Assembly: GCA_947175385.1 (NCBI GenBank)
Contig: CAMWMN010000002.1
Coordinates: 1-57,355 of the forward strand
Direction of reading: 5' to 3'
Length of the DNA: 57,355 nucleotides
Source: an uncultured Clostridia bacterium
GTDB taxonomy: Bacteria > Bacillota > Clostridia > Oscillospirales > Ruminococcaceae
This document shows, in pieces, positions 1-57,355 of the stretch (within the stretch, counting starts at the first letter, position 1; each line of letters begins with the position of its first letter). The notes beneath the pieces were generated by a model. It did not search any database and was not told the origin of the DNA. It saw only the letters and a program-made list of their open reading frames with translations. The position numbers and the translations under genes were made by a program.

Positions 1-144
1 GTCCTCCGTAGTACAAAAGCCGTATTCCCTCCACAGGGAAATGAAGTCGTCCGGAATCCTCCCCCGATACTTCTCAATGATTTCTTCGGGAACATCTGCG
101 TGTTTAATGCTGTTCTTGAACAGCTCTGCTGCGTTTTCGTCCAT
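1..144 (-). CDS. GAD-like/DUF1851 immunity-type protein, N-terminal part (cut by window edge)
   Basis: This is the first 48 codons of a gene that runs off the left edge. It starts at an ATG read from 144, with TAAGGAGG about 8 nt upstream. It begins MDENAAELFKNS, then has a block ending LWREYGFCTTED that is almost identical to the three complete paralogues at 219-788, 1187-1756 and 1774-2358. It is therefore a fourth copy of the same family: a GAD-like domain followed by DUF1851, the architecture of Tdi1-type immunity proteins. It is probably the fifth gene of the operon that starts at the promoter near 2430. The variable middle and the C-terminus are outside the window, so whether it is intact cannot be judged. 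Confidence 0.8.
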   Translation of the reverse strand, partial: MDENAAELFKNSIKHADVPEEIIEKYRGRIPDDFISLWREYGFCTTED

Positions 145-218
145 TGGTGTGTCCTCCTTATATTGATTTGAAAATCCAAATGCCGTTCAGTGCTTCGCTG
201 CGGTTGGCTTTTGGATTA

Positions 219-788
219 TCAATCCACAATTACGTCCTGCATTTGACTCACAATATCGAGATGAACCGCCAGATTCACTTTGTGCAGATTGTCCACGCTC
301 TCATTTCCGCCAAGGCTCAACAGCGGCTCATATGCAAAGCATTCATCATACGCGGGAACACCGAGCTTTTCCACCGCGTCCTCATACGGCTCCCACGACA
401 ATAAGGTGTGGCGGAACTCCGGGTCTTTCATTCGCCGCATTGTCAGTGAAAACATCTTGCCGATTACATCCCACTTTTCATGGCGAATATTAATATAACA
501 AAAACGACCTTTGCTTGTAAAAAAGATTATATCCGCCATAGCCGTTACCATAACAACGACCGGATCGCAGTCATATTCCTCGTCCCCGTAAATCTCCCAA
601 AAAATATCCGCGTAGTCATCGGGATTTACCAGCTTGTAGTACCCGTCCTCGGTGGTACAAAATCCGTATTCCCTCCACAGGGAAATGATGTCGTCCGAAA
701 CCCTGCCTTGGTACTTTGCGATTATTTCCTCGGGAACATCTGCGTATTTTACGCTGTTCTTGAACAGCTCTGCTGCGTTTTCGTCCAT
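219..788 (-). CDS. GAD-like/DUF1851 protein (Tdi1-type immunity protein family)
   Basis: The product is a 189-aa cytosolic protein with no signal peptide or membrane segment. Residues 1-65 fit a GAD-like domain (EEIIAKYQGRVSDDIISLW, then DGYYKLVNPDDY). The rest fits the DUF1851/T6SS Tdi1 C-terminal domain (TAMADIIFF, then INIRHEK). Proteins of this family are known as immunity partners of DNase effectors; that role is inferred here from the family only. It follows the 802-1128 gene by 13 nt, with GAGGGG as ribosome site, and precedes the edge copy by 74 nt. Compared with its paralogues, residues 1-63 and the last 75 are nearly the same, while about 66-115 differ strongly. No toxin gene is visible nearby. 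Confidence 0.8.
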   Translation of the reverse strand: MDENAAELFKNSVKYADVPEEIIAKYQGRVSDDIISLWREYGFCTTEDGYYKLVNPDDYADIFWEIYGDEEYDCDPVVVMVTAMADIIFFTSKGRFCYINIRHEKWDVIGKMFSLTMRRMKDPEFRHTLLSWEPYEDAVEKLGVPAYDECFAYEPLLSLGGNESVDNLHKVNLAVHLDIVSQMQDVIVD

Positions 789-801
789 AATGATTTTCCC
801 C

Positions 802-1128
802 TCATAACATTTTGGATTTTATCTCATCACATATTCGCACCAGAGCCGCTCTGTCCTGCTCTGTGAAATGCGTTTCCATACAACCTTTGTTGACTTCATA
901 GTTTTTCACCGCCCTGTCTATGCACTTGCGGTTGTTGGCCGTGATAACCGTTTCTTCAAGGTTCATTTGCGCGATTATCAAGTTGTACACTATCATTTCC
1001 TCATCGGGATTTTCATCGAAGTAATCCTCCCAAAGTCTGGCGAAAACGTATTCCGTCCCACGCCCCTTTTGGGAGTATCGCTCGTAAATATCCCGAATAT
1101 CGGCTATCATTTCATCTATTTGACTCAT
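802..1128 (-). CDS. Unknown small protein inside the immunity-gene array
   Basis: This 108-aa soluble acidic protein (MSQIDEMIADIRDIYERY at the start) looks alpha-helical throughout. It has no motif I recognise, no signal peptide and no membrane segment. It lies between two GAD-like/DUF1851 genes on the same strand, 58 nt after one and 13 nt before the other, so it is very likely cotranscribed with them. Small unrelated genes inside such arrays are often immunity proteins for other toxins, but nothing in the sequence proves that. The intergenic stretch just upstream holds a hairpin (1162-1185). Confidence 0.65.
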   Translation of the reverse strand: MSQIDEMIADIRDIYERYSQKGRGTEYVFARLWEDYFDENPDEEMIVYNLIIAQMNLEETVITANNRKCIDRAVKNYEVNKGCMETHFTEQDRAALVRICDEIKSKML

Positions 1129-1161
1129 AATAGGTTACCACTTACTTTCATGGTTGCATAC

Positions 1162-1185
1162 GTTTCGGGACACAGTGCCCGAAAC
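1162..1185 (-). other. Intergenic hairpin between two immunity-array genes
   Basis: GTTTCGGG and CCCGAAAC form a perfect 8-bp stem with an 8-nt loop. Weaker pairing outside it (TTACT with AGTAA) includes the stop codon of the upstream gene. There is no T-run, so it is more likely an RNA processing or stability stem than a terminator. Confidence 0.45.
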
Positions 1186-1186
1186 A

Positions 1187-1756
1187 TTACCAAGTAACAG
1201 CGTCCTGCATTTGGCTTACAATATCCAGATGAACCGCGAGATTTACCTTGTGGAGATTTTCGATCTTTTCCTTACCACCAAGGCTCAACAGCGGCTCATA
1301 CGCGAAACATTCCTCATACGTTGGAACGCCCAGCTTTTTCACCGCGTCCTCATACGGCTCCCACGACAATACCACGTGTCTGAAATCTGCGGTTCTCATT
1401 CTTCTCATTATTAACGAAAAATACTCATCATCGCCAATAGCGTCAACCTTCTCGTGACGAATGTCAACTAAATTGAAGTACCTGTCGTCATCGTAAAAAA
1501 TTATATCCGCCATAGCAGTTACAAATAAAACCACGGGATTCTTATCGCTGCCGCCATAAATCTCCCGGAAAATGTCCGCATAATCATCGGGATTGACGAG
1601 CTTGTAGTATCCGTCCTCTGTAGTACAAAATCCGTATTCCCTCCACAGGGAAATGATGTCGTCCGAAACCTTGCCCCGATACTTTTCGATGATCTCCTCG
1701 GGAACATCTGCGTGTTTAATGCTGTTCTTGAACAGCTCTACTGCATTTTCGTCCAT
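1187..1756 (-). CDS. GAD-like/DUF1851 protein (Tdi1-type immunity protein family)
   Basis: The product is 189 aa, with the same two-part build as its neighbours: a GAD-like N-terminus (EEIIEKYRGKVSDDIISLW, VNPDDYADI) and a DUF1851-type C-terminus (TAMADIIFYDDD, VDIRHEK). Residues from about 128 to 160 (TADFRHVVLSWEPYEDAV onward) are identical to the 1774-2358 paralogue, while the middle (about 68-120) diverges. This patchwork suggests gene conversion or recombination between array members. It starts 17 nt after the preceding gene with AAGGAGG as ribosome site. A role in binding and neutralising a DNase-type effector is inferred from the family. Confidence 0.8.
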   Translation of the reverse strand: MDENAVELFKNSIKHADVPEEIIEKYRGKVSDDIISLWREYGFCTTEDGYYKLVNPDDYADIFREIYGGSDKNPVVLFVTAMADIIFYDDDRYFNLVDIRHEKVDAIGDDEYFSLIMRRMRTADFRHVVLSWEPYEDAVKKLGVPTYEECFAYEPLLSLGGKEKIENLHKVNLAVHLDIVSQMQDAVTW

Positions 1757-1773
1757 TAATGTGTCCTCCTTAA

Positions 1774-2358
1774 TTATCGAAAATTAATGATTTCCTGCAT
1801 CTGGCTAACAATATCCAAATGAACTGCCAGATTTACCTTACGCAGATTGTCCACGCTTTCATTTCCGCCAAGGCTCAAGAGCGGCTCATACGCGAAACAT
1901 TCCTCATATGTCGGAACGCCCAGCTTTTTCACAGCGTCCTCATACGGCTCCCACGACAATACCACATGTCTGAAATCCGCGGTTCTCATTCTTCTCATCG
2001 TCACCGTAAAATTTTTGCCTATTGCACCGCACTTTTCGTGTCTGACATTAACATAAATAAAGAACCCATCATTATCGTATAATATAACATCAGCCATACC
2101 TGTTGCGAATACAACCGCCGCCTCATCAGTAACCGCAACATTATCATGTTCGCCACCGTAAATTTCGCCGATAATGTCAATATAATCGTCCGGGTTCACG
2201 AGCTTGAAGTACCCGTCCTCGGTGGTACAAAAGCCGTATTCCCTCCACAAGGAGATGATGTCGTCCGACACCTTTCCCCGATACTTTTCGATAATCTCCT
2301 CGGGAACATCTGCATATTTTATGCTGTTCTTGAACAGCTCTATTGCGTTTTCGTCCAT
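1774..2358 (-). CDS. GAD-like/DUF1851 protein, first gene of the array
   Basis: I chose the ATG read from 2358 because AAGGAGG lies 8 nt before it and it gives the same MDENAIELF start as the paralogues; an in-frame extension to 2439 would run back through the promoter. The product is 194 aa. The GAD-like part carries IIEKYRGKVSDDIISLW and DGYFKLVNPDDY; the DUF1851 part carries ATGMADVILYDNDGFF and VNVRHEK. It is about five residues longer than the others, from an insertion around residue 70-78 in the variable region. As the promoter-proximal gene it should be the most strongly expressed of the array. Confidence 0.8.
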   Translation of the reverse strand: MDENAIELFKNSIKYADVPEEIIEKYRGKVSDDIISLWREYGFCTTEDGYFKLVNPDDYIDIIGEIYGGEHDNVAVTDEAAVVFATGMADVILYDNDGFFIYVNVRHEKCGAIGKNFTVTMRRMRTADFRHVVLSWEPYEDAVKKLGVPTYEECFAYEPLLSLGGNESVDNLRKVNLAVHLDIVSQMQEIINFR

Positions 2359-2410
2359 TGGTATGTCCTCCTTCAAATAATCCATAAAAAGTGAATATTT
2401 ATATATTTTC

Positions 2411-2439
2411 ATTATAACATACTTTTTCGGAAAATGCAA
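2411..2439 (-). promoter_or_regulatory. Sigma-A promoter of the immunity array
   Basis: On the minus strand, TTGCAT (2434-2439) and TATAAT (2411-2416) are separated by exactly 17 bp. Transcription should begin near 2404, giving a leader of about 45 nt to the first GAD-like gene. Confidence 0.8.
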
Positions 2440-2460
2440 GGGGTTTTGGTAATTTATTGC

Positions 2461-2498
2461 AAAAAATCCCGCGATACAAAGCGTACCGCGGATTTTTT
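2461..2498 (-). terminator. Rho-independent terminator after dprA
   Basis: On the minus strand a stem around ATCCGCGG and CGCGGGAT is followed by TTTTTT. The upstream arm overlaps the dprA stop codon. It separates the dprA operon from the immunity array promoter. Confidence 0.7.
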
Positions 2499-3717
2499 AT
2501 GCTCTCGCGTACAACCCCTCAGGAGTACGTGTAATGCAACCGTCAATCTCGAGATTGGTAAGCGCCTCGGAAAGTTCGCCGAAGTCCATATCCGACTTGT
2601 CCATCAGCGTGTCACTGTCTGCGGGAGCGGCGGAAATCAGTTTTAACAGAGCCGTCTCGTTCTCCGAAAGCGATTCAAAGACCGTTTCGTCCACAACGGA
2701 ATCCCTCTCCTCAGGGGACTTTTCGGGCTTCTTGGGTTTGCGCGAAACAGGCGACCCGAGCCGGGCTGGCGGCTTTTTGGCGGCAATCCGCGAGGTAAGC
2801 TCCGCGACCTTGCGCAGCAGTTCCTCGTCATCAATGGAGTGCTTTCTGAACCAATCGGTGATGTCGCGCGGGTCGGCTGCGGATAGCGCGCCCTCGCGGA
2901 TAAGATTCGCGTTTCCGCGATAAACGGGGGAGCTGATGTCATGCGGCGGAACGGCAAACAGAGCGCGTTCCTGACGAATCGCGTGTGCCGCCGTTAATAA
3001 TGAGCCGCTGCTCTCCGCCGCCTGAATCACCAGTGTGCCGTTGGCAAGCCCCGAAATGATTCGATTCCGCTCGTGGAAGTACGCGCCAAAGCTCCGCGCG
3101 GTGGGCATAAGCTCACTGATTATCGCGCCGCCGCTGTCCACAATCTCGCGTTTTAAGCCCGCGCTCTCCTTGGGATAATTCACAAGGATTCCGCAGCCCG
3201 CCACGCCTATTGTTCTTCCGCCCGCGTTAAGACAAGCACGGTGAGCGGCTGTATCCGAGCCGACCGCCAATCCGCTGACAATAGCCGCTCCGGCGCGGGC
3301 AAGCGGTTCGCAAAGGTAATTCGCGGTTTTTACGCTGTAATCCGTCACCTCTCGCGCTCCCACCGTCGCAATAGACAGTCTGTCGTTCAGCCCCGCAAGG
3401 CTTCCGGCGACAAACAACACTACGGGCGGTTTTTCGGTGCATTTCAGCAGCACAGGATATTCATCATCGTCAAGGGTGATTATACGGACATTATGTTCCG
3501 CGCACGTCCGCATAATCTCGTAAACCGCGCCGTTGCGCACCTCGGCGGCGCGCCGCTTTTCGCCGTCACTCAGAAACGGGAACCTTCCGTCGCGAATATC
3601 ACGGCAAGCCCGAGTTGCATCGTTTCCGCACTGCGACAGAATGTAGTTCGTTTTGGAATTGAACGGCTGCATAACCATCAGCAGCCACAGCCAGACCTCT
3701 ACCGGGCTTTTTGCCAC
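2497..3717 (-). CDS. dprA: DNA-processing protein DprA
   Basis: DprA loads RecA onto incoming single-stranded DNA in natural transformation. This 406-aa protein has a Rossmann-like core with VGAREVTDY (119-127), SGLAVGSDTAAH (148-159), GCGILVNYP (174-182) and RNRIISGL (217-224), then AAESSGSLLTAAHAI, and a C-terminal winged-helix-like part (about 345-406). The segment GCGILVNYP departs from the usual form with an aspartate after GCG. The start is a GTG with AGGAGGGG upstream. It follows the 3750-4088 gene by 32 nt and is probably cotranscribed with the GH13 gene. No other competence gene is in the window, though the type IV pilus genes nearby could serve DNA uptake; that is only an inference. 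Confidence 0.95.
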   Translation of the reverse strand: MAKSPVEVWLWLLMVMQPFNSKTNYILSQCGNDATRACRDIRDGRFPFLSDGEKRRAAEVRNGAVYEIMRTCAEHNVRIITLDDDEYPVLLKCTEKPPVVLFVAGSLAGLNDRLSIATVGAREVTDYSVKTANYLCEPLARAGAAIVSGLAVGSDTAAHRACLNAGGRTIGVAGCGILVNYPKESAGLKREIVDSGGAIISELMPTARSFGAYFHERNRIISGLANGTLVIQAAESSGSLLTAAHAIRQERALFAVPPHDISSPVYRGNANLIREGALSAADPRDITDWFRKHSIDDEELLRKVAELTSRIAAKKPPARLGSPVSRKPKKPEKSPEERDSVVDETVFESLSENETALLKLISAAPADSDTLMDKSDMDFGELSEALTNLEIDGCITRTPEGLYARA

Positions 3718-3749
3718 GGGAATCCCCCCTCCTAAAAAGTTACAAATCG

Positions 3750-4088
3750 TTAAACCTTGCTCCGGAACAGTTTTCCCAGATTAGTCGGAGTAAGGTACTT
3801 GTGGCTGCCACTTATTTTCATAAATTGCACTGTCAGTTCCCTCAGGCAATTGCCGGCGCGATTGCGATTAGGAATCTTTTTCTCGGTTATGAGAGTAATT
3901 TTTATAGTTTGATTCACCAAATCAACTGCGTAACCAGCAATAAACTTCTTGTTTTGGGTTTTACATCCCTCCTGGAACTTACTGTTAAACCTATTCACGG
4001 CAATCGAAAAAATTTCAAGAGAAGAACAAAAATCTTCTTGACTTATTCTCCCTTTCTTAAAATGAAAGAGTATTTTATATCTGCCCAA
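3750..4088 (-). CDS. Unknown small basic protein
   Basis: This 112-aa open frame fills the gap between the GH13 gene (14 nt upstream) and dprA (32 nt downstream) on the same strand. The likely start is TTG, with AGGGGTGG 5 nt before it. The product is basic, rich in Lys, Asn and Phe, and has no motif, signal peptide or membrane segment that I recognise. It is more AT-rich than its neighbours and uses different codons, which could mean recent acquisition or a fast-evolving gene. It may instead be a chance frame, so the call is moderate. Confidence 0.5.
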   Translation of the reverse strand: MGRYKILFHFKKGRISQEDFCSSLEIFSIAVNRFNSKFQEGCKTQNKKFIAGYAVDLVNQTIKITLITEKKIPNRNRAGNCLRELTVQFMKISGSHKYLTPTNLGKLFRSKV

Positions 4089-4102
4089 AACACCACCCCT
4101 AA

Positions 4103-5422
4103 TTAAACCTTAAACACCGCGCTCGTAAATGCCGGCAGAGTCAGTCCGCCGAGTTCCTGTTTCTCGCCCGTGAGTAGGTTCTCCGCCTGTCCGCCGCGGT
4201 TAAGATTGAACGTAAACGGCGCGCCGTCCGCGTTTATCACGGCAATCAGCGTTTCTTCTCCTGTGCTTCTGGAGAACGCGTACTGGCGGTTGGTAAGCTG
4301 AACCTGCTTGTAATCGCCCTCGGCAGCGGCGGGGTGGTTCTTCTCGATTTCCGCGAGCTTCGCGATATGCGCGGTGAGGTCGTTCATCCCCTCGGACTTC
4401 ATCTTCTCGAGGTCGAACTCCACGCGGAGAGCGGGGTCGCCGTCCTTCTTATCAGCCAACACTCCAAACTCACTTCCGTAATACACCGCGGGAATGCCCG
4501 GCATCATAAACATCAGCGTGTAAATCAGCGGCAAATGCTCCTTGGTCTTGAGAATTGTCGCCACACGCGATACATCGTGGTTGTCCACGAACGTATACAA
4601 GTGCTTTCCGCGATAAATGCACCAATTTTCGCTGCCAAACTGACGGTTTATGGAGTGCGCGATCTCAAACATATTCATATCGTTAAAGCTGGAGAACAAG
4701 CCCTTATAGCACTCATAGTTCGTCACGGAATCCAGCATTTCGCCGTTACACCACTGATTATAATCGCCGTGAAGCGTTTCACCCAACAGAAAGAAATCGT
4801 CTGAAATGCCCTTGCAGTGGTTGTGAAGCTCTTTGAGGAAGCTCGGCTCAAGACAGTACGCAACGTCAAGCCGCAGACCGTCAATTCCAAATTCGTTTCT
4901 CCAGCCCGAAACGCAGTCGAAAATATACCGCTTAACCTCGGGATTGTACAGATTGAGCTTTACAAGGTCGTAATGCCCCTCCCAGCCCTCGTAGTAAAAG
5001 CCGTCATTGTAGTTGGAGTTACCCTCGCGAACGTGGAACCAGTCCTTTTTGGAGCTGCCGAGCTTGTTTTGGCGAACGTCCATAAAGTGCGTGAAATCGC
5101 GTCCAACGTGGTTGAACACACCGTCCAGAATCACGCGGATCCCGTTATCGTGCAGCGCATCGCAGACCTTTTTGAAGTCCTCGTTGGTGCCGAGGCGGCG
5201 GTCGATTTTCGTGTAGTCGATTGTGTCATAGCCGTGCGCAACGCTCTCGAAAACCGGTCCGAAGTAAATCGCGTTACAGCCCAGTTCCTTGATATGCGGA
5301 ATATCGTCAATCACCTTGAGAATCCTATGGGAAGGTTCGCTTGTTCCGTCATTCCGCAGCGGACAGCCCATATAACCCAACGGATAAATGTGATAAAATA
5401 CTGCGTTTTCATACCATTTCAT
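4103..5422 (-). CDS. GH13 alpha-amylase family enzyme, intracellular
   Basis: This 439-aa enzyme acts on alpha-1,4-glucans or maltodextrins. The family regions are all present: DGVFNH (100-105), GLRLD with the nucleophile Asp186, GET with acid/base Glu215, and VDNHD with Asp283. It has no signal peptide, so it should work in the cytosol, perhaps trimming maltodextrins released from glycogen by the phosphorylase encoded 1.2 kb upstream. It lacks the N-terminal accessory domain of neopullulanases and branching enzymes; its closest general type is the cyclomaltodextrinase/maltogenic group, but substrate cannot be fixed from sequence. The start has GGGAGAG upstream and its own promoter at 5482-5510; it heads an operon with the unknown gene and dprA. 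Confidence 0.92.
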   Translation of the reverse strand: MKWYENAVFYHIYPLGYMGCPLRNDGTSEPSHRILKVIDDIPHIKELGCNAIYFGPVFESVAHGYDTIDYTKIDRRLGTNEDFKKVCDALHDNGIRVILDGVFNHVGRDFTHFMDVRQNKLGSSKKDWFHVREGNSNYNDGFYYEGWEGHYDLVKLNLYNPEVKRYIFDCVSGWRNEFGIDGLRLDVAYCLEPSFLKELHNHCKGISDDFFLLGETLHGDYNQWCNGEMLDSVTNYECYKGLFSSFNDMNMFEIAHSINRQFGSENWCIYRGKHLYTFVDNHDVSRVATILKTKEHLPLIYTLMFMMPGIPAVYYGSEFGVLADKKDGDPALRVEFDLEKMKSEGMNDLTAHIAKLAEIEKNHPAAAEGDYKQVQLTNRQYAFSRSTGEETLIAVINADGAPFTFNLNRGGQAENLLTGEKQELGGLTLPAFTSAVFKV

Positions 5423-5481
5423 AATAAATCTCTCCCGAATATTGAATTTCTTCGCCGGAATAGTTTTCCAACGGTGATTAC

Positions 5482-5510
5482 ATTATAACATATCGGGGGG
5501 AATTTGTCAA
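5482..5510 (-). promoter_or_regulatory. Sigma-A promoter of the GH13 operon
   Basis: On the minus strand, TTGACA (5505-5510) and TATAAT (5482-5487) are separated by 17 bp: a perfect consensus pair about 60 bp upstream of the start codon. Confidence 0.85.
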
Positions 5511-5524
5511 TAACAGAATACGAA

Positions 5525-5552
5525 AAAACCGCTCCCTAAGAGAGCGGTTTTG
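5525..5552 (-). terminator. Terminator after the LRR lipoprotein gene
   Basis: AAAACCGCTC pairs with GAGCGGTTTT around a short loop. On the minus strand the stem ends in a run of six T just after the stop codon. Confidence 0.85.
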
Positions 5553-5555
5553 CTG

Positions 5556-6467
5556 TCAGCCGTTCACTGCCTCGGTCAATTCGTCAAGATGGTCGTAATC
5601 GTAAGACACGCCTTTGTACTCGACCTCAATGTCCTCGCAGAAAAGGAACGTCATATCGCCGATTGAGGTTAATCCATCGGGGAGTTTTACGTATGTAAGC
5701 CCCTTGCAGTTGCTGAACGCGTCTCCGGCGATTACCGTAACGTTGTCGGGAATATCTACAAAAGACAGCTTTTCGCAGTCGCTGAACGCATACCTGCCAA
5801 TTTCGGTAACGCCCTCGGGAATGGTTACCTCCGTAAGGTTTGTGCACCCGCTGAAGGTGCCGCCTCCGATTTTAGTTATTCCATTAGAAATGTCTAAGCT
5901 TGTGAGACTTATGCAGTTGTTGAATGCATACTCGCCGATTTCTGTTACACTGTTCGGGATAATTACAGATTCGAGACTTTCACAATCGCTGAAAGCTCCG
6001 GCGCATATTTCGGCAACACTGTCTGGAATCGTAACGCTCGTGAGATTGGCGCACTTTTCAAATGCCCAGTCGCCGATGAGAGTTACGCTGTTCGGTATGG
6101 TTACTCTTTTCACGGTTTCGTTTTCGTCAAACGCATATTTCCCGATTGCGGTGATAGTTTCGCCGTCAATTTTGGACGGAATTACAACATCTTCGTCATT
6201 GCCGTTGTAATATTTGAGGGTGTAAGCGCCCTCGGCAATGGCTGCCTCGAACTCCGATTCGGGAGTATAGGGGAGGTTTATGGGGGGTTCTTCGGGAGTG
6301 CTGACGGGAGTACTTTCGGGAGTGGATTGCTCACTTTGTGTGGTGGATTGTTTGCTCGTTTGTGTGCTTGTGCTTAAGTTGGAATCGGAATCGTTATTTC
6401 CGCCCGAACACGCTGTCAGGCTCAGAACCGCCGCCAAACATACAAAAACCGTTAAAAATTTCTTCAT
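5556..6467 (-). CDS. BspA-type leucine-rich-repeat surface lipoprotein
   Basis: The product is 303 aa. The start at 6467 (MKKFLTVFVCL) is chosen because AAAGGA precedes it and it begins a lipoprotein signal: hydrophobic core then LSLTAC, with the lipidated cysteine at 20. A Ser/Thr/Gln/Pro-rich linker follows (about 25-75). Then come six or seven LRR_5 units of about 23 residues with the pattern VTIPxSVTxIGxxAFxxCxxL. Such proteins sit on the outer face of the membrane and are thought to bind surfaces or polymers; the ligand is unknown. It is a single-gene unit with its own promoter and terminator. Confidence 0.9.
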   Translation of the reverse strand: MKKFLTVFVCLAAVLSLTACSGGNNDSDSNLSTSTQTSKQSTTQSEQSTPESTPVSTPEEPPINLPYTPESEFEAAIAEGAYTLKYYNGNDEDVVIPSKIDGETITAIGKYAFDENETVKRVTIPNSVTLIGDWAFEKCANLTSVTIPDSVAEICAGAFSDCESLESVIIPNSVTEIGEYAFNNCISLTSLDISNGITKIGGGTFSGCTNLTEVTIPEGVTEIGRYAFSDCEKLSFVDIPDNVTVIAGDAFSNCKGLTYVKLPDGLTSIGDMTFLFCEDIEVEYKGVSYDYDHLDELTEAVNG

Positions 6468-6529
6468 AATCTTCTGTCCTTTCAAAAATTCATAGTTTAC
6501 ATGGGATAAATCTCTCCCTGTCATATATA

Positions 6530-6558
6530 ATTCTACCACAAAGTATTATGTTTTGCAA
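6530..6558 (-). promoter_or_regulatory. Sigma-A promoter of the LRR lipoprotein gene
   Basis: On the minus strand, TTGCAA (6553-6558) and TAGAAT (6530-6535) have a 17-bp spacer, about 60 bp from the chosen start codon. Confidence 0.7.
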
Positions 6559-6624
6559 GGTATAAAATAACCAAAGTTAGTAAAGTTTCTGATGATTGTT
6601 TTGTGGAAATATTACAGAAAACGA

Positions 6625-6652
6625 AAAAATCCCCGCCGGAGAGGGCGGGGAT
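6625..6652 (-). terminator. Terminator after glgP
   Basis: AATCCCCGCC and GGCGGGGATT form a 10-bp stem. On the minus strand it is followed by TTTTTT, just after the glgP stop codon at 6664. Confidence 0.9.
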
Positions 6653-6663
6653 TGTGCATTTTG

Positions 6664-9036
6664 TTACTTAACCTGATTGTCGGGAGTGATGTTCCAGATT
6701 TCCTTTGCGTAGTCGGCGATGGTGCGGTCGGAGCTGAATTTGCCCGCCGCTGCCATATTCAGCCAGCACTTCTTGATAAATTCCGCGTGGTTGAACTTGA
6801 AATCGCTGTTTGCCTTGAGCTTTGCCTGAACGTAGTTCTCCAAGTCGCCGAGAATGTAGTAATGGTCGGGTCTGTGCCACGATGCGCCATCCAGCAGCGA
6901 ATAGTACAGCTCACGAAACATTCCCGTGCCGCCGTCGTTGAACGTGCCGTCAATCAGCGTGTTGAGAACGCGAGCTACACGTGTGTTCTCGGAGTAGATT
7001 TTACGCGGGTCGTAATTCGGCATAATCCGCGCCAAATCCTCAACGCGTGCACCGAAGATGTAGTTGTTTTCCTCGCCCGCCTCCTCGCAGATTTCGACGT
7101 TCGCGCCATCGTAAGTGCCGAGAGTCATTGTGCCGTTGAGCATAAACTTCATATTGCCCGTGCCCGATGCTTCCGTGCCCGCGGTGGAAATCTGCTCGGA
7201 AATATCCGCCGCGATAACCAACTTCTCCGCGTAGGATACATTATAATTCTGTACGAACACAACCTTAAGCAGACCGTTGATGGACGGGTCGTTGTTTACG
7301 AGGTTGCCGATTTCGTTGATATACTTGATAATGCCCTTTGCGCGTGCGTAACCCGGAGCGGACTTCGCGCCGAAGATAAATGTTATCGGAGCGAGGTTAT
7401 CCCTTGAGATACTCCCGTCTTTGATTCCGAAATAGATGTACAGAATCGAGAATGCATTCAGCAGTTGACGCTTATATTCGTGCAGACGCTTGACTTGAAT
7501 ATCGAACATCGAATCGGGATTAAGCTCCACACCCTCATGTTCCTTGATATATTTCGCGAGAGCGGCTTTGTTCGCGCGCTTAATTCCGCTGAACCGCGCC
7601 AATACGGACTTGTCATCCGCGAATGAGCGCAGCGAGCTGAGCTTTGACAAATCCGTGATCCAACCTTCGCCGTCCAACAGCTCGTTAATGAGCTTTTTTA
7701 GCTCGGGGTTGCACAATGCAAGCCAGCGGCGCGGAGTGATTCCGTTGGTCTTGTTCTGGAATCTCTCGGGGAACAGCTCGTACCAGTCGTGCAGCGCGGT
7801 GTTCTTGAGAATCTCGGTGTGGATTTTCGCAACGCCGTTTACATAGCGTGAGCAGTAGATCGCGATACGCGCCATATGCACTGTGTTGTCGCGAACGGGC
7901 ATCATACTTTCGATTTTCTCACGCGCAATATTGCGGCGGTACATATCCGAGATGAACGTTTCGTTGATACGCAGAATGAATGCGTAAACCTCGGGCAGCA
8001 GCTCCGCGATAATACCGCTTCCCCACTTTTCAAGCGCCTCGGACATAATTGTGTGATTTGTGTAGCTGAACGTATTCTTTGCAATCTCGAATGCCTGTTC
8101 AAACGGCATTCCGTGAACGTTCACAAAGATTCGGATAAGCTCGGGGATCGAGATTACGGGGTGAGTGTCGTTAAGCTGAATCGTGTTGTACTCTGCGAAG
8201 GTGCTTAAATCGCGCCCTGCGGCGAGGTGTTTTTTCACCAGATCCGCCATTGATGCCGCACTGAAGAAATACTCCTGTTTCAGGCGCAGAACTTTGCCCT
8301 CATGAGATTCATCGTTCGGGTAAAGCGTTCTGGAGATATTCTCTGCTTGGATTTGCCCCGTTGTTGCCGCAAAGTAATCCCCGCGGTTGAACGCATCGAA
8401 ATCAAACGCGCAGACGGGCTCTGCCTGCCACAGGCGCAAGGTTCCCGCGAAATCGTTCTTGTAACCGAAAATCGGCATATCATAAGGCACAGCCTTTACA
8501 TCACCGGTGGTGAAGTGAATAATGACCTCGTCATCGTCCACACGTCTGCTCCACGGGTCGCCGTATTTTGTCCAGTCGTCTGCGTATTCGCGCTGGAAAC
8601 CGTTCTCGATAGCCTGCTTGAACAGTCCGTACTTGTACCGGATTCCATAGCCGGTAAGCGGCAGCTTCATTGTCGCGGCACTGTCCAAAAAGCACGCCGC
8701 AAGCCGACCCAGACCGCCGTTTCCGAGAGCGGCGTCCTCAATTTCCTCAAGGTCGGACAGTGATCCGCCCGCGCTTTGCAGCAGCTCCTCCGCATAATCC
8801 GCAAGCCCCAGACACAAGATGTTGTTATACACCGCGCGTCCTACGAGAAACTCCATCGACAGGTACGAAGCTCCCCTGCCCCGCGGCGCGGAGCAGTTCA
8901 TCATCGGCACCGCCTGCTTCATTATCGCCCGCGAGAGCGCGTCATGGAGCTGCGCGGGGGTGTGCTTTTTACCTTCCGCGCTGCCTTCACGCAGAATGTC
9001 CTCAAAATCGTTCTTCAACAAAGTCTTATCAATCAT
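6664..9036 (-). CDS. glgP: Glycogen/maltodextrin phosphorylase
   Basis: GlgP removes glucose-1-phosphate from the non-reducing ends of glycogen using phosphate and pyridoxal phosphate. The product is 790 aa, normal for the family. It carries the PLP-binding block TEASGTGNMKFMLNG with the Schiff-base lysine near residue 630, and the N-terminal APRGRGASYLSMEFLVGR-type block. The start at 9036 is supported by AAGGAGA upstream and by MIDKTLLKND as first residues; an upstream in-frame extension would cross a palindromic element and is rejected. The gene stands alone between its promoter (9390-9418) and terminator, behind a leader of about 350 nt holding the element at 9059-9172, so leader-based control is likely. 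Confidence 0.97.
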   Translation of the reverse strand: MIDKTLLKNDFEDILREGSAEGKKHTPAQLHDALSRAIMKQAVPMMNCSAPRGRGASYLSMEFLVGRAVYNNILCLGLADYAEELLQSAGGSLSDLEEIEDAALGNGGLGRLAACFLDSAATMKLPLTGYGIRYKYGLFKQAIENGFQREYADDWTKYGDPWSRRVDDDEVIIHFTTGDVKAVPYDMPIFGYKNDFAGTLRLWQAEPVCAFDFDAFNRGDYFAATTGQIQAENISRTLYPNDESHEGKVLRLKQEYFFSAASMADLVKKHLAAGRDLSTFAEYNTIQLNDTHPVISIPELIRIFVNVHGMPFEQAFEIAKNTFSYTNHTIMSEALEKWGSGIIAELLPEVYAFILRINETFISDMYRRNIAREKIESMMPVRDNTVHMARIAIYCSRYVNGVAKIHTEILKNTALHDWYELFPERFQNKTNGITPRRWLALCNPELKKLINELLDGEGWITDLSKLSSLRSFADDKSVLARFSGIKRANKAALAKYIKEHEGVELNPDSMFDIQVKRLHEYKRQLLNAFSILYIYFGIKDGSISRDNLAPITFIFGAKSAPGYARAKGIIKYINEIGNLVNNDPSINGLLKVVFVQNYNVSYAEKLVIAADISEQISTAGTEASGTGNMKFMLNGTMTLGTYDGANVEICEEAGEENNYIFGARVEDLARIMPNYDPRKIYSENTRVARVLNTLIDGTFNDGGTGMFRELYYSLLDGASWHRPDHYYILGDLENYVQAKLKANSDFKFNHAEFIKKCWLNMAAAGKFSSDRTIADYAKEIWNITPDNQVK

Positions 9037-9058
9037 AAATTTTCTCCTTATTTTAATT

Positions 9059-9172
9059 TGCAAATCCGAAACCGCGCAGATGAAATCCGCAAAGCGGATT
9101 TCATCTGCGCTTGCTAAGCGACCCGCAACACCACTTCGTGGTGTTGCGCGCCGCTTGCATTTCGGATTTGCA
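9059..9172 (-). repeat. Branched palindromic element, copy A (upstream of glgP)
   Basis: The outer stem is a perfect 13-bp inverted repeat, TGCAAATCCGAAA (9059-9071) with its complement at 9160-9172. Inside are a perfect 17-bp hairpin with a 3-nt loop (9074-9110) and a second hairpin (9125-9147, GCAACACCAC core) extended by AAGCG/CGCTT. In the reading direction of glgP the order is outer arm, GCAAGCGGCGCG hairpin, long hairpin, outer arm, then 22 nt with AATAAGGAG before the start codon. The same order is seen in the other six copies in this window. Confidence 0.85.
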
Positions 9173-9375
9173 TTAATCGCCGGTAGGTTGCTTTGGATTT
9201 TAGCGTGCCAAACTCGTGCCACTCCACGTTACGCGTGATTAATTAATTTGCACGAGCCGCCAAAAGGTTGTTGGGGGTTATAACGCGCCGGAATTGCAAT
9301 CCGATAGGTTGCTTTGAGATTGCACGCTCCTAAATTTCACCCCAAACGGCGGAGCGGAGTTATAACCCGAATAAC
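9173..9375 (-). repeat. Companion repeat modules upstream of copy A
   Basis: On the minus strand this stretch holds about three loosely repeated units: GCGTTATAACCCCCAACAAC, a second near GCGTGCAATCTCAAAGCAAC, and a third near GCTAAAATCCAAAGCAAC. Each has a CAA-AACCT-like part and ends in a TTGCAAT or TGCAAAT stretch. Similar units precede copies C, G and H. It lies inside the predicted glgP leader. Confidence 0.5.
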
Positions 9376-9389
9376 TGTCAACTGATTTT

Positions 9390-9418
9390 ATTGTACCATA
9401 TTTTTCCGACAAAATCAA
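9390..9418 (-). promoter_or_regulatory. Probable sigma-A promoter of glgP
   Basis: On the minus strand, TTGATT (9413-9418) and TACAAT (9390-9395) have a 17-bp spacer. A start near 9383 gives a leader of about 350 nt that contains the companion modules and element copy A. The rest of the 9037-9755 gap holds AT-rich sequence between this and the divergent pilus promoter. Confidence 0.65.
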
Positions 9419-9554
9419 GTGTGGAGTTGAAAATATGACAGTTTTTAACCGAAAAGATTAATTTTTGGTGAAATTGCACATAAGTTAGGCTAAAATTTCT
9501 ACATTCTAATTTCCATAAAATGGCAAAAAATTCAAAAAAGTTGCGAAAGAATAC

Positions 9555-9583
9555 TTGAAAAAAAAAACGGGTTATGTTATAAT
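9555..9583 (+). promoter_or_regulatory. Sigma-A promoter of the type IV pilus operon
   Basis: TTGAAA (9555-9560) and TATAAT (9578-9583) have a 17-bp spacer that includes an A-rich run. The predicted start near 9590 leaves a leader of about 165 nt before pilC. Confidence 0.8.
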
Positions 9584-9596
9584 TAAAGTAAATACA

Positions 9597-9738
9597 CAGC
9601 GGCTTATGGGCAAGTTATGCCCAAAAACACGCCAATTTCGCACGGCTCAGTAATACGCTTTACCGCAAGAAAGCGGAGACCGTGCGGCATCGGCTTGAGA
9701 TGATCCGCTGAAAAAAACGGCAAATTCGCGTTTGCCGT
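9597..9738 (+). promoter_or_regulatory. Structured leader of the pilus operon (candidate regulatory RNA)
   Basis: CAGCGG (9597-9602) pairs with CCGCTG (9705-9710) and encloses two arms: a hairpin TGGGC/GCCCA (9607-9623) and a longer arm GCACGG/CCGTGC (9640-9685) with an inner CGCTTT/AAAGCG stem (9656-9675). This makes a three-way junction. A separate perfect 8-bp hairpin, ACGGCAAA/TTTGCCGT (9717-9738), ends 5 nt before the GGAGG of pilC. I could not match it to c-di-GMP-I, c-di-GMP-II or other riboswitch consensus that I know. Confidence 0.45.
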
Positions 9739-9755
9739 GGAACGGAGGTTTTCAG

Positions 9756-10946
9756 GTGAATAAATTCTCTTATGTTGCCACCGACCCCAGCGGTAAAACG
9801 ATTCGTGGCTCGGAAATGGCGGAGGACTACAGAGACCTGCAGGTAAAACTGAGAGAACGAAAGCTGTATGTCACAAGTTACCGCGAATTGGGTCAGGGCG
9901 GAAACGATGTGAAGTACAAGTTCAAGGTCAAGGAGGTTTCCTTCATCTCGCGTCAGTTGGCGTCTATGTCTTCCGCGGGTCTGTCTCTTGTAAGGGCACT
10001 GTACATACTTCAGGAGCAGCAGGAAAACAAAAAGGCAAAGGCTGTTCTGCTGGACATTTACGAAGAGGTACAAAAAGGTAAGGCATTTTCGGACGTTCTC
10101 AGAGCCAAGCCCGGTGTCTTCCCGGATATGTTTGTCAGCATGGTTGCCGCGGGTGAGGCTTCGGGTACGTTGGACGAAATGTTCACTCGTCTGTCCGACC
10201 ACTTTGCAAACAGCAACAAGACCGCAAATAAAGTCAAGTCAGCGATGGTTTATCCCGTTATCCTGTTTGTATTGCTGATTGCGGTTATCATACTGCTGTT
10301 CGTTGCGGTTTTGCCATCGTTTGCGGGTATGATGCCGGAAGAAGATATGTCGGGGCTTTCAAAGGCACTGCTCGCCTTTTCGGATTCGCTGGTTAACCAA
10401 TGGTATGTTTACGTCATTGTAATCGTTGCGATTATTGTGGTTTTTATGATGCTTATGAAAACACCCAAGACGCGTATAAAAATGGACGAATACCTGTTGA
10501 AAATTCCCAAAGTTGGAAAGCTTGTTGCGATCGTTTATACCGGCACATTCGCAAGAAATATGTCCAACCTTTATGGGGCGGGCTTGCAGATGGTTGAATG
10601 TATCGAAAAATCTATTTCGGTGGTCAACAATATGTATGTAAGAAAACGTTTTGAAGAAGTCGTAGATTCGATAAAGCTCGGTGAGGGAATGTCGAACTCC
10701 ATCGAAAAAACGGGAATATTTGAGGGTATGTTTACCTCAATTATCTACGTCGGCGAGGAATCGGGTACTTTGGATACGATTCTGCGCAAGGCAGCGGAAT
10801 ATTACGAGGAAGAGGCGGACAGCGCGATTGGCAAGCTGGTTAGTATGATGGAGCCGTTAATGATTATCATCATGGGTATCGCGATTGGCTTCTTCCTTGC
10901 GGGTATGTTCCCGTTGCTGTATGGCGGAATGATGAACATCGCATAA
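9756..10946 (+). CDS. pilC: Type IV pilus inner-membrane platform protein PilC
   Basis: PilC is the membrane platform on which PilB and PilT act. The product is 396 aa, the usual size, with two GspF domains: the first has FISRQLASMSSAGLSL and GEASGTLDEMF, the second has FARNMSNLYGAGLQMVECI and GEESGTLDTIL. Three hydrophobic segments are visible near 165-190, 215-235 and 368-390. The start is the GTG at 9756, with GGAGG 7 nt before it; an upstream TTG at 9732 has no ribosome site. It is the first gene of the pilus operon; 143 nt with a 9-bp hairpin separate it from the pilM-pilN fusion. Confidence 0.95.
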   Translation: MNKFSYVATDPSGKTIRGSEMAEDYRDLQVKLRERKLYVTSYRELGQGGNDVKYKFKVKEVSFISRQLASMSSAGLSLVRALYILQEQQENKKAKAVLLDIYEEVQKGKAFSDVLRAKPGVFPDMFVSMVAAGEASGTLDEMFTRLSDHFANSNKTANKVKSAMVYPVILFVLLIAVIILLFVAVLPSFAGMMPEEDMSGLSKALLAFSDSLVNQWYVYVIVIVAIIVVFMMLMKTPKTRIKMDEYLLKIPKVGKLVAIVYTGTFARNMSNLYGAGLQMVECIEKSISVVNNMYVRKRFEEVVDSIKLGEGMSNSIEKTGIFEGMFTSIIYVGEESGTLDTILRKAAEYYEEEADSAIGKLVSMMEPLMIIIMGIAIGFFLAGMFPLLYGGMMNIA

Positions 10947-10979
10947 CAGACTGCGGTTCTCAGGAAAATTCAGAACGCC

Positions 10980-11010
10980 GCTCTCCGTGGCTACGAATTA
11001 TACGGAGAGC
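10980..11010 (+). other. Intercistronic hairpin between pilC and pilM-pilN
   Basis: GCTCTCCGT and ACGGAGAGC form a perfect 9-bp stem with a 13-nt loop. There is no T-run after it, so a processing or partial-attenuation stem is more likely than a terminator. Confidence 0.5.
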
Positions 11011-11089
11011 AAAACAAACCGTGCGGACGCGGCTTTACACAGGAAATCCCCCGTTTGCGGTTTGAAAATAAAAACTATGAGGTGAATTT

Positions 11090-12736
11090 ATGCTTTCTAT
11101 TGATATTACCGACAGACAAATAAAGCTTGTCAGAGGTGTACACAGCGGCAATAAAATCAAGATTCAGGACGCTGATATGCGTGAGCTTACACTTGGTATG
11201 GTTACCAACGGATTTATTACCGATGTTCCGATGGTGGCTTCTGAGCTGAACGACATCATCAAGTCTAGGGACATCAAGGAGAAGGAGGCTGTCGTTTCGA
11301 TCACCTCCAGCAACATTGTGTATAAGGAATTGACTGTCGCAAAGCCCAAGAGTATGAAAAACACCGCGATTATCGAGGCTATGATTCAGTCGGAAATGAA
11401 CGTTTCCACGGATTATAACATATCCTTTACTATCGCGGGAGAAACCGAGGACGGCGAGCACAATAAGATGCTTAAGGTCATGGCGGCGGCTTGTCCTCAG
11501 AGATTGGTTGACGGCTATGTAAGACTGTTTCAGCACATCGGGCTTTCGCTTAAGGCTGTTAATATCTCGAACAACTCCATTACACGGCTTATTACAAACA
11601 CCCCGAAGCTCTCCGACAGAATGCCGATTCTGCTTATCCAGATCGACAAGAGCTTTTTGAATATGAATCTGTATGAGGACAATCGTCTGGCGTTCTCGCG
11701 GTATTCCAACATCGACCCCGCAGACTACGATGACGCACCCGATTATGTTACCCACGCGGTTTATGACAATCTGTTCCGTATGATTCAGTTCATTCGCAGC
11801 AGAAAGAATGCACGCGGACTTCAGGAGATTCTGTTCTATGGCGAAATCGACAGCTTTATGGAGATTTCAAACGCCATAGCACAATTCAATATCTCATCGA
11901 ATATGCTTTCTATGCCGAGCAATATTCAGGCATCAGTGCAGTTCGACTTCTCGAAATTCGCGAACGCTATCGGCGCGCTGTATCAGCGTAATAAGGAAAC
12001 CGACCACATCAACCTGCTTGAGGCGACATCGGCGAAGGCTTCCAAAGGCTCGGATAAGTTTTTGTTGGGGCTGGTGGGCATTATGGCGGCTTCTGCGGCG
12101 GTTGTCGGCGGAGCGGTAGCTGTCTTTAGTATAATCAACAACAACTACATAAACAAGGCTCAAAAGCTGGAAGCTGACATCAAGGCGCTTGAGCCGGCTC
12201 TGGCGATCGTTGACGCGCGTACTACAATGCTTGAGGGCTTTAACAACTACAATAACACGATCGAATCGGTTAAGAACCTCTTTAACTATACCCCGAAGAT
12301 TACCGGTCAAGTATTTGACAAGCTGCGCGAACCGCTTGATAATGACAAAAGCAAGCTTTTGACTGGGGATCAGGAGCTTGACATAGAGTCCATAATTATT
12401 GAGGGGAATGAGGTTGTTGTAACTTACAGGGGCTGCTCAAACGGCGATCCCTCACCTGTTCCGGCTAATCTTGTCAGATATATGAACGAGAAAGTACTGA
12501 ATAAGTACAATGAGCCGTATTTCGAGAACATACAATACAGCGGCTTCACCAAGTTGAACGCAAGCGACTATGGCGTATACGCGATGCTTTCTTCAGATGG
12601 CAAAGTTTACGACACAATGTTCTCGTTCAGTATCACAATGACGCTGCCAATGGGCAATGATGAGGAGCACGCAAACCTCAACCAAGGAGAGGCTGATGAC
12701 AGTGCAGATAATAATACTTTGGGGGTGACTGAATAA
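11090..12736 (+). CDS. PilM-PilN fusion, type IV pilus alignment complex
   Basis: In most bacteria PilM (cytosolic, actin-like) and PilN (single-pass membrane) are separate partners that bridge the motor to the pilus. Here one 548-aa protein has both. Residues 1-315 resemble PilM: a start typical of the fold (SIDITDRQIKLV), SITSSNIVYKEL, and a Glu/Asp-rich middle. A hydrophobic segment at about 320-350 is followed by a coiled region starting NKAQKLEADIKALE, and then a PilN-like outer domain to about 520. The tail is acidic and Asn-rich. ATG has GAGGTGA upstream. The stop overlaps the ATG of the pilO-like gene by 1 nt, implying translational coupling. Confidence 0.8.
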   Translation: MLSIDITDRQIKLVRGVHSGNKIKIQDADMRELTLGMVTNGFITDVPMVASELNDIIKSRDIKEKEAVVSITSSNIVYKELTVAKPKSMKNTAIIEAMIQSEMNVSTDYNISFTIAGETEDGEHNKMLKVMAAACPQRLVDGYVRLFQHIGLSLKAVNISNNSITRLITNTPKLSDRMPILLIQIDKSFLNMNLYEDNRLAFSRYSNIDPADYDDAPDYVTHAVYDNLFRMIQFIRSRKNARGLQEILFYGEIDSFMEISNAIAQFNISSNMLSMPSNIQASVQFDFSKFANAIGALYQRNKETDHINLLEATSAKASKGSDKFLLGLVGIMAASAAVVGGAVAVFSIINNNYINKAQKLEADIKALEPALAIVDARTTMLEGFNNYNNTIESVKNLFNYTPKITGQVFDKLREPLDNDKSKLLTGDQELDIESIIIEGNEVVVTYRGCSNGDPSPVPANLVRYMNEKVLNKYNEPYFENIQYSGFTKLNASDYGVYAMLSSDGKVYDTMFSFSITMTLPMGNDEEHANLNQGEADDSADNNTLGVTE

Positions 12737-13722
12737 TGAAGTTAAGTAAGCAGGAACGCATTGGACTTATGATTATTATGGCGGTGGTTATTATTGCGTT
12801 GGGCGCGTTTTTGATGGTAAAGCCCAAGATAGAGGAAATGAACCGCAACAAGGAAACAATGGAAACCAAGCAGAAAGAATTTGACGAGAAAAAGGCCAAA
12901 GCCGATACCAAGAGTTCATTGAGGACGCAGATTGAGGCTGCTTATGAAAAGGGCGAGGACACAGCGGATATGTTCTTTTCGGAGATGGACGGATATGAGG
13001 TTGACGATATGTTCAGAGAATTTCTCGAGAACAGAGAGTACACCAAGCCCGATGCCAATAAGCCGGAGGAGCAATCCAAAATCCTGATTGAAGAGTTGAA
13101 AATCGGCAATCTTGACACAGAAACACTTTCGCCCTCGTTCCTGGAGATTCGTCCCATAACGTATCCGCTTAAGCAATTCGCAACACAGGGCGGTGTGACG
13201 CTCTCCAAGGAGGAGCAGGCAGAACAGCTCAGAAAGGCGGCTCTGGCGGCTGCGCTCGGCGGAGACCAAACCATCGGCGCGACTTCTATCTCGTTCACCG
13301 CTAAGGCGCTCTCCAACGATGAGCTTATCAAATTCGCGGACGAGATCAACAACTTTGTCCGTAAGGAGAATGGAAATGTTGTACGAAAGGCGATGAAAAC
13401 ACAGAATATCGAGCTTACTTATAATGATATTACAAGAAAGTACGATGAAATGATTGAAGATATGCTTAAAGAAGCCGAGGCTGATGGCAAGGCTGCGTTT
13501 GAGCGTGATTTTCATGTTTCGTTAAGCGGCAGTGGTTCTTCGGGTTCAAACCTTTTGACACCTACACCCGATGCCGACAATAACAACAATAATAACAAGA
13601 GCAATGTATCGGATTATCTGTGTTCGTGGGAGAATACACTGACGCTTTACAGTGTTGAGCGTATGCAGAATCCCAAGCCTATTCTTGACGCGCAGGACGG
13701 CATTGTTTCGTCTGAAGAGTGA
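12736..13722 (+). CDS. PilO-like type IV pilus alignment protein
   Basis: The product is 328 aa. It has a short cytosolic N-terminus, one membrane helix (about 9-28), a charged coiled coil (about 30-75), then a mostly alpha/beta outer region. A low-complexity DADNNNNNNKSNV linker comes near residue 280. This layout and its place directly after the PilM-PilN fusion match PilO, the partner of PilN, although sequence likeness is weak and it is longer than a usual PilO (about 200 aa). It is coupled to the preceding gene by a 1-nt overlap. Confidence 0.7.
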   Translation: MKLSKQERIGLMIIMAVVIIALGAFLMVKPKIEEMNRNKETMETKQKEFDEKKAKADTKSSLRTQIEAAYEKGEDTADMFFSEMDGYEVDDMFREFLENREYTKPDANKPEEQSKILIEELKIGNLDTETLSPSFLEIRPITYPLKQFATQGGVTLSKEEQAEQLRKAALAAALGGDQTIGATSISFTAKALSNDELIKFADEINNFVRKENGNVVRKAMKTQNIELTYNDITRKYDEMIEDMLKEAEADGKAAFERDFHVSLSGSGSSGSNLLTPTPDADNNNNNNKSNVSDYLCSWENTLTLYSVERMQNPKPILDAQDGIVSSEE

Positions 13723-13755
13723 TCTGCACATCTACTGACTTGAAAGGAGGATCTT

Positions 13756-15945
13756 ATGCGACACAAATTCAGGAAGTACATAAGCAAGCGCGGAAGCGCA
13801 CTGTTTATGGTGCTGAGCGTTATGACGGCACTGATTGTTACAAGCATGGCTATGTATTTTTCGGTGGTTTCGTCCAGAAAGACGCAATACGCAATATTTA
13901 ACCAACAACAATCGTATCAGTCGGCGCTTTCTCTAAACGAGAGCCTGCTTGGCGGTATCATCGCGAGAACAGACGATACGAACAAGTCCGGATTTACCGC
14001 ACTTTCACAGGCCATTGATCAGATGACAGTGGGTCAAACCATTACCACAAGCAACAACGATTTTACCTCGTTTGCGGGAAATTTAAGAGAAGATGAGGAT
14101 CAGGTGGGCGCGTATATCGCGGACATTACGTTCCTTTGCGATGACGCTGAGGGAAGACTGTTTGACTTTGCTGTTACTTCGATGATTAACGGCACCGAGT
14201 CTACGGTTCACCAATATGTTATCATTCCGAAGCTGTCTGAACAGCCACAAACCGGTGGCGGCGGTGTTCCCGATAAGTTGTTCATCTCCTCGGGGTTCAC
14301 TCCTACAAATAGCTCCATTGGTATGGGCGCTATGTACTGCGACGTTTTCTATGATACCGAGTACGCGTTTATGATGCCTTACGGCGATTTGGCAAAGGGG
14401 CATCAAGATAACGAGGCGAAGCTGCAGTATATGGGAAATGTATACGCAGCTGGTACGTTGGAAATGGATTACGGCGTTGAGAAAACGTGGGAGAAAAATG
14501 AGTGGTCCGGTGTAAGACCCATTCAATGGGTTATAAGAAACAACTTCAAGCTTAGCAATGAGAAGCACTGCACTCCGTTCCCTACCGATAATGTGCTTAG
14601 CGGCGTTACCTATGCGGATAAGACCAACCGTGTTATCGTTGGCGGAGACTTTATTGTTGAGTCGGATTCTCAAGGCATGACCGATGTGGATATTTATGTT
14701 CTTGGAAATGTTGTCATTAAGGGCAACGCGGCAAGCAAATTCAGTGACAGGCGTGTAAGATTGTTCGTTGTCGGAAATATTACCGATGAGAACGGCAATC
14801 CTCACTCGGGATTCCAGCATACATACAAGGGCGAATCCAGTTGGCAGAGTGCTTCGAGCAATCCCCATAGAGTTATCAATGTGGAAGAGTGCAAAAATAT
14901 AATCCGCACGGCTACCACCTCTGTAACCTATTATGATTGGAACAGCATTTACGAAGATATACCCGGGATTGATGCAGAGAAAGACATTAACCTCGTATGG
15001 GATAATCCAACAGTACTTACATGGAGTTCGTCTAACCAAGGCTGCACTATCAGAAAAATAACTGCGGGAGGCAGCGGGTGGAGCAGCACCGATACCGACA
15101 ACGGCTTCAAGATTATTATCGATACCGGCAATGACCCCAATAATGTGTATACTATTAGGCTGAAGGGTTATCTTGACGGCGGCAAGACGTTCTCTTGGTT
15201 TCCGAGAAAAGAATTTGAAACCAATATGTGGGTTCTGCTGAGGGGCAAAGGGTCGGTTAGATTTGAGGTTCCGAACGGCGTGAACTATGAGAACTGGAGC
15301 GGCAGAACGTTCGTTATGCATGAGGACTGGTTGGGCTTCGGGTTCAACTCGCAAAACAACAGATCAGATGAAAGAGCCTTGAAGCAATATATTCACTGGG
15401 ACTGCGGCGATAACTGCTGCAAGAACGAGGCAACTTTGACAACCGATGAGTGTGACATCTGCCATAATTCTAAGTATGAGATAAAATGCTCAAGGCATCA
15501 CTTCGGCAAGGTTGTCTGCAAGGACTGCGAGGGGGATTATTACAAGCTGGTTGAGGAAAGCGGCAAGGTTTATTCCGTTGGTACATGCGGAAATCGCGTA
15601 GAATATAACGCGACAGGCAACAAAAACCCGACAACCAATATCTACCTTACCATGTGCGGCGCTAATTCGTCTATCCAGTTCACTGAGCCAGACAAGGAAG
15701 CGTTTAGCGTATTCTGGGGTTATATTTACGCGCCCTATGCGTCTATGCACTTCGATGCGAGTCAATCTTCCGGTAAGAGAATCAACTTTCTGGGCGGTAT
15801 TGCCTGCGGGGACTTCAATCTCGCGGGTATGCACCAATATATAGGATTGTATCCCGACAGACTTCCGAGCGAGATGATGTCTGAAAAGTGCAGAGAGCAC
15901 CCGTTGGTCGGTGTCGACGACAAGTCTTGGAAGAAAGAGATTTGA
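13756..15945 (+). CDS. Large pilus-associated protein with PilX-like N-terminus and cysteine-rich domain
   Basis: The 729-aa product starts with a basic stretch and one hydrophobic helix (about 13-35, GSALFMVLSVMTALIVTSMA), like PilX-type minor pilus proteins, but without a GFTL(V/I)E prepilin site. The bulk is outside the cell and rich in Gly, Asn, Thr and Tyr. Near residues 545-600 is a Cys/His-rich block with CGDNCC, CDIC, CSRHH and CKDC, spaced like a zinc-binding fold. AAAGGAGGA lies 6 nt before the ATG. It sits between the pilO-like gene and the minor prepilins, the usual place of PilX/PilY-type tip proteins, so a role at the pilus tip or in adhesion is inferred. Confidence 0.6.
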   Translation: MRHKFRKYISKRGSALFMVLSVMTALIVTSMAMYFSVVSSRKTQYAIFNQQQSYQSALSLNESLLGGIIARTDDTNKSGFTALSQAIDQMTVGQTITTSNNDFTSFAGNLREDEDQVGAYIADITFLCDDAEGRLFDFAVTSMINGTESTVHQYVIIPKLSEQPQTGGGGVPDKLFISSGFTPTNSSIGMGAMYCDVFYDTEYAFMMPYGDLAKGHQDNEAKLQYMGNVYAAGTLEMDYGVEKTWEKNEWSGVRPIQWVIRNNFKLSNEKHCTPFPTDNVLSGVTYADKTNRVIVGGDFIVESDSQGMTDVDIYVLGNVVIKGNAASKFSDRRVRLFVVGNITDENGNPHSGFQHTYKGESSWQSASSNPHRVINVEECKNIIRTATTSVTYYDWNSIYEDIPGIDAEKDINLVWDNPTVLTWSSSNQGCTIRKITAGGSGWSSTDTDNGFKIIIDTGNDPNNVYTIRLKGYLDGGKTFSWFPRKEFETNMWVLLRGKGSVRFEVPNGVNYENWSGRTFVMHEDWLGFGFNSQNNRSDERALKQYIHWDCGDNCCKNEATLTTDECDICHNSKYEIKCSRHHFGKVVCKDCEGDYYKLVEESGKVYSVGTCGNRVEYNATGNKNPTTNIYLTMCGANSSIQFTEPDKEAFSVFWGYIYAPYASMHFDASQSSGKRINFLGGIACGDFNLAGMHQYIGLYPDRLPSEMMSEKCREHPLVGVDDKSWKKEI

Positions 15946-15966
15946 ATTTTTGGGGGGTGAATGACA

Positions 15967-17103
15967 ATGCTTAAAAGATTTTTTTCAAACCGCAGCGGTT
16001 TTACGTTGGTGGAGATTATCATCGCAATGGTCATTTTTGCGTTTATGTCCACCATGATAGCGGAAATTTTGCAGTTATCCCTGAAAACCCGCAAAGACAT
16101 CAACGATTATGGCAAGGAGCTTGCTGTACAAGAGCAGCAGCTCGCTAAGGTTTCCAAAGATGCAAGCGATTTTCAGAACAAGACAGCCGATTACAGTATG
16201 AAATTCAATTCCACAGACGGATCAAATCAATATGATGTTTCGCTGGCATATCAGATTAAGGACTCTGTCGGCGGGAATACCGCAGTAGGCATCAACTATT
16301 TCGTTTCTCCCGTAAACTATGACGGCACGTTTGGCGATGTCGGTTCGGGAAGCGGAAACATTGGCGGCGGAGGAGGTTCGCAGTCAGGCGGAGAAATGGC
16401 TCTCGCGGAGAGCCGCAACGCAGGTATCGCCAATATAAGAATTTCCGGCTCTAAGGGATTGGAATATGTTCAGGTAAGAAGTGTGCAGCAGGTTTACCCG
16501 ATTGGGCTTACCGGAACGCAGACAAGATATGTATTTACTTGCTCCGCAAGCAGCGCTACTATGGCTGCTGTTGACAAACCATATTCCGAGTATGTGCTGT
16601 ACTTCTATATGGACGGGCAGATTGACCCGGTTAAGAGCGCAATTGTTAATGTCGGTGTTGACCCCAACACTGGGGCGGAATACCAATACACCAATAATGT
16701 TCCGCTGGCGGCTAAGGTTATCAGAGTAGGCTATTGCGATGCCTCGGGTAATGAAATCTCCCGTTCCAACGGCACGCACAACTATACCGTAAGGGGCGGC
16801 GGGTCCAATTCCGTCAGAGTCGGTGTTCCGTTCAGGAAAGAGGGCGGAATTATGACGAACTACGTTTCCGACGGTTTCAATTCAAGCAGCACAATTACGT
16901 TCTTTGTCGATTTCGAGGAGGATCCCGGTAACCTTACCACTGATTCGTTCGGCACCAACGGTGGTGCCGGTGCCGGCGGCGGTACACGATATTCTTTGTA
17001 CAACTTTACGAATATCACGTATGATAATTTGTACATTTACGGTGCTTATCCGTATCAGATGAATGTCTTAAGCAATAACAGCAGCTCCGGTAATAACGGG
17101 TGA
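15967..17103 (+). CDS. Minor prepilin, PilW/PulJ-like
   Basis: The product is 378 aa from the ATG at 15967; an ATG 6 nt earlier is possible but lies only 3 nt after the GGGGGG ribosome site. A short basic leader ends in SGFTLVEIIIAMVIFAF, with the prepilin peptidase site between Gly and Phe, Glu at +5, then the hydrophobic helix. The outer part is rich in Gly and Ser, with GSGSGNIGGGGGS near residue 130. Long prepilins of this kind usually form the tip complex that starts pilus assembly. It is in one run of genes with the preceding protein and the next minor prepilin, 39 nt downstream. Confidence 0.8.
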   Translation: MLKRFFSNRSGFTLVEIIIAMVIFAFMSTMIAEILQLSLKTRKDINDYGKELAVQEQQLAKVSKDASDFQNKTADYSMKFNSTDGSNQYDVSLAYQIKDSVGGNTAVGINYFVSPVNYDGTFGDVGSGSGNIGGGGGSQSGGEMALAESRNAGIANIRISGSKGLEYVQVRSVQQVYPIGLTGTQTRYVFTCSASSATMAAVDKPYSEYVLYFYMDGQIDPVKSAIVNVGVDPNTGAEYQYTNNVPLAAKVIRVGYCDASGNEISRSNGTHNYTVRGGGSNSVRVGVPFRKEGGIMTNYVSDGFNSSSTITFFVDFEEDPGNLTTDSFGTNGGAGAGGGTRYSLYNFTNITYDNLYIYGAYPYQMNVLSNNSSSGNNG

Positions 17104-17142
17104 GCTGCCGGAGATTCGTAACCTCAGAAGGGAGGATTTAAT

Positions 17143-18054
17143 GTGTTAAAGCGCATAAAACGACTTTTCGGCAGACGAAATAACGCAGGATTTACGATGG
17201 TTGAGGTAATCGTTTCCATAGCGCTGTTGGGAATTATGATTCTCGGTGTGTTGGGCTTTATGGCTCCGGTTATGTCAATCGTTGCAGATGGTGAGAAGAA
17301 CGCTCGAGGCGTAATGCTTATGGAAGCGATTGATTCCTATATCACCAACAGCCTGCGGTATGCGGAGTATGTTAAGATTTACTCAAATGTCAAGCAAGGC
17401 ACAGACCCGACAGACGGGGACGCGGATTTCACCGAGATGACGGGATATGTCAACGCTACGCATGAGCTGCGGTGCATTTCGTTTAGCTGGATGGAAACCG
17501 GGATAAAGGATCAATACAAGCTGGTACTCCGGCAGAACAGGGTTGATCAGAGCACTTTCAAGATTGCGCAGCTTGCGAACGGAAAGCCAGATGCGGTAAG
17601 CGTTATGGGCGACTGCATTTATGACGATCTGTATATTGTTCCCCAATTTAGGCTGATTGACAACAACTATGATGTTCCCAGTCCGGCAGATCCGTCAATA
17701 ACAACTCCGAAATACGCGGACGGCGACCCCAATCTGCATTATATCGGGTTCCAGAATGTTACCCAGGTATATAGAGATAATCAGTGTTACAGCACCGAAG
17801 CTGCCAACAGAGCCAATAGCTCTTTGGCGTATGTGGGTGAGAGCTTTACAGCCTGCACCACCATCGCAAGCAATTATACCAACAAGCTGACCGCCGGAGG
17901 GTACAAATACAAGATTTATGAAATCAACGAGGGCGTATACGATGCGACCAGCGTTACTACTCAGATAGATGAAGATACCGGTATGACTTTGTATTATCCC
18001 GAAACCTACATCTACTATGTGGCGAGAAAGTTTGACACGATTACAACACCGTAA
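17143..18054 (+). CDS. Minor prepilin, PilV-like
   Basis: The 303-aa product begins at GTG (17143), with GGGAGG about 7 nt upstream; an ATG 2 nt earlier is out of frame and soon stops. The leader KRLFGRRNNAG is followed by FTMVEVIVSIALLGIMILG: peptidase site, Glu at +5 and membrane/assembly helix. The outer domain is unrelated to known families as far as I can see. It is the last gene of the first pilus operon, ended by the hairpin at 18083-18107 facing the convergent peptidase gene. Confidence 0.8.
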   Translation: MLKRIKRLFGRRNNAGFTMVEVIVSIALLGIMILGVLGFMAPVMSIVADGEKNARGVMLMEAIDSYITNSLRYAEYVKIYSNVKQGTDPTDGDADFTEMTGYVNATHELRCISFSWMETGIKDQYKLVLRQNRVDQSTFKIAQLANGKPDAVSVMGDCIYDDLYIVPQFRLIDNNYDVPSPADPSITTPKYADGDPNLHYIGFQNVTQVYRDNQCYSTEAANRANSSLAYVGESFTACTTIASNYTNKLTAGGYKYKIYEINEGVYDATSVTTQIDEDTGMTLYYPETYIYYVARKFDTITTP

Positions 18055-18082
18055 TCTGTAAATTGTTTATGGCAAATAGAAA

Positions 18083-18107
18083 TTCGGGGCGATTCGCTCG
18101 CCCCGAA
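18083..18107. terminator. Terminator between convergent pilus genes
   Basis: TTCGGGGCGA and TCGCCCCGAA form a perfect 10-bp stem with a 5-nt loop, followed by ATATTT on the plus side and AATTTCTATTT on the minus side. It can serve both the minor prepilin gene and the peptidase gene. Confidence 0.7.
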
Positions 18108-18122
18108 ATATTTGTCGATAGC

Positions 18123-19178
18123 TTAATGGATATTGAACGGACCGATAAGACCGTAATACCAATTCAGGATCGGTGTGCCAAACAGCCATGCCGCAGCGAT
18201 TCCAATCGCCAGGAACGGTCCGAATGCCATTCGCCGCTGATATTTTACTTTGGTGACTTTGTTGCCATTTATGAAAATTCTGAACGCGCCTTCGCGTTCG
18301 TCCGAAATGTTTTCACGAAGGGTTTGACTTAATGCCGCTTTGTCGGGCAAGCCGTTCCAGACCTTTTCTTCGAGGAATTCCCACTCGATATCGGGATTTC
18401 CCTCACTTATTCCACCGACAATTATATCGGTTTGATCGCCCTCGACATAGCCCGAGCCATGGTCAAGCTGATTTTGATACCATTCGCACACCAATTTTTT
18501 GATTTTTTCGGAGATTTCCTTTTCGACTTCTTTATCGCGGATTTTCTTGAAGATCCCGTATATCGAGCCTAGGACTATTCCGATAAGCAGAGCGACAAAG
18601 ACTCTGTATCCCAGAAGCAGCGATGCCCCGAGCATAAGCTGCAGATCTCCGCCCCCCATACCTCCGGTAAGCACCAGAATTACGAACAGCAACGCGATTA
18701 TTCCGAACGAAATCAGACGCTCATACCACGGCATTTGGGGGAACACGAAAAACGAGGTGATTCCGAGGACAGCGACTGTGATGCTGCACCAATAAGGAAT
18801 CTCAAAGTGGTCGAGGTCTATCCCGGAGAGGACGATAAGTACCGCGAAAAGCACTGCGGCATATGCAAGCTCCCATTTGAACCCAAAGACGAGATATGCC
18901 GCGCAGTAGACAACGGCGGTCGTCGCTTCAACGATCATATACCTTGGTGAGATTTTCGCGCCGCAGTAACGGCATTTTCCCTTGAGGAAAATCCAACTGA
19001 AAATCGGGAACATATCGTACCACGCGAGTTTGTGACTGCATGAAAAGCAATGCGACGGCTCGGTGATTATCGATTGTTTCAGCGGGGTACGCAGTATTAC
19101 CACGTTCAGAAAGCTGCCGATAACGGAGCCGAACAGAAACGCAAATACCGCGTATACAATGTGAACAGCTATGGGCAT
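18123..19178 (-). CDS. pilD: Prepilin peptidase PilD with a large cytosolic insertion
   Basis: PilD cuts prepilin leaders and N-methylates the new N-terminus. The product is 351 aa. The methylase part has GSFLNVVI and two CxxC pairs (Cys44/47 and 69/72), with the usual PRYMIVE. The peptidase part has the aspartate in SGIDLDHFEIP (Asp121/123) and GGGD (Asp178). A hydrophilic, charged segment of about 100 residues (211-312) is inserted between the membrane helices before FGPFLAIG, where most homologues have only 10-20 residues. The gene faces the pilus operon and diverges from pilB, with its own promoter at 19229-19257. Confidence 0.93.
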   Translation of the reverse strand: MPIAVHIVYAVFAFLFGSVIGSFLNVVILRTPLKQSIITEPSHCFSCSHKLAWYDMFPIFSWIFLKGKCRYCGAKISPRYMIVEATTAVVYCAAYLVFGFKWELAYAAVLFAVLIVLSGIDLDHFEIPYWCSITVAVLGITSFFVFPQMPWYERLISFGIIALLFVILVLTGGMGGGDLQLMLGASLLLGYRVFVALLIGIVLGSIYGIFKKIRDKEVEKEISEKIKKLVCEWYQNQLDHGSGYVEGDQTDIIVGGISEGNPDIEWEFLEEKVWNGLPDKAALSQTLRENISDEREGAFRIFINGNKVTKVKYQRRMAFGPFLAIGIAAAWLFGTPILNWYYGLIGPFNIH

Positions 19179-19228
19179 TTTGATGACCCTCCTTATTATA
19201 ATGAGTCGGATTTATATCCGTTAATGAT

Positions 19229-19257
19229 ATTTTACCATAAAATTGCAGATATTGCAA
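19229..19257 (-). promoter_or_regulatory. Probable sigma-A promoter of the prepilin peptidase gene
   Basis: On the minus strand, TTGCAA (19252-19257) and TAAAAT (19229-19234) have a 17-bp spacer, about 50 bp upstream of the start codon. A weaker plus-strand promoter for pilB (TTGATA, 18 bp, TAAACT) may lie at about 19297-19326. Confidence 0.6.
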
Positions 19258-19348
19258 GATAGTTTTTAGAAAATAGTTATTGGCAGTTGTAACGCTTTGA
19301 TAACCACAGCTATTCTCTGTTAAACTATACGAAAGGAATGAATTATAT

Positions 19349-21061
19349 ATGGCAGGTCCGATGAACAACATACGAATTGGCGATGTCTTGCTGGAAAGCG
19401 GCTTTATAAACGAGCAGCAGCTTAAAGAGGCGCTGAACAAGCAGCAGCAGAGCGGCAAGGGCAAGATGTTGGGTGAGATTATCCTTGAAATGGGGTTGGT
19501 TTCTGAAACACAGCTCGCTCAAGCGTTATCAATTCGGCTTAAGGTTCCGGTTGTGGATTTGGTGACCGAAAAGGTAAATTCCGAGGCGGTCGGAAAAATT
19601 CCCCAATCTGTCGCAAAAGATAAGTTGGTTTTCGCGTATCAGATCAACCACGGAAGACTTATGGTTGCGACAAACGACCCCGTAAACTTCTATATCTTCG
19701 AGGACTTGAAAGTTCAGACCGGCATGGAGATTATCCCCAAGCTGGCAACCAAGACGCAGATCGAAGCCGCTATCAATAAGTACTACTCAACACAAGCAAT
19801 TGACAGCACGATGAACGAGCTGGAAAGCGAGCAGGTGGACAATTCCAAGCTCGAACAGGATCTGGCGAACGCCGAGTCCGAGGGACGTATCGATAACGCG
19901 CCTATCGTAAAGCTCGTTAATATGATGGTTGAAACCGCGTTCCGTATGCAGTGTACGGATATTCACATCGAGGCATTTAAGGACAGAACAAAAATTCGTT
20001 TCAGAATCGATGGCGAGTTGGTGGAGCAGGATATGAAGATTCCACCGTCATTCCACAATTCGCTGATCACGCGTATCAAGATTCTGGCGGGCATGAACAT
20101 CGCCGAAAAACGTATTCCGTTGGACGGACGTTTCGGAACGCGTATTGACGGCACGAATCTGGATATGCGTGTGTCGACAATTCCTTGCGTATACGGCGAA
20201 AAGTGCGTTATACGTCTGCTGTCTACGGCGGACGCGGCGGCGCGTAAAATTACCGACCTCGGTATGACGGACTATAACTATCAGATGTTCAAGCAGATTA
20301 TCCGCTGCCCGAACGGGGTTATGTTGGTTACGGGACCTACCGGTTCCGGTAAATCCACAACGCTTTACGCAACATTGGGTGAGCTTGCGCAGCCGAACGT
20401 AAACATCGTAACGGTTGAGGACCCTGTCGAGAAGAAAATCGATGGTATCAATCAGTGCCAGATCAACGACAAGGCGGGTATGACGTTCGGAGCGGCGCTG
20501 CGTTCGATTCTGCGTCAGGACCCGGATATCATAATGGTCGGAGAGATTCGTGACGGCGAAACCGCTGATATTGCGATTCGCGCCGCTATCACGGGACACT
20601 TTGTATTGTCCACACTGCATACCAACGACGCGGCGGGAACTATCGTCCGTCTGGTGGATATGGGCGTTGCACCGTACATGGTTGCAAGTTCAGTTGTCGG
20701 AATTATCGCTCAGCGACTTGTAAAGCTGTTGTGTGATCAGTGCAAGGAGAAATACACGCTGTCGGACCCCGAAATGTTGGAGCTTATGCATCGTAAAGAC
20801 CCGATTGATATTTACAGACCGCGTTCGGGCGGATGCCGCTCTTGCCGCGGAACGGGCTATCACGGACGTACCGCGATTCACGAGATTATCGTAATGACAC
20901 CGGATCTTAAGGTGATGGTTTCCGAGGGAGCGTCCGCCGAGGCAATCGGCGAACAGGCTACCAAAAACGGCACAAAGCTGCTGCGTGACAACGTAACGCA
21001 GATGGTGGAACAGGGCAAAACCACTCTCGATGAGCTTATCAAGGCTACATACACGGTATAA
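19349..21061 (+). CDS. pilB: Type IV pilus extension ATPase PilB with MshEN domain
   Basis: PilB is the hexameric ATPase that drives pilus extension. The product is 570 aa. The N-terminus has two MshEN-type motifs, RIGDVLLESGFINEQQL and LGEIILEMGLVSETQL; MshEN domains are known to bind cyclic di-GMP, which is the inference here. The motor has Walker A GPTGSGKSTT (about 328-337), the Asp box around VTVEDPVE, Walker B with DPDIIMVGEIRD, and the tetracysteine zinc site (LCDQC near 461, CRSC near 494). GAAAGGA precedes the ATG. Downstream, repeat copy C separates it from pilT. Confidence 0.97.
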   Translation: MAGPMNNIRIGDVLLESGFINEQQLKEALNKQQQSGKGKMLGEIILEMGLVSETQLAQALSIRLKVPVVDLVTEKVNSEAVGKIPQSVAKDKLVFAYQINHGRLMVATNDPVNFYIFEDLKVQTGMEIIPKLATKTQIEAAINKYYSTQAIDSTMNELESEQVDNSKLEQDLANAESEGRIDNAPIVKLVNMMVETAFRMQCTDIHIEAFKDRTKIRFRIDGELVEQDMKIPPSFHNSLITRIKILAGMNIAEKRIPLDGRFGTRIDGTNLDMRVSTIPCVYGEKCVIRLLSTADAAARKITDLGMTDYNYQMFKQIIRCPNGVMLVTGPTGSGKSTTLYATLGELAQPNVNIVTVEDPVEKKIDGINQCQINDKAGMTFGAALRSILRQDPDIIMVGEIRDGETADIAIRAAITGHFVLSTLHTNDAAGTIVRLVDMGVAPYMVASSVVGIIAQRLVKLLCDQCKEKYTLSDPEMLELMHRKDPIDIYRPRSGGCRSCRGTGYHGRTAIHEIIVMTPDLKVMVSEGASAEAIGEQATKNGTKLLRDNVTQMVEQGKTTLDELIKATYTV

Positions 21062-21094
21062 TCCGAATTGCGAACGGTTTTGGGATTTCAAATC

Positions 21095-21167
21095 AAACAA
21101 TCCCTATAAACGCAATAACGCTGCATAATTGCGCGTTATAGTCCACAGCAAGTTACAGGTATCGCAG
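21095..21167 (+). repeat. Companion repeat modules upstream of copy C
   Basis: Two loose units, one around AATAACGCTGCATAATT and one around GCGCGTTATAGTCCACAGCA, resemble the GCGTTATAACT plus CAACAA units next to copies A, G and H. They run directly into the outer arm of copy C. Confidence 0.45.
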
Positions 21168-21262
21168 GAAATTCCGAAAAGCGAGCAGCGCGTAACACCG
21201 CATAAGCGGTATTACGGGTTGCTCGGCTAGTGCGGACGAAGTCCGCACGGTTTCGGAATTTC
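21168..21262 (+). repeat. Branched palindromic element, copy C (pilB-pilT gap)
   Basis: The outer stem is a perfect 12-bp repeat, GAAATTCCGAAA (21168-21179) with its complement at 21251-21262. The first inner arm starts GCGAGCAGCGCG and has the hairpin CGTAACACCGC/GCGGTATTACG (one mismatch), closing with GTTGCTCGGCTAG. The second arm is a perfect 8-bp hairpin, GTGCGGAC/GTCCGCAC, with a 3-nt loop. Then 23 nt containing AATAAGGAG lead to the pilT start codon. Confidence 0.85.
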
Positions 21263-21285
21263 AATTAAAAATAAGGAGAAATGAC

Positions 21286-22365
21286 ATGGAAAACGCCAAC
21301 ATTATGGACATTAACCGCATTCTGGACGAGTCACGCGACTTGGGCTGTTCGGACTTGCACTTCACTGCGGGACTTCCGCCGATTGTGCGCTTGCACGGTT
21401 CGCTGAGAAAGCTCTCGGGGTATCCCGACTGCACTGAGCCGATTATCGTGAATATCATCAATCAGATTACGTCAATCAAGCATAAGAACCAGATCTCCAA
21501 GGGGTTGGACACGGACTTTTCGTATACCTCCGCAGCGGGATTCCGTCACAGAGTTAATGTGTACCGCCAGCGCGGATATCACGCTGTCGCGATTCGTCTG
21601 CTGCGCGATGATATTCCGACATTGCAGGAGCTGAGTCTTCCGCAGATCATTGCCGATTTCGCGATGCGCCCCCGCGGACTGGTGCTTGTTACAGGTCCTA
21701 CCGGTTCCGGTAAATCCACGACATTGGCGGCGATGGTTGACTATATCAACCGCCAGAGAAACTGCCATATTCTGACGGTTGAGGATCCTATCGAGTATGT
21801 TCATACCCATAAACAGGCAATGGTGAATCAGCGTGAAATCGGACAGGATATTGACTCGTTCTCCGGGTCGCTGCGTGCGGCACTTCGTGAGGATCCGGAC
21901 GTTATCCTCGTAGGAGAGATGCGTGACTTCGAGACCATCAGCGCAGCAGTAACGGCGGCAGAAACAGGACACTTGGTATTCTCGACTCTGCATACAACGG
22001 GCGCGGCTGAAACCATCGACCGTATCATAGACGTATTCCCGCCGCACTCGCAGGGGCAGATTCGCGCGCAGCTTGGCGGTAACTTGGTTGGCGTTATCTC
22101 GCAGACGCTTGTTCCCACGGCGGACGGCAAGGGCAGATGCGCGGCTTTGGAGGTTATGGCAAGAACAGACGCTATCGGCGCGATGATTCGTGAGGGTAAG
22201 ATCCACCAGATTCCCTCGACAATCGCGACAAGCAAGAAAGACGGAATGTTCACGCTTGACCAGGATCTGGCGCGGCTTGTGCGTATGGGTAAAATCACCG
22301 ATGAGGTCGCAAGAACCCGCTGCAAGGACGTTTCCGAGTACAGAAGATTCCTCGAAATGGGTTAA
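21286..22365 (+). CDS. pilT: Type IV pilus retraction ATPase PilT
   Basis: PilT powers pilus retraction and hence twitching. The product is 359 aa, the normal size. It has the N-terminal PAS-like part with SDLHFTAGLPP, Walker A GPTGSGKSTT (about 139-148), the Asp box VEDPIEYVH, Walker B region DPDVILVGEMRD, and the His box STLHTTGAAETIDRIID. It lacks the zinc tetracysteine of PilB, as expected. AAGGAG lies about 8 nt before ATG, within the conserved spacer that follows repeat copy C. The next prepilin gene begins 33 nt after its stop. Confidence 0.97.
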   Translation: MENANIMDINRILDESRDLGCSDLHFTAGLPPIVRLHGSLRKLSGYPDCTEPIIVNIINQITSIKHKNQISKGLDTDFSYTSAAGFRHRVNVYRQRGYHAVAIRLLRDDIPTLQELSLPQIIADFAMRPRGLVLVTGPTGSGKSTTLAAMVDYINRQRNCHILTVEDPIEYVHTHKQAMVNQREIGQDIDSFSGSLRAALREDPDVILVGEMRDFETISAAVTAAETGHLVFSTLHTTGAAETIDRIIDVFPPHSQGQIRAQLGGNLVGVISQTLVPTADGKGRCAALEVMARTDAIGAMIREGKIHQIPSTIATSKKDGMFTLDQDLARLVRMGKITDEVARTRCKDVSEYRRFLEMG

Positions 22366-22398
22366 GACGCGGCAGCACGCGCCGAAGGGAGGCTTATT

Positions 22399-23058
22399 AT
22401 GATCAGGCAAATCCACAAAATTATGAAGAAAAAAGGTTTTACGCTGGTTGAGCTTATTGTGGTTATTGCTATAATCGGTGTGTTGGCGGCGATTCTCGTG
22501 CCCACCCTTATTGGAGTGGTGACGAAAGCGCGGGTGACTTCGGCGAATTCCACCGCCGCAGAAATTCGCAAGACGCTTAATAATTTTATGACAGACGCAG
22601 AAATCGATGGTTTTTGTATGAAGCAGACAAACGGAATTGTGGAGGTGTTTGACATCACCATAAATGGTGGCGTATGGGAATGCAGCTCTGCTTCCGACCC
22701 AAACAACTTCAACAAGCGCGGGGGGACTGAAATCGAATGGGGTAATGGCGGCGCCGCAAGTCAAAGTGTGTCCGGCGACCCGCGCGCGGGTATTACAAGC
22801 GGTGAGAAATATTTGTGCGTGTGGTTGGCAGACCGACTTCCGATGTTAGAGTGCGGCGCTATCGTGGCGGCATTTCGCGGTGGGAACTGCACATATGTGG
22901 CATATACTATTGATCAATCCGTAGCGATGAGTACGGGGGACTGTCCGCCGGTGACCGATGGCATACCCGCTGATACCTTTGAGTGGGACGGAAAAGTCCC
23001 CGGAATTTCGCCGACCGGACTTACGGTAGGCACTTCTCCGGTGATTCCGTGTGGCTGA
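22399..23058 (+). CDS. Prepilin, PilA-like (minor paralogue)
   Basis: The product is 219 aa. The leader ends KKKG, then FTLVELIVVIAIIGVLAAIL gives the peptidase site, Glu at +5 and the assembly helix. The outer part is like the 23493-24158 pilin: both have VTKARVTSA/VTKSRVTSA after the helix, a GTEIEWG/GTDIEWG motif and an end near PGISPT and VGTSP. It has ordinary codon use and extra cysteines, unlike its downstream sister. GGGAGG precedes the ATG. It is the last gene of the pilB-pilT unit, followed by the terminator at 23088-23125. Confidence 0.88.
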   Translation: MIRQIHKIMKKKGFTLVELIVVIAIIGVLAAILVPTLIGVVTKARVTSANSTAAEIRKTLNNFMTDAEIDGFCMKQTNGIVEVFDITINGGVWECSSASDPNNFNKRGGTEIEWGNGGAASQSVSGDPRAGITSGEKYLCVWLADRLPMLECGAIVAAFRGGNCTYVAYTIDQSVAMSTGDCPPVTDGIPADTFEWDGKVPGISPTGLTVGTSPVIPCG

Positions 23059-23087
23059 GTTTTAATTGACAATGTATAATGGACAAT

Positions 23088-23125
23088 AAAAAAATCTCCC
23101 CCCCCTTTTTGGGGGAGATTTTTTT
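23088..23125 (+). terminator. Terminator after the first PilA-like gene
   Basis: AATCTCCCCC and GGGGGAGATT form a strong stem ending in seven T. It isolates the next pilin gene as its own transcription unit. Confidence 0.9.
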
Positions 23126-23267
23126 GCTTTTCCTCATTTTATGAAAATTATTAGCGTTACACGAGTGAAAACGATTCCATTTTCGTTAAAATGCACAAAA
23201 ACTTTTCCCAAAAAGGAATGATTTTAACAAAAATGTGACTTTTGGCAATATTTTTTATAAAAACCCC

Positions 23268-23296
23268 TTGCAATTTCAAAACGGATGTAGTATAAT
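23268..23296 (+). promoter_or_regulatory. Sigma-A promoter of the major pilin gene
   Basis: TTGCAA (23268-23273) and TATAAT (23291-23296) with a 17-bp spacer. Transcription should start near 23303. Confidence 0.8.
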
Positions 23297-23302
23297 AAAA
23301 TC

Positions 23303-23492
23303 ACGGAAAGGGAAAGACGATAAAAACCGAAAACAAACTTCAAGAGAACGTACCAGAAAAGTGGTGAAGGTTTGAGGGGTGAGTTGGGGGTTCGAGTCGA
23401 CTGACCCGGGCGGTTCGCCCGATCCGTAATACTTTTGGATATTACCCCGCCGGGGTAATACATAATTAATTTTTTTATAGGAGGTCTTTACT
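23303..23492 (+). promoter_or_regulatory. Long leader of the major pilin gene
   Basis: The predicted untranslated leader is about 190 nt. It holds a GGGCG/CGCCC hairpin (23408-23420), a perfect 9-bp stem TATTACCCC/GGGGTAATA with a 3-nt loop (23440-23460), and a run of seven T at 23470-23476, 9 nt after the stem and before AGGAGG. The stem is too far from the T-run for a classic terminator; a stability element or weak attenuator is possible. No known riboswitch core was recognised. Confidence 0.45.
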
Positions 23493-24158
23493 ATGATAAA
23501 GAAACTTCAGGCTCTCAGAGCAAAAAAGGGCTTCACGCTCGTTGAGTTGATCGTTGTAATCGCTATCATCGGTGTACTTGCTGCGATCCTCGTTCCTACC
23601 CTGTTGGGTGTAGTTACCAAGTCCAGAGTTACATCTGCTGACTCTACCGCAAAGTCCATCAGAGATGTAATCACCGAGTTCTTGACCGATGCGGACACCG
23701 CAGGTTATGGAATGAAGTCTTCTTCTTCTACAACTCAGACGTTGAGCATTAAGGTAGACGCCGGTAAGTGGTCCGTAGATGCTGCTGATGCAGGTAATTT
23801 CAAGAAGGGCAATGGCACAGATATTGAGTGGGGCACTGCTGCTTCATCTGTTGACACATCTACCTCCCTGTCGGGCAACAAAAGTGCTGAAAAATTGCTT
23901 GCTTCTAAGCTTGCGAATCGTTTCCCCGATATGAAGACAGCTTCTATCGCAGCTTCTTTGAGAGGCGATGCGAACTGTGTAGCAGTTGCTTACACTGCTG
24001 ATGTAGGCACCGGTATTACTTTTGGCACCAATCTTCCTCAGTTGGGCTCTAATGGTGAGTGGGATTCAACCGTGTATGAATGGGATGGCAAGAATGCAGG
24101 CATCAGCCCGACTGATGGCTACATTGTAGGTACTTCTCCTAAGGTTGAAATCGGCTAA
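23493..24158 (+). CDS. pilA: Probable major type IV pilin PilA
   Basis: The 221-aa prepilin has a leader ending KKG, then FTLVELIVVIAIIGVLAAIL. The mature protein is rich in Ala, Ser, Thr and Gly, without cysteine, and ends VGTSPKVEIG. Four things point to the main structural pilin: its own strong promoter, a long leader, a perfect AGGAGG, and a strong terminator. The gene also uses T-ending codons for Ala, Ser, Pro and Val (GCT, TCT, CCT, GTA/GTT) far more than its neighbours, the sign of very high expression. The paralogue at 22399 shares the fold but not the codon bias. Confidence 0.9.
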   Translation: MIKKLQALRAKKGFTLVELIVVIAIIGVLAAILVPTLLGVVTKSRVTSADSTAKSIRDVITEFLTDADTAGYGMKSSSSTTQTLSIKVDAGKWSVDAADAGNFKKGNGTDIEWGTAASSVDTSTSLSGNKSAEKLLASKLANRFPDMKTASIAASLRGDANCVAVAYTADVGTGITFGTNLPQLGSNGEWDSTVYEWDGKNAGISPTDGYIVGTSPKVEIG

Positions 24159-24186
24159 TCTGATGTACGTAAAAGCGTAAAGCTTA

Positions 24187-24238
24187 AACACATTTTTTCC
24201 TCGGCGGCGGGTGTCGCCGAGGAATTATGTGTATTTTA
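24187..24238 (+). terminator. Terminator after pilA
   Basis: CCTCGGCG/CGCCGAGG (24199-24222) forms the core stem, extended by AACACAT with ATGTGT, and followed by ATTTTAT. Confidence 0.8.
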
Positions 24239-24306
24239 TCGAGGTTTTGTTTTTACAGTGCGGAGGCTTTGTAAAAACAAGGGCTTGAGATGAGGAGGTA
24301 CATATT

Positions 24307-25080
24307 ATGATAAAATATCTTCAAGGGCTAAAGCGGAAAAAAGGTTTTACGCTGGTGGAGCTGATTGTTGTTATCGCGATTTTGGCGGTGATGACAACGG
24401 TTATTCTGCTGAATATAGACAACAGGAGAACGCGTATAAAAACAGCAAATACGAATGCCTCTAATTTTTATGTGGCGATTCAATCGGCGTTTACGCGTTA
24501 TATGACCTATCCGGGGCAGCTTTCGCCGGTTTTCCGCGATAACCCGGCAACGCCGTATATGAAATACTACAAGGGCGCGAACGGAAATTATCCGTATGAC
24601 GCAGCAACTGCAGGAACACCCATTCCTATTACCAATGATAATTATCCGTCGCCATGCACCTTGTGCGTTGAGGTAAAGGTGGAGGGGAACAAGGTCGTGT
24701 ATGTCAACTGCGAAAACGGATCTGTCACAAACGTGGTCGCAAAGCCCGACTCGGACGATGGAAGCGAGTTCGGGCGGCTGCTTAAAATGGAAATCGAGAA
24801 GAGAGTAGAATACCAGAATGGGTATTACTACGCGAAAATCTCGTGTAATCCCAAATACAACAGTATGACAAATCAAATTGAGAAAATGGATACCGTAATC
24901 GTTGACTATGCCGCGTTTTCTTATGACAGGCTCAGCGGTAGCGATACAAGCAATTATACGTTCAGCAGTAATGACAATATTTTGCTGAATGGCGAAATAT
25001 GCGGTACTGCGGCACCCTCCACAGACAGGAACGGGAACAGCATCGCGAAAATCGGAGTCGCCGAAACATCATTATTATAA
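24307..25080 (+). CDS. Prepilin-like protein
   Basis: The product is 257 aa. The leader ends KKG, then FTLVELIVVIAILAVMTTVIL with Glu at +5. The helix is followed by RRTRIKTANTNASNFYVAIQ and an outer domain of about 190 residues unlike the two PilA-type proteins, with a pair of nearby cysteines (PCTLC). GAGGAGG lies about 7 nt before ATG. It is the last pilus gene of the cluster, ended by the stem at 25089-25120. It may be an alternative or minor pilin; its exact place in the fibre cannot be told. Confidence 0.8.
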   Translation: MIKYLQGLKRKKGFTLVELIVVIAILAVMTTVILLNIDNRRTRIKTANTNASNFYVAIQSAFTRYMTYPGQLSPVFRDNPATPYMKYYKGANGNYPYDAATAGTPIPITNDNYPSPCTLCVEVKVEGNKVVYVNCENGSVTNVVAKPDSDDGSEFGRLLKMEIEKRVEYQNGYYYAKISCNPKYNSMTNQIEKMDTVIVDYAAFSYDRLSGSDTSNYTFSSNDNILLNGEICGTAAPSTDRNGNSIAKIGVAETSLL

Positions 25081-25088
25081 AATAACGC

Positions 25089-25120
25089 TTTTGCGCCTTT
25101 GGAAAACCAAGGGCGCAAAA
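25089..25120 (+). terminator. Terminator at the end of the pilus cluster
   Basis: TTTTGCGCC...TTGG pairs with CCAAGGGCGCAAAA over 14 bp with one mismatch, followed by ATTATT. It lies directly before the flagellar promoter. Confidence 0.65.
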
Positions 25121-25158
25121 TTATTGTAAGAAAAAATCGGCAAAATTCGTAAATGCGC

Positions 25159-25185
25159 TAAAGTTTTTCAAATTTCGGACGATAA
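25159..25185 (+). promoter_or_regulatory. Sigma-28 (FliA/SigD) flagellar promoter
   Basis: TAAAGTTT (25159-25166), an 11-bp spacer and GACGATAA (25178-25185) match the sigma-28 consensus TAAAGTTT-N11-GCCGATAA at all but one position. No sigma-A pair lies nearby. It should start transcription about 60 nt before flgM and serve the whole late flagellar operon. Confidence 0.85.
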
Positions 25186-25249
25186 TATATACAGTGGATA
25201 GTGTGCAGAGCTATCAATCAATGACAAATAACTATAAGGTGGTGGCATT

Positions 25250-25513
25250 ATGGAGATTAAACGTATTGGCGGAATTATTCCCGCTTATAAGAACAATAAG
25301 GTTGGTACAACAAAAAAATCCAATGTTGCCGCATCGCCTAAAAATACCGACAGAGTTGAATTCGGGTTTTCCGCGCTGATTGACGCGGAAAAAGCCGCGA
25401 TCGCGCAGGACGTACGCGCGGACGCTGCCCCTAGGGAGCTTCTTGAGGCGGGCGAAACGGCGCAAAGCGGCATCGACAGCAGCGTTATCGCGGCTATGAT
25501 TTTCATGGGGTGA
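25250..25513 (+). CDS. flgM: FlgM-like anti-sigma-28 factor
   Basis: FlgM holds sigma-28 inactive until it is exported through the finished hook. This 87-aa product starts MEIKRIGGIIPAYKNNK, like FlgM starts (MKINRVGPYNPYK), followed by a flexible middle with a DRVEFGFSA segment. The C-terminal helix where FlgM binds sigma-28 is only weakly conserved, so the identification leans on position: first gene behind a sigma-28 promoter and directly before a FlgN-like gene and flgK, as in other Firmicutes. AAGGTGGTGG lies before ATG. Confidence 0.65.
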   Translation: MEIKRIGGIIPAYKNNKVGTTKKSNVAASPKNTDRVEFGFSALIDAEKAAIAQDVRADAAPRELLEAGETAQSGIDSSVIAAMIFMG

Positions 25514-25517
25514 TTTT

Positions 25518-26009
25518 GTGGAGCTTATGGACGAGGTTACGGCGCACGCCGTTATGCGGTGTCTGGAGATAGACGTGGATTTTTACCGCGATTTGTATGT
25601 GTTTCTGCTGAAAAAGCACTCCAAAATCATCGCGGACGATTTGGATTGGCTTACCGACTCGCTTAACGATGAGCAGGCGTTTCTGATGAAAAGCAAGTCC
25701 CTCGAGGATAAGCGGCTGGAGCTGTTTCGCGGGCTTGGTATCGAGGATAAGCGGCTTTCTGAGCTTGCCGAGATGTCGCCCGAGGAATATCGTGCGAAAA
25801 TCAAAATGCTCAGCGGGCAGCTTAACGAGCTTGTGGAAAATATCACCAATCTGAACGCGGAAACCACTGAGATGGTCAAGCGGAAACTGGATAATCAAAA
25901 GGAGCTTGTCGCCCGCGCCGGGATTATCGACAAGCCGGAAACTTACAATAAAAACGCGTCAAAGGTCGCGGGGGGGCAATCCGCCGCAAAAGCGTTTAAG
26001 CACATTTAG
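25518..26009 (+). CDS. FlgN-like flagellar export chaperone
   Basis: The 163-aa product is almost all helix, with a long coiled part (about 60-135) and a low-complexity Ala/Lys/Gly tail, the layout of FlgN, which guards FlgK and FlgL before export. The start is GTG, read 4 nt after the flgM stop with GGGGTGAT overlapping that stop, which suggests translational coupling. flgK follows 8 nt later. A second FlgN-like gene lies at 34317-34802, so the two may serve different substrates. Confidence 0.75.
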   Translation: MELMDEVTAHAVMRCLEIDVDFYRDLYVFLLKKHSKIIADDLDWLTDSLNDEQAFLMKSKSLEDKRLELFRGLGIEDKRLSELAEMSPEEYRAKIKMLSGQLNELVENITNLNAETTEMVKRKLDNQKELVARAGIIDKPETYNKNASKVAGGQSAAKAFKHI

Positions 26010-26017
26010 GAGGAAAT

Positions 26018-27568
26018 ATGCGACCTACATTTTTGGGATTTGAAGTTCAAAAGCGCACGCTGCAGATTGCGCAGAAAAATATCGATGTTACCGGAAACAA
26101 CGTTTCCAATATCAATACGCCGGGTTACACACGGCAGAGAGTGGATCTGTACGCGGATTATATCTCCAGTCAAGGCGACCCGCAGTGGACATCTAAGCGC
26201 AGTCAGCTTGGTATGGCAGGTCAGGGCGTAAACGCTTACGGCGTGTCGCAGATTCGCGATCAGTTCATTGATAAGCGGTATCGCGAGAACGTTGCGGTTG
26301 AGGCGGAAACCGAAACGAAGGTCGGAATCCTTACCGATATAGAGGATATTCTCGACAACTTTGAAACGGACGGCTTGCAGTATTACACGCAGCAGTTCTT
26401 TAACGCGCTTCAAGACTATTCCGGAAAAAAGCCCGATTCCAAGGACGTGGCGATTATCTGTGTAAATTCTGCAGTGAATCTTTGCCAGTTATTAAATACT
26501 TATGACACTGAACTCAAACAGGTTGAGGATACTTATGTGTCAGAGCTTCAAGATACCGTTGAGTATGTGAACAAGCTCCTCGATGAGATGAATACGCTGA
26601 ATCAGAAAATCGTCAAGGAGAAGTTCCATTATCCCGATGAATATGGTCCCAACGAACTTAATGACCAGATGAATCTCTATATCGATGAGCTTGCGACTTA
26701 CGGAAATATCGAGGTGGAGCATTTCGATGACGGTTCATACTCCATAAAGATGGGCGGCGTTACGGTTCTTGACGGTGAGGCAAACAAGACAAACCGCCTT
26801 ATAATGAAGGATTATGACAATTATGGTCAGGTAATTCTCGGATTTGAAAGCGGGCACGATTTGAATTTGCAGTCCGGTTCGCTTAAGGCTTATTTTGATA
26901 TGCTTAACGGAAACGGCGTTTACGCTACGGGACATCAGAACAGTGAATACGGAATCGCGTATTTCCGTTCGGCAATAAACGAGTTCGCACGGACGATCGC
27001 TAAGACGTTTAACGAGGCGAACGGCGCGGATTTTGACGATTTCCGCAAGATGTTCGAGCCGGCAACCGAGGACGCGCTTATCACGGCGGGAAATATCCGC
27101 GTGTCGAAAGCGTGGACGGAAGATCCGACAATGATCGGAAAGGTACGTAAGCTCGATGATGAAACGGGGCTTTACGTGTATGGTTACGACCAGAAAGAGC
27201 AAGTAATTAACGGCAAGGTTACGCTGCAGAACACCAATGTTCTGTACCTCATTTCGCAGTTCGACAATAAATCGATCAAATTCGGCAACGCTCATGATTT
27301 CGAGGGTAGCATTAACGAATATATTTCGTTCATCTCCAACCGTCTGGGGCAGAAAATCCAATACGAAGCGGGACGCAACGACACGGCTATAAATACCGTG
27401 GACGGACTGTTGGACGCGCGTGATGATATTTCGGCGGTTCAAATTGATGAGGAGGGCGTAAATATGCTGAACTATCAGAAGTGGTATAACGCCTCTTCGC
27501 GTTTGGTGACGGCACTGGACGATTTGCTCGATAAGCTCATCAACGGCACGGGCAGAGTTGGATTATAA
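26018..27568 (+). CDS. flgK: Flagellar hook-associated protein 1 FlgK
   Basis: FlgK forms the first hook-filament junction ring. The product is 516 aa. The N-terminal D0/D1 part has LQIAQKNIDVTGNNVSNINT and PGYTRQRV, the typical rod/hook/HAP signature. The C-terminal D0 part has EEGVNMLNYQKWYNASSRLV and LDDLLDKLINGTGRVGL. The middle is species-specific. AGGAGG is 6 nt before ATG. It is followed by repeat copy D and flgL. Confidence 0.95.
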   Translation: MRPTFLGFEVQKRTLQIAQKNIDVTGNNVSNINTPGYTRQRVDLYADYISSQGDPQWTSKRSQLGMAGQGVNAYGVSQIRDQFIDKRYRENVAVEAETETKVGILTDIEDILDNFETDGLQYYTQQFFNALQDYSGKKPDSKDVAIICVNSAVNLCQLLNTYDTELKQVEDTYVSELQDTVEYVNKLLDEMNTLNQKIVKEKFHYPDEYGPNELNDQMNLYIDELATYGNIEVEHFDDGSYSIKMGGVTVLDGEANKTNRLIMKDYDNYGQVILGFESGHDLNLQSGSLKAYFDMLNGNGVYATGHQNSEYGIAYFRSAINEFARTIAKTFNEANGADFDDFRKMFEPATEDALITAGNIRVSKAWTEDPTMIGKVRKLDDETGLYVYGYDQKEQVINGKVTLQNTNVLYLISQFDNKSIKFGNAHDFEGSINEYISFISNRLGQKIQYEAGRNDTAINTVDGLLDARDDISAVQIDEEGVNMLNYQKWYNASSRLVTALDDLLDKLINGTGRVGL

Positions 27569-27594
27569 CTTAAGTCATCGTTATGGTATCTAAG

Positions 27595-27694
27595 GAAATT
27601 CGCGAAAGCGAGGCGCCTTGTCGCAGTGAAACGGAGACAAGGCAGCTCGGCTAGGCGAACGGAGCGCAGCGGAGTGAGACGTTTCGCGAATTTC
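27595..27694 (+). repeat. Branched palindromic element, copy D (flgK-flgL gap)
   Basis: The outer stem is a perfect 13-bp repeat, GAAATTCGCGAAA (27595-27607) and its complement at 27682-27694. The first inner arm starts GCGAGGCGCCTTGTC and pairs with GACAAGGC, closing with AGCTCGGCTAG. The second arm is poorly formed here: GCGAACG could pair with CGTTTCGC only by competing with the outer stem. Then 22 nt with AATAAGGGG lead to the flgL start. Just before it, TTATAACTTAAGTCATCG resembles the companion module and overlaps the flgK stop. Confidence 0.75.
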
Positions 27695-27716
27695 AAATTG
27701 AAATAAGGGGTAACAA

Positions 27717-29912
27717 ATGAGAATTACAAATTCTACCATTTTACGCGGATATAACCGCGATTTGAACCGCATACTAAGTCTTAAAAACGCGACGGAGCAT
27801 CGAATTACTACCAACAGACGCTTCTCTCGCGCTTCGGAGTCTCCGTTGGCGGCGGCTAAGGCGCTTACCGTGCGTAAGTCGCTTTACTATAACGAGCAGT
27901 ACACCGAGAACCTCAAGACTGCCAACGAGTTCTACACCGAGGCGGAAACTTCCCTGCTTCAGGTATCCGAGAAGATGGCGCAAATCAGCGAAACGATTGT
28001 CGCGGCTTGCAACACCACCAAGGATATCGTAGACTACAATATCTACGCGCAGCAGTTGGAAACCAGTGCGCGTGAGCTTTGCGCGATTTTCAACACCGAT
28101 TCCGCAGGGCGTACCATTTTCGGCGGCGAGAGCAACGATTCGATGCCGTTCGCGATTCTGGACGACTCTTCGGGAAGCGCTGCTACGGTTACATATCACG
28201 GAATCCCGGTGAATGCGATGAGCGATTACAGGGAATTCCCCTACTCGGCGAACGTCAATCTCGACATCGGACTGGGAATGGTTACCAACCAGAGCACTCA
28301 CGAAATCGATGACGCATCGGTTCTGCGTATTTCGTTCAACGGAGCAAAGGTTTCGGGCTGCGGCGCGGAATACGGCGTGGCAGATATCGACCTTTCGAGC
28401 GTTCAGAAGAACAGGACTTACAGCTTAGATGTATACGCGGGCAACGTCAAGAAAACGATTAATTTCGTGTGCAGCGGCGAAACCAATGCCGAAAAAGTGG
28501 CTCAGATAAATGCAGAGCTGGACAAGGAGTTTGCCAAGACAAAGGCTTACGGTGAACCTATTCCGCATATGGACGAACAGGGTGTGATTTATCTTGCGGA
28601 TTACGATGACGGCAACTTCACACCCGTTGAGAATGGCATTTGCAGCGTGGTAAACAACGAATACGCAAAGCGCACCAGTAAGGTGACTGTGGATAACGAT
28701 TCGGGATATACCAACAAGTTTAAGGTGAATGTTGAATCCTTGACTGAGGGGCAGACCTACACGCTTGATGTTACCGTGGGCGATACGAAAAAGACCATCA
28801 GTTTTGTTGCGGCTGTGGAAAGCGATGCTTTGGAGCGCGACAAGCTGACGATTGAGAATATCCAGAGCGCGTTGAACGAAGCGTTCCCGGGCGAGGACGT
28901 TTCCATTTCCAAGTCGGGAATCACCAAGGGAATCATTTCCGCGGAGGGCAAAAACGTCAAGGTTCTGGTTCACGACCCTATGGGCGATGTCGCGAGAAAC
29001 ACCGTGAACATCAGCTCCACTTCGCAGGACAAGATTAACCTCAAGGCACTGAAGGACGGTGAAACATATAAATTCTGTGCGACAGTTAATGGTAAATCTG
29101 CAGATATAGAGTTTACGGCTGGCGCAGATGCGAACGTGACCGCAGCAAATATTAAGACAGCGCTGCAAGCAAACACCGCTTTCACAGGAATGACTTTTGA
29201 TGTTTCGACAAGCGGCGACAAGATTGGTACAATCGCTACGGGCGGAAATCCCGTTTCGATTGCGAAGACAAGTGATTCCAATTCCGTTTCTGTATCGAGC
29301 TTCCCTACCTACTCCATTGATGCAAACAGTGCTATTGATGGTGTGACATATAAGCTCAAGGTAATGTACGGCACCTCTGTAAGGGATATAGAATTTACGG
29401 GCGGCGCAGACAAGGACGAGACCATCGCGAATATCAACAAAGCTCTGGAGAACGCGTTCGGTACGGGTGCTCCGACTGTTGCGGATGATGGCAAGATTAC
29501 CGCGGGAGATACGGCAGTGGTTTTGTCCAACTCCGTTGACACGGAGAAATCGGTTGTCGAGCGCGAGAGAATCTACTCGAATAATTACATTCAGCTTACA
29601 TTGGACGCGGCGAGAGCGCTCCGCAATGGCGACATCGGCTACGCAAACGGCTGCCTTGACAGAATCGCCACAGCAAAGGAGAATCTGTTGGCGGAAATTG
29701 CGGATATGGGCTGCAACGAGGAATTTATTGATTTTAATCTCACGCGAATCACCACACGCTCCGAGAACCTCAGCGAGCGTCAGAACGACCTCGAAGTTGT
29801 GGACGCAAAGAAAGAAATCACTCTGTGGAAAACCTATGAGGCAATGTATAATGCTTGCTTGCAGATGTCAAGCTCGGTAGTTCCGAACAGCATTTTCAAT
29901 TATATAAAGTAA
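27717..29912 (+). CDS. flgL: Flagellar hook-associated protein 3 FlgL, oversized with four internal repeats
   Basis: FlgL links FlgK to the flagellin filament. The ends are typical: N-terminus MRITNSTILRGYNRDLNRI with the flagellin-like helical D0/D1 (1-150), and C-terminus from about 625 with SERQNDLEVVDAKKEI and MYNACLQMSSSVV. At 731 aa it is more than twice the usual length of about 300. The extra part (about 230-615) has four divergent repeats of 80-100 residues, each with TYxLxVxxGxxKKxIxFxxG followed by a helix like IxNINxALExAF. They resemble the flagellin IN motif and should form surface-exposed domains of the junction. It lies 22 nt behind element copy D. Confidence 0.9.
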   Translation: MRITNSTILRGYNRDLNRILSLKNATEHRITTNRRFSRASESPLAAAKALTVRKSLYYNEQYTENLKTANEFYTEAETSLLQVSEKMAQISETIVAACNTTKDIVDYNIYAQQLETSARELCAIFNTDSAGRTIFGGESNDSMPFAILDDSSGSAATVTYHGIPVNAMSDYREFPYSANVNLDIGLGMVTNQSTHEIDDASVLRISFNGAKVSGCGAEYGVADIDLSSVQKNRTYSLDVYAGNVKKTINFVCSGETNAEKVAQINAELDKEFAKTKAYGEPIPHMDEQGVIYLADYDDGNFTPVENGICSVVNNEYAKRTSKVTVDNDSGYTNKFKVNVESLTEGQTYTLDVTVGDTKKTISFVAAVESDALERDKLTIENIQSALNEAFPGEDVSISKSGITKGIISAEGKNVKVLVHDPMGDVARNTVNISSTSQDKINLKALKDGETYKFCATVNGKSADIEFTAGADANVTAANIKTALQANTAFTGMTFDVSTSGDKIGTIATGGNPVSIAKTSDSNSVSVSSFPTYSIDANSAIDGVTYKLKVMYGTSVRDIEFTGGADKDETIANINKALENAFGTGAPTVADDGKITAGDTAVVLSNSVDTEKSVVERERIYSNNYIQLTLDAARALRNGDIGYANGCLDRIATAKENLLAEIADMGCNEEFIDFNLTRITTRSENLSERQNDLEVVDAKKEITLWKTYEAMYNACLQMSSSVVPNSIFNYIK

Positions 29913-30008
29913 ATTAAAATAGGGCTGCGTAGAATTTGCGGGATCCGAAAATTCCGTATTTGAAATGGATTGCCGCGGCTCTAGGATTAATACACAGGAG
30001 GTGTTTTG

Positions 30009-30632
30009 ATGATTCCCAATTTACTTCAGATTACCACGATTCCGATTCAAATCGAGATCAAGGTAACAAACGCCAAATATCAGCCCGTTGAGGGCGACCA
30101 TCAGCCGAAAGTCAACATTACCACCAAAAACGGCGAATATGTTATGCAGGCTGAGCCGCTTAAGCTCAATATTGACACCTACCGCGCAAGGAGCAGCCTG
30201 GGCTATGGCAATATGACTGACGGCGATGTTATGGCGCAAAAGGCTTCCGAGGGGTGGAAGATCGCGTTTCAGGGCACGGCGAAGATTGCTTCCGAGGGCG
30301 ACCAGCTTGCTCGCGGAGTAAAGCCGAGTGAAATCGCGATAAACAACGCAAGAGCGGGCGCAACGGTGGAAACCATTATGGAGTTCCTTCCCAAAGAGGG
30401 CGCAGATGTAACCTTTGATGAGGGCAAGCTCAACATCGAATATCAGATGGGAGAGCAGGATATTGACTGGGATATTACAAGTCAGCTTCCGATGGAGTTT
30501 ATCCCCGGCAGCGTGGAGCTTATTATCCACGACAGACCGCGCGTGGAAATCGAGTACATCGGCGACCCGATTTATGTTCCGCCAAGCGCGAATCCGAATT
30601 ATGAGCCGCCGTTATTGGATATAAAGGGTTGA
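30009..30632 (+). CDS. DUF6470 (YviE-like) protein
   Basis: The 207-aa protein matches the family found between flgL and fliW in many Firmicutes (B. subtilis YviE). It begins MIPNLLQITTIPIQIEI, has SLGYGNMTDGDVMA in the middle and a Pro-rich end with YVPPSANPNYEPP. Its function is not established; its constant place suggests a link to flagellar assembly or to FliW/CsrA control. The start is the ATG at 30009 with AGGAGG 7 nt upstream, preferred over the TTG one codon earlier. fliW follows 4 nt after the stop. Confidence 0.85.
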   Translation: MIPNLLQITTIPIQIEIKVTNAKYQPVEGDHQPKVNITTKNGEYVMQAEPLKLNIDTYRARSSLGYGNMTDGDVMAQKASEGWKIAFQGTAKIASEGDQLARGVKPSEIAINNARAGATVETIMEFLPKEGADVTFDEGKLNIEYQMGEQDIDWDITSQLPMEFIPGSVELIIHDRPRVEIEYIGDPIYVPPSANPNYEPPLLDIKG

Positions 30633-30636
30633 TAAA

Positions 30637-31095
30637 ATGAATATAGAAACAAGAGATTTTGGCGAAGTTGAGATTGACGAGAGCACGATAATCACCGTTC
30701 CGAGCGGGATTCTGGGATTTGAGGACGTAAAGCGTTACACGTTATTAAGTCCGTTGGGGGAGGATACGTTCCCTATGTGGCTTCAGGCGGTGGACAGCAC
30801 GGAGCCGTGCTTTGTGGTTTATGACCCGATGCTGATTTATTCCGATTATCGTTTCGAGATAAGCGATGAGGAGCAGGCGGAGCTTAAGATTGACGAGAAC
30901 ACGCCTTACCGTTGTATTGCCGTGGCAATAGTTCCCGACAACTACAAGGAAACCACAATAAATCTCCGCTGCCCGATCGTCATCAACACGCGTGACAACA
31001 TTGCCGCGCAGATAATGCTTGAGGATTACGATTTCAAGTATCCCGTCTATTCCCCAAACAATTCTGAGCCGGACAATTCCGAGAAGGGAGCGTAA
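30637..31095 (+). CDS. fliW: Flagellar assembly factor FliW
   Basis: FliW binds either flagellin or CsrA. When flagellin is exported, freed FliW binds CsrA and lifts its block on flagellin translation. The 152-aa product has the usual start with FGEVEI, the [16 protein letters not shown] block and [13 protein letters not shown]. The stop is 1 nt before the csrA ATG, so the pair is translated together. The flagellin gene it would act on is not in this window. Confidence 0.95.
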
Positions 31096-31096
31096 T

Positions 31097-31330
31097 ATGC
31101 TCGTTGTAACTCGTAAGCCCGGCGAAAGCATTCTGGTGTCCGACAATATTGAGATTTCGGTGCTGGAGATTTCCAAGGACAAGGTGAAAATCGGAATTAA
31201 TGCTCCAAAAGAGGTAAAGATCGTAAGAAGTGAGCTTAAAACGCTGCGTCAGACAAACGAACAAGCGGCGGCTTCCACACGTGGAATCAAGCAGCTTCTG
31301 AATGATACACAGAAACGGGAGGAGAGGTAA
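31097..31330 (+). CDS. csrA: Carbon storage regulator CsrA
   Basis: CsrA is a dimeric RNA-binding protein that blocks translation at GGA sites. The 77-aa product has [20 protein letters not shown], the strand [16 protein letters not shown], and a C-terminal tail longer than in E. coli, as is usual in Firmicutes where the tail takes part in FliW binding. GGGAG lies upstream of the ATG at 31097. It is coupled to fliW, and fliD starts 2 nt after its stop. Confidence 0.95.
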
Positions 31331-31332
31331 CT

Positions 31333-33717
31333 ATGGCAAGTGATATAATGCGTCTTAGCGGTATCAACTCGGGATATGACGCCGAGTCGATGATAGAGAA
31401 GATGATGTCAACCTATCAGACAAAGATTGACAATCAGAACAAGAAGCTCCAGAAGCTCCAATGGAAGCAGGAGGCTTACCGCGATATTACGTCCAAGCTG
31501 ACTGCGTTTAAGAACAAGTATTTTGATATTCTCAAACGCGACAGCTATCTGATGAGCCCGACTTCGTTCTCGAAGTTCAAGTCGACTATCACCAACAAGG
31601 CGAATCCCGACCGTACTTCGGGACTGAAGGTTTCTACGACCTCAAACTCCGTTGAGGGAAATTACAAGCTCAAGGTAGAGCAGCTTGCGACCGCCTCTAC
31701 ACGCACGGGCAAGGTTCTCGAGCCCGCGGGCTTTTCGTTGGACATCGACAAGGCGATAAGCAGCTCGGAGTACACCGAAAACGCAAGCGGTGGACGTGAA
31801 TACAAGTTTGAGCTGGACGTAAAGGTCGGCGATGTCACCAAGACGATTGAGTTTGGCGCAACGCTTAACAAAAACGCGGACGGCACGTTTGACAACGCGG
31901 CGTTCAAGACTGATTTGCTGAATAAGCTGAACACCGAATTCAGTGACGCGTTCGGTACATCGGACGGCACTAATCAGTTTGTAAAGGCAAAGGATAACGG
32001 CAACGGAACATTCGGATTTGAAACAAGCGGCAACGCGGCGGTTATCGTTACCGAGAAAACAGGTAACTTCGGATTGTCCCGTCCGTCTGAGAAAATCGCG
32101 ATTGCGACACAGGCGGCAGTTACCGGCACAAACTCCATCGCCGTAAACATTAACGGTAAGGTTAAAAACGTCGAGTTTGAGGGTGTTTCGGAAAACTATT
32201 TTGACAGCCGCAACGAAGCGGGCAATTCGGCGGTTCTGGCTGAGTATAACCGTTTGAAAACTCTGGCATATATTAAGGATAAGGGATACCCCGCGGGCGG
32301 CGTAATCACCCAAGAGATGTTGGACGGCTTCACCTATACCTCCACTCAGGCGGCAAAGGATAAAAACTCCGAGGCGATAAGCTCCGCACTCAATTCCGCT
32401 TATTCGAGCGAGGGTGTGCGTTTCACGATTGACGGCTCGTATATCACCGCTAAAAAGGGCGGCGAGAACATCGAGTTTTCGCTTACCGCGACAAGCGGCG
32501 GCACTCTGGGTCTGCAAAAGGGTACCGTTACGAACAGATTTTCCGATAAAGATCGCCTCAGCGCGCTAGGTATCGCGGCGAACGCGGACGGAAAATATGA
32601 AATGACCGTCAATGGAAAGAAGATTTCCGTAGACGCGAAGGCTACTATCTCGGATTTGGTAAAAGCGGTGAACAACAGCGACGCGGGCGTTACGATGACT
32701 TACTCCAAGATGGAGAACAAGTTTGTTATTACTGCAAACGACCTCGGCAACGGTGGAGATGTAGACATTTCCGGCAGCGATTCGCTTGCGAAATCGCTTG
32801 GATTGGTCGGTGAGGGTTCGCAATACGAGCTTGGCAAAAACGCGAAGTTCATGCTGAACGGCATCGAGGTTTACCACAACTCCAACTCTTATACCACAGA
32901 CGGCACGACCTTTGATTTCAGCGAGGCGGAGCTGGATACCGAGCTTACCGTGGGTATTTCCAAGGACTACACAGATATCAAGCAGTCCATCAAGGATTTC
33001 GTCAAGGACTATAATCAGTTGATTGACGATATATATAATTATGTAGGTACCGCTCCCAAGCGCGATGCAAAGAACAATCTCTACGAACCGCTTACGGACG
33101 CGGAAAAGGAAGAGATGGACGACAAGGAAATCGAGAAGTGGGAAACCGCAGCAAAGGCGGGTGTTCTGTACAACGATTCCACCGTTTCGTCCATTATGTC
33201 CAAGATGAGAATCGCGATTTACGGCGGTGTAACTCTTGACGACGGCTCGAAGTTCGGCTTGTTCAATATGGGCATTAAGACCATAAGCGGGCTTACAGAC
33301 CCCGAGGGAGCAAAGCACGGCAAGCTTGAGATTGACGAGGATGCTCTCGACAAGGCATTTGCCGAGAATCCCGAGGCGATTACCAAGCTGTTCACCGACC
33401 CCGAAAGCGGTGTAATGAAGCAAATCAACAACGTTATTGACGACGCGATCAGCACCTCGAAACTGTCGGGTAATGTTGTAAAGGGTTCGCTTATCCGCAA
33501 GGCGGGTCTGGAATCCGGCTCGACCGCAAAGAACAACGCGATTTACCGCGAGATGGAGCAAATCAACAAGCGTATCGCGACCTTGCAGGATCGTTACGAT
33601 TCCAAGGAAGAGTATTGGTGGAGCGTGTTCACGAATCTTGAGAAGGCAATGTCCGACCTCAACAGCCAGTCGAGCTATATGTCGGGATTTTTGAATAACT
33701 TTGGTACAACTCAATGA
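31333..33717 (+). CDS. fliD: Flagellar filament cap protein FliD, oversized
   Basis: FliD caps the growing filament and folds flagellin. The 794-aa product has the N-terminal signature (MRLSGINSGYDAESMIEKMM, then KLQKLQWKQEAYRDI) and a C-terminal FliD_C domain from about 480 to 780, with KDFVKDYNQLIDDIYNYVG and the terminal coil KRIATLQDRYDSKEEYWWS. It is longer than common FliD (450-600 aa). The extra middle (about 110-430) has flagellin-IN-like segments such as YKFELDVKVGDVTKTIEF, like those inserted in FlgL of this operon. ATG lies 2 nt after csrA, with GGGAGGAGAGG spanning the csrA end. Confidence 0.95.
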   Translation: MASDIMRLSGINSGYDAESMIEKMMSTYQTKIDNQNKKLQKLQWKQEAYRDITSKLTAFKNKYFDILKRDSYLMSPTSFSKFKSTITNKANPDRTSGLKVSTTSNSVEGNYKLKVEQLATASTRTGKVLEPAGFSLDIDKAISSSEYTENASGGREYKFELDVKVGDVTKTIEFGATLNKNADGTFDNAAFKTDLLNKLNTEFSDAFGTSDGTNQFVKAKDNGNGTFGFETSGNAAVIVTEKTGNFGLSRPSEKIAIATQAAVTGTNSIAVNINGKVKNVEFEGVSENYFDSRNEAGNSAVLAEYNRLKTLAYIKDKGYPAGGVITQEMLDGFTYTSTQAAKDKNSEAISSALNSAYSSEGVRFTIDGSYITAKKGGENIEFSLTATSGGTLGLQKGTVTNRFSDKDRLSALGIAANADGKYEMTVNGKKISVDAKATISDLVKAVNNSDAGVTMTYSKMENKFVITANDLGNGGDVDISGSDSLAKSLGLVGEGSQYELGKNAKFMLNGIEVYHNSNSYTTDGTTFDFSEAELDTELTVGISKDYTDIKQSIKDFVKDYNQLIDDIYNYVGTAPKRDAKNNLYEPLTDAEKEEMDDKEIEKWETAAKAGVLYNDSTVSSIMSKMRIAIYGGVTLDDGSKFGLFNMGIKTISGLTDPEGAKHGKLEIDEDALDKAFAENPEAITKLFTDPESGVMKQINNVIDDAISTSKLSGNVVKGSLIRKAGLESGSTAKNNAIYREMEQINKRIATLQDRYDSKEEYWWSVFTNLEKAMSDLNSQSSYMSGFLNNFGTTQ

Positions 33718-33741
33718 TAACCCAAAAAGGATTGATGTCTT

Positions 33742-34155
33742 ATGGTTAACCCCTATTCGCAGTACAAAAAGCAGTCTGTAACAACTATGACTCCGGTTGA
33801 AGTTGTTATAAAGCTGTACAGTGAGATCGAGCGTCAGCTTGCAATCGGCATTGATTTCACCGAGAAGAAGAATTTTGCCAAGTCCAACGAGGCTTTCATC
33901 AAGGCAGAGGACTGCATTGATGCTCTGCGTGAGGCATTGGATATGTCCGTGCCGATTTCCAAAAATCTTGAGGATTTGTATGTATTCTTTTACAAGGTGA
34001 TAGTCAAGGCGAATGTCAGCAAGGAGCTTGACGAGGTAAAGAAGATTATTCCGATGATTGGCGAACTGCGTGACGCATTCACTCAGATAAGCCAGATGAC
34101 TAAGGAAGAAATTGAGGCTCAGGAGAAAGCAAACCAAAAAAAGAGCCTGTTTTAA
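33742..34155 (+). CDS. fliS: Flagellin export chaperone FliS
   Basis: FliS binds the flagellin C-terminus before export. The 137-aa helical product starts MVNPYSQYKKQSVTTMTPVE, close to the family pattern (YxxxxVxTaxPxeLixmLY), with VVIKLYSEIERQL following. It is 24 nt behind fliD. Repeat copy E and a second FlgN-like gene follow. No flagellin gene is nearby. Confidence 0.92.
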   Translation: MVNPYSQYKKQSVTTMTPVEVVIKLYSEIERQLAIGIDFTEKKNFAKSNEAFIKAEDCIDALREALDMSVPISKNLEDLYVFFYKVIVKANVSKELDEVKKIIPMIGELRDAFTQISQMTKEEIEAQEKANQKKSLF

Positions 34156-34196
34156 GGCAACACTATAATTTATAGCAACGTTCGTGAGTGAAGCGA

Positions 34197-34294
34197 AAAT
34201 TCAAAACCCAAGCGGGGCGCAACACCGTGAAACGGTGTTGCGGCTCGCTTAGCGAACACAGACGAGCTTCGCTCATCTGTGTGGTTTTGAATTT
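34197..34294 (+). repeat. Branched palindromic element, copy E (fliS-flgN gap)
   Basis: The outer stem is a perfect 12-bp repeat, AAATTCAAAACC (34197-34208) with GGTTTTGAATTT (34283-34294). The first arm is AAGCGGGGC, the perfect stem GCAACACCG/CGGTGTTGC, and GCTCGCTTAGC. The second arm is ACACAGACGAGC/GCTCATCTGTGT with one mismatch and a 3-nt loop. Then 22 nt with AGATAAGGGGGG lead to the next start codon. The outer-stem bases differ from the other copies, but pairing is kept. Confidence 0.85.
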
Positions 34295-34316
34295 GCTTTT
34301 AGATAAGGGGGGGAAT

Positions 34317-34802
34317 ATGGCTGAGATTTTTGGCTGTGAAAAAGCGTCGGAGATTATTACGCGAATTATCGAAACGCTTCAGGAATACGAAAAGCAAACC
34401 GACAGTATGATTAATGCCGAGCTTGAGATTGTTCAGCAGGGGCTGATTGCCAGAAATGAGCTTATTGACACCCTTGAAGAGCTGAAAGATGATTTGGAAT
34501 CGGTGGTGGCTTGCGAGCTGCCCGAGGAGCAGACGCTGCTTAGGGCTTTAATCAATGGGAGCTATGTTTCTGTGCCGTTGGACGAGGCGCACAAGAAGCT
34601 GCAGCTGCTCCAAAAGACTATGGCAGTTGCCAAGCAGCGGATTCTCGATAAGGATAAAGTTGTTTCCAATCAGTTTAAGGACCGCCACGTTGATTCCCGC
34701 CGCGAACTGGAGCAGCTTAAACAGACCAAGCAGAAAATCGGCTACTACAATAGCGCGGTTGTCGGCAAGGCAACGGGTCAGTCGTTCAACAGAAATTCAT
34801 AA
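34317..34802 (+). CDS. FlgN/FliT-like flagellar chaperone
   Basis: The 161-aa product starts MAEIFGCEKASEII and is helical throughout, with a coiled middle and a polar tail (GQSFNRNS). It resembles FlgN-type chaperones and lies at the end of the flagellar operon after fliS, where FliT or FlgN homologues often sit. The ATG at 34317 has AAGGGGGG 4-9 nt upstream; longer in-frame starts would run through repeat copy E. The terminator at 34810 follows directly. Confidence 0.7.
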   Translation: MAEIFGCEKASEIITRIIETLQEYEKQTDSMINAELEIVQQGLIARNELIDTLEELKDDLESVVACELPEEQTLLRALINGSYVSVPLDEAHKKLQLLQKTMAVAKQRILDKDKVVSNQFKDRHVDSRRELEQLKQTKQKIGYYNSAVVGKATGQSFNRNS

Positions 34803-34808
34803 TCAAGT

Positions 34809-34845
34809 CCGCCTTGTCGGGAAGTCCCGACAAGGCGGCTTTTCG
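34809..34845 (+). terminator. Terminator of the flagellar operon
   Basis: CCGCCTTGTCGGGA pairs with TCCCGACAAGGCGG over 14 bp around a short loop, followed by CTTTTC. Confidence 0.8.
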
Positions 34846-34861
34846 GTAAAGGGAGATATTG

Positions 34862-35758
34862 ATGAAGTGTGAATTATGCCCGCGAAAATGCGGTGTTGAC
34901 AGAGCAACAGCAACGGGATTCTGCGGAATGGGCGAACGGATTGCCGCCGCAAAGGCTATGCTCCACCGGTGGGAAGAGCCGTGTATCTCCGGGACGAGAG
35001 GCAGCGGCGCGGTGTTCTTTTCGGGGTGTGTGCTGAAGTGCGCGTTTTGTCAGAATTATGAAATCAGCACGGAGCGCAAGTGCCGCGAAATCTCCATAGA
35101 GCGTTTGGTGGAGATTTTCATTGAATTGCAGCAGAGCGGCGCGCACAACATCAATCTTGTAAATCCCACGCATTTCGTGCCGCAGATAATCGAGGCGGTA
35201 GAGATTGCGCGGCAAAAGGGTTTGACGCTCCCGATCGTGTACAACTCCGGCGGATATGAGCGAGTGGAAACGCTGCGGACGCTTGAGGGAATCGTGGATA
35301 TTTACCTCCCCGATGTGAAATATTATGGAGATGAATTGGCGATACGGCTCTCGAAAGCTCCGAGCTATTTCGATATAGCAATGAACGCAGTCGCGGAAAT
35401 GGTAAGGCAAACGGGAAAGCCGCAATTCCGCGAGGACGGCATTCTGCTGCGCGGAACTGTTGTTCGTCATTTGGTGCTCCCGGGCGAGTATAAGGACAGC
35501 ATAGAAGTTGTCAAGCGGCTTGGGGAGCGTTTCGGCGGGGAGATTTTGTTCAGCCTGATGAGTCAATATACTCCATTCGGTCTTGTGAAGTCCGATTTCT
35601 CTCTCTCGAAATACAATCGCCGAATCACGACTTTTGAGTATCGGAAAGTTTTGGACGCGGTAATTGACGCAGGGTTGGAGGGTTATATGCAGGAAAAATC
35701 CTCCGCCAAAGAGGAGTACACGCCCATATTCGATTTTGAGGGATTGGTGGAAAATTAA
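34862..35758 (+). CDS. PflX-like radical SAM protein (COG1313)
   Basis: The 298-aa product is a radical S-adenosylmethionine enzyme of the PflA/PflX group. The cluster motif is SGCVLKCAFC with Cys56, 60 and 63. An extra N-terminal cysteine set (Cys3, 6, 10 and 21) could bind another cluster. VNPTHFVPQI and LPDVKYYGDE are typical of the COG1313 subgroup. The natural substrate of this subgroup is not known to me. The ATG at 34862 has GGGAG 6 nt before it; no clear promoter separates it from the flagellar terminator. Confidence 0.88.
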   Translation: MKCELCPRKCGVDRATATGFCGMGERIAAAKAMLHRWEEPCISGTRGSGAVFFSGCVLKCAFCQNYEISTERKCREISIERLVEIFIELQQSGAHNINLVNPTHFVPQIIEAVEIARQKGLTLPIVYNSGGYERVETLRTLEGIVDIYLPDVKYYGDELAIRLSKAPSYFDIAMNAVAEMVRQTGKPQFREDGILLRGTVVRHLVLPGEYKDSIEVVKRLGERFGGEILFSLMSQYTPFGLVKSDFSLSKYNRRITTFEYRKVLDAVIDAGLEGYMQEKSSAKEEYTPIFDFEGLVEN

Positions 35759-35763
35759 TGGGG

Positions 35764-35792
35764 TTTACAAACTCGAATAAATGTGATATAAT
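35764..35792 (+). promoter_or_regulatory. Sigma-A promoter of the CDF transporter gene
   Basis: TTTACA (35764-35769) and TATAAT (35787-35792) with a 17-bp spacer, about 30 bp before the start codon. Confidence 0.75.
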
Positions 35793-35822
35793 GGGATATA
35801 TAATGCACGGGGAGTGACTATA

Positions 35823-37013
35823 ATGCTTAAGCTATTATCACGTTTATTTATAAAGGACAGCGAAAATATTGCGAATCCCGCCGTTCGGGCGGCTTACGGA
35901 AAGATGGCGGGATATGTGGGAATTGCCTGCAACCTGCTGTTGTGCGCGGGGAAATTCTTCGCGGGGCTGATTTCGGGGAGCGTTTCCATCACAGCGGACG
36001 CGGTGAACAACCTTTCGGACGCATCATCAAGCATAATAAGTCTTATCGGGTTCAAGCTCTCGGAGAAAACCGCCGACCGTGAGCACCCCTACGGACACGG
36101 AAGATATGAGTACCTCGCGGGGTTTATGGTGGCGGCTCTGATTATCGTAATCGGCGCTGAGCTGTTCCGTGACAGCATTGCCAAAATCATCGCTCCCACC
36201 GAGGTGGAGTTCGGGGTAATTTCGGTCGCGGCTTTGGGAATTTCGATTGTTGTAAAGCTTTGGATGATGCTTTTCTACGGGAAAATCAGCCGCAAAATCG
36301 GTTCGGAAACCCTGAAAGCCGCCGCTGCCGACAGCCGCAATGACGTAATCTCTACGGCGGCGGTGCTGGCGGCGTTCATAATCGCTCACTTCAGCGGATT
36401 GCAGTTGGACGGAATTATGGGCGCGTTGGTTGCGTTGTTTATCATATTTAGCGGAATAGGTTTAATTCGTGAGGCGATGAGTCCTCTGCTCGGAAAAGCC
36501 CCCGATGAGGAAACCGTTGAGCGAATCCGTGTGCGGATTATGTCCTATGACGGCGTTCTCGGTACGCATGACCTGATGATTCACGATTACGGTCCGGGAC
36601 GGCAGTTCGCTTCGGCGCACGTGGAGGTAAGCGCGGATATGACGCTTACCGAGTGTCACGAGATTATAGATAAAATAGAACGGGACTTCCTTGCGGAGGG
36701 ACTCAATATGTTGGTTCACCCCGACCCGATTGTCGGCGATGAATGCGAAACGGGACGGGTAAACACCGAACTTGGGCGGATCGTCCGAGAAATCGATGAA
36801 CGGATTTCGGTGCACGATGTAAGGATAGTTCCCTGTTCAAATGAAACCAAGGTGATTTTTGACTGTGTTGTGCCGAGTGACTGCAAAATCAAGGAGAGTA
36901 CCCTTACTGAAGAAATCACTCGCTTTCTGCGGTTGAAGTTCCCCGACTGCCGTCCTGTAATTACCTATGATTATGGTTACGCGGCAATCCCCAAAACCGA
37001 ACAGGAGGAATGA
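35823..37013 (+). CDS. Cation diffusion facilitator family transporter
   Basis: CDF proteins export divalent metal ions (Zn, Mn, Fe or Co) in exchange for protons. The 396-aa product has six hydrophobic segments in the first 215 residues, with the metal-site pairs in ADAVNNLSDASSS and AADSRNDVIST and the HPYGHGRYEY motif. The cytosolic C-terminal domain (about 225-390) is longer than in typical family members. The first metal site has DxxxD rather than HxxxD, a pattern often linked to Mn or Fe; that is only an inference. The ATG at 35823 has GGGGAG 8 nt upstream. The next gene starts 4 nt after the stop. Confidence 0.9.
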   Translation: MLKLLSRLFIKDSENIANPAVRAAYGKMAGYVGIACNLLLCAGKFFAGLISGSVSITADAVNNLSDASSSIISLIGFKLSEKTADREHPYGHGRYEYLAGFMVAALIIVIGAELFRDSIAKIIAPTEVEFGVISVAALGISIVVKLWMMLFYGKISRKIGSETLKAAAADSRNDVISTAAVLAAFIIAHFSGLQLDGIMGALVALFIIFSGIGLIREAMSPLLGKAPDEETVERIRVRIMSYDGVLGTHDLMIHDYGPGRQFASAHVEVSADMTLTECHEIIDKIERDFLAEGLNMLVHPDPIVGDECETGRVNTELGRIVREIDERISVHDVRIVPCSNETKVIFDCVVPSDCKIKESTLTEEITRFLRLKFPDCRPVITYDYGYAAIPKTEQEE

Positions 37014-37017
37014 CACA

Positions 37018-37755
37018 ATGAGCGCTGAGAAATACTACTTTCACGCTGATATTGACAAATACACCGACAGACTGCGTCATATCCTGATCATTGTCATTAT
37101 TCCGATAATCGCGTTGTGCGTGTTCTGTACTGTGAATATCGTGCTGCGGTTCAATTCACCGCTGGCGGTATTATTGTTCGCAGTGGTTGTCGGAAGTGTG
37201 CTGTTCGGTATCCTGTTTACATTCGCGGCGGTGTATTTTACCGACAAGCGTATTCGCAGGCACGCACGGTATACGTTTCTGGATATTATTCCAAGCGCGG
37301 TTATTTACAGCGAATATTCCGGAGAATTTGTTCGGTATGGTGAGCGGATAATCCTGCGGCGGCTGTATATAATCCCGTTTGCGGAATTGGAAAGCGTTTT
37401 GCGTGATCCAAAGCAAGCCCCTCACAATATTACGTTTAAGGGCAAAATACGCGAATACTTCCTCGAAACCGACAGACTGGGCTATCACGTTGACCCGGAC
37501 GGAAATATCGAGCTTGATACCGAGATTCTGGAATACGGCTATTTCTCCAAGATTACGGAGGTCACCGTGAAGAACCGTCTGGGTAATACCAAGCGAATTG
37601 AGCGCGCGGTTTTGTTCTATTGGGAGGAGTTCAGGAACATTCCCGAGAAAAAGCCGTTTGATATTTCACAATTCGTCCGCGCGCGCCAAAAGTCCAAGCC
37701 CAAGACGTCAAATCCCGCGCTTGAAGCGCCGAGCTTTACTCGAAATTGGAAGTAG
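37018..37755 (+). CDS. Two-helix membrane protein of unknown function (YcxB-like?)
   Basis: The 245-aa product has two adjacent membrane helices (about 22-44 and 48-72) and a cytosolic C-terminal part with a beta-rich region (ERIILRRLYIIPFAELESV) resembling the YcxB-like fold found in membrane proteins of unknown role. The likeness is weak. AGGAGG lies before the ATG at 37018, 4 nt after the CDF stop, so the two are cotranscribed. A strong terminator follows. I do not recognise a function. Confidence 0.75.
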   Translation: MSAEKYYFHADIDKYTDRLRHILIIVIIPIIALCVFCTVNIVLRFNSPLAVLLFAVVVGSVLFGILFTFAAVYFTDKRIRRHARYTFLDIIPSAVIYSEYSGEFVRYGERIILRRLYIIPFAELESVLRDPKQAPHNITFKGKIREYFLETDRLGYHVDPDGNIELDTEILEYGYFSKITEVTVKNRLGNTKRIERAVLFYWEEFRNIPEKKPFDISQFVRARQKSKPKTSNPALEAPSFTRNWK

Positions 37756-37770
37756 ATCTGATACTAATCC

Positions 37771-37798
37771 CCCTCCCGATTCACTCGGGAGGGTTTTT
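37771..37798 (+). terminator. Terminator after the CDF operon
   Basis: CCCTCCCGA and TCGGGAGGG form a perfect 9-bp stem followed by TTTTT. Confidence 0.92.
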
Positions 37799-37802
37799 AC
37801 TA

Positions 37803-37831
37803 TTGACTTTTGACAACAAATGTGGTATAAT
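37803..37831 (+). promoter_or_regulatory. Sigma-A promoter of ychF
   Basis: TTGACT (37803-37808) and TATAAT (37826-37831) with a 17-bp spacer. Confidence 0.8.
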
Positions 37832-37891
37832 ATACATAGGCTGTATAAAAGCCCTAAACGCATAACTTAATAATTGACGGAGAAATGAAAT

Positions 37892-38986
37892 ATGAAATTA
37901 GGAATGGTGGGTCTGCCGAATGTCGGCAAAAGTACCCTGTTTAACGCATTGACCAACGCGGGCGCGGAGTCCGCGAATTACCCGTTCTGCACCATCGAGC
38001 CGAATGTAGGAATCGTTTCTGTGCCCGATGAGCGGCTTGACGCACTGGCGAAAATGTACAATCCCGAGAAGTTCACCCCCGCAACATTGGAGTTTGTGGA
38101 CATCGCGGGACTGGTAAAGGGCGCGTCCAAGGGCGAGGGACTGGGCAACAAGTTCCTGTCGAATATCCGCGAGGTGGACGCAATTGTGCACGTTGTCCGC
38201 TGCTTTAAGGACGACAATATAATCCACGTGGACGGCTCTATCGGAGCGGCTCGTGATATAGAAACCATCAACCTGGAATTGATTTTCTCGGATCTGGAGA
38301 TTCTCGAAAGACGTATTGACCGCGCGAAAAAGGCGCTTAAAGGTGACAAAACCGCGCAGGCGGAGGTGGACTTTTTCGAGAGTCTGAAAGCGCACCTCGA
38401 AAACGGCAAGTCCGCGAGGAGCTACAATTATACCGAGGACGAGCTGGCAATGCTTAAGGACACTCCCCTGCTCTCCAACAAGCCCGTAATCTACGCGGCG
38501 AATATGTCCGAGGCGGATTTCACCGGCGATATTAACTCCAATCCCGAATATAAGGCAGTCTGTGAAATTGCTAAGGAGGAGAATGCCGAGGTTCTGCCAA
38601 TTTGCGCGCAGATCGAGGCGGAAATTTCCGATATGTCCGATGAGGATAAGGCGATGTTCCTTGAGGAAATGAATCTCGAAAGCTCGGGACTTTCCCGTAT
38701 TATCAAGACGGGCTACCGACTGCTGGGACTGATTTCGTACCTCACAGCGGGGACTCCCGAGGTTCGCGCGTGGACGATCAAGGACGGTACCAAAGCTCCG
38801 CAGGCGGCGGGCAAAATCCATACGGATTTTGAAAAAGGCTTTATCCGCGCGGAAATCGTTTCCTTTGAGGATCTGATAAGCTGCGGCTCAATGGCTGCCG
38901 CTAAGGAAAAGGGCTTGGTTCGCCTTGAGGGTAAGGATTATGTAATGCGTGACGGCGATGTTACGCTGTTTAGGTTCAATGTTTAG
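37892..38986 (+). CDS. ychF: Redox-regulated ATPase YchF (Obg-like)
   Basis: YchF is a ribosome-associated P-loop protein of the Obg family that prefers ATP. The 364-aa product has G1 GLPNVGKST (7-15), a G3-like DIAGLVKGASKGEGLGN and the C-terminal TGS domain ending in GKDYVMRDGDVTLFRFNV, all typical. The middle (about 130-200) is the usual helical insert. A NERD-domain gene follows after 8 nt and is probably cotranscribed. Confidence 0.97.
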   Translation: MKLGMVGLPNVGKSTLFNALTNAGAESANYPFCTIEPNVGIVSVPDERLDALAKMYNPEKFTPATLEFVDIAGLVKGASKGEGLGNKFLSNIREVDAIVHVVRCFKDDNIIHVDGSIGAARDIETINLELIFSDLEILERRIDRAKKALKGDKTAQAEVDFFESLKAHLENGKSARSYNYTEDELAMLKDTPLLSNKPVIYAANMSEADFTGDINSNPEYKAVCEIAKEENAEVLPICAQIEAEISDMSDEDKAMFLEEMNLESSGLSRIIKTGYRLLGLISYLTAGTPEVRAWTIKDGTKAPQAAGKIHTDFEKGFIRAEIVSFEDLISCGSMAAAKEKGLVRLEGKDYVMRDGDVTLFRFNV

Positions 38987-38994
38987 GAGATGAA

Positions 38995-39732
38995 ATGAAC
39001 AAGGTTATTCGTTGCAGAAACACCAACAACCGCAAAATTGCAGCGTTGTTGGTGGTTCAGGTGTTTCTGGGGGTTTGCCCGGTACTTATGCTGTTGGCGT
39101 TTGTGTTTTTCCGCCTATTCGAGCAGCGAATTCTCGCGATTGTGTTTATCGGATTGATTTTCCTGTCCAACGCGGCATATGTTATTGTCGGGCGGCGGTA
39201 TAATATCCTCAACAGCGGTCGGCGCGGCGAGAAGCAGCTATTCAGGGCAGTAAAGCGCCTGAGCGGAAACAACATTGTGTTCTGCAATCTTCCCGTGCGG
39301 TATAAGCGCGGACGCTCCGAGCTGGATATGCTGATAATCAGTCACAAGGGCGTTATTATCGTGGAGGTCAAAAACCACAGCGGTACAATTCAAGGAAGCT
39401 GGAAAGCGGACAAATGGGAACAGCGGAAATACTACCGCGACAAAAACACCGTCCAGCAGATGGACAATCCCATTAAACAGATGCGCCGCCAGCGAGATAT
39501 TGTCAAAAGTATTCTCAATGCTGCGGGCGAGGACGTCTGGATCGATACGGTGCTATACTTTTCGGGAGATAATGTTAAGCTGAAGCTGAACCTCCGCGAA
39601 ATTGACTATGTTTGCCTCGGCAGCAAGGAACTTATGCACTTCCTTGAGAATTATGACCGCGGCGAGGTAATCTCCCGCTCGCGTATGGAGAATATCGCCC
39701 AAATAATGGATGACGCGCGAGAGAATATATAA
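38995..39732 (+). CDS. NERD-domain (nuclease-related) membrane protein
   Basis: The 245-aa product has two membrane helices near the N-terminus (about 16-38 and 46-66), then a NERD domain: GRRGEKQLFRAVKRL, SELDMLIISHKGVIIVEVKNHSG, and QMDNPIKQMRRQ. The conserved Glu-Lys-x-Asp/Glu-x-Lys arrangement of a restriction-endonuclease-like core (ELDMLI, EVKN) is visible, so nuclease activity is possible but not shown. GGAGATGAA at the ychF end serves as ribosome site. A strong two-way terminator follows. Confidence 0.88.
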   Translation: MNKVIRCRNTNNRKIAALLVVQVFLGVCPVLMLLAFVFFRLFEQRILAIVFIGLIFLSNAAYVIVGRRYNILNSGRRGEKQLFRAVKRLSGNNIVFCNLPVRYKRGRSELDMLIISHKGVIIVEVKNHSGTIQGSWKADKWEQRKYYRDKNTVQQMDNPIKQMRRQRDIVKSILNAAGEDVWIDTVLYFSGDNVKLKLNLREIDYVCLGSKELMHFLENYDRGEVISRSRMENIAQIMDDARENI

Positions 39733-39770
39733 CCGAATCCCCCGAAACGTTTCGGGGGATTCGGTTTTAT
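39731..39770. terminator. Two-way terminator between NERD gene and rsmA
   Basis: AACCGAATCCCCCGAAA and its exact complement form a 17-bp stem with a 2-nt loop; TTATT follows on the plus side. It overlaps the stop codons of both convergent genes. Confidence 0.9.
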
Positions 39771-40615
39771 TTAACACATTCGGCGAGTTTCACATAGTCC
39801 TCAAGGGTCAACTCTTCGGGACGCGCTGTGGGTTTGATTCCGAGTGAGGAGAGCGTTTCGGCAAGTTCCGCTTTCGAGCGCTCCAACTCTGCGGACAGAG
39901 GATTTACAAGCTGCTTTCTCCGTTGGGAAAATCCTGCGCGGATAATTCTGAACAACATCTGCTCCTCGGTTTCGGGGAGCTTTTTCGTGTTGTCAATATC
40001 CAGACTAATAACCGCGCTGTCCACATTTGGACTGGGCATAAAGCTGCCGCGGTTCACACGGAACAGAAGTTTAGGCTTGCTGTAATAATTCACTGCGTAG
40101 GTAATCGCGCCGCAGTCGCGCGTTCCGGGCGCAGCGCAAAGCCTGTCTGCGGCCTCCTTTTGAACCATAACCGTCATCGCTTTCACGGGCAGGCGGCTCT
40201 CCAACACGCGCATTATTACGGGCGAGGTGATGTAATACGGCAGATTAGCGCAGATTACCACCTTCCTGTCGCCGAATTTCTCCGCAATTAGTTTCGCGAG
40301 GTCGGTTTCCATAACGTCCGCGAAAACAACCTCAACGTTGTCAAATTCCGCGAGTGTTTCTTCCAGAATCGGTTTCAGAGAGGTGTCGATTTCCACCGCA
40401 ATTACTTTGTCACAGCGGCGGGCAAGCTCGGTGGTGAGAACTCCGACTCCCGTGCCGATTTCCAGTGCGCAGATTCCCTTTTCGCAGCCGCCAAGCTCCG
40501 CGATTTTCGGGCAGACCGCGGGATTTATAAGGAAGTTCTGCCCCAACGATTTCGTGAATGAAAATCCGTGACGCTCAAACAAATCCCGGATCACGCCGAT
40601 ATTTGTAAGCTCCAT
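39767..40615 (-). CDS. rsmA: 16S rRNA dimethyladenosine transferase RsmA (KsgA)
   Basis: RsmA dimethylates two adjacent adenines near the 3' end of 16S rRNA late in 30S assembly. The 282-aa product has SAM motif I in ALEIGTGVGVLTTELA, motif IV CANLPYYITSP, and the C-terminal PSPNVDSAVI and FSQRRKQLVNPL blocks. Start ATG overlaps the dCMP deaminase stop by 1 nt, implying translational coupling. Confidence 0.97.
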   Translation of the reverse strand: MELTNIGVIRDLFERHGFSFTKSLGQNFLINPAVCPKIAELGGCEKGICALEIGTGVGVLTTELARRCDKVIAVEIDTSLKPILEETLAEFDNVEVVFADVMETDLAKLIAEKFGDRKVVICANLPYYITSPVIMRVLESRLPVKAMTVMVQKEAADRLCAAPGTRDCGAITYAVNYYSKPKLLFRVNRGSFMPSPNVDSAVISLDIDNTKKLPETEEQMLFRIIRAGFSQRRKQLVNPLSAELERSKAELAETLSSLGIKPTARPEELTLEDYVKLAECVK

Positions 40616-41100
40616 CAGTAGCCCTCGCTTAAATTCAAGCTGTCATCATTTTCGATCCAGTCATTCACGAAGAAAATCTTATACTCCGCAGGTGAAACGC
40701 GGACAACCACTTGCTCGATACCTGCGTTGATAATCATTCGCTTGCACATCGAACATGGTTCTACGTTGCCGTCCAGCGTGCCTGTTGACGCGTCAAGGCA
40801 GGCGAGGAACAATGTGGAGCCTATCATCTCAGAGCGCGGCGCGGAAATAATACAATTCGCCTCTGCGTGCACCGAGCGGCACAGCTCATACCGCTGCCCC
40901 CGCGGAACATTCAGCTTTTCGCGCGTACACACACCGCTGTCCGAGCAGTTGATTCTGCCGCGCGGAGCACCATTGTAGCCCGTGGCAATAATTTCGTCAT
41001 TATGCACGATAATCGCGCCGAAATTCCGCCGCAGACAAGTTCCGCGCTCGGCGACCGTCTGTGCGATGTCCAGATAGTAGTTATTTTTGTCAACCCGCAT
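40615..41100 (-). CDS. dCMP deaminase (ComEB type)
   Basis: This enzyme converts dCMP to dUMP for thymidylate synthesis. The 161-aa product has the zinc site HAE (His78, Glu80) and PCSMC (Cys116, Cys119), with NGAPRGRINC upstream, as in the dCMP deaminase/ComEB family. It is not next to comEC or comEA here, so a competence role is not implied. It lies between the TPR gene (23 nt upstream) and rsmA on the same strand. Confidence 0.93.
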   Translation of the reverse strand: MRVDKNNYYLDIAQTVAERGTCLRRNFGAIIVHNDEIIATGYNGAPRGRINCSDSGVCTREKLNVPRGQRYELCRSVHAEANCIISAPRSEMIGSTLFLACLDASTGTLDGNVEPCSMCKRMIINAGIEQVVVRVSPAEYKIFFVNDWIENDDSLNLSEGY

Positions 41101-41123
41101 AATTTGCGTTTCGCCCTTCTTTG

Positions 41124-41516
41124 TTATTTTTTGCGTTTGTTCATCTGCTTTGAGATGAACGCCTTGTTCTGAACCGGCTTTCCAACAAGCGGCGCGTCGC
41201 CGGGTCTTTTCGCGGGAGCAGAAGTCATCTGAATCTTTCCGTCAAATGCCGCGATATACGTTTCTGCGATATTGAGCTGTTTCGGCAGCGAATCCGTGCG
41301 GCGGCAATACTCGATAACCTTGTTGAACTCCGCGCGGGATTCCTCGACCCGACCGAGATTCGCCAAAAGCTCACCCAATACACAGGTAAACTGAATAGCG
41401 AAATTCTCGTTATCCTTCGCGTTCTCCTCCGCGATTGCCTCGTTAAGCTCCCTTACCGCGTTGTCGTAACTCTCAAGATTGATAAACTGGATTGCCATAT
41501 CAAAATGAATGTTCAT
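41124..41516 (-). CDS. Small TPR-like protein
   Basis: The product is up to 130 aa. Residues 1-90 form paired helices with tetratricopeptide character (AIQFINLESYDNAVRELNEA, then LGELLANLGRVEESRAEFNK). A basic, Pro-rich tail ends FISKQMNKRKK. It probably mediates protein contacts; partners are unknown. Two starts are possible: ATG at 41516, and ATG at 41498 (MAIQF). Neither has a good ribosome site. The second lies 25 nt from repeat copy F, close to the 21-23 nt in the six other copies, so it may be the true start. It is the first gene of a promoter-operator-led operon with dCMP deaminase and rsmA. Confidence 0.75.
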   Translation of the reverse strand: MNIHFDMAIQFINLESYDNAVRELNEAIAEENAKDNENFAIQFTCVLGELLANLGRVEESRAEFNKVIEYCRRTDSLPKQLNIAETYIAAFDGKIQMTSAPAKRPGDAPLVGKPVQNKAFISKQMNKRKK

Positions 41517-41523
41517 TTTAATA

Positions 41524-41633
41524 GCAAATCCGAAAGCGCACAGATGAAATCCGCAAAGCGGATTTCATCTGTGCTTGCTTAGCGCCACGGTTTACGCTAC
41601 GCGTGCATCGCGCCGCTCGCATTTCGAATTTGC
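41524..41633 (-). repeat. Branched palindromic element, copy F (upstream of the TPR gene)
   Basis: In the transcript strand the outer stem is GCAAATTCGAAA with TTTCGGATTTGC (41524-41535), 12 bp including one G-U pair. The first arm starts GCGAGCGGCGCG and is less regular than in other copies; the second is a perfect 17-bp hairpin GCACAGATGAAATCCGC with a 3-nt loop, nearly the same as in copy A. The spacer after it (TATTAAAATGAAC) keeps the ATTAAAAT part but has lost AAGGAG. Confidence 0.75.
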
Positions 41634-41696
41634 ACTTCACCCCTTTTCGTTTATTTTAATTATTGTGTTCCGGGACTTCACCCCAGTTACTTTGTC

Positions 41697-41726
41697 TATA
41701 ATAAAAGCATTTATGCTTTTATTATA
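41697..41726. promoter_or_regulatory. 30-bp palindromic operator over a promoter
   Basis: TATAATAAAAGCAT and ATGCTTTTATTATA are perfect 14-bp arms around TT. The right arm contains the -10 box of the minus-strand promoter, and the palindrome reaches past the predicted start. This is the expected layout of a repressor operator. No regulator gene with an obvious link lies next to it. Confidence 0.65.
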
Positions 41727-41749
41727 CCACGAAAAAACAGATTTGTCAA
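41721..41749 (-). promoter_or_regulatory. Consensus sigma-A promoter of the TPR-dCMP deaminase-rsmA operon
   Basis: On the minus strand, TTGACA (41744-41749) and TATAAT (41721-41726) are exact consensus with a 17-bp spacer. The leader of about 200 nt contains repeat copy F. Confidence 0.88.
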
Positions 41750-41877
41750 TTATCCGCGAAAAGTTTTCATAAAATCCTTTCCAAATGCGACATAATCCAC
41801 CGCTAAAATATGGTAATATAAATTAGCAGTATTCTGCAAAGATGTAAAAAGACGTAAATGGGGAAAGGAAATTAAAA

Positions 41878-44145
41878 ATGGAGAAGTTAAGATTCAAAAC
41901 AGGGGAGTTTACTCGTGAAACAGCGTTTTCACACTGGATCGATTTCGCGAAAAACGGCGCTGTATGGGGGATTCTAACGCTGGCAATGGAGCTTGGAGCA
42001 TCAGCATTTTCTGCGGTTCCGGACGCGGCAGCTCTGGCGGCGGGATTGTCGGGGCTGGGCGCAGTGTGCGCGTTTGTGGGCGGTGCTGTCGGGGCGCTGA
42101 TTTATGGATTTCCAAACGCGATGATTGGACTTGGGGCGTTGGCGATCGTCCTTGTAGCACGGATTATTCCCGATTTGGGCAAGCCAAAGCTCCGCGCGGC
42201 GGAACGCTGTGTGGCAGCGGGCGCGGCGGTTCTCTTTTCCCGTATTGCCGAAACCTCAAATACCGCTGAACTTCTTTCGGTAATCGTGGCGGCGCTCTCT
42301 TCGGCAATTTTTGCGCTGTGCGTATGTATACTGCGCGATTCCGCCAAGCTCGGCGGATTTGACATAACCGAACCGCGCGACTGTGCGCTTGGCTGTATAG
42401 TAACCGCTCTTGCGTTCTCGGCGCTGGGCGCTTTGGATTATAATGTGATGAACATCGGACGGATTCTGCTCGGATTCGTGCTGTTGGCGCTAACGGCGCG
42501 GCGCGGACTGTCGTGGTGCGCCGTAGTCGGGATCCCGGCGCTGTTAGGTTTATGTGCCGCGAATCCCCAAATCGGAGCGGGGGGTGCTGTTATCGCGTTT
42601 TCGGCGGCGGCGAGCTGCGCGTTTACGCGATTCGGGAAGTCCGCACGCGCCGTGGGGTTTGTGTTCGCGGCGGCGATTTCCACGGTTATCACGGGGATTG
42701 ACGAGGGTTCGTGGCGGATTTTGCTGGAATGCGCGATTTCTGCGGCGGCATTTTCGTTCGTGCCGGTTGAGAAAATCGGCGCGTCCGAGGGAGATTTTTC
42801 GGACAGCATAGTGGCTATGATGCTCCGCGAACGTTTGAATTTTGCCGCAGAGGCAATCTCGGGTATCGGTTCGGGAATCTCTGCCGCTGCCGAAACGCTT
42901 GACCGCCGCTACAACACCAATTTCGACCAGATTGCGGATCGCGCCGCCGACCGCGTTTGCCGCTCCTGTCCAAATTCGATGGTGTGCTGGGGGCGGAAAT
43001 ACGAGCAATTCCGCGAGGAATTTGGGCGGCTTGTGACGCAGCTCCGCACGGGGTTCGAGCTGACGGAGTTCTCGCTCTCCGCCGAATGCGCCGAGGAGTG
43101 TGTGAATCCCGGCGGCGTGGCGAAGGCGATTACGGCGGAATATTCGCGTTACATATCCGCGAAACAGGACGAGCAGCGTATCCGCGAGATGAGAAGAATC
43201 TATGTCGACCAGCTTGAGGGCATAAAGGATATTCTGCGGGATATGGGGAATATTAAGTCTGATGTCAACTCCGTTTCGCGCAACAAATCCGCCGAGCGCC
43301 GCGCCGAAAAGCTGCTGCGCGAGAGCGGCGTGGAATATCCGCAGGCGTTTGTGATGTTCGACAGGCGCGGAAAACTTCGCTTTGAGGCATACGGCTCAAG
43401 CGAACCCGATATTCCGCGGGAGCGGCTTGGCGATATACTGGAGAAAGCACTGGGGCGAAATCTGGAGCTGCCCGAGGTTTCGGCGGGGAGCGGGCGCTGT
43501 CGGATTACCGCGACAGAACGGACGGCACTCTCTGCGAAGGTGGGCGCGTATCAGATCCCGCGTGGGAAAAACAACGTCTGCGGCGACTGCTACGACACAT
43601 TCACCGACCCACACGGAGATTTGTACATAGTCCTCTCGGACGGCATGGGTACGGGCAGCCGCGCACGGGTAGATTCCGCTATGGCGTGTATGGTGCTCTC
43701 CAAGCTCTTGAAAAGCGGAATCTCGCTGCCTGCGGCTCTGGAGATCGTCAACACGGTGATGATGGTGAAATCCGCAGACGAGAGCTTTGCCACTCTTGAC
43801 ATATGCAAAATCGACCTGAACACCGGCGAATGCGCGGTATATAAGGCGGGAGCGGCAACGACCTACATAAAGTCCGCGGATAAGTTGGTGCGCGCCGTTT
43901 TGTCCTCTCCGCCGGCGGGAGTTGGCGGAAAACTCTCCGTGCCGGTTCAGCGTTTTACTGTCGGCGCGGGGGACGTTATCCTGATGATGACGGACGGCGT
44001 TGTTCCCGATGAGCAGTGGCTCTCTCTTGAGCTTTCCAAGCCGTGTGAGCCGTGCGAGTTTTCCGAGCGCGTAGCCAAAGCCGCGCGGCGCTCCGATGTT
44101 CGTGACGACGACATCAGCGTTATCACCGTTGCCGTCGGCAGATAA
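41878..44145 (+). CDS. spoIIE: Stage II sporulation protein E (SpoIIE)
   Basis: SpoIIE is the membrane phosphatase at the sporulation septum that dephosphorylates SpoIIAA and so activates sigma-F in the forespore. The 755-aa product has about ten N-terminal membrane helices (about 28-300), a central regulatory part with a Cys-rich turn (CRSCPNSMVCWGR), and a C-terminal PP2C-type domain with SDGMGTG (about 587-593), MTDGV (near 705) and DDDIS. Its presence indicates an endospore former. AAAGGAAA precedes the ATG. An imperfect Spo0A-box-like TGTCGCA lies on the minus strand near 41787-41793, which is suggestive only. Confidence 0.93.
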   Translation: MEKLRFKTGEFTRETAFSHWIDFAKNGAVWGILTLAMELGASAFSAVPDAAALAAGLSGLGAVCAFVGGAVGALIYGFPNAMIGLGALAIVLVARIIPDLGKPKLRAAERCVAAGAAVLFSRIAETSNTAELLSVIVAALSSAIFALCVCILRDSAKLGGFDITEPRDCALGCIVTALAFSALGALDYNVMNIGRILLGFVLLALTARRGLSWCAVVGIPALLGLCAANPQIGAGGAVIAFSAAASCAFTRFGKSARAVGFVFAAAISTVITGIDEGSWRILLECAISAAAFSFVPVEKIGASEGDFSDSIVAMMLRERLNFAAEAISGIGSGISAAAETLDRRYNTNFDQIADRAADRVCRSCPNSMVCWGRKYEQFREEFGRLVTQLRTGFELTEFSLSAECAEECVNPGGVAKAITAEYSRYISAKQDEQRIREMRRIYVDQLEGIKDILRDMGNIKSDVNSVSRNKSAERRAEKLLRESGVEYPQAFVMFDRRGKLRFEAYGSSEPDIPRERLGDILEKALGRNLELPEVSAGSGRCRITATERTALSAKVGAYQIPRGKNNVCGDCYDTFTDPHGDLYIVLSDGMGTGSRARVDSAMACMVLSKLLKSGISLPAALEIVNTVMMVKSADESFATLDICKIDLNTGECAVYKAGAATTYIKSADKLVRAVLSSPPAGVGGKLSVPVQRFTVGAGDVILMMTDGVVPDEQWLSLELSKPCEPCEFSERVAKAARRSDVRDDDISVITVAVGR

Positions 44146-44160
44146 CAGTTTACAGTTAAT

Positions 44161-44238
44161 AGTTGACCTAAGTCTTGGAAACAGCGCTCCGCGCCAAAGG
44201 CGCGGTAAGCATTGTCCAAGACTTAGGTCAACTGTTTT
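44161..44238 (+). terminator. Long terminator after spoIIE
   Basis: AGTTGACCTAAGTCTTGGA (44161-44179) pairs perfectly over 19 bp with 44215-44233, enclosing a 7-bp hairpin CCGCGCC/GGCGCGG; GTTTTGGTGTTTTT follows. The stem is unusually long for a terminator. Confidence 0.75.
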
Positions 44239-44393
44239 GGTGTTTTTCACAAAATTAACAGGTTTTCAACAATACAATCAGTGAATTGTGCATATGTAAA
44301 CCAAATGTATTCCGTTTTCACAAAAATCTTTGTGAAAAATAAACAAATTGAAAAGAAAAAAATGACATTCTTCATAAATTATTAACAAAGTAC

Positions 44394-44422
44394 TTGCAAA
44401 ATTTTACAATGTATGTTACAAT
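44394..44422 (+). promoter_or_regulatory. Sigma-A promoter of the glgB-glgC-glgD operon
   Basis: TTGCAA (44394-44399) and TACAAT (44417-44422) with a 17-bp spacer. The stretch from 44239 to the promoter is AT-rich and shows nothing else. Confidence 0.8.
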
Positions 44423-44428
44423 ATGATT

Positions 44429-44601
44429 AAAGAAACACGTGTTGAATCGAGAATTTTTGGTGATAATAATCAAAAAAATAATGACGTGTTTTTACATGAC
44501 GCGGCTTTTCGCACGAGGTGTGAAAGCGCTTTTACACCTTTGTAGCGCAGCGAAGCAAGCGGCGCGGAAGCCGCAAATTTTAAGATGGAGGTAAACGCAA
44601 A
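44429..44601 (+). promoter_or_regulatory. Leader of the glycogen synthesis operon
   Basis: The leader is about 170 nt. AAACACGT near 44432 can pair with ACGTGTTT near 44484, followed by TTTTAC. A hairpin AGGTGTGAAA/TTTTACACCT lies near 44517-44540. A stretch GCAAGCGGCGCGG near 44554 resembles the first arm of the branched elements, but the rest of an element is missing. AAGATGGAGG precedes the glgB ATG. No known riboswitch was recognised. Confidence 0.4.
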
Positions 44602-46680
44602 ATGGCAATCACAGTTCCCGAAAAATACAACGTTCCGCTGTACCTGTTTCATCAGGGCGAGAATGCGCACGCGTATGATTTTTTCGGCTCACACAAGGAT
44701 ACTGAAAACGGTAAATCCGGCGTAATATTCAGATGCTGGGCTCCTCACGCTAAATCCGTGAGCGTTGTTGGCGACTTCAATCACTGGGACAGAACACAAT
44801 GCTTCATGAATAAAATCAGCGACGGCGGAATCTGGGAGGTCTTTGTTCCCGGAATCAAGCAGTTCGATAATTACAAATACAGCGTAGAGGCCCCCGACGG
44901 GCTTATCAAGCTGAAAGCAGACCCTTATGGCTATCATATGGAGCTTCGCCCGAACACCGCGACCAAGTTCTACGACCTTGACGGTTACTCTTGGAAAGAC
45001 AAGAAATATCAAGACGAGTTGGTGGAAAAGAACATCTATGAAAGCCCCATCAATATCTATGAGGTGAATTGCGGCTCGTGGAAACACAAGGACGGCAGAG
45101 AGCTGAGTTATCTTGAGCTTGCCGATGAGCTTATTCCATATATCAAAGAGATGGGCTATACCCATATAGAGCTTATGCCTATTGGCGAGTATCCATTTGA
45201 CGGCTCGTGGGGGTATCAGCAAATCGGATATTTCGCGCCAACATCTCGTTTCGGCACTCCGCACGACTTTATGGAATTTGTGGATAAATGCCATCAGGCG
45301 GGAATCGGCGTTATCGTGGACTGGGTGCCCGCGCACTTCCCGAAAGACGCGGCAGGTCTGTATGAATGGGACGGCGAAAGCTGTTATGAGTATGCTGACC
45401 CGTTCCGCCGTGAACACAAGAGCTGGGGCACACACATCTTCAACTGGGGACTTCCCGAGGTGCAGAGTTATCTTGTTTCCAATGCGAATTACTGGGTAGA
45501 GAAATACCACGTTGACGGACTGCGCGTGGACGCGGTTGCATCTATGCTGTACCTCGACTATGACCGCCGTGACGGCGAGTGGCGTCCGAACAACAAGGGC
45601 GGCAAGGAGAACCTTGAGGCGATTGCGTTCCTGCAAAAGTTGAACGCCGCTTTATTCAAGGAACACCCCAACCTCTTGATGGTTGCCGAGGAATCCACCG
45701 CGTGGCCGATGGTTACAAAGCCCGCAGACATCGGCGGACTCGGTTTCAACTTCAAGTGGAATATGGGCTGGATGAACGATATGCTGCGGTATATGAGTAT
45801 GGATCCGCTTGGACGTCCGTATAACCATAACCTCGTTACATTCTCGTTCTATTACGCGTTCTCGGAGAACTTCGTGCTGCCGATAAGCCACGATGAGGTT
45901 GTTTACGGAAAGTGTTCGATGCTCGATAAGATGGGCGGTCCGCGCGAGTTCAGATTCAACTCTATGCGGACGTTCCTCGGATATATGATGGCTCACCCCG
46001 GTAAAAAGCTGATGTTTATGGGTCAGGAGTTCGCGCAGTACAAGGAGTGGAACTTCCAGACTCAGCTCGACTGGGAGGTTTTGGAGTTTGAGCCGCATTA
46101 CAAGTATCACGAGTATGTGAAGGTGCTGAACAAGTTCTATAAGGATACCCCCGCACTGTGGGAGTGCGACACAAGCTGGGAGGGCTTCCATTGGATTTGC
46201 GCAGACGACAGCCAGAACTCCGTTATCGCGTTCCGCAGAATCGCCAAGAACAAGGACGAAATCATTGTTGTCTGCAACTTCCAGCCTGTGCGTCACGAGG
46301 TGTACGAAATAGGTGTTCCGTACTTCGCGGATTACGAGGAAATCTTAAGCTCGGATGACGTTGAGTTCGGCGGCAGCGGCATTAAGAACGGCACGATCAC
46401 CGCTGTGGAAACACCTATGCACGGCGAACAGTACAGCATTTCGATCGATGTGCCGCCGATGTCGGTGCTGTTCTTCAAGCCGAAGAATATTCGTGACCCG
46501 CAAGCGGCGGTTGAGGTGGAGTTTGCCGAGGTTTCCGCTGAGGAAGTAAAGGACGCGGAAGAGAAACCTGATAAGCCCGAAAAGGCGGCAGAGGATAAGA
46601 AATCCGCGAAACCCGAGGAAAAGCCCGCAAAATCAGAGGAGAAACCCGCAAAATCTGCGGATAAGGAATCGGTAAAGTAA
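44602..46680 (+). CDS. glgB: 1,4-alpha-glucan branching enzyme with charged C-terminal tail
   Basis: GlgB makes the alpha-1,6 branches of glycogen. The 692-aa product has a CBM48-type N-terminal domain (to about 130) and a GH13 core with GLRVDA (nucleophile Asp310), VAEEST (acid/base Glu363) and ISHDEV (Asp431), then the C-terminal beta domain to about 620. Beyond it is a tail of about 60 residues made almost only of Lys, Glu, Pro, Ala and Ser, with near-repeats of KPAKSEE. Such a tail is not part of the enzyme fold. glgC follows 40 nt later on the same transcript. Confidence 0.96.
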
Positions 46681-46720
46681 TTACAGCTCCGTAGGAGCTG
46701 CGTATATTGGAGGATGCATT

Positions 46721-47926
46721 ATGAACCATATTAAAAAGGAATGCGTTGCTATGCTTCTCGCGGGCGGACAGGGCAGCCGTCTGTACGCTTTGACGCAGGA
46801 TATGGCAAAACCCGCCGTGCCTTACGGCGGCAAGTACAGAATTATTGATTTCCCGCTGTCCAATTGCGTGAATTCCGGAATTGACACGGTGGGCGTGCTG
46901 ACTCAATATCAGCCGATGGTACTTAATGAGTACATCGGCAACGGTCAGCCGTGGGGACTTGACAGAGCGCACGGCGGAGTGCACGTTCTGCCGCCGTATG
47001 AAACCGCTCTCGGCAAGAGCTGGTATTCCGGCACAGCAAATGCCATCTATCAGAACATCAGCTTTGTCGACCGCTATAACCCGGAATACGTGGTTATTCT
47101 GTCGGGCGACCACATATATAAGATGGACTACTCTAAGATGGTGGACTTTCACAAGGAGAAACAGGCGGACGCTACTATTGCTGTGTTGGAGGTTCCGTGG
47201 GAGGAGGCTTCGCGGTTCGGAATTATGACCGCCAAAGAGGACGGCACGATCACCGAGTTTGCGGAAAAGCCCAAGGAGCCTAAGTCCAACCTTGCTTCTA
47301 TGGGAATTTACGTGTTCTCGTGGTCTAAGCTGCGTCAATACCTCATCGATAACGAGAACGATGAGGGCGCTGACAAGGACTTCGGCAAGAACATAATCCC
47401 CGCAATGCTGGACAATAAGGAAAAGATGGTTGCTTACCATTTTGACGGCTATTGGAAAGATGTCGGAACAATCGACTCTCTGTGGGAGGCGAATATGGAC
47501 GTTCTCGACCCCAAAGTGCCGCTGGATCTGTTGGACGACAGCTGGAAAATCTACTCGCGTAACCCCGTTATGCCGCCGCATTATGTAGGTCCTCAGTCGC
47601 GGATCGAGAACTCGATGATTGCCGAGGGCTGCGAAATAAACGGAATGGTTGACTTCTCCGTGCTGTTCGCGGGAGTTACCGTTGAGGAGGGCGCGATTGT
47701 ACGCGATTCGATTATTATGCCCAACACGGTTATCAAGAAAGGCGCGGTTATCGAGTACGCGATAGTCGGCGAGGACTGCGTAATCGGCGAGGGCGCGCAT
47801 ATCGGCGAGCGTCCCGAGCTTATTGAGGACAAGTCGCAGTGGGGCGTTGCCGTAATCGGGCATCACGTGGACGTTTCGGCGAATGCCGTTGCTCCGCCCA
47901 AGGCTATGATTTCCAAAGATATATAA
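46721..47926 (+). CDS. glgC: Glucose-1-phosphate adenylyltransferase GlgC
   Basis: GlgC makes ADP-glucose, the committed step of glycogen synthesis. The 401-aa product has the nucleotide-binding LAGGQGSRL (13-21), the [19 protein letters not shown] block, [10 protein letters not shown], and a C-terminal left-handed beta-helix. It keeps the catalytic residues, unlike the following GlgD. In Firmicutes the active enzyme is commonly a GlgC-GlgD complex. TTGGAGG lies before the ATG, and glgD starts 18 nt after the stop. Confidence 0.97.
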
Positions 47927-47944
47927 TGAGGAGGATTGTTTGAT

Positions 47945-49069
47945 ATGGCAAGTATGGCTAACGTTTTGGGCTTGATTTTTGCTAATATGCACGAACAAAC
48001 CTTACCCGAGCTTACCAAGGCAAGAGCGATGGCGAGCGTTCCGTTCGGAAGCAAGTATAGGCTGATTGACTTCCCGCTGTCGGGAATGGTCAATTCCGGA
48101 ATCACCCAAGTGGGAATTATTACCAAGACAAATTATTACTCCCTGATGAACCACCTCGGAATGGGCTCTGAATGGGATTTGGCACGCAAAACAGGCGGAC
48201 TGCACATTCTGCCTCCGTATGGGCGCGAAAACGCGGTAATGTACCGCGGCAGACTCGAGGCTCTCGCGGGAGCAGCGGAGTTTATCCACGAAAGCAACTG
48301 TGAGTACGTTGTAATGACGGACAGCAACGTTGTGGCGAACATTGATATTAAGCCGATGGTGGATTTCCACGAGAAAAACGGCGCGGATATTACCTGCGTT
48401 TACGGAACGGGATTTTACACCACTGAGCGCGCGCAGACTCAGACGGTGCTGTGCGTGGACGAGAACAACACCGTGTATGATGTGTTGGCAAGACCGTCAA
48501 TCAGCGGCGAGATGAACATAGCGCTGAACATCTATGTTATGCGCAGAAAGTTCCTTGAGGAGCTTATTCGCGAGAGCGAGTGCCGCAGTCTGTACAGCTT
48601 TGAAACGGATATTCTCCAGCACAAGCTGCACGATTACAAGATTATGGGATATAAGTACAATAAGTATTTCGAGGTTATCGACTCGATGAGAACCTACTAT
48701 AAGGCGACTATGGATATGATGAAACGCGAAATCTCGCATGAGATGTTCTCGCTTGACACACCGATTTACACCAAGGTTCGCGATGTTGCTCCCGCGAAGT
48801 ACGGGATCGATTGCTCCGTAAAGAACTCGCTGATTGCGGACGGCTGCATAATTGAAGGAACGGTAGAAAATTCCGTACTGTTCCGCGGCGTTAAGGTCGG
48901 CAAGGGCGCAATTGTTAAGAACAGTATTGTAATGCACGGCGCGGTAATCGAGGAGAAGTCCTCGTTTATTGATGCGGTTGCCGACAAGAACGTCACAATC
49001 ACGAAAAACCGCACCATTACAGGCTCTGTGGACTTCCCTGTGTATATCTCCAAGGGCGGAGTAGTATAA
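47945..49069 (+). CDS. glgD: Glucose-1-phosphate adenylyltransferase subunit GlgD
   Basis: GlgD is the non-catalytic partner that raises the activity of GlgC. The 374-aa product aligns to GlgC along its length (SKYRLIDFPLSGMVNSGI, GGLHILPPYG), but the N-terminal GGxGxRL nucleotide loop is replaced by FANMHEQTLPEL, as in known GlgD proteins. The start at 47945 is chosen because GAGGAGG lies 9 nt upstream. It is the last gene of the operon, ended by the stem at 49129-49162. Confidence 0.95.
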   Translation: MASMANVLGLIFANMHEQTLPELTKARAMASVPFGSKYRLIDFPLSGMVNSGITQVGIITKTNYYSLMNHLGMGSEWDLARKTGGLHILPPYGRENAVMYRGRLEALAGAAEFIHESNCEYVVMTDSNVVANIDIKPMVDFHEKNGADITCVYGTGFYTTERAQTQTVLCVDENNTVYDVLARPSISGEMNIALNIYVMRRKFLEELIRESECRSLYSFETDILQHKLHDYKIMGYKYNKYFEVIDSMRTYYKATMDMMKREISHEMFSLDTPIYTKVRDVAPAKYGIDCSVKNSLIADGCIIEGTVENSVLFRGVKVGKGAIVKNSIVMHGAVIEEKSSFIDAVADKNVTITKNRTITGSVDFPVYISKGGVV

Positions 49070-49128
49070 GAGCGTGTTCTAACTTTTGATGTTTTCATAC
49101 ACATTTTGTGTACCTCCTTTCATAAAAT

Positions 49129-49162
49129 TCCCCCCGCGGTTATCCGCAGGGGGAGCTTTTTA
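49129..49162 (+). terminator. Terminator after glgD
   Basis: CCCCC-GCGG pairs with CCGC-A-GGGGG, with one bulge, and is followed by CTTTTTATTTT. It also faces the end of the convergent zinc-ribbon gene. Confidence 0.8.
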
Positions 49163-49179
49163 TTTTGGGGAATGCGCTG

Positions 49180-51663
49180 TTAGTCTATAAGTGCCTCGCA
49201 CGCCTCAACGGCAATTACGAAACCACGCATGCTGTTTCTCAAGCCGTTAAGAGTTTCCTCATCGTTGTAATCATATACATAACAATAGTCAAACCAGTAG
49301 TCGTGCGCTGCGGCGTATGCCTCGTTGACCGCTGTCAGCATATCAGTAAATTCGAGGTCGCCTTCGCCGGGGTAGATAGCCAAATCAAATCTGCGGTCGA
49401 TGTACTCATCGAAAATTTCATCAAGCTCGTCAAAACTCATTGTGCTGAAGTCATCATTTGCGTGAGAAGCACCGGGAGTGAGGGCGCTCGGAGGGTTTGG
49501 CATAACGGGAGTAACGGGTGTTTCAGGTGTGGAAGATTCGATGTAGTTCTTGAAAACATCAATCTTCTCCAATGCGTCCATAACTTCCTGTTCAAATTCC
49601 TCGAACTTTTTCTCGGTATTTGAATCCATATCGCTGGTGAAGTCGATTGCATTACCGGGAACTGCCAGAATCTCATTGGATGAGGACTTGCTTGCCGTGA
49701 GGGTAATCGCCGCGTTGCCGTAAACAGGAGTCTTTACACTGAGGTCAACTGTCTGGGAATCTGCGGTTGCAGAGCTTGAAACGGTAACCTGCAGACCGTC
49801 AAGAACGGTGAGCAGCTCATCGTCAATTGCGTCAAAGCCCTTGGGCATATTGACGGTTACGGTAAATGTGCCTACAGTAACATCTTGGTTGAAGCTCTTT
49901 ACGGTTTCAACACCGCTGTACGCAATGTTGAACTTGTACTCGCCGTCATCGTTCTCTTGGAACGAAAGCTCAACTGTGCCGCTCTTGTCATCAATCTTTA
50001 CACAATCAACCTTTGCGGTGAACTTTTCGCCGTCTGCATTGGCGATAAACTGAGCGTTAAAGCTCTTGTCGCTGTTCTTGTATGTAAACTCGATCTCGTT
50101 ATTAGGACCCACTGTGTAGGACTTCGCGAGAATGTCACCGTTTTTGTTGATAACGGTCTTGATGGAGAAGCCCACGGAATCGGGGAGAGAAACGGCATTT
50201 GCCACGATTGAGAATGCCGATTGATATTCGCTGAGCGTGATAGCGCCGCCGTTTTTGTTTACAAAATCAACGATTTGAGTGGAGAGATAGTTATCCTCAC
50301 CGATGTGGCTGACCATGTCCTTCATCATCGCGGAGAGTATTTTTCCGTTGAAGTCGGCGGTGATGAGTTTTCCGGAAATTTCCTCGCCGTTAATTGTGAG
50401 AGAACCGTTTTCCATTTCGGTTACGGCTTTTTCATAGTGCTTGAGGTAAATCTTGATAAGCTCTTCAATAAGACGGGAGATTTCCTTTTCGTCCAGCTCC
50501 AGAGCCACTGTTTCGGTAACGGACTGCGTATAGGAATCGCTGTCCACCTTGAACATCAACGCCTTATCCGAAGCGAACGGGAGAGCCAGATAGCACGTGC
50601 CGTCCTCGTTTACCAGAACCTTGGCATTGACCGTGATTTTGCCCTCTGTGCCAACATACATACCCATCGCGGAATCATTCGCCGCAACATCATATGTAAA
50701 GGTCGTGCCGTTGATGATGTCGATGATCTCATTTACGTCCGAAGCGTTGCCGATAGCGGATACTGCCGCATCGGTGAGATTGATCTGCGCACCGCCTGTT
50801 ATCTTGAGAGCATCCACACCGTAGGTTTCGGTAAGGAGCTGACTGTATGTCTTGACAAGAGAGCTGATGTCAAGTGAATCGTATCCGCCGAAAGAGCTTG
50901 TGTAGGTGTTATACGATGTCGGCAGAATACCATTGGCAGAATTGGCTGACGCAAGTGAACCATATGTTTCGGAAACAGCCTTCACGCCGTTGGAAATCGC
51001 GGACGCGTCAATCTTTTGGGCTATTCCCTTTACGGAGTTGCCCTCAACCATTGCTGCGTATCTGGACTTGCCCATAAACGTGCTGAGGAACGCTGCTTTG
51101 TTGGTGAAGAAGAAAATCGCCGCTGCCGCAAGCAGAGTAACTATTGTTGTAGCGATAACGATAATCGCAATCTTCGCGCCGTTTTTCTTCTTTACGGGAG
51201 CTGCCGCTACTGCCGCTGCTGAGCTTACGGCTCCCATATTGCCCATATCACCGAATCCGCCTGTGGGAGGCGCGTACTGCGGCATGGGAGCAGGTTCGCC
51301 GAATCCGCCTGTGGGGGGCGCGTACTGCGGCATTGGAGCAGGCTCACCGAATCCGCCCGTGGAAGGCGCGTAAGGAGCTGTTCCCGCAGCCGGAGCGCCA
51401 ACCGCCGCCGGTGTGGGTACGGAGCTTGGCATTGCCGAAACAAGGCTGTCCGAATCGGGCTGCTTGTCAAGGGATACGGCATTCACCGCCGTACCGCAAA
51501 CGGGGCAGAACTTGGCATTGTTTTCAAGCTCCAGTCCACATTTTGCGCACTGCTTTTTTCCCGAAGTGTTCTGCGCTGCGGGAGCGGGTTTACAGTCTGC
51601 TCCGCAGGATGGGCAAAATTTTGCCTCATCGGGGATTATGCTGTTGCATTTAGTACAAATCAT
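49180..51663 (-). CDS. Membrane protein with double zinc ribbon and large outer domain
   Basis: The 827-aa product starts with two zinc ribbons (Cys3, 6, 17, 20 and Cys39, 42, 53, 56), then a Pro/Gly/Ala linker with a 16-residue repeat GGFGEPAPMPQYAPPT (two full copies and a partial one). One membrane helix lies at about 163-187. The remaining 640 residues are outside the cell, Ser/Thr/Asp-rich, with KxITADFNGKI and several lipoprotein-like beta segments, and end in a conserved-looking acidic part. Zinc-ribbon plus membrane-anchor proteins of this kind are common in clostridia, but the role of this one is unknown. AAAGGA precedes the ATG; the promoter is at 51822-51850. Confidence 0.8.
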   Translation of the reverse strand: MICTKCNSIIPDEAKFCPSCGADCKPAPAAQNTSGKKQCAKCGLELENNAKFCPVCGTAVNAVSLDKQPDSDSLVSAMPSSVPTPAAVGAPAAGTAPYAPSTGGFGEPAPMPQYAPPTGGFGEPAPMPQYAPPTGGFGDMGNMGAVSSAAAVAAAPVKKKNGAKIAIIVIATTIVTLLAAAAIFFFTNKAAFLSTFMGKSRYAAMVEGNSVKGIAQKIDASAISNGVKAVSETYGSLASANSANGILPTSYNTYTSSFGGYDSLDISSLVKTYSQLLTETYGVDALKITGGAQINLTDAAVSAIGNASDVNEIIDIINGTTFTYDVAANDSAMGMYVGTEGKITVNAKVLVNEDGTCYLALPFASDKALMFKVDSDSYTQSVTETVALELDEKEISRLIEELIKIYLKHYEKAVTEMENGSLTINGEEISGKLITADFNGKILSAMMKDMVSHIGEDNYLSTQIVDFVNKNGGAITLSEYQSAFSIVANAVSLPDSVGFSIKTVINKNGDILAKSYTVGPNNEIEFTYKNSDKSFNAQFIANADGEKFTAKVDCVKIDDKSGTVELSFQENDDGEYKFNIAYSGVETVKSFNQDVTVGTFTVTVNMPKGFDAIDDELLTVLDGLQVTVSSSATADSQTVDLSVKTPVYGNAAITLTASKSSSNEILAVPGNAIDFTSDMDSNTEKKFEEFEQEVMDALEKIDVFKNYIESSTPETPVTPVMPNPPSALTPGASHANDDFSTMSFDELDEIFDEYIDRRFDLAIYPGEGDLEFTDMLTAVNEAYAAAHDYWFDYCYVYDYNDEETLNGLRNSMRGFVIAVEACEALID
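51251..51372 (-). repeat. 48-bp tandem repeat inside the zinc-ribbon gene
   Basis: Two full 48-bp units (51251-51298 and 51299-51346) and part of a third encode the GGFGEPAPMPQYAPPT linker. The units differ at only a few bases, so copy number could change by slippage and alter linker length. Confidence 0.8.
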
Positions 51664-51821
51664 CTTTAATTCCTTTCTCCGATACAGCTAACACACATCT
51701 ACAAAACCGAACTACGAGAAAACACTTTAATATAAATATAAGCCTTATCTCTTCTTTTTCATCTCGCTATCGGCAAAACGAAAAAGAGCCACATACAGTC
51801 CGAAAAAGGTTAGCTTAATTT

Positions 51822-51850
51822 ATTATAAATCTAAAAATTAATTTTGTCAA
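51822..51850 (-). promoter_or_regulatory. Sigma-A promoter of the zinc-ribbon gene
   Basis: On the minus strand, TTGACA (51845-51850) and TATAAT (51822-51827) are exact consensus with a 17-bp spacer. It leaves a leader of about 150 nt, in which I see no clear structure. Confidence 0.85.
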
Positions 51851-51924
51851 TATGCTAGTTGTACGAATTTAACAAGAAATTTTTATGTACTTTGTGCAAT
51901 AATACCAGACAATATATAAATTTG

Positions 51925-51956
51925 CGGTTCTCCCCGCTGTACAGCAAGGAGAACCG
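51925..51956 (-). terminator. Terminator-like stem after the flavoprotein gene
   Basis: CGGTTCTCC and GGAGAACCG form a 9-bp stem enclosing a short GCTGTACAGC palindrome, followed on the minus strand by CAAATTTAT. The T-run is weak. Confidence 0.55.
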
Positions 51957-51978
51957 TAAACCAGTCTGAAATAAAGTC

Positions 51979-52521
51979 TCATATTTTATCCGCAAGCTCT
52001 GCTGCTTGTTTGCAGCCATCGGTTTTTTCAATATCGCCCACGTTCAGCACACCGGGAATCAGGACTTCTCCCGCCATCTCCCATTTAAGAAGTGCCGCCG
52101 ACCGTTCAATGGGGATACGCACGCCGTCCAGAACCGACATATCGTGCTCCTCGCAGCAAGCAATCAGAGCACATTTCTTGCCTGCGATGTCCTTGCCGCC
52201 AACGACCAGCGAGAACAGCTTGTCGATAACACCCTTAATCTGCGCGGGGATAGAGTACCAGTAGACTGGCATCGTGAAAACGACAACGTCCGCTTCCAGA
52301 ATGCTCGGCGCTAACAGATTGAAATCGTCATCAAACGAGCAAGCCTTGCCCGATTTGTAACAGGTTTCGCACGCGTGACAGCCGCCAACATTTTTCAATG
52401 CCGCGTTAAACCTCGTAATGGTATTGCCGTTCTTCTCCGCCGCCGCGATAAATGCGTCCGTCATAGCGAAGCTGTTTCCGTTCTTGCGCGGGCTTCCGGT
52501 AATTACAACAATTTTGCTCAT
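51979..52521 (-). CDS. NADPH-dependent FMN reductase / iron-sulfur flavoprotein-like
   Basis: The 180-aa product has the flavodoxin-like FMN loop in GSPRKNGNSF near the N-terminus, and a short cysteine cluster (CHACETC, then C) at about 48-60, as in the iron-sulfur flavoprotein group and related oxidoreductases. PVYWYSIPAQIKGVIDK is typical of the family. The likely job is reduction of small molecules or stress response; the substrate is unknown. The start at 52521 has AAAGGAG upstream. It diverges from an HxlR-type regulator through overlapping promoters, so it is probably under that regulator. Confidence 0.88.
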   Translation of the reverse strand: MSKIVVITGSPRKNGNSFAMTDAFIAAAEKNGNTITRFNAALKNVGGCHACETCYKSGKACSFDDDFNLLAPSILEADVVVFTMPVYWYSIPAQIKGVIDKLFSLVVGGKDIAGKKCALIACCEEHDMSVLDGVRIPIERSAALLKWEMAGEVLIPGVLNVGDIEKTDGCKQAAELADKI

Positions 52522-52541
52522 AGACTCCTTTCGATATCCGC

Positions 52542-52570
52542 TTGACATTTACGGCTTATTATGGTATAAT
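52542..52570 (+). promoter_or_regulatory. Sigma-A promoter of the HxlR-type gene
   Basis: TTGACA (52542-52547) and TATAAT (52565-52570), exact consensus, 17-bp spacer. Its -10 box overlaps the -10 box of the divergent flavoprotein promoter by 2 bp. Confidence 0.85.
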
Positions 52571-52597
52571 TATAACACAAATGATTGCAAAATGCAA
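52569..52597 (-). promoter_or_regulatory. Sigma-A promoter of the flavoprotein gene
   Basis: On the minus strand, TTGCAT (52592-52597) and TATAAT (52569-52574) with a 17-bp spacer. The shared TATAATTATA centre at 52565-52574 is itself a palindrome, so one bound protein could block both promoters. Confidence 0.8.
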
Positions 52598-52641
52598 GTA
52601 CGCACCTTCAGGTGATATACTTACCAAAAGGAGAGTGTAAA

Positions 52642-52989
52642 ATGGACAACAAAGAGAAATATGAGAGCTGCATATCAGAGGCACACCTCACCGAAACGGG
52701 CTTCAGCTACACATTGTCGCTGATAAACGGAAAATACAAAATGACGATACTGTATACATTGATGTGCTTTGGAGTGGTTCGCTTCAACGAAATGAAAAGG
52801 TATATCGGAGAAATTTCCTACAAGACATTAAGCTCGACGTTGAAAGAGCTTGAATCCGACCAACTGATAAACCGCAAGGAATACCCGCAGGTGCCGCCAA
52901 AGGTGGAGTACAGTCTTACCGAAAGAGGTAAAACGCTTATCCCGATTCTGGATTCAATGTGCGATTGGGGAGAGAAAAACCGATTGTGA
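52642..52989 (+). CDS. HxlR-family transcriptional regulator
   Basis: The 115-aa winged-helix protein has the HxlR pattern: LINGKYKMTILYTLM (helix 2), RFNEMKRYIGEISYKTLSSTLKELESDQLI (recognition part) and the wing YPQVPPKVEYSLTERGK. Cysteines near the N-terminus (Cys9), in the core (near 48) and near the C-terminus (near 108) could sense redox or electrophile stress, as in some relatives. The ATG at 52642 has AAAGGAGAG upstream. Its head-to-head position suggests control of the flavoprotein gene and of itself. Confidence 0.93.
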   Translation: MDNKEKYESCISEAHLTETGFSYTLSLINGKYKMTILYTLMCFGVVRFNEMKRYIGEISYKTLSSTLKELESDQLINRKEYPQVPPKVEYSLTERGKTLIPILDSMCDWGEKNRL

Positions 52990-52995
52990 CCAACC

Positions 52996-53029
52996 AAGGC
53001 AACACCGCACAAAGCTGAAGTGTTGCCTT
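52996..53029 (+). terminator. Terminator after the HxlR gene
   Basis: AAGGCAACAC and GTGTTGCCTT form a perfect 10-bp stem; a weak AATACATT follows. Confidence 0.65.
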
Positions 53030-53046
53030 AATACATTATCAAAAAG

Positions 53047-53074
53047 TTGTCCCCCGATTTTACTCGGGGGACAA
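53047..53074. terminator. Terminator after the G5/3D gene
   Basis: TTGTCCCCCGA and TCGGGGGACAA form an 11-bp stem. On the minus strand it is followed by CTTTTTG, so it serves mainly the 53084-54148 gene. Confidence 0.85.
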
Positions 53075-53083
53075 ACCTTATAA

Positions 53084-54148
53084 TCAGCCGTTGCCTTCCG
53101 ACAACACATAAATGTCTACGTAATGAACTCCCCAATGGCAGGAATCCGCGTAGCTGCCCATAAACAGGTCAATCGTGGTTCTGCCGTCCATCAGTCCCAG
53201 ACCCGTATCGGCGGCGATTGCGTAGCCGTAAACCGTGCCGTCCGGGGAAACAATGTAAAGCTCGCTTCCGTACGGGATCACGTTGGGATTAACAGCTACC
53301 GTGCCGACTACCGCGTAGCGTCCGCTGGCGGTTTTCGCGCCGGCGCGCGCACTGTACGCAGTGGACTTGCCCGAGATCACACGCGTGTAGTTCTCGGGAA
53401 TGCCGTTCACCAACTTCAGTTGGGTAGGGTCTTCCATTTTCGCATACGGAACATTGATTGCAGTGCCGCGTTCCACAACCTCGGTTACCGGCTGCTTGGA
53501 GATCGTTTCGGAGAGCTGCTCCGTTTCGGAGAGCTTGCCGTCAATGTAGGTTTCCTTGACCGTGACGGTGTGTTTTCCGTTTTCGCCCTCGGTGATGACC
53601 GTTTCATCACCGATTTTGCGGTTGGAGTTGTCGATATATTCCGTGTTGTACGGGATTTCGCTCTCTTCGGTTTTGGTTACGTATTTAACGCGTGTAACGT
53701 TGATTTCCATACCCGCTTTTACTCTGTCCTCGCGGTCGCAGTTCAGGCGGTCGTCCTCGCCAAGTGTGATTCCGGCATTTTCAAGAGCCTCGGCAACCGT
53801 GCCATCCGTTGCGGGAAAAGTATTCGTTTCACCGTCTGCGGTGACTGTGATGTCGAACGCGCGGTGGATAATGATGTGCTCGGAGTTGTTTTCATCCTTG
53901 GTGCAGCTTACACGGTCATTGATCCCCAACTCGTAATCCTCTGAACGCAGTATCGCGTAGATGTCGGTTTCGTTGGTCTTGATCTCGCGGGTAATGCCGT
54001 TATCGGTTACATACACGGTGTTTTTGAAATACAGCAAACCAGTAAGGGTTACCATCATCGCCAAAGCCGCCGCGAATATGCCGAGCTTTACGATTCTGCC
54101 CTTTAAGAGCATTCGGTTCATTTTAAGATTCACTATCTGTGGTTTCAT
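53084..54148 (-). CDS. Cell-wall protein with DUF348, G5 and 3D domains (YabE/Rpf-like)
   Basis: The 354-aa product has a membrane anchor or uncleaved signal (about 19-41), two ubiquitin-like DUF348 domains (about 45-135), a G5 domain (about 140-215) and a C-terminal 3D domain (about 260-354) with GKSTAYSARAG and AADTGLGLMDGRTTIDLF. The aspartates of the 3D site are kept. Such proteins cut or remodel peptidoglycan, as resuscitation-promoting-factor relatives with lytic transglycosylase-like folds. The start at 54148 has TGGAGG 6 nt upstream; an upstream in-frame ATG at 54193 has only a weak site. Confidence 0.9.
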   Translation of the reverse strand: MKPQIVNLKMNRMLLKGRIVKLGIFAAALAMMVTLTGLLYFKNTVYVTDNGITREIKTNETDIYAILRSEDYELGINDRVSCTKDENNSEHIIIHRAFDITVTADGETNTFPATDGTVAEALENAGITLGEDDRLNCDREDRVKAGMEINVTRVKYVTKTEESEIPYNTEYIDNSNRKIGDETVITEGENGKHTVTVKETYIDGKLSETEQLSETISKQPVTEVVERGTAINVPYAKMEDPTQLKLVNGIPENYTRVISGKSTAYSARAGAKTASGRYAVVGTVAVNPNVIPYGSELYIVSPDGTVYGYAIAADTGLGLMDGRTTIDLFMGSYADSCHWGVHYVDIYVLSEGNG

Positions 54149-54249
54149 AACGCCTCCATCAGTCAATTGTACATTGTCAATCGATTTCGCCATTTTCTTT
54201 TCTGTAACAAATTTGTTTCTATTAGTCCCTTCCGTTTGGGATTAATGCT

Positions 54250-54278
54250 ATTATAACGCTTTTTTTTGTAAATGTCAA
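54250..54278 (-). promoter_or_regulatory. Sigma-A promoter of the G5/3D gene
   Basis: On the minus strand, TTGACA (54273-54278) and TATAAT (54250-54255), exact consensus, 17-bp spacer. The 54279-54506 stretch upstream is AT-rich; apart from a doubled TTGTAACCTTTT I see nothing in it. Confidence 0.85.
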
Positions 54279-54506
54279 ACATAGCGAGAGTGTGGAATTT
54301 GTGCACTTTTCACAAAAATGATTTGTAACCTTTTTGTAACCTTTTGAAATTTGGATCAAAAATTGGAATATCCTGTAAATAATTTTTGATTTTGTGGTAA
54401 ATTTAACTAAATATCCGCATAATTACGCTTTTGTCATATTTGTATAAAAGTTTTACCAAAATCCGCAGTAAAATTGTGAAATATACCCGTAAGATATGTA
54501 CAAAAA

Positions 54507-54537
54507 ACGGCTTCCCTACAAAATGTAGGGAAGCCGT
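54507..54537 (-). terminator. Terminator after the first HPr-like gene
   Basis: ACGGCTTCCCTACA and TGTAGGGAAGCCGT form a perfect 14-bp stem with a 3-nt loop, ending on the minus strand in TTTTTTG. Confidence 0.92.
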
Positions 54538-54554
54538 CTTGTTTTTTCGATAAA

Positions 54555-54785
54555 TCAGTCTACGATGAAGTCCTTGATTTCATCAAGAAAATCGCCGCAG
54601 TCATCGCTGTGGATTCTCAGTTCGAGGTCCTTAGACAGGTCAAGGCTGAAGATACCCATGATCGACTTTGCGTCGATTGCGTATCTGCCGCTGATGATGT
54701 CTACATCATAGTCCACTCTCGTTACCAAAGCAACGAAATTCTTTACATCATCGATTGCGTTTATACGGATTTTTGCGTTTGTCAT
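54555..54785 (-). CDS. HPr-like protein without catalytic histidine (copy 1)
   Basis: The 76-aa product has the HPr fold pattern: SGRYAIDAKSIMGIFSLDL matches the regulatory-serine region, with Ser41 in the place of HPr Ser46. The N-terminal loop that should read GxHARPA with the phosphorylated His15 is replaced by AIDDVKNF. It therefore cannot pass phosphate in the sugar phosphotransferase chain as normal HPr does; a Crh-like regulatory role is possible. AAAGGAAG precedes the ATG. The paralogue lies 130 nt upstream. Confidence 0.85.
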   Translation of the reverse strand: MTNAKIRINAIDDVKNFVALVTRVDYDVDIISGRYAIDAKSIMGIFSLDLSKDLELRIHSDDCGDFLDEIKDFIVD

Positions 54786-54864
54786 AATAAATCTTCCTTT
54801 CGTTTGTGGGGTTCCCACTTTTTCCCAAGGCTGCCCGATTTGGACTGCCATACCTACTACTTAT

Positions 54865-54894
54865 AATTTACCACATTTATACCCCGTTTGTCAA
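54865..54894 (-). promoter_or_regulatory. Probable promoter of the first HPr-like gene
   Basis: On the minus strand, TTGACA (54889-54894) and TAAATT (54865-54870) with an 18-bp spacer. It overlaps the end of the paralogue region, so copy 1 may also be read from the upstream promoter. Confidence 0.55.
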
Positions 54895-54915
54895 GGGGCT
54901 TTTTGTAAAAATTTG

Positions 54916-55152
54916 TTAAGCGACAACAAATTTTTTCACATCATCAAGGAAATTTTCAGCGTCCTCGCCGTCCGAATGGACTTTCATTTCCAACGTTTTG
55001 CCCAAATCAAGACTGAATATCCCCATGATTGACTTTGCGTCCACCGAGTATCGTCCCGACTGCAAATCCACCTCAAATGTGTATCCGCAGACGATTCCCA
55101 CGAACTCCTTTACATCGCTGATTGAATCAAGCTTAATCCTATACTCTTTCAT
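54916..55152 (-). CDS. HPr-like protein without catalytic histidine (copy 2)
   Basis: The 78-aa product is a paralogue of copy 1: SGRYSVDAKSIMGIFSLDL with Ser41, and SISDVKEF where HPr has its His15 loop. Both share an acidic C-terminal helix (FLDDVKKFVV). AAGGGGG lies about 8 nt before ATG, inside the spacer that follows repeat copy G. The gene has a leader of about 300 nt, far longer than its own coding length, which hints at leader-based control. Confidence 0.85.
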   Translation of the reverse strand: MKEYRIKLDSISDVKEFVGIVCGYTFEVDLQSGRYSVDAKSIMGIFSLDLGKTLEMKVHSDGEDAENFLDDVKKFVVA

Positions 55153-55175
55153 AATTTAACCCCCTTATTTAGATA

Positions 55176-55273
55176 GCAAATTGCGAACCGTGCAGATGAG
55201 CGCAGCTCATCTGCACTAGCCGAGCATCGCGTCGCACCTGCGGTGCAACGCGCCACTCGCTTTCGCAATTTGC
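55176..55273 (-). repeat. Branched palindromic element, copy G (upstream of HPr-like copy 2)
   Basis: The outer stem is a perfect 12-bp repeat, GCAAATTGCGAA (55176-55187) and its complement at 55262-55273. In the transcript the first arm is GCGAGTGGCGCG with GCGTTGCACC/GGTGCGACGC (one G-U) and GATGCTCGGCTAG; the second is a perfect 12-bp hairpin GTGCAGATGAGC with a 3-nt loop. Then 23 nt with AATAAGGGGG lead to the start codon. Confidence 0.85.
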
Positions 55274-55420
55274 ATGAGCTACCAATATATTGTTGCGAGT
55301 TATAGCGTGCGAAACTCGCGCCCATGGCATTGCGCCACTGGTCGCCAGTATATTGTTGTAAGTTATAACGCGCTAAACTCGTACCGCCAATAGGTTGTTT
55401 TGAATTTGCACTGCACGCCT
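55274..55420 (-). repeat. Companion repeat modules upstream of copy G
   Basis: On the minus strand there are three units. Two are clear: GCGTTATAACTTACAACAAT followed by ATACTGG, and CGCTATAACTCGCAACAAT followed by ATATTGG. The third is looser, around AATTCAAAACAACCTATTGG. The last runs directly into the outer arm of copy G. Confidence 0.6.
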
Positions 55421-55465
55421 TAGGGTTGACGCTTCCGAAACAGTTCTATTCGTCCCCCTAGAAAT

Positions 55466-55494
55466 AATATAACAATATTTTGAAAAAATGTCAA
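55466..55494 (-). promoter_or_regulatory. Sigma-A promoter of HPr-like copy 2
   Basis: On the minus strand, TTGACA (55489-55494) and TATATT (55466-55471) with a 17-bp spacer. The start near 55459 puts the companion modules and copy G inside the leader. Confidence 0.75.
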
Positions 55495-55501
55495 TAGCAT
55501 A

Positions 55502-55530
55502 TTGCAAATTTCGTAATTTTAAGGTATAAT
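55502..55530 (+). promoter_or_regulatory. Sigma-A promoter of mtaB
   Basis: TTGCAA (55502-55507) and TATAAT (55525-55530) with a 17-bp spacer, back to back with the HPr-like promoter. The mtaB leader (about 55537-55633) contains AATTCGG, which can pair with CCGAATT over a long loop. Confidence 0.8.
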
Positions 55531-55633
55531 AGAGGGGTAAAGTAAATTCGGTTTGGTGAAATTGCATATATTCACTGCATAACAATTTGTAATATTTCCG
55601 GGATTTCGCCGAATTGTATAAAGAGGTGACGGT

Positions 55634-56914
55634 ATGACCTTTGAGGTTATAACGCTTGGATGTAAACTCAATTATTGCGAAAGCGCCGCGATTGAGAAAG
55701 CCTTTCTTGCGGACGGATTCACTAATCCCCGTGATGGTGAAAAAGCGGACGTATACATTATAAACTCCTGCGCGGTAACGGGCACGGCGGTTACTAAAGC
55801 GCGCCACGAGCTGTCGAAATGCCGCCGCGAGAATCCCGATTGTGTGGCTGTGCTGTGCGGGTGCTTTCCGCAGAGCTATCCCGAGGAGGCAGGGCTGAAA
55901 TCCAATGCGGATATCATTGTCGGAAACTCGGACAAAAGCCGACTTCCCGAGTTGGTGCGCGTGTATCTTCAAAACCGCGTAAAGACAGTCAAAATCTCCC
56001 CCCTGTCGCGGGAGTATGATTTAAGATCGGCTGTTCCCGATGAGGACAGAACCCGCGCGTTCATTAAAATCGAGGACGGCTGTGACCGTTTCTGCGCGTA
56101 TTGCATAATCCCCACGGCGCGCGGAAGAGTGCGCTCTCTGCCGCTTGATTTAATTACCGAACAGTCGGTTCAGTGCGTGGAGCATGGACACCGCGAGATT
56201 GTCCTTACGGGAATCAACCTCGGCTGTTACGGGCAGGATCTGGGATTGACGCTCGGCGACGCGGTAAAAGCCGCCGCGCGGTCGGGAGTGGAACGCGTGC
56301 GGTTAAGCTCTCTTGAGCCTGAGATGATTACCGATGAGGAAATCGAGAAGTTCCGCGCTGTTCCAACGCTCTGTCCGCATTTTCACCTGTCGCTCCAGTC
56401 GGGCAGCGATACGGTGCTGAAGCGTATGAACCGCAAGTACACCGCGCAGCAGTACCGCGAAACGGCGGACAAGCTCCGCGCGGCATTTCCGGGGTGTTCG
56501 ATCACCACCGACATTATTGTGGGATTCCCCAGCGAAACGGATCAGGAGTTCCTTGAAACGGTGGATTTCGCGCGGAAAATCGGGTTTGCGAAAATCCACG
56601 TGTTCCCGTATTCCATACGTAAGGGTACGGTTGCCGCGGAAATGCCGCAGCTGCCTCCGTCTGTCAAGACAGACCGCGTGCAGATGCTTACCGCCGCCGC
56701 CAAGGAACTCGAACAGAAGTTCTACGAGTCGCGGATCGGTACTGTTCACACGGTATTGATTGAGAAAGCGCAGTCCCCCGAGTATTCCCACGGATTTACT
56801 GAAAGTTATATTTCTGTCAGAATATACGGGGCGAATATTCCACGTCATACACTCGCAAAGGTTCAAGTCACGGGATACCGCGACAATTACTGCATAGGAC
56901 AGTTGACAGTGTAA
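55634..56914 (+). CDS. mtaB: tRNA t6A37 methylthiotransferase MtaB
   Basis: MtaB adds a methylthio group to t6A at position 37 of tRNAs. The 426-aa product has the N-terminal UPF0004 cluster cysteines (Cys10 in TLGCKLN, Cys46 in NSCAVT, Cys77 in LCGCF), and the radical SAM motif CDRFCAYC (Cys150, 154, 157). A C-terminal TRAM-like domain begins near 370. The TLGCKLNYCES start and VPDEDRTRAFIKIEDGC separate it from MiaB. AGAGGTGA precedes the ATG. Confidence 0.95.
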   Translation: MTFEVITLGCKLNYCESAAIEKAFLADGFTNPRDGEKADVYIINSCAVTGTAVTKARHELSKCRRENPDCVAVLCGCFPQSYPEEAGLKSNADIIVGNSDKSRLPELVRVYLQNRVKTVKISPLSREYDLRSAVPDEDRTRAFIKIEDGCDRFCAYCIIPTARGRVRSLPLDLITEQSVQCVEHGHREIVLTGINLGCYGQDLGLTLGDAVKAAARSGVERVRLSSLEPEMITDEEIEKFRAVPTLCPHFHLSLQSGSDTVLKRMNRKYTAQQYRETADKLRAAFPGCSITTDIIVGFPSETDQEFLETVDFARKIGFAKIHVFPYSIRKGTVAAEMPQLPPSVKTDRVQMLTAAAKELEQKFYESRIGTVHTVLIEKAQSPEYSHGFTESYISVRIYGANIPRHTLAKVQVTGYRDNYCIGQLTV

Positions 56915-56944
56915 AATTAAAATTTACGCTTTGGGACGTGGGTT

Positions 56945-57024
56945 TTGTGCGTTATAACCTAAAACAACATATTGATAACGCAGTTTAGCGCGTTATAACT
57001 CACATCAAGTTATCAGCGACTAGT
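56945..57024 (+). repeat. Companion repeat modules upstream of copy H
   Basis: Two units: GTGCGTTATAACCTAAAACA with ATATTGATAACGC, and GCGCGTTATAACTCACATCA with GTTATCAGCGACTAG, which runs into the outer arm of copy H. They share GCGTTATAACYY with the modules of copies A and G. Confidence 0.55.
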
Positions 57025-57136
57025 GCAAATTGCGAAAGCGAGCGGCGCGGCATACCGCGCAGCGGTGTGCCGTGTCGCTCAGCTAGCACGGACGAAAATT
57101 GCAAAGCAATTTTCGTCCGTGTGGTTCGCAATTTGC
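57025..57136 (+). repeat. Branched palindromic element, copy H (upstream of purL)
   Basis: The outer stem is a perfect 12-bp repeat, GCAAATTGCGAA (57025-57036) with its complement at 57125-57136, the same arms as copy G. The first arm is GCGAGCGGCGCG with GGCATACCG/CGGTGTGCC (one G-U) and GTCGCTCAGCTAG; the second is a perfect 16-bp hairpin CACGGACGAAAATTGC with a 3-nt loop. Then 21 nt with ATCAGGAGG lead to purL. Confidence 0.85.
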
Positions 57137-57157
57137 CATTAAAATCAGGAGGATATT

Positions 57158-57355
57158 ATGGTTTATCGAGTTTATGTGGAGAAAAAGAAAGAGTACGCGG
57201 TGGACGGAAAAGCCGTTCTGGAGGATTTGAAAGTCGCTCTTGGGATGAGGTCCGCGGAGCGCGTGCGGGTGATTAATCGGTATGACGTGGAGGGGCTTTC
57301 CGAGGAGGATTTTCGGAAGTCGCTGCCGACCGTGTTCTCCGAGCCACCCGTGGAC
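57158..57355 (+). CDS. purL: Phosphoribosylformylglycinamidine synthase PurL, N-terminal part (cut by window edge)
   Basis: The first 66 codons are present. MVYRVYVEKKKEYAVD, then VRVINRYDVEGLSEEDF and TVFSEPPVD, match the start of the long single-chain clostridial PurL, which makes FGAM from FGAR, glutamine and ATP in purine synthesis. The rest is outside the window. AGGAGG lies 6 nt before ATG, directly after repeat copy H. No other pur gene is visible, and no purine riboswitch was seen upstream. Confidence 0.88.
   Translation, partial: MVYRVYVEKKKEYAVDGKAVLEDLKVALGMRSAERVRVINRYDVEGLSEEDFRKSLPTVFSEPPVD

Follow-up and report, generated by a model that had tools for sequence, protein, structure and literature searches.

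Streptococcus pneumoniae carries the repeats BOX, RUP and SPRITE, mostly shorter than 200 bp and present in 30-125 copies, BOX being modular; they are predicted to fold upon transcription, and expression was shown for some (PMC3049150). In that study, 60.8-63.3% of the repeats lie on the leading strand, they are enriched between convergent genes, and for one S. pneumoniae repeat family no comparable empty site was found (PMC3049150). The element described here is likewise small, present in many copies and predicted to fold when transcribed. It is set apart from these repeats, as described there, because its copies are nearly all co-directional with the next gene and lie at the Shine-Dalgarno sequence (SD), and because several empty sites exist. 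The comparable small bacterial repeats considered here are scattered between genes, and their orientation bias is weak.

Prokaryotic MITEs, Correia elements included, are small, non-autonomous and palindromic, and Correia elements are reported to lie predominantly immediately upstream of genes; the terms "Shine-Dalgarno" and "ribosome binding" are absent from the main text of the review (PMC10969869). The present element shares the small size, the palindromic and non-autonomous character and the location upstream of genes. It differs from MITEs as portrayed there in its single orientation, in lacking a clear target-site duplication and in having no partner enzyme among the results of searches with PF01797 and PF00078.

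REP/BIME sequences, REPINs with RAYT, and IS200/IS605 elements form palindromic single-strand folds, make no target duplication and insert in an oriented manner beside a short target. The palindromic fold and the oriented insertion near a short target recur here, but in draft genomes of 75-100% completeness no Y1 transposase gene (Y1_Tnp, PF01797) was found in G000, G026, G041, G031, G036 or G034, and one gene was found in G006. A partner of the IS200/IS605 type was rejected on the result in those six genomes. Recombination of the integron attC type, suggested by the oriented hairpins, was set aside on description because the units carry no gene. Mobile promoters, finally, give unrelated genes a common leader-side sequence. 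Unrelated genes also share leader-side sequence here, but it is a structured element that touches the SD and, in copies A, F and G, lies downstream of a promoter recognized by eye.

Copies in the window and in related genomes

The preliminary description listed seven elements of one shared architecture in the window, the whole 57,355-nucleotide stretch of DNA that was analysed. All seven are present, with coordinates that agree within 3 bases, and each has the outer stem, first arm and second hairpin of a single family. The term intergenic, used for them at first, misses that every one of the seven runs in the same direction as the gene that follows and stops at the SD of that gene or, in the case of F, at the called start codon. 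The host was placed in the Oscillospiraceae, in agreement with the sister genome G026 (JAAVIC01, "Oscillospiraceae bacterium isolate Mgla_MAG_34-bin_10"). The features are as follows.

6664-9036, minus strand: glycogen-phosphorylase-like gene behind element A (PF00343)
9059..9172, minus strand: element A, a three-way junction (139.5 bits, model R1), with tail AAATTAAAATAAGGAG, then ATG
21167..21263, plus strand: element C (87.4 bits); its G026 counterpart shows paired changes
21264..21285, plus strand: tail ATTAAAAATAAGGAG of element C with the SD, ahead of the start codon
21286-22365, plus strand: PilT-like ATPase gene behind element C (PF00437)
27594..27695, plus strand: element D, with a degenerate second hairpin (45.1 bits)
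27717-29912, plus strand: flagellin-N-like gene behind element D (PF00669 slightly below cut-off)
34194..34296, plus strand: element E (97.2 bits)
34317-34802, plus strand: 161-aa gene behind element E, without a Pfam match at 1e-4
41124-41516, minus strand: TPR-like gene behind element F (TPR matches under cut-off)
41523..41634, minus strand: element F (112 bits), tail running directly into the called ATG, with no SD; distance 7 nt
54916-55152, minus strand: HPr-like gene behind element G (PF00381)
55175..55274, minus strand: element G (100.6 bits)
56981..57028, plus strand: upstream module adjoining element H, consensus GTTTAGCGCGTTATAACTCAAAGCAACTTATCGGCGACTAGTGCAA (nhmmer match with a 3-seed model; consensus and spacing from a second model)
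57024..57137, plus strand: element H, top score in the window (143.9 bits)
from 57158, plus strand: gene behind element H, which leaves the window

Element D is the weakest copy: it scores 45.1 bits, the remaining six score 87.4-143.9, and it lacks a clean second hairpin, as first described. By eye, elements A, F and G all lie downstream of a promoter, which reads TTGACA-N17-TATAAT for F and TTGACA-N17-TATATT for G.

A 454-kb sample of the genome (G000; 453,764 bases) contains 58 non-overlapping matches. Antisense twins were removed from this count by hand, as was a single match to part of a hairpin (L084 8149-8189), and weak matches down to 23.7 bits were kept. Extrapolation to the 2.47-Mb genome gives about 315 copies, in line with the hundreds that had been expected. 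The sample has 428 called genes, so that roughly one gene in eight is concerned. Copies were also found in the sister species (66), where the stretches came from contigs already known to carry copies and the density is therefore biased; this count left out twins and six weak matches that score at most 29.4 bits (L104 3116, L097 6411, L106 11373, L114 18941, L096 4275 and L098 7561). Alignments mixing sense and antisense matches were kept out of the counts.

Abundance varies strongly within the genus, and 27 of 41 same-genus genomes have no match at E 0.01 with strict filters. A family-wide scan of 297 genomes in 126 genera, in which 11 candidates per genome were scored, found nothing over E 1e-4 beyond G000; the scan is shallow and could miss copies in the 125 other genera. 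The tail pattern occurs once each in Flavobacterium, Hahella and Methanococcoides, which was taken as chance because model R1 was negative at those loci (L129, L132 and L144). As to carriage by phages or plasmids, a 201-base leader had no match in phage and plasmid records, and the exact tail pattern was absent from viral contigs. The view that no named family has this shape agrees with Rfam, which gave no match on the window at gathering score; at E up to 1, ten loci gave three matches, which involve miRNA and lncRNA families and all fall under gathering score. The element would represent a folded leader class outside the coverage of Rfam.

Fold and covariation

Each element is a three-way junction in which an outer stem of 12 bp encloses two hairpins. 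The first arm, GCGAGCG..CGCTCaGC, has a bulged A and is followed by a TAG-like linker, a second hairpin of variable length, GG and the closing stem. The window elements measure about 97-114 bp between the ends of the outer stem, and these terminal inverted repeats and a size below roughly 500 bp are also features of MITEs.

Pairing had been reported to persist although stem sequences differ between copies, and larger sets bear this out. Among 11 copies, 95.8% of 518 cells are paired and 22 of 49 pairs show two-sided changes, whereas six slid controls give 32-45% paired cells and at most 5 such pairs. For 56 G026 copies outside model building, in an alignment that was fitted to the model and is biased in its favour, the values are 96.5% of 2572 cells and 41 of 49 pairs; slid controls reach 34-44% and 14-24 pairs. 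Pairing is far above chance and is kept through massive covariation. In the outer stem, Watson-Crick pairing reaches about 97% over 238 copies chosen beforehand to have 9 or more of the 12 pairs, and the stem types are seldom mixed; among the new copies the outer-stem counts were 12:7 with 25 other, copy ends being inexact.

The mismatches had been read as giving no one-sided evidence for RNA over DNA, which proved to be an effect of the small sample. In 308 unique hairpin sequences, G-U exceeds C-A on the sense strand by 87 to 29, about 3:1 (p 6e-8). The ratio is 9:10 in G031 and G006, where the copies are mostly of intergenic class II. A mutation bias of the sense strand could contribute to the excess. 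The RNA fold is probably under selection. A conserved, covarying fold at a predicted leader location is also what is found in cis-regulatory RNAs.

Placement at translation-initiation regions

The sense of the next gene is shared by 57 of 58 copies in G000 and by 65 of 66 in G026. A start lies 7-30 nt away for 48 of 58 and 48 of 66 copies, respectively, as called by a program that prefers SDs. A second sample of 800 kb yielded 71 matches, 10 of them partial and unplaced and 61 full-length (50 with new bodies, the rest known before), and where a full-length copy is followed by a gene, the two are co-directional in 60 of 60 cases. Here an SD-blind caller placed 35 of 56 non-tandem copies 17-30 nt from a start, and 12 of the other 21 show an SD and ATG by eye in the 40 nt inspected.

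The outer stem usually ends 20-23 nt upstream of the start codon, and the repeat tail YATTAAAAT runs up to the SD, seldom to the ATG. The consensus before element genes is GAATTTGCyATTAAAATAAGGAG. The strict tail pattern precedes 9/34 and 6/33 element genes, compared with 2/59 and 0/34 other genes. Near-constant sense placement at the SD of about one gene in eight calls for either a targeting mechanism able to recognize initiation regions or a strong function that the copies have in common.

Insertion might instead occur anywhere, with survivors only just before an SD or ATG. A few copies that touch the ATG without an SD (F in the window; L277, L305, L301 and L274) fit such an account, and they indicate that the common feature is the initiation region and not one motif. 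However, in two samples single copies are rare between the promoter or upstream gene and the SD, where they should be harmless, and the orientation is almost absolute. We consider this explanation improbable; the placement rather suggests that insertion is targeted than that it is filtered by selection.

Function could also come first, the element being a cis-acting regulatory or stabilizing module (a translation insulator, an RNase site or a site for a global RNA-binding protein, for example) that is under selection at hundreds of genes and homogenized by gene conversion, with mobility secondary. The strict placement before the SD and the G-U asymmetry agree with this, as does the state of the SD, which is on average unpaired at 0.63 in 166 filled leaders, 0.54 when the body is shuffled and 0.51 in 202 element-free genes. 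Yet the downstream genes look mixed (49 listed, ten of them run against Pfam), 27 of 41 same-genus genomes lack a match at E 0.01 under strict filters, and conversion tracts ending inside the element should mix the outer-stem types, which are seldom mixed.

Empty sites and different occupants at shared sites in sister species

Comparison of the sister species reveals empty sites, as in a MITE that has moved. Empty and filled counterparts are L089:15367 and L278, L294:17847 and L097, L297:1601 and L273, L301:10335 and L096, L304:4845 and L126, and L309:10142 and L138; more such sites are L084:1250, L087:17633 and L091:17013. At the site of element C, the pilB-pilT gap is only 17-109 nt in 23 of 28 other same-genus genomes (28 shown of the 40 with a pilT match). 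Empty sites mostly retain a usable SD, which speaks against a primary function as leader RNA.

Among 262 orthologous genes, 49 are occupied in both genomes, 9 in G000 only, 14 in G026 only and 190 in neither (p 5e-31). The count also accepts the tail pattern, and its 23 one-sided cases include misses (F in the window, L084:15590 and L305:19645) and cases without an element-like look (L301:9688, L303:10687 and L303:587). Co-occupancy this far above chance would favour the functional account, which on balance we still regard as rather unlikely.

A few shared sites have retained the same occupant. At 45 shared sites, weak and truncated copies included, 41 bodies find a closer match in some other copy than in the one at the ortholog. 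Across 40 full-length pairs, bodies have an identity of 0.695 compared with 0.651 for random pairs (p 0.013), SD-region identity is 0.846 compared with 0.529, and the median identity of the 40 gene starts is 93%. The SD region is thus inherited, while the bodies are barely above random pairs. The earlier suggestion that the fold is regenerated by the copying process holds in part: at the same gene, the sister species usually has another member of the family as its entire occupant. Orthologous genes with nearly identical starts and a swapped structured leader constitute a natural experiment, and different family members at the same genes point to a mobile, exchangeable mRNA leader.

The element is probably non-autonomous and mobile, inserted and exchanged at translation-initiation regions and folding as RNA in the leader. 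It would read roughly (TAG)TGCAAATT...AATTTGCYATTAAAAT, with a length of about 100-130 bp, and would insert in a single orientation, its tail normally abutting the SD of the host gene. Since insertion would leave an SD beside the new tail, the same site could be hit again. Repeat insertion would produce tandem copies, whose later collapse would exchange the occupant of a site that remains filled. The element would be transcribed as the final part of the mRNA leader, where the compact three-way junction may leave the SD fairly free. Tandem copies, which could provide the route for replacement, form 25 junctions, 14 of them with just 11-14 nt between the stems (the tail plus 2-5 nt).

More tentatively, and as a possibility that falls short of probable, the element may be a transposable RNA leader that targets the SD region and regenerates its own target, keeping hundreds of sites while occupants turn over between sister species; undescribed machinery would then supply the host with exchangeable structured 5' leaders.

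In the empty and filled pairs the 3' end is near-constant and the 5' joints are variable, the 5' end not being sharp. Such ends, and the sense-strand fold, would also result from a SINE-like retroposon derived from leader RNA and anchored by its 3' end at SDs through target-primed reverse transcription. Against this, the 5' end is fairly constant in 14 of the 25 tandem junctions, and RVT_1 (PF00078) is absent from the copy-rich G041, G031 and G006 (80-90% complete drafts) and has one weak match in G000. RVT_1 is present in G026, G034 and G036. Neither Y1 transposase nor reverse transcriptase genes follow copy number, and we think a retroposon very improbable.

By eye, the L089/L278 joint is without a target-site duplication, and L304/L126 has AAG on both sides; AAG is retained after the older tail in 4 of the 25 tandem junctions. 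The SD differs in L304/L126, L301/L096 and L034/L109, and the start codon in L034/L109 and L309/L138, so part of the SD may arrive with the element. The upstream modules are partly common to orthologous sites (0.652 compared with 0.547). One of their reading frames would give a repeat of 14 aa, which we take as a coincidence.

Architecture, strand and abundance of the repeats

The preliminary description had placed seven branched palindromic elements in the window, and all of them are present there:

Element A, position 9059, minus strand
Element C, position 21168, plus strand
Element D, position 27595, plus strand
Element E, position 34197, plus strand
Element F, position 41524, minus strand
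Element G, position 55176, minus strand
Element H, position 57025, plus strand

In their own sense, the elements share a 12-bp outer stem, GCAAATTnnnAA/TTnnnAATTTGC, followed inwards by a first hairpin (GCGAGCG...CGCTCaGC, with the A bulged), then a TAG-like linker and another hairpin, variable in length; GG precedes the closing strand. The central part of this stem occurs in three main types, both sides altering in concert. Among 11 copies, 95.8% of cells are paired and 22 of 49 pairs show two-sided changes, far exceeding shuffled controls and controls with shifted pairing partners. For 56 copies from G026, a metagenome-assembled Oscillospiraceae genome of a sister species, the values are 96.5% and 41 of 49.

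Mismatches were counted in gapless hairpins, a procedure that favors neither kind. The ratio of G-U to C-A on the sense strand was 98:40 in the hairpins of 248 copies, 44:14 in 238 outer stems, and 87:29 in 308 unique hairpin sequences from G026 and the window's own genome, G000. For fifty new copies taken alone, hairpins gave 19:4 and outer stems, whose ends are inexact, 12:7. The ratio was 8:8 in G031 and 1:2 in G006, same-genus genomes in which most of the retrieved copies belong to a second class, class II, that has no Shine-Dalgarno (SD) sequence. The G-U excess favors the sense strand as the one that folds, in RNA or as single-stranded DNA. It fits RNA folding in leaders, and a transcription-linked mutation bias could add to it. 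Openness of the SD was 0.63 with the element, 0.54 with the element body shuffled, and 0.51 in genes without an element.

A model of the element, R1, gave 58 non-overlapping matches within 453,764 sampled bases of G000; this extrapolates to about 315, in keeping with the hundreds per genome anticipated earlier. At least 66 copies were found in 400 kb of G026, drawn from contigs already known to carry them. Among 41 genomes of the genus, 14 gave matches at E 0.01 and 27 gave none; G000 and G026 had at least 84 each, G041 had 60, G031 50, and G006 25 (80, 62, and 29 for the last three under laxer filters). G000 was the sole positive in a scan of 297 genomes from 126 genera of the family, in which few candidates were scored per genome.

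Placement before gene starts

The copies are co-directional with the next gene in 57 of 58 cases in G000 and 65 of 66 in G026. The outer stem closes 7–30 nt ahead of the start in 48/58 and 48/66, respectively (mode 20–23), and a strong SD is found at 34/39 genes with an element versus 80/227 others in G000 and at 36/43 versus 50/181 in G026; these distances and SD counts come from a start caller biased towards SDs. A second sample of 800 kb was analyzed with an SD-blind caller. Wherever a full-length copy has a gene downstream (60 cases), the two are co-directional; a 61st such copy lies at an edge, and ten partial matches were left unplaced. Of 56 copies without another copy behind them, 35 stand 17–30 nt from the start. 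Inspection of 40 nt by eye revealed an SD and ATG in 12 of the remaining 21, and in four the repeat's tail, ATTAAAAT, joins ATG directly. Between stem and SD, YATTAAAAT is a consensus ahead of element genes and not ahead of other genes, and is therefore part of the repeat. The genes behind copies appear mixed (49 listed); ten were run against Pfam, with matches to phosphorylase, T2SSE/PilT, flagellin-like, HPr, pyruvate kinase, primase, acyltransferase, and SPFH.

A module of about 42 nt, single or repeated, precedes many copies (consensus GTTTAGCGCGTTATAACTCAAAGCAACTTATCGGCGACTAGTGCAA). With model seeds taken from sequence adjoining copies, 108 of 126 module matches fall upstream of a copy and in its sense, at a distance of 400 nt or less; most of these touch it, and others often lie about 41 nt higher up. 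Many class II copies (GAAATTTCAAAAATCAAGC...; L176–L195 and L216–L226, fetched stretches of G031 and G006) have no SD and carry modules like ccgccaaaacaacgttatattcgag alongside, often on both flanks. Seven class II-type loci were inspected closely, five from G031 or G006; some are antisense to their neighbors, and L218 is a leader.

Empty sites and probable exchange of occupants

The pilB-pilT gap with its element measures 227 nt in G000 and 297 nt in G026; it is 17–109 nt with a plain SD in 23 of 28 further genomes from this genus, and in one the stop codon upstream was not located. Four relatives without the element (L246, L248, L254, L257) have an unrelated gap of 143–162 nt with shared blocks GGACAGCGGAA... 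and GCCGGAATA; the two checked against Rfam, L246 and L257, gave no match.

Several empty and filled site pairs occur between G000 and G026. In the clearest (L089:15367 versus L278), CTGTTCGG, TTAGTGCAAATT...CATTTAGAT, and AAATAAAAAAGGGG stand in series, and the other species has CTGTTCGGAAAGAAAAAGGGG; the first hairpin of this inserted copy is shrunken. In other pairs the SD and start region are identical and the difference is confined to upstream of AAGGAG. A smaller number of pairs (L304/L126, L301/L096, L034/L109, L309/L138) differ in the SD or start codon as well, so the 3' joint is only approximate and a short duplication is possible.

Among 262 orthologous genes of G000 and G026, 49 are occupied in both, 9 in G000 only, 14 in G026 only, and 190 in neither (p 5e-31); the margins predict about 14 shared sites by chance. 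The nearest match of 41 of 45 bodies at shared sites nevertheless sits at another gene, not at the ortholog, and the same occupant is retained at few sites. In 40 full-length ortholog pairs, mean body identity is 0.695 versus 0.651 for random pairs (p 0.013), against 0.846 versus 0.529 for the SD region and a median of 93% for the gene start; the 40 nt upstream of the element are intermediate (0.652 versus 0.547). At pilT the occupant changed with pairing preserved (GTAACAC/GTATTAC versus GAAACAC/GTGTTTC).

Alongside 266 unique matches there are 25 tandem junctions, in 14 of which the stems lie 11–14 nt apart, equal to the tail plus 2–5 nt. This spacing is the outcome expected of insertion at an already occupied SD. 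In the inferred order of events, a new copy would insert at an occupied SD to give a tandem, and a subsequent deletion between the repeats would leave the occupant swapped.

In searches of draft genomes, Y1 transposase was not found in G000, G026, G041, G031, G036, or G034 and was found once in G006; RVT_1 had no match in G041, G031, or G006. Rfam gave no match to the elements, nor did phage and plasmid records to one leader or viral contigs to the tail pattern. A thin search of open PMC literature turned up no repeat family with its position fixed at the SD, which is weak evidence. BOX-like and MITE repeats, as described in PMC3049150 and PMC10969869, are the closest kinds; the present family differs from them in its locked orientation, SD position, and exchange of occupants.

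Other insertions and folded elements

One MITE-like insertion, distinct from the present family, has GGCAACACCGCACAATT...GTGCGGTGTTGCC-type ends and is present in one species and absent from the other (L303:14050/L284; window:25104/L281; L297:1601/L273). Another family, with CAGACTGTCGA(T/G)AAAC-like ends, is present in G026 and absent from G000 (L293:15444/L289; L085:17692/L105; L301:7530/L096), a terminator-like hairpin adjoining in two of the three cases. A nested palindrome, GACCGCC...GGCGGTC or similar, lies inside hairpin 1 of some elements (L107:454–651; L145:7441–7638; the copy in L280 that faces window element E) and apparently inside a gene at L089:17564. Upstream of the L082 gene at 13679 (G000) and the L147 gene at 6483 (G026) stands a folded leader element of another kind (AAATTCAAAAAGTCTCAAAATT...GGAATGCT..., and a relative). 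Its tail and SD are similar, and it either sits in the spot that the present family takes at the ortholog or lies next to that family.
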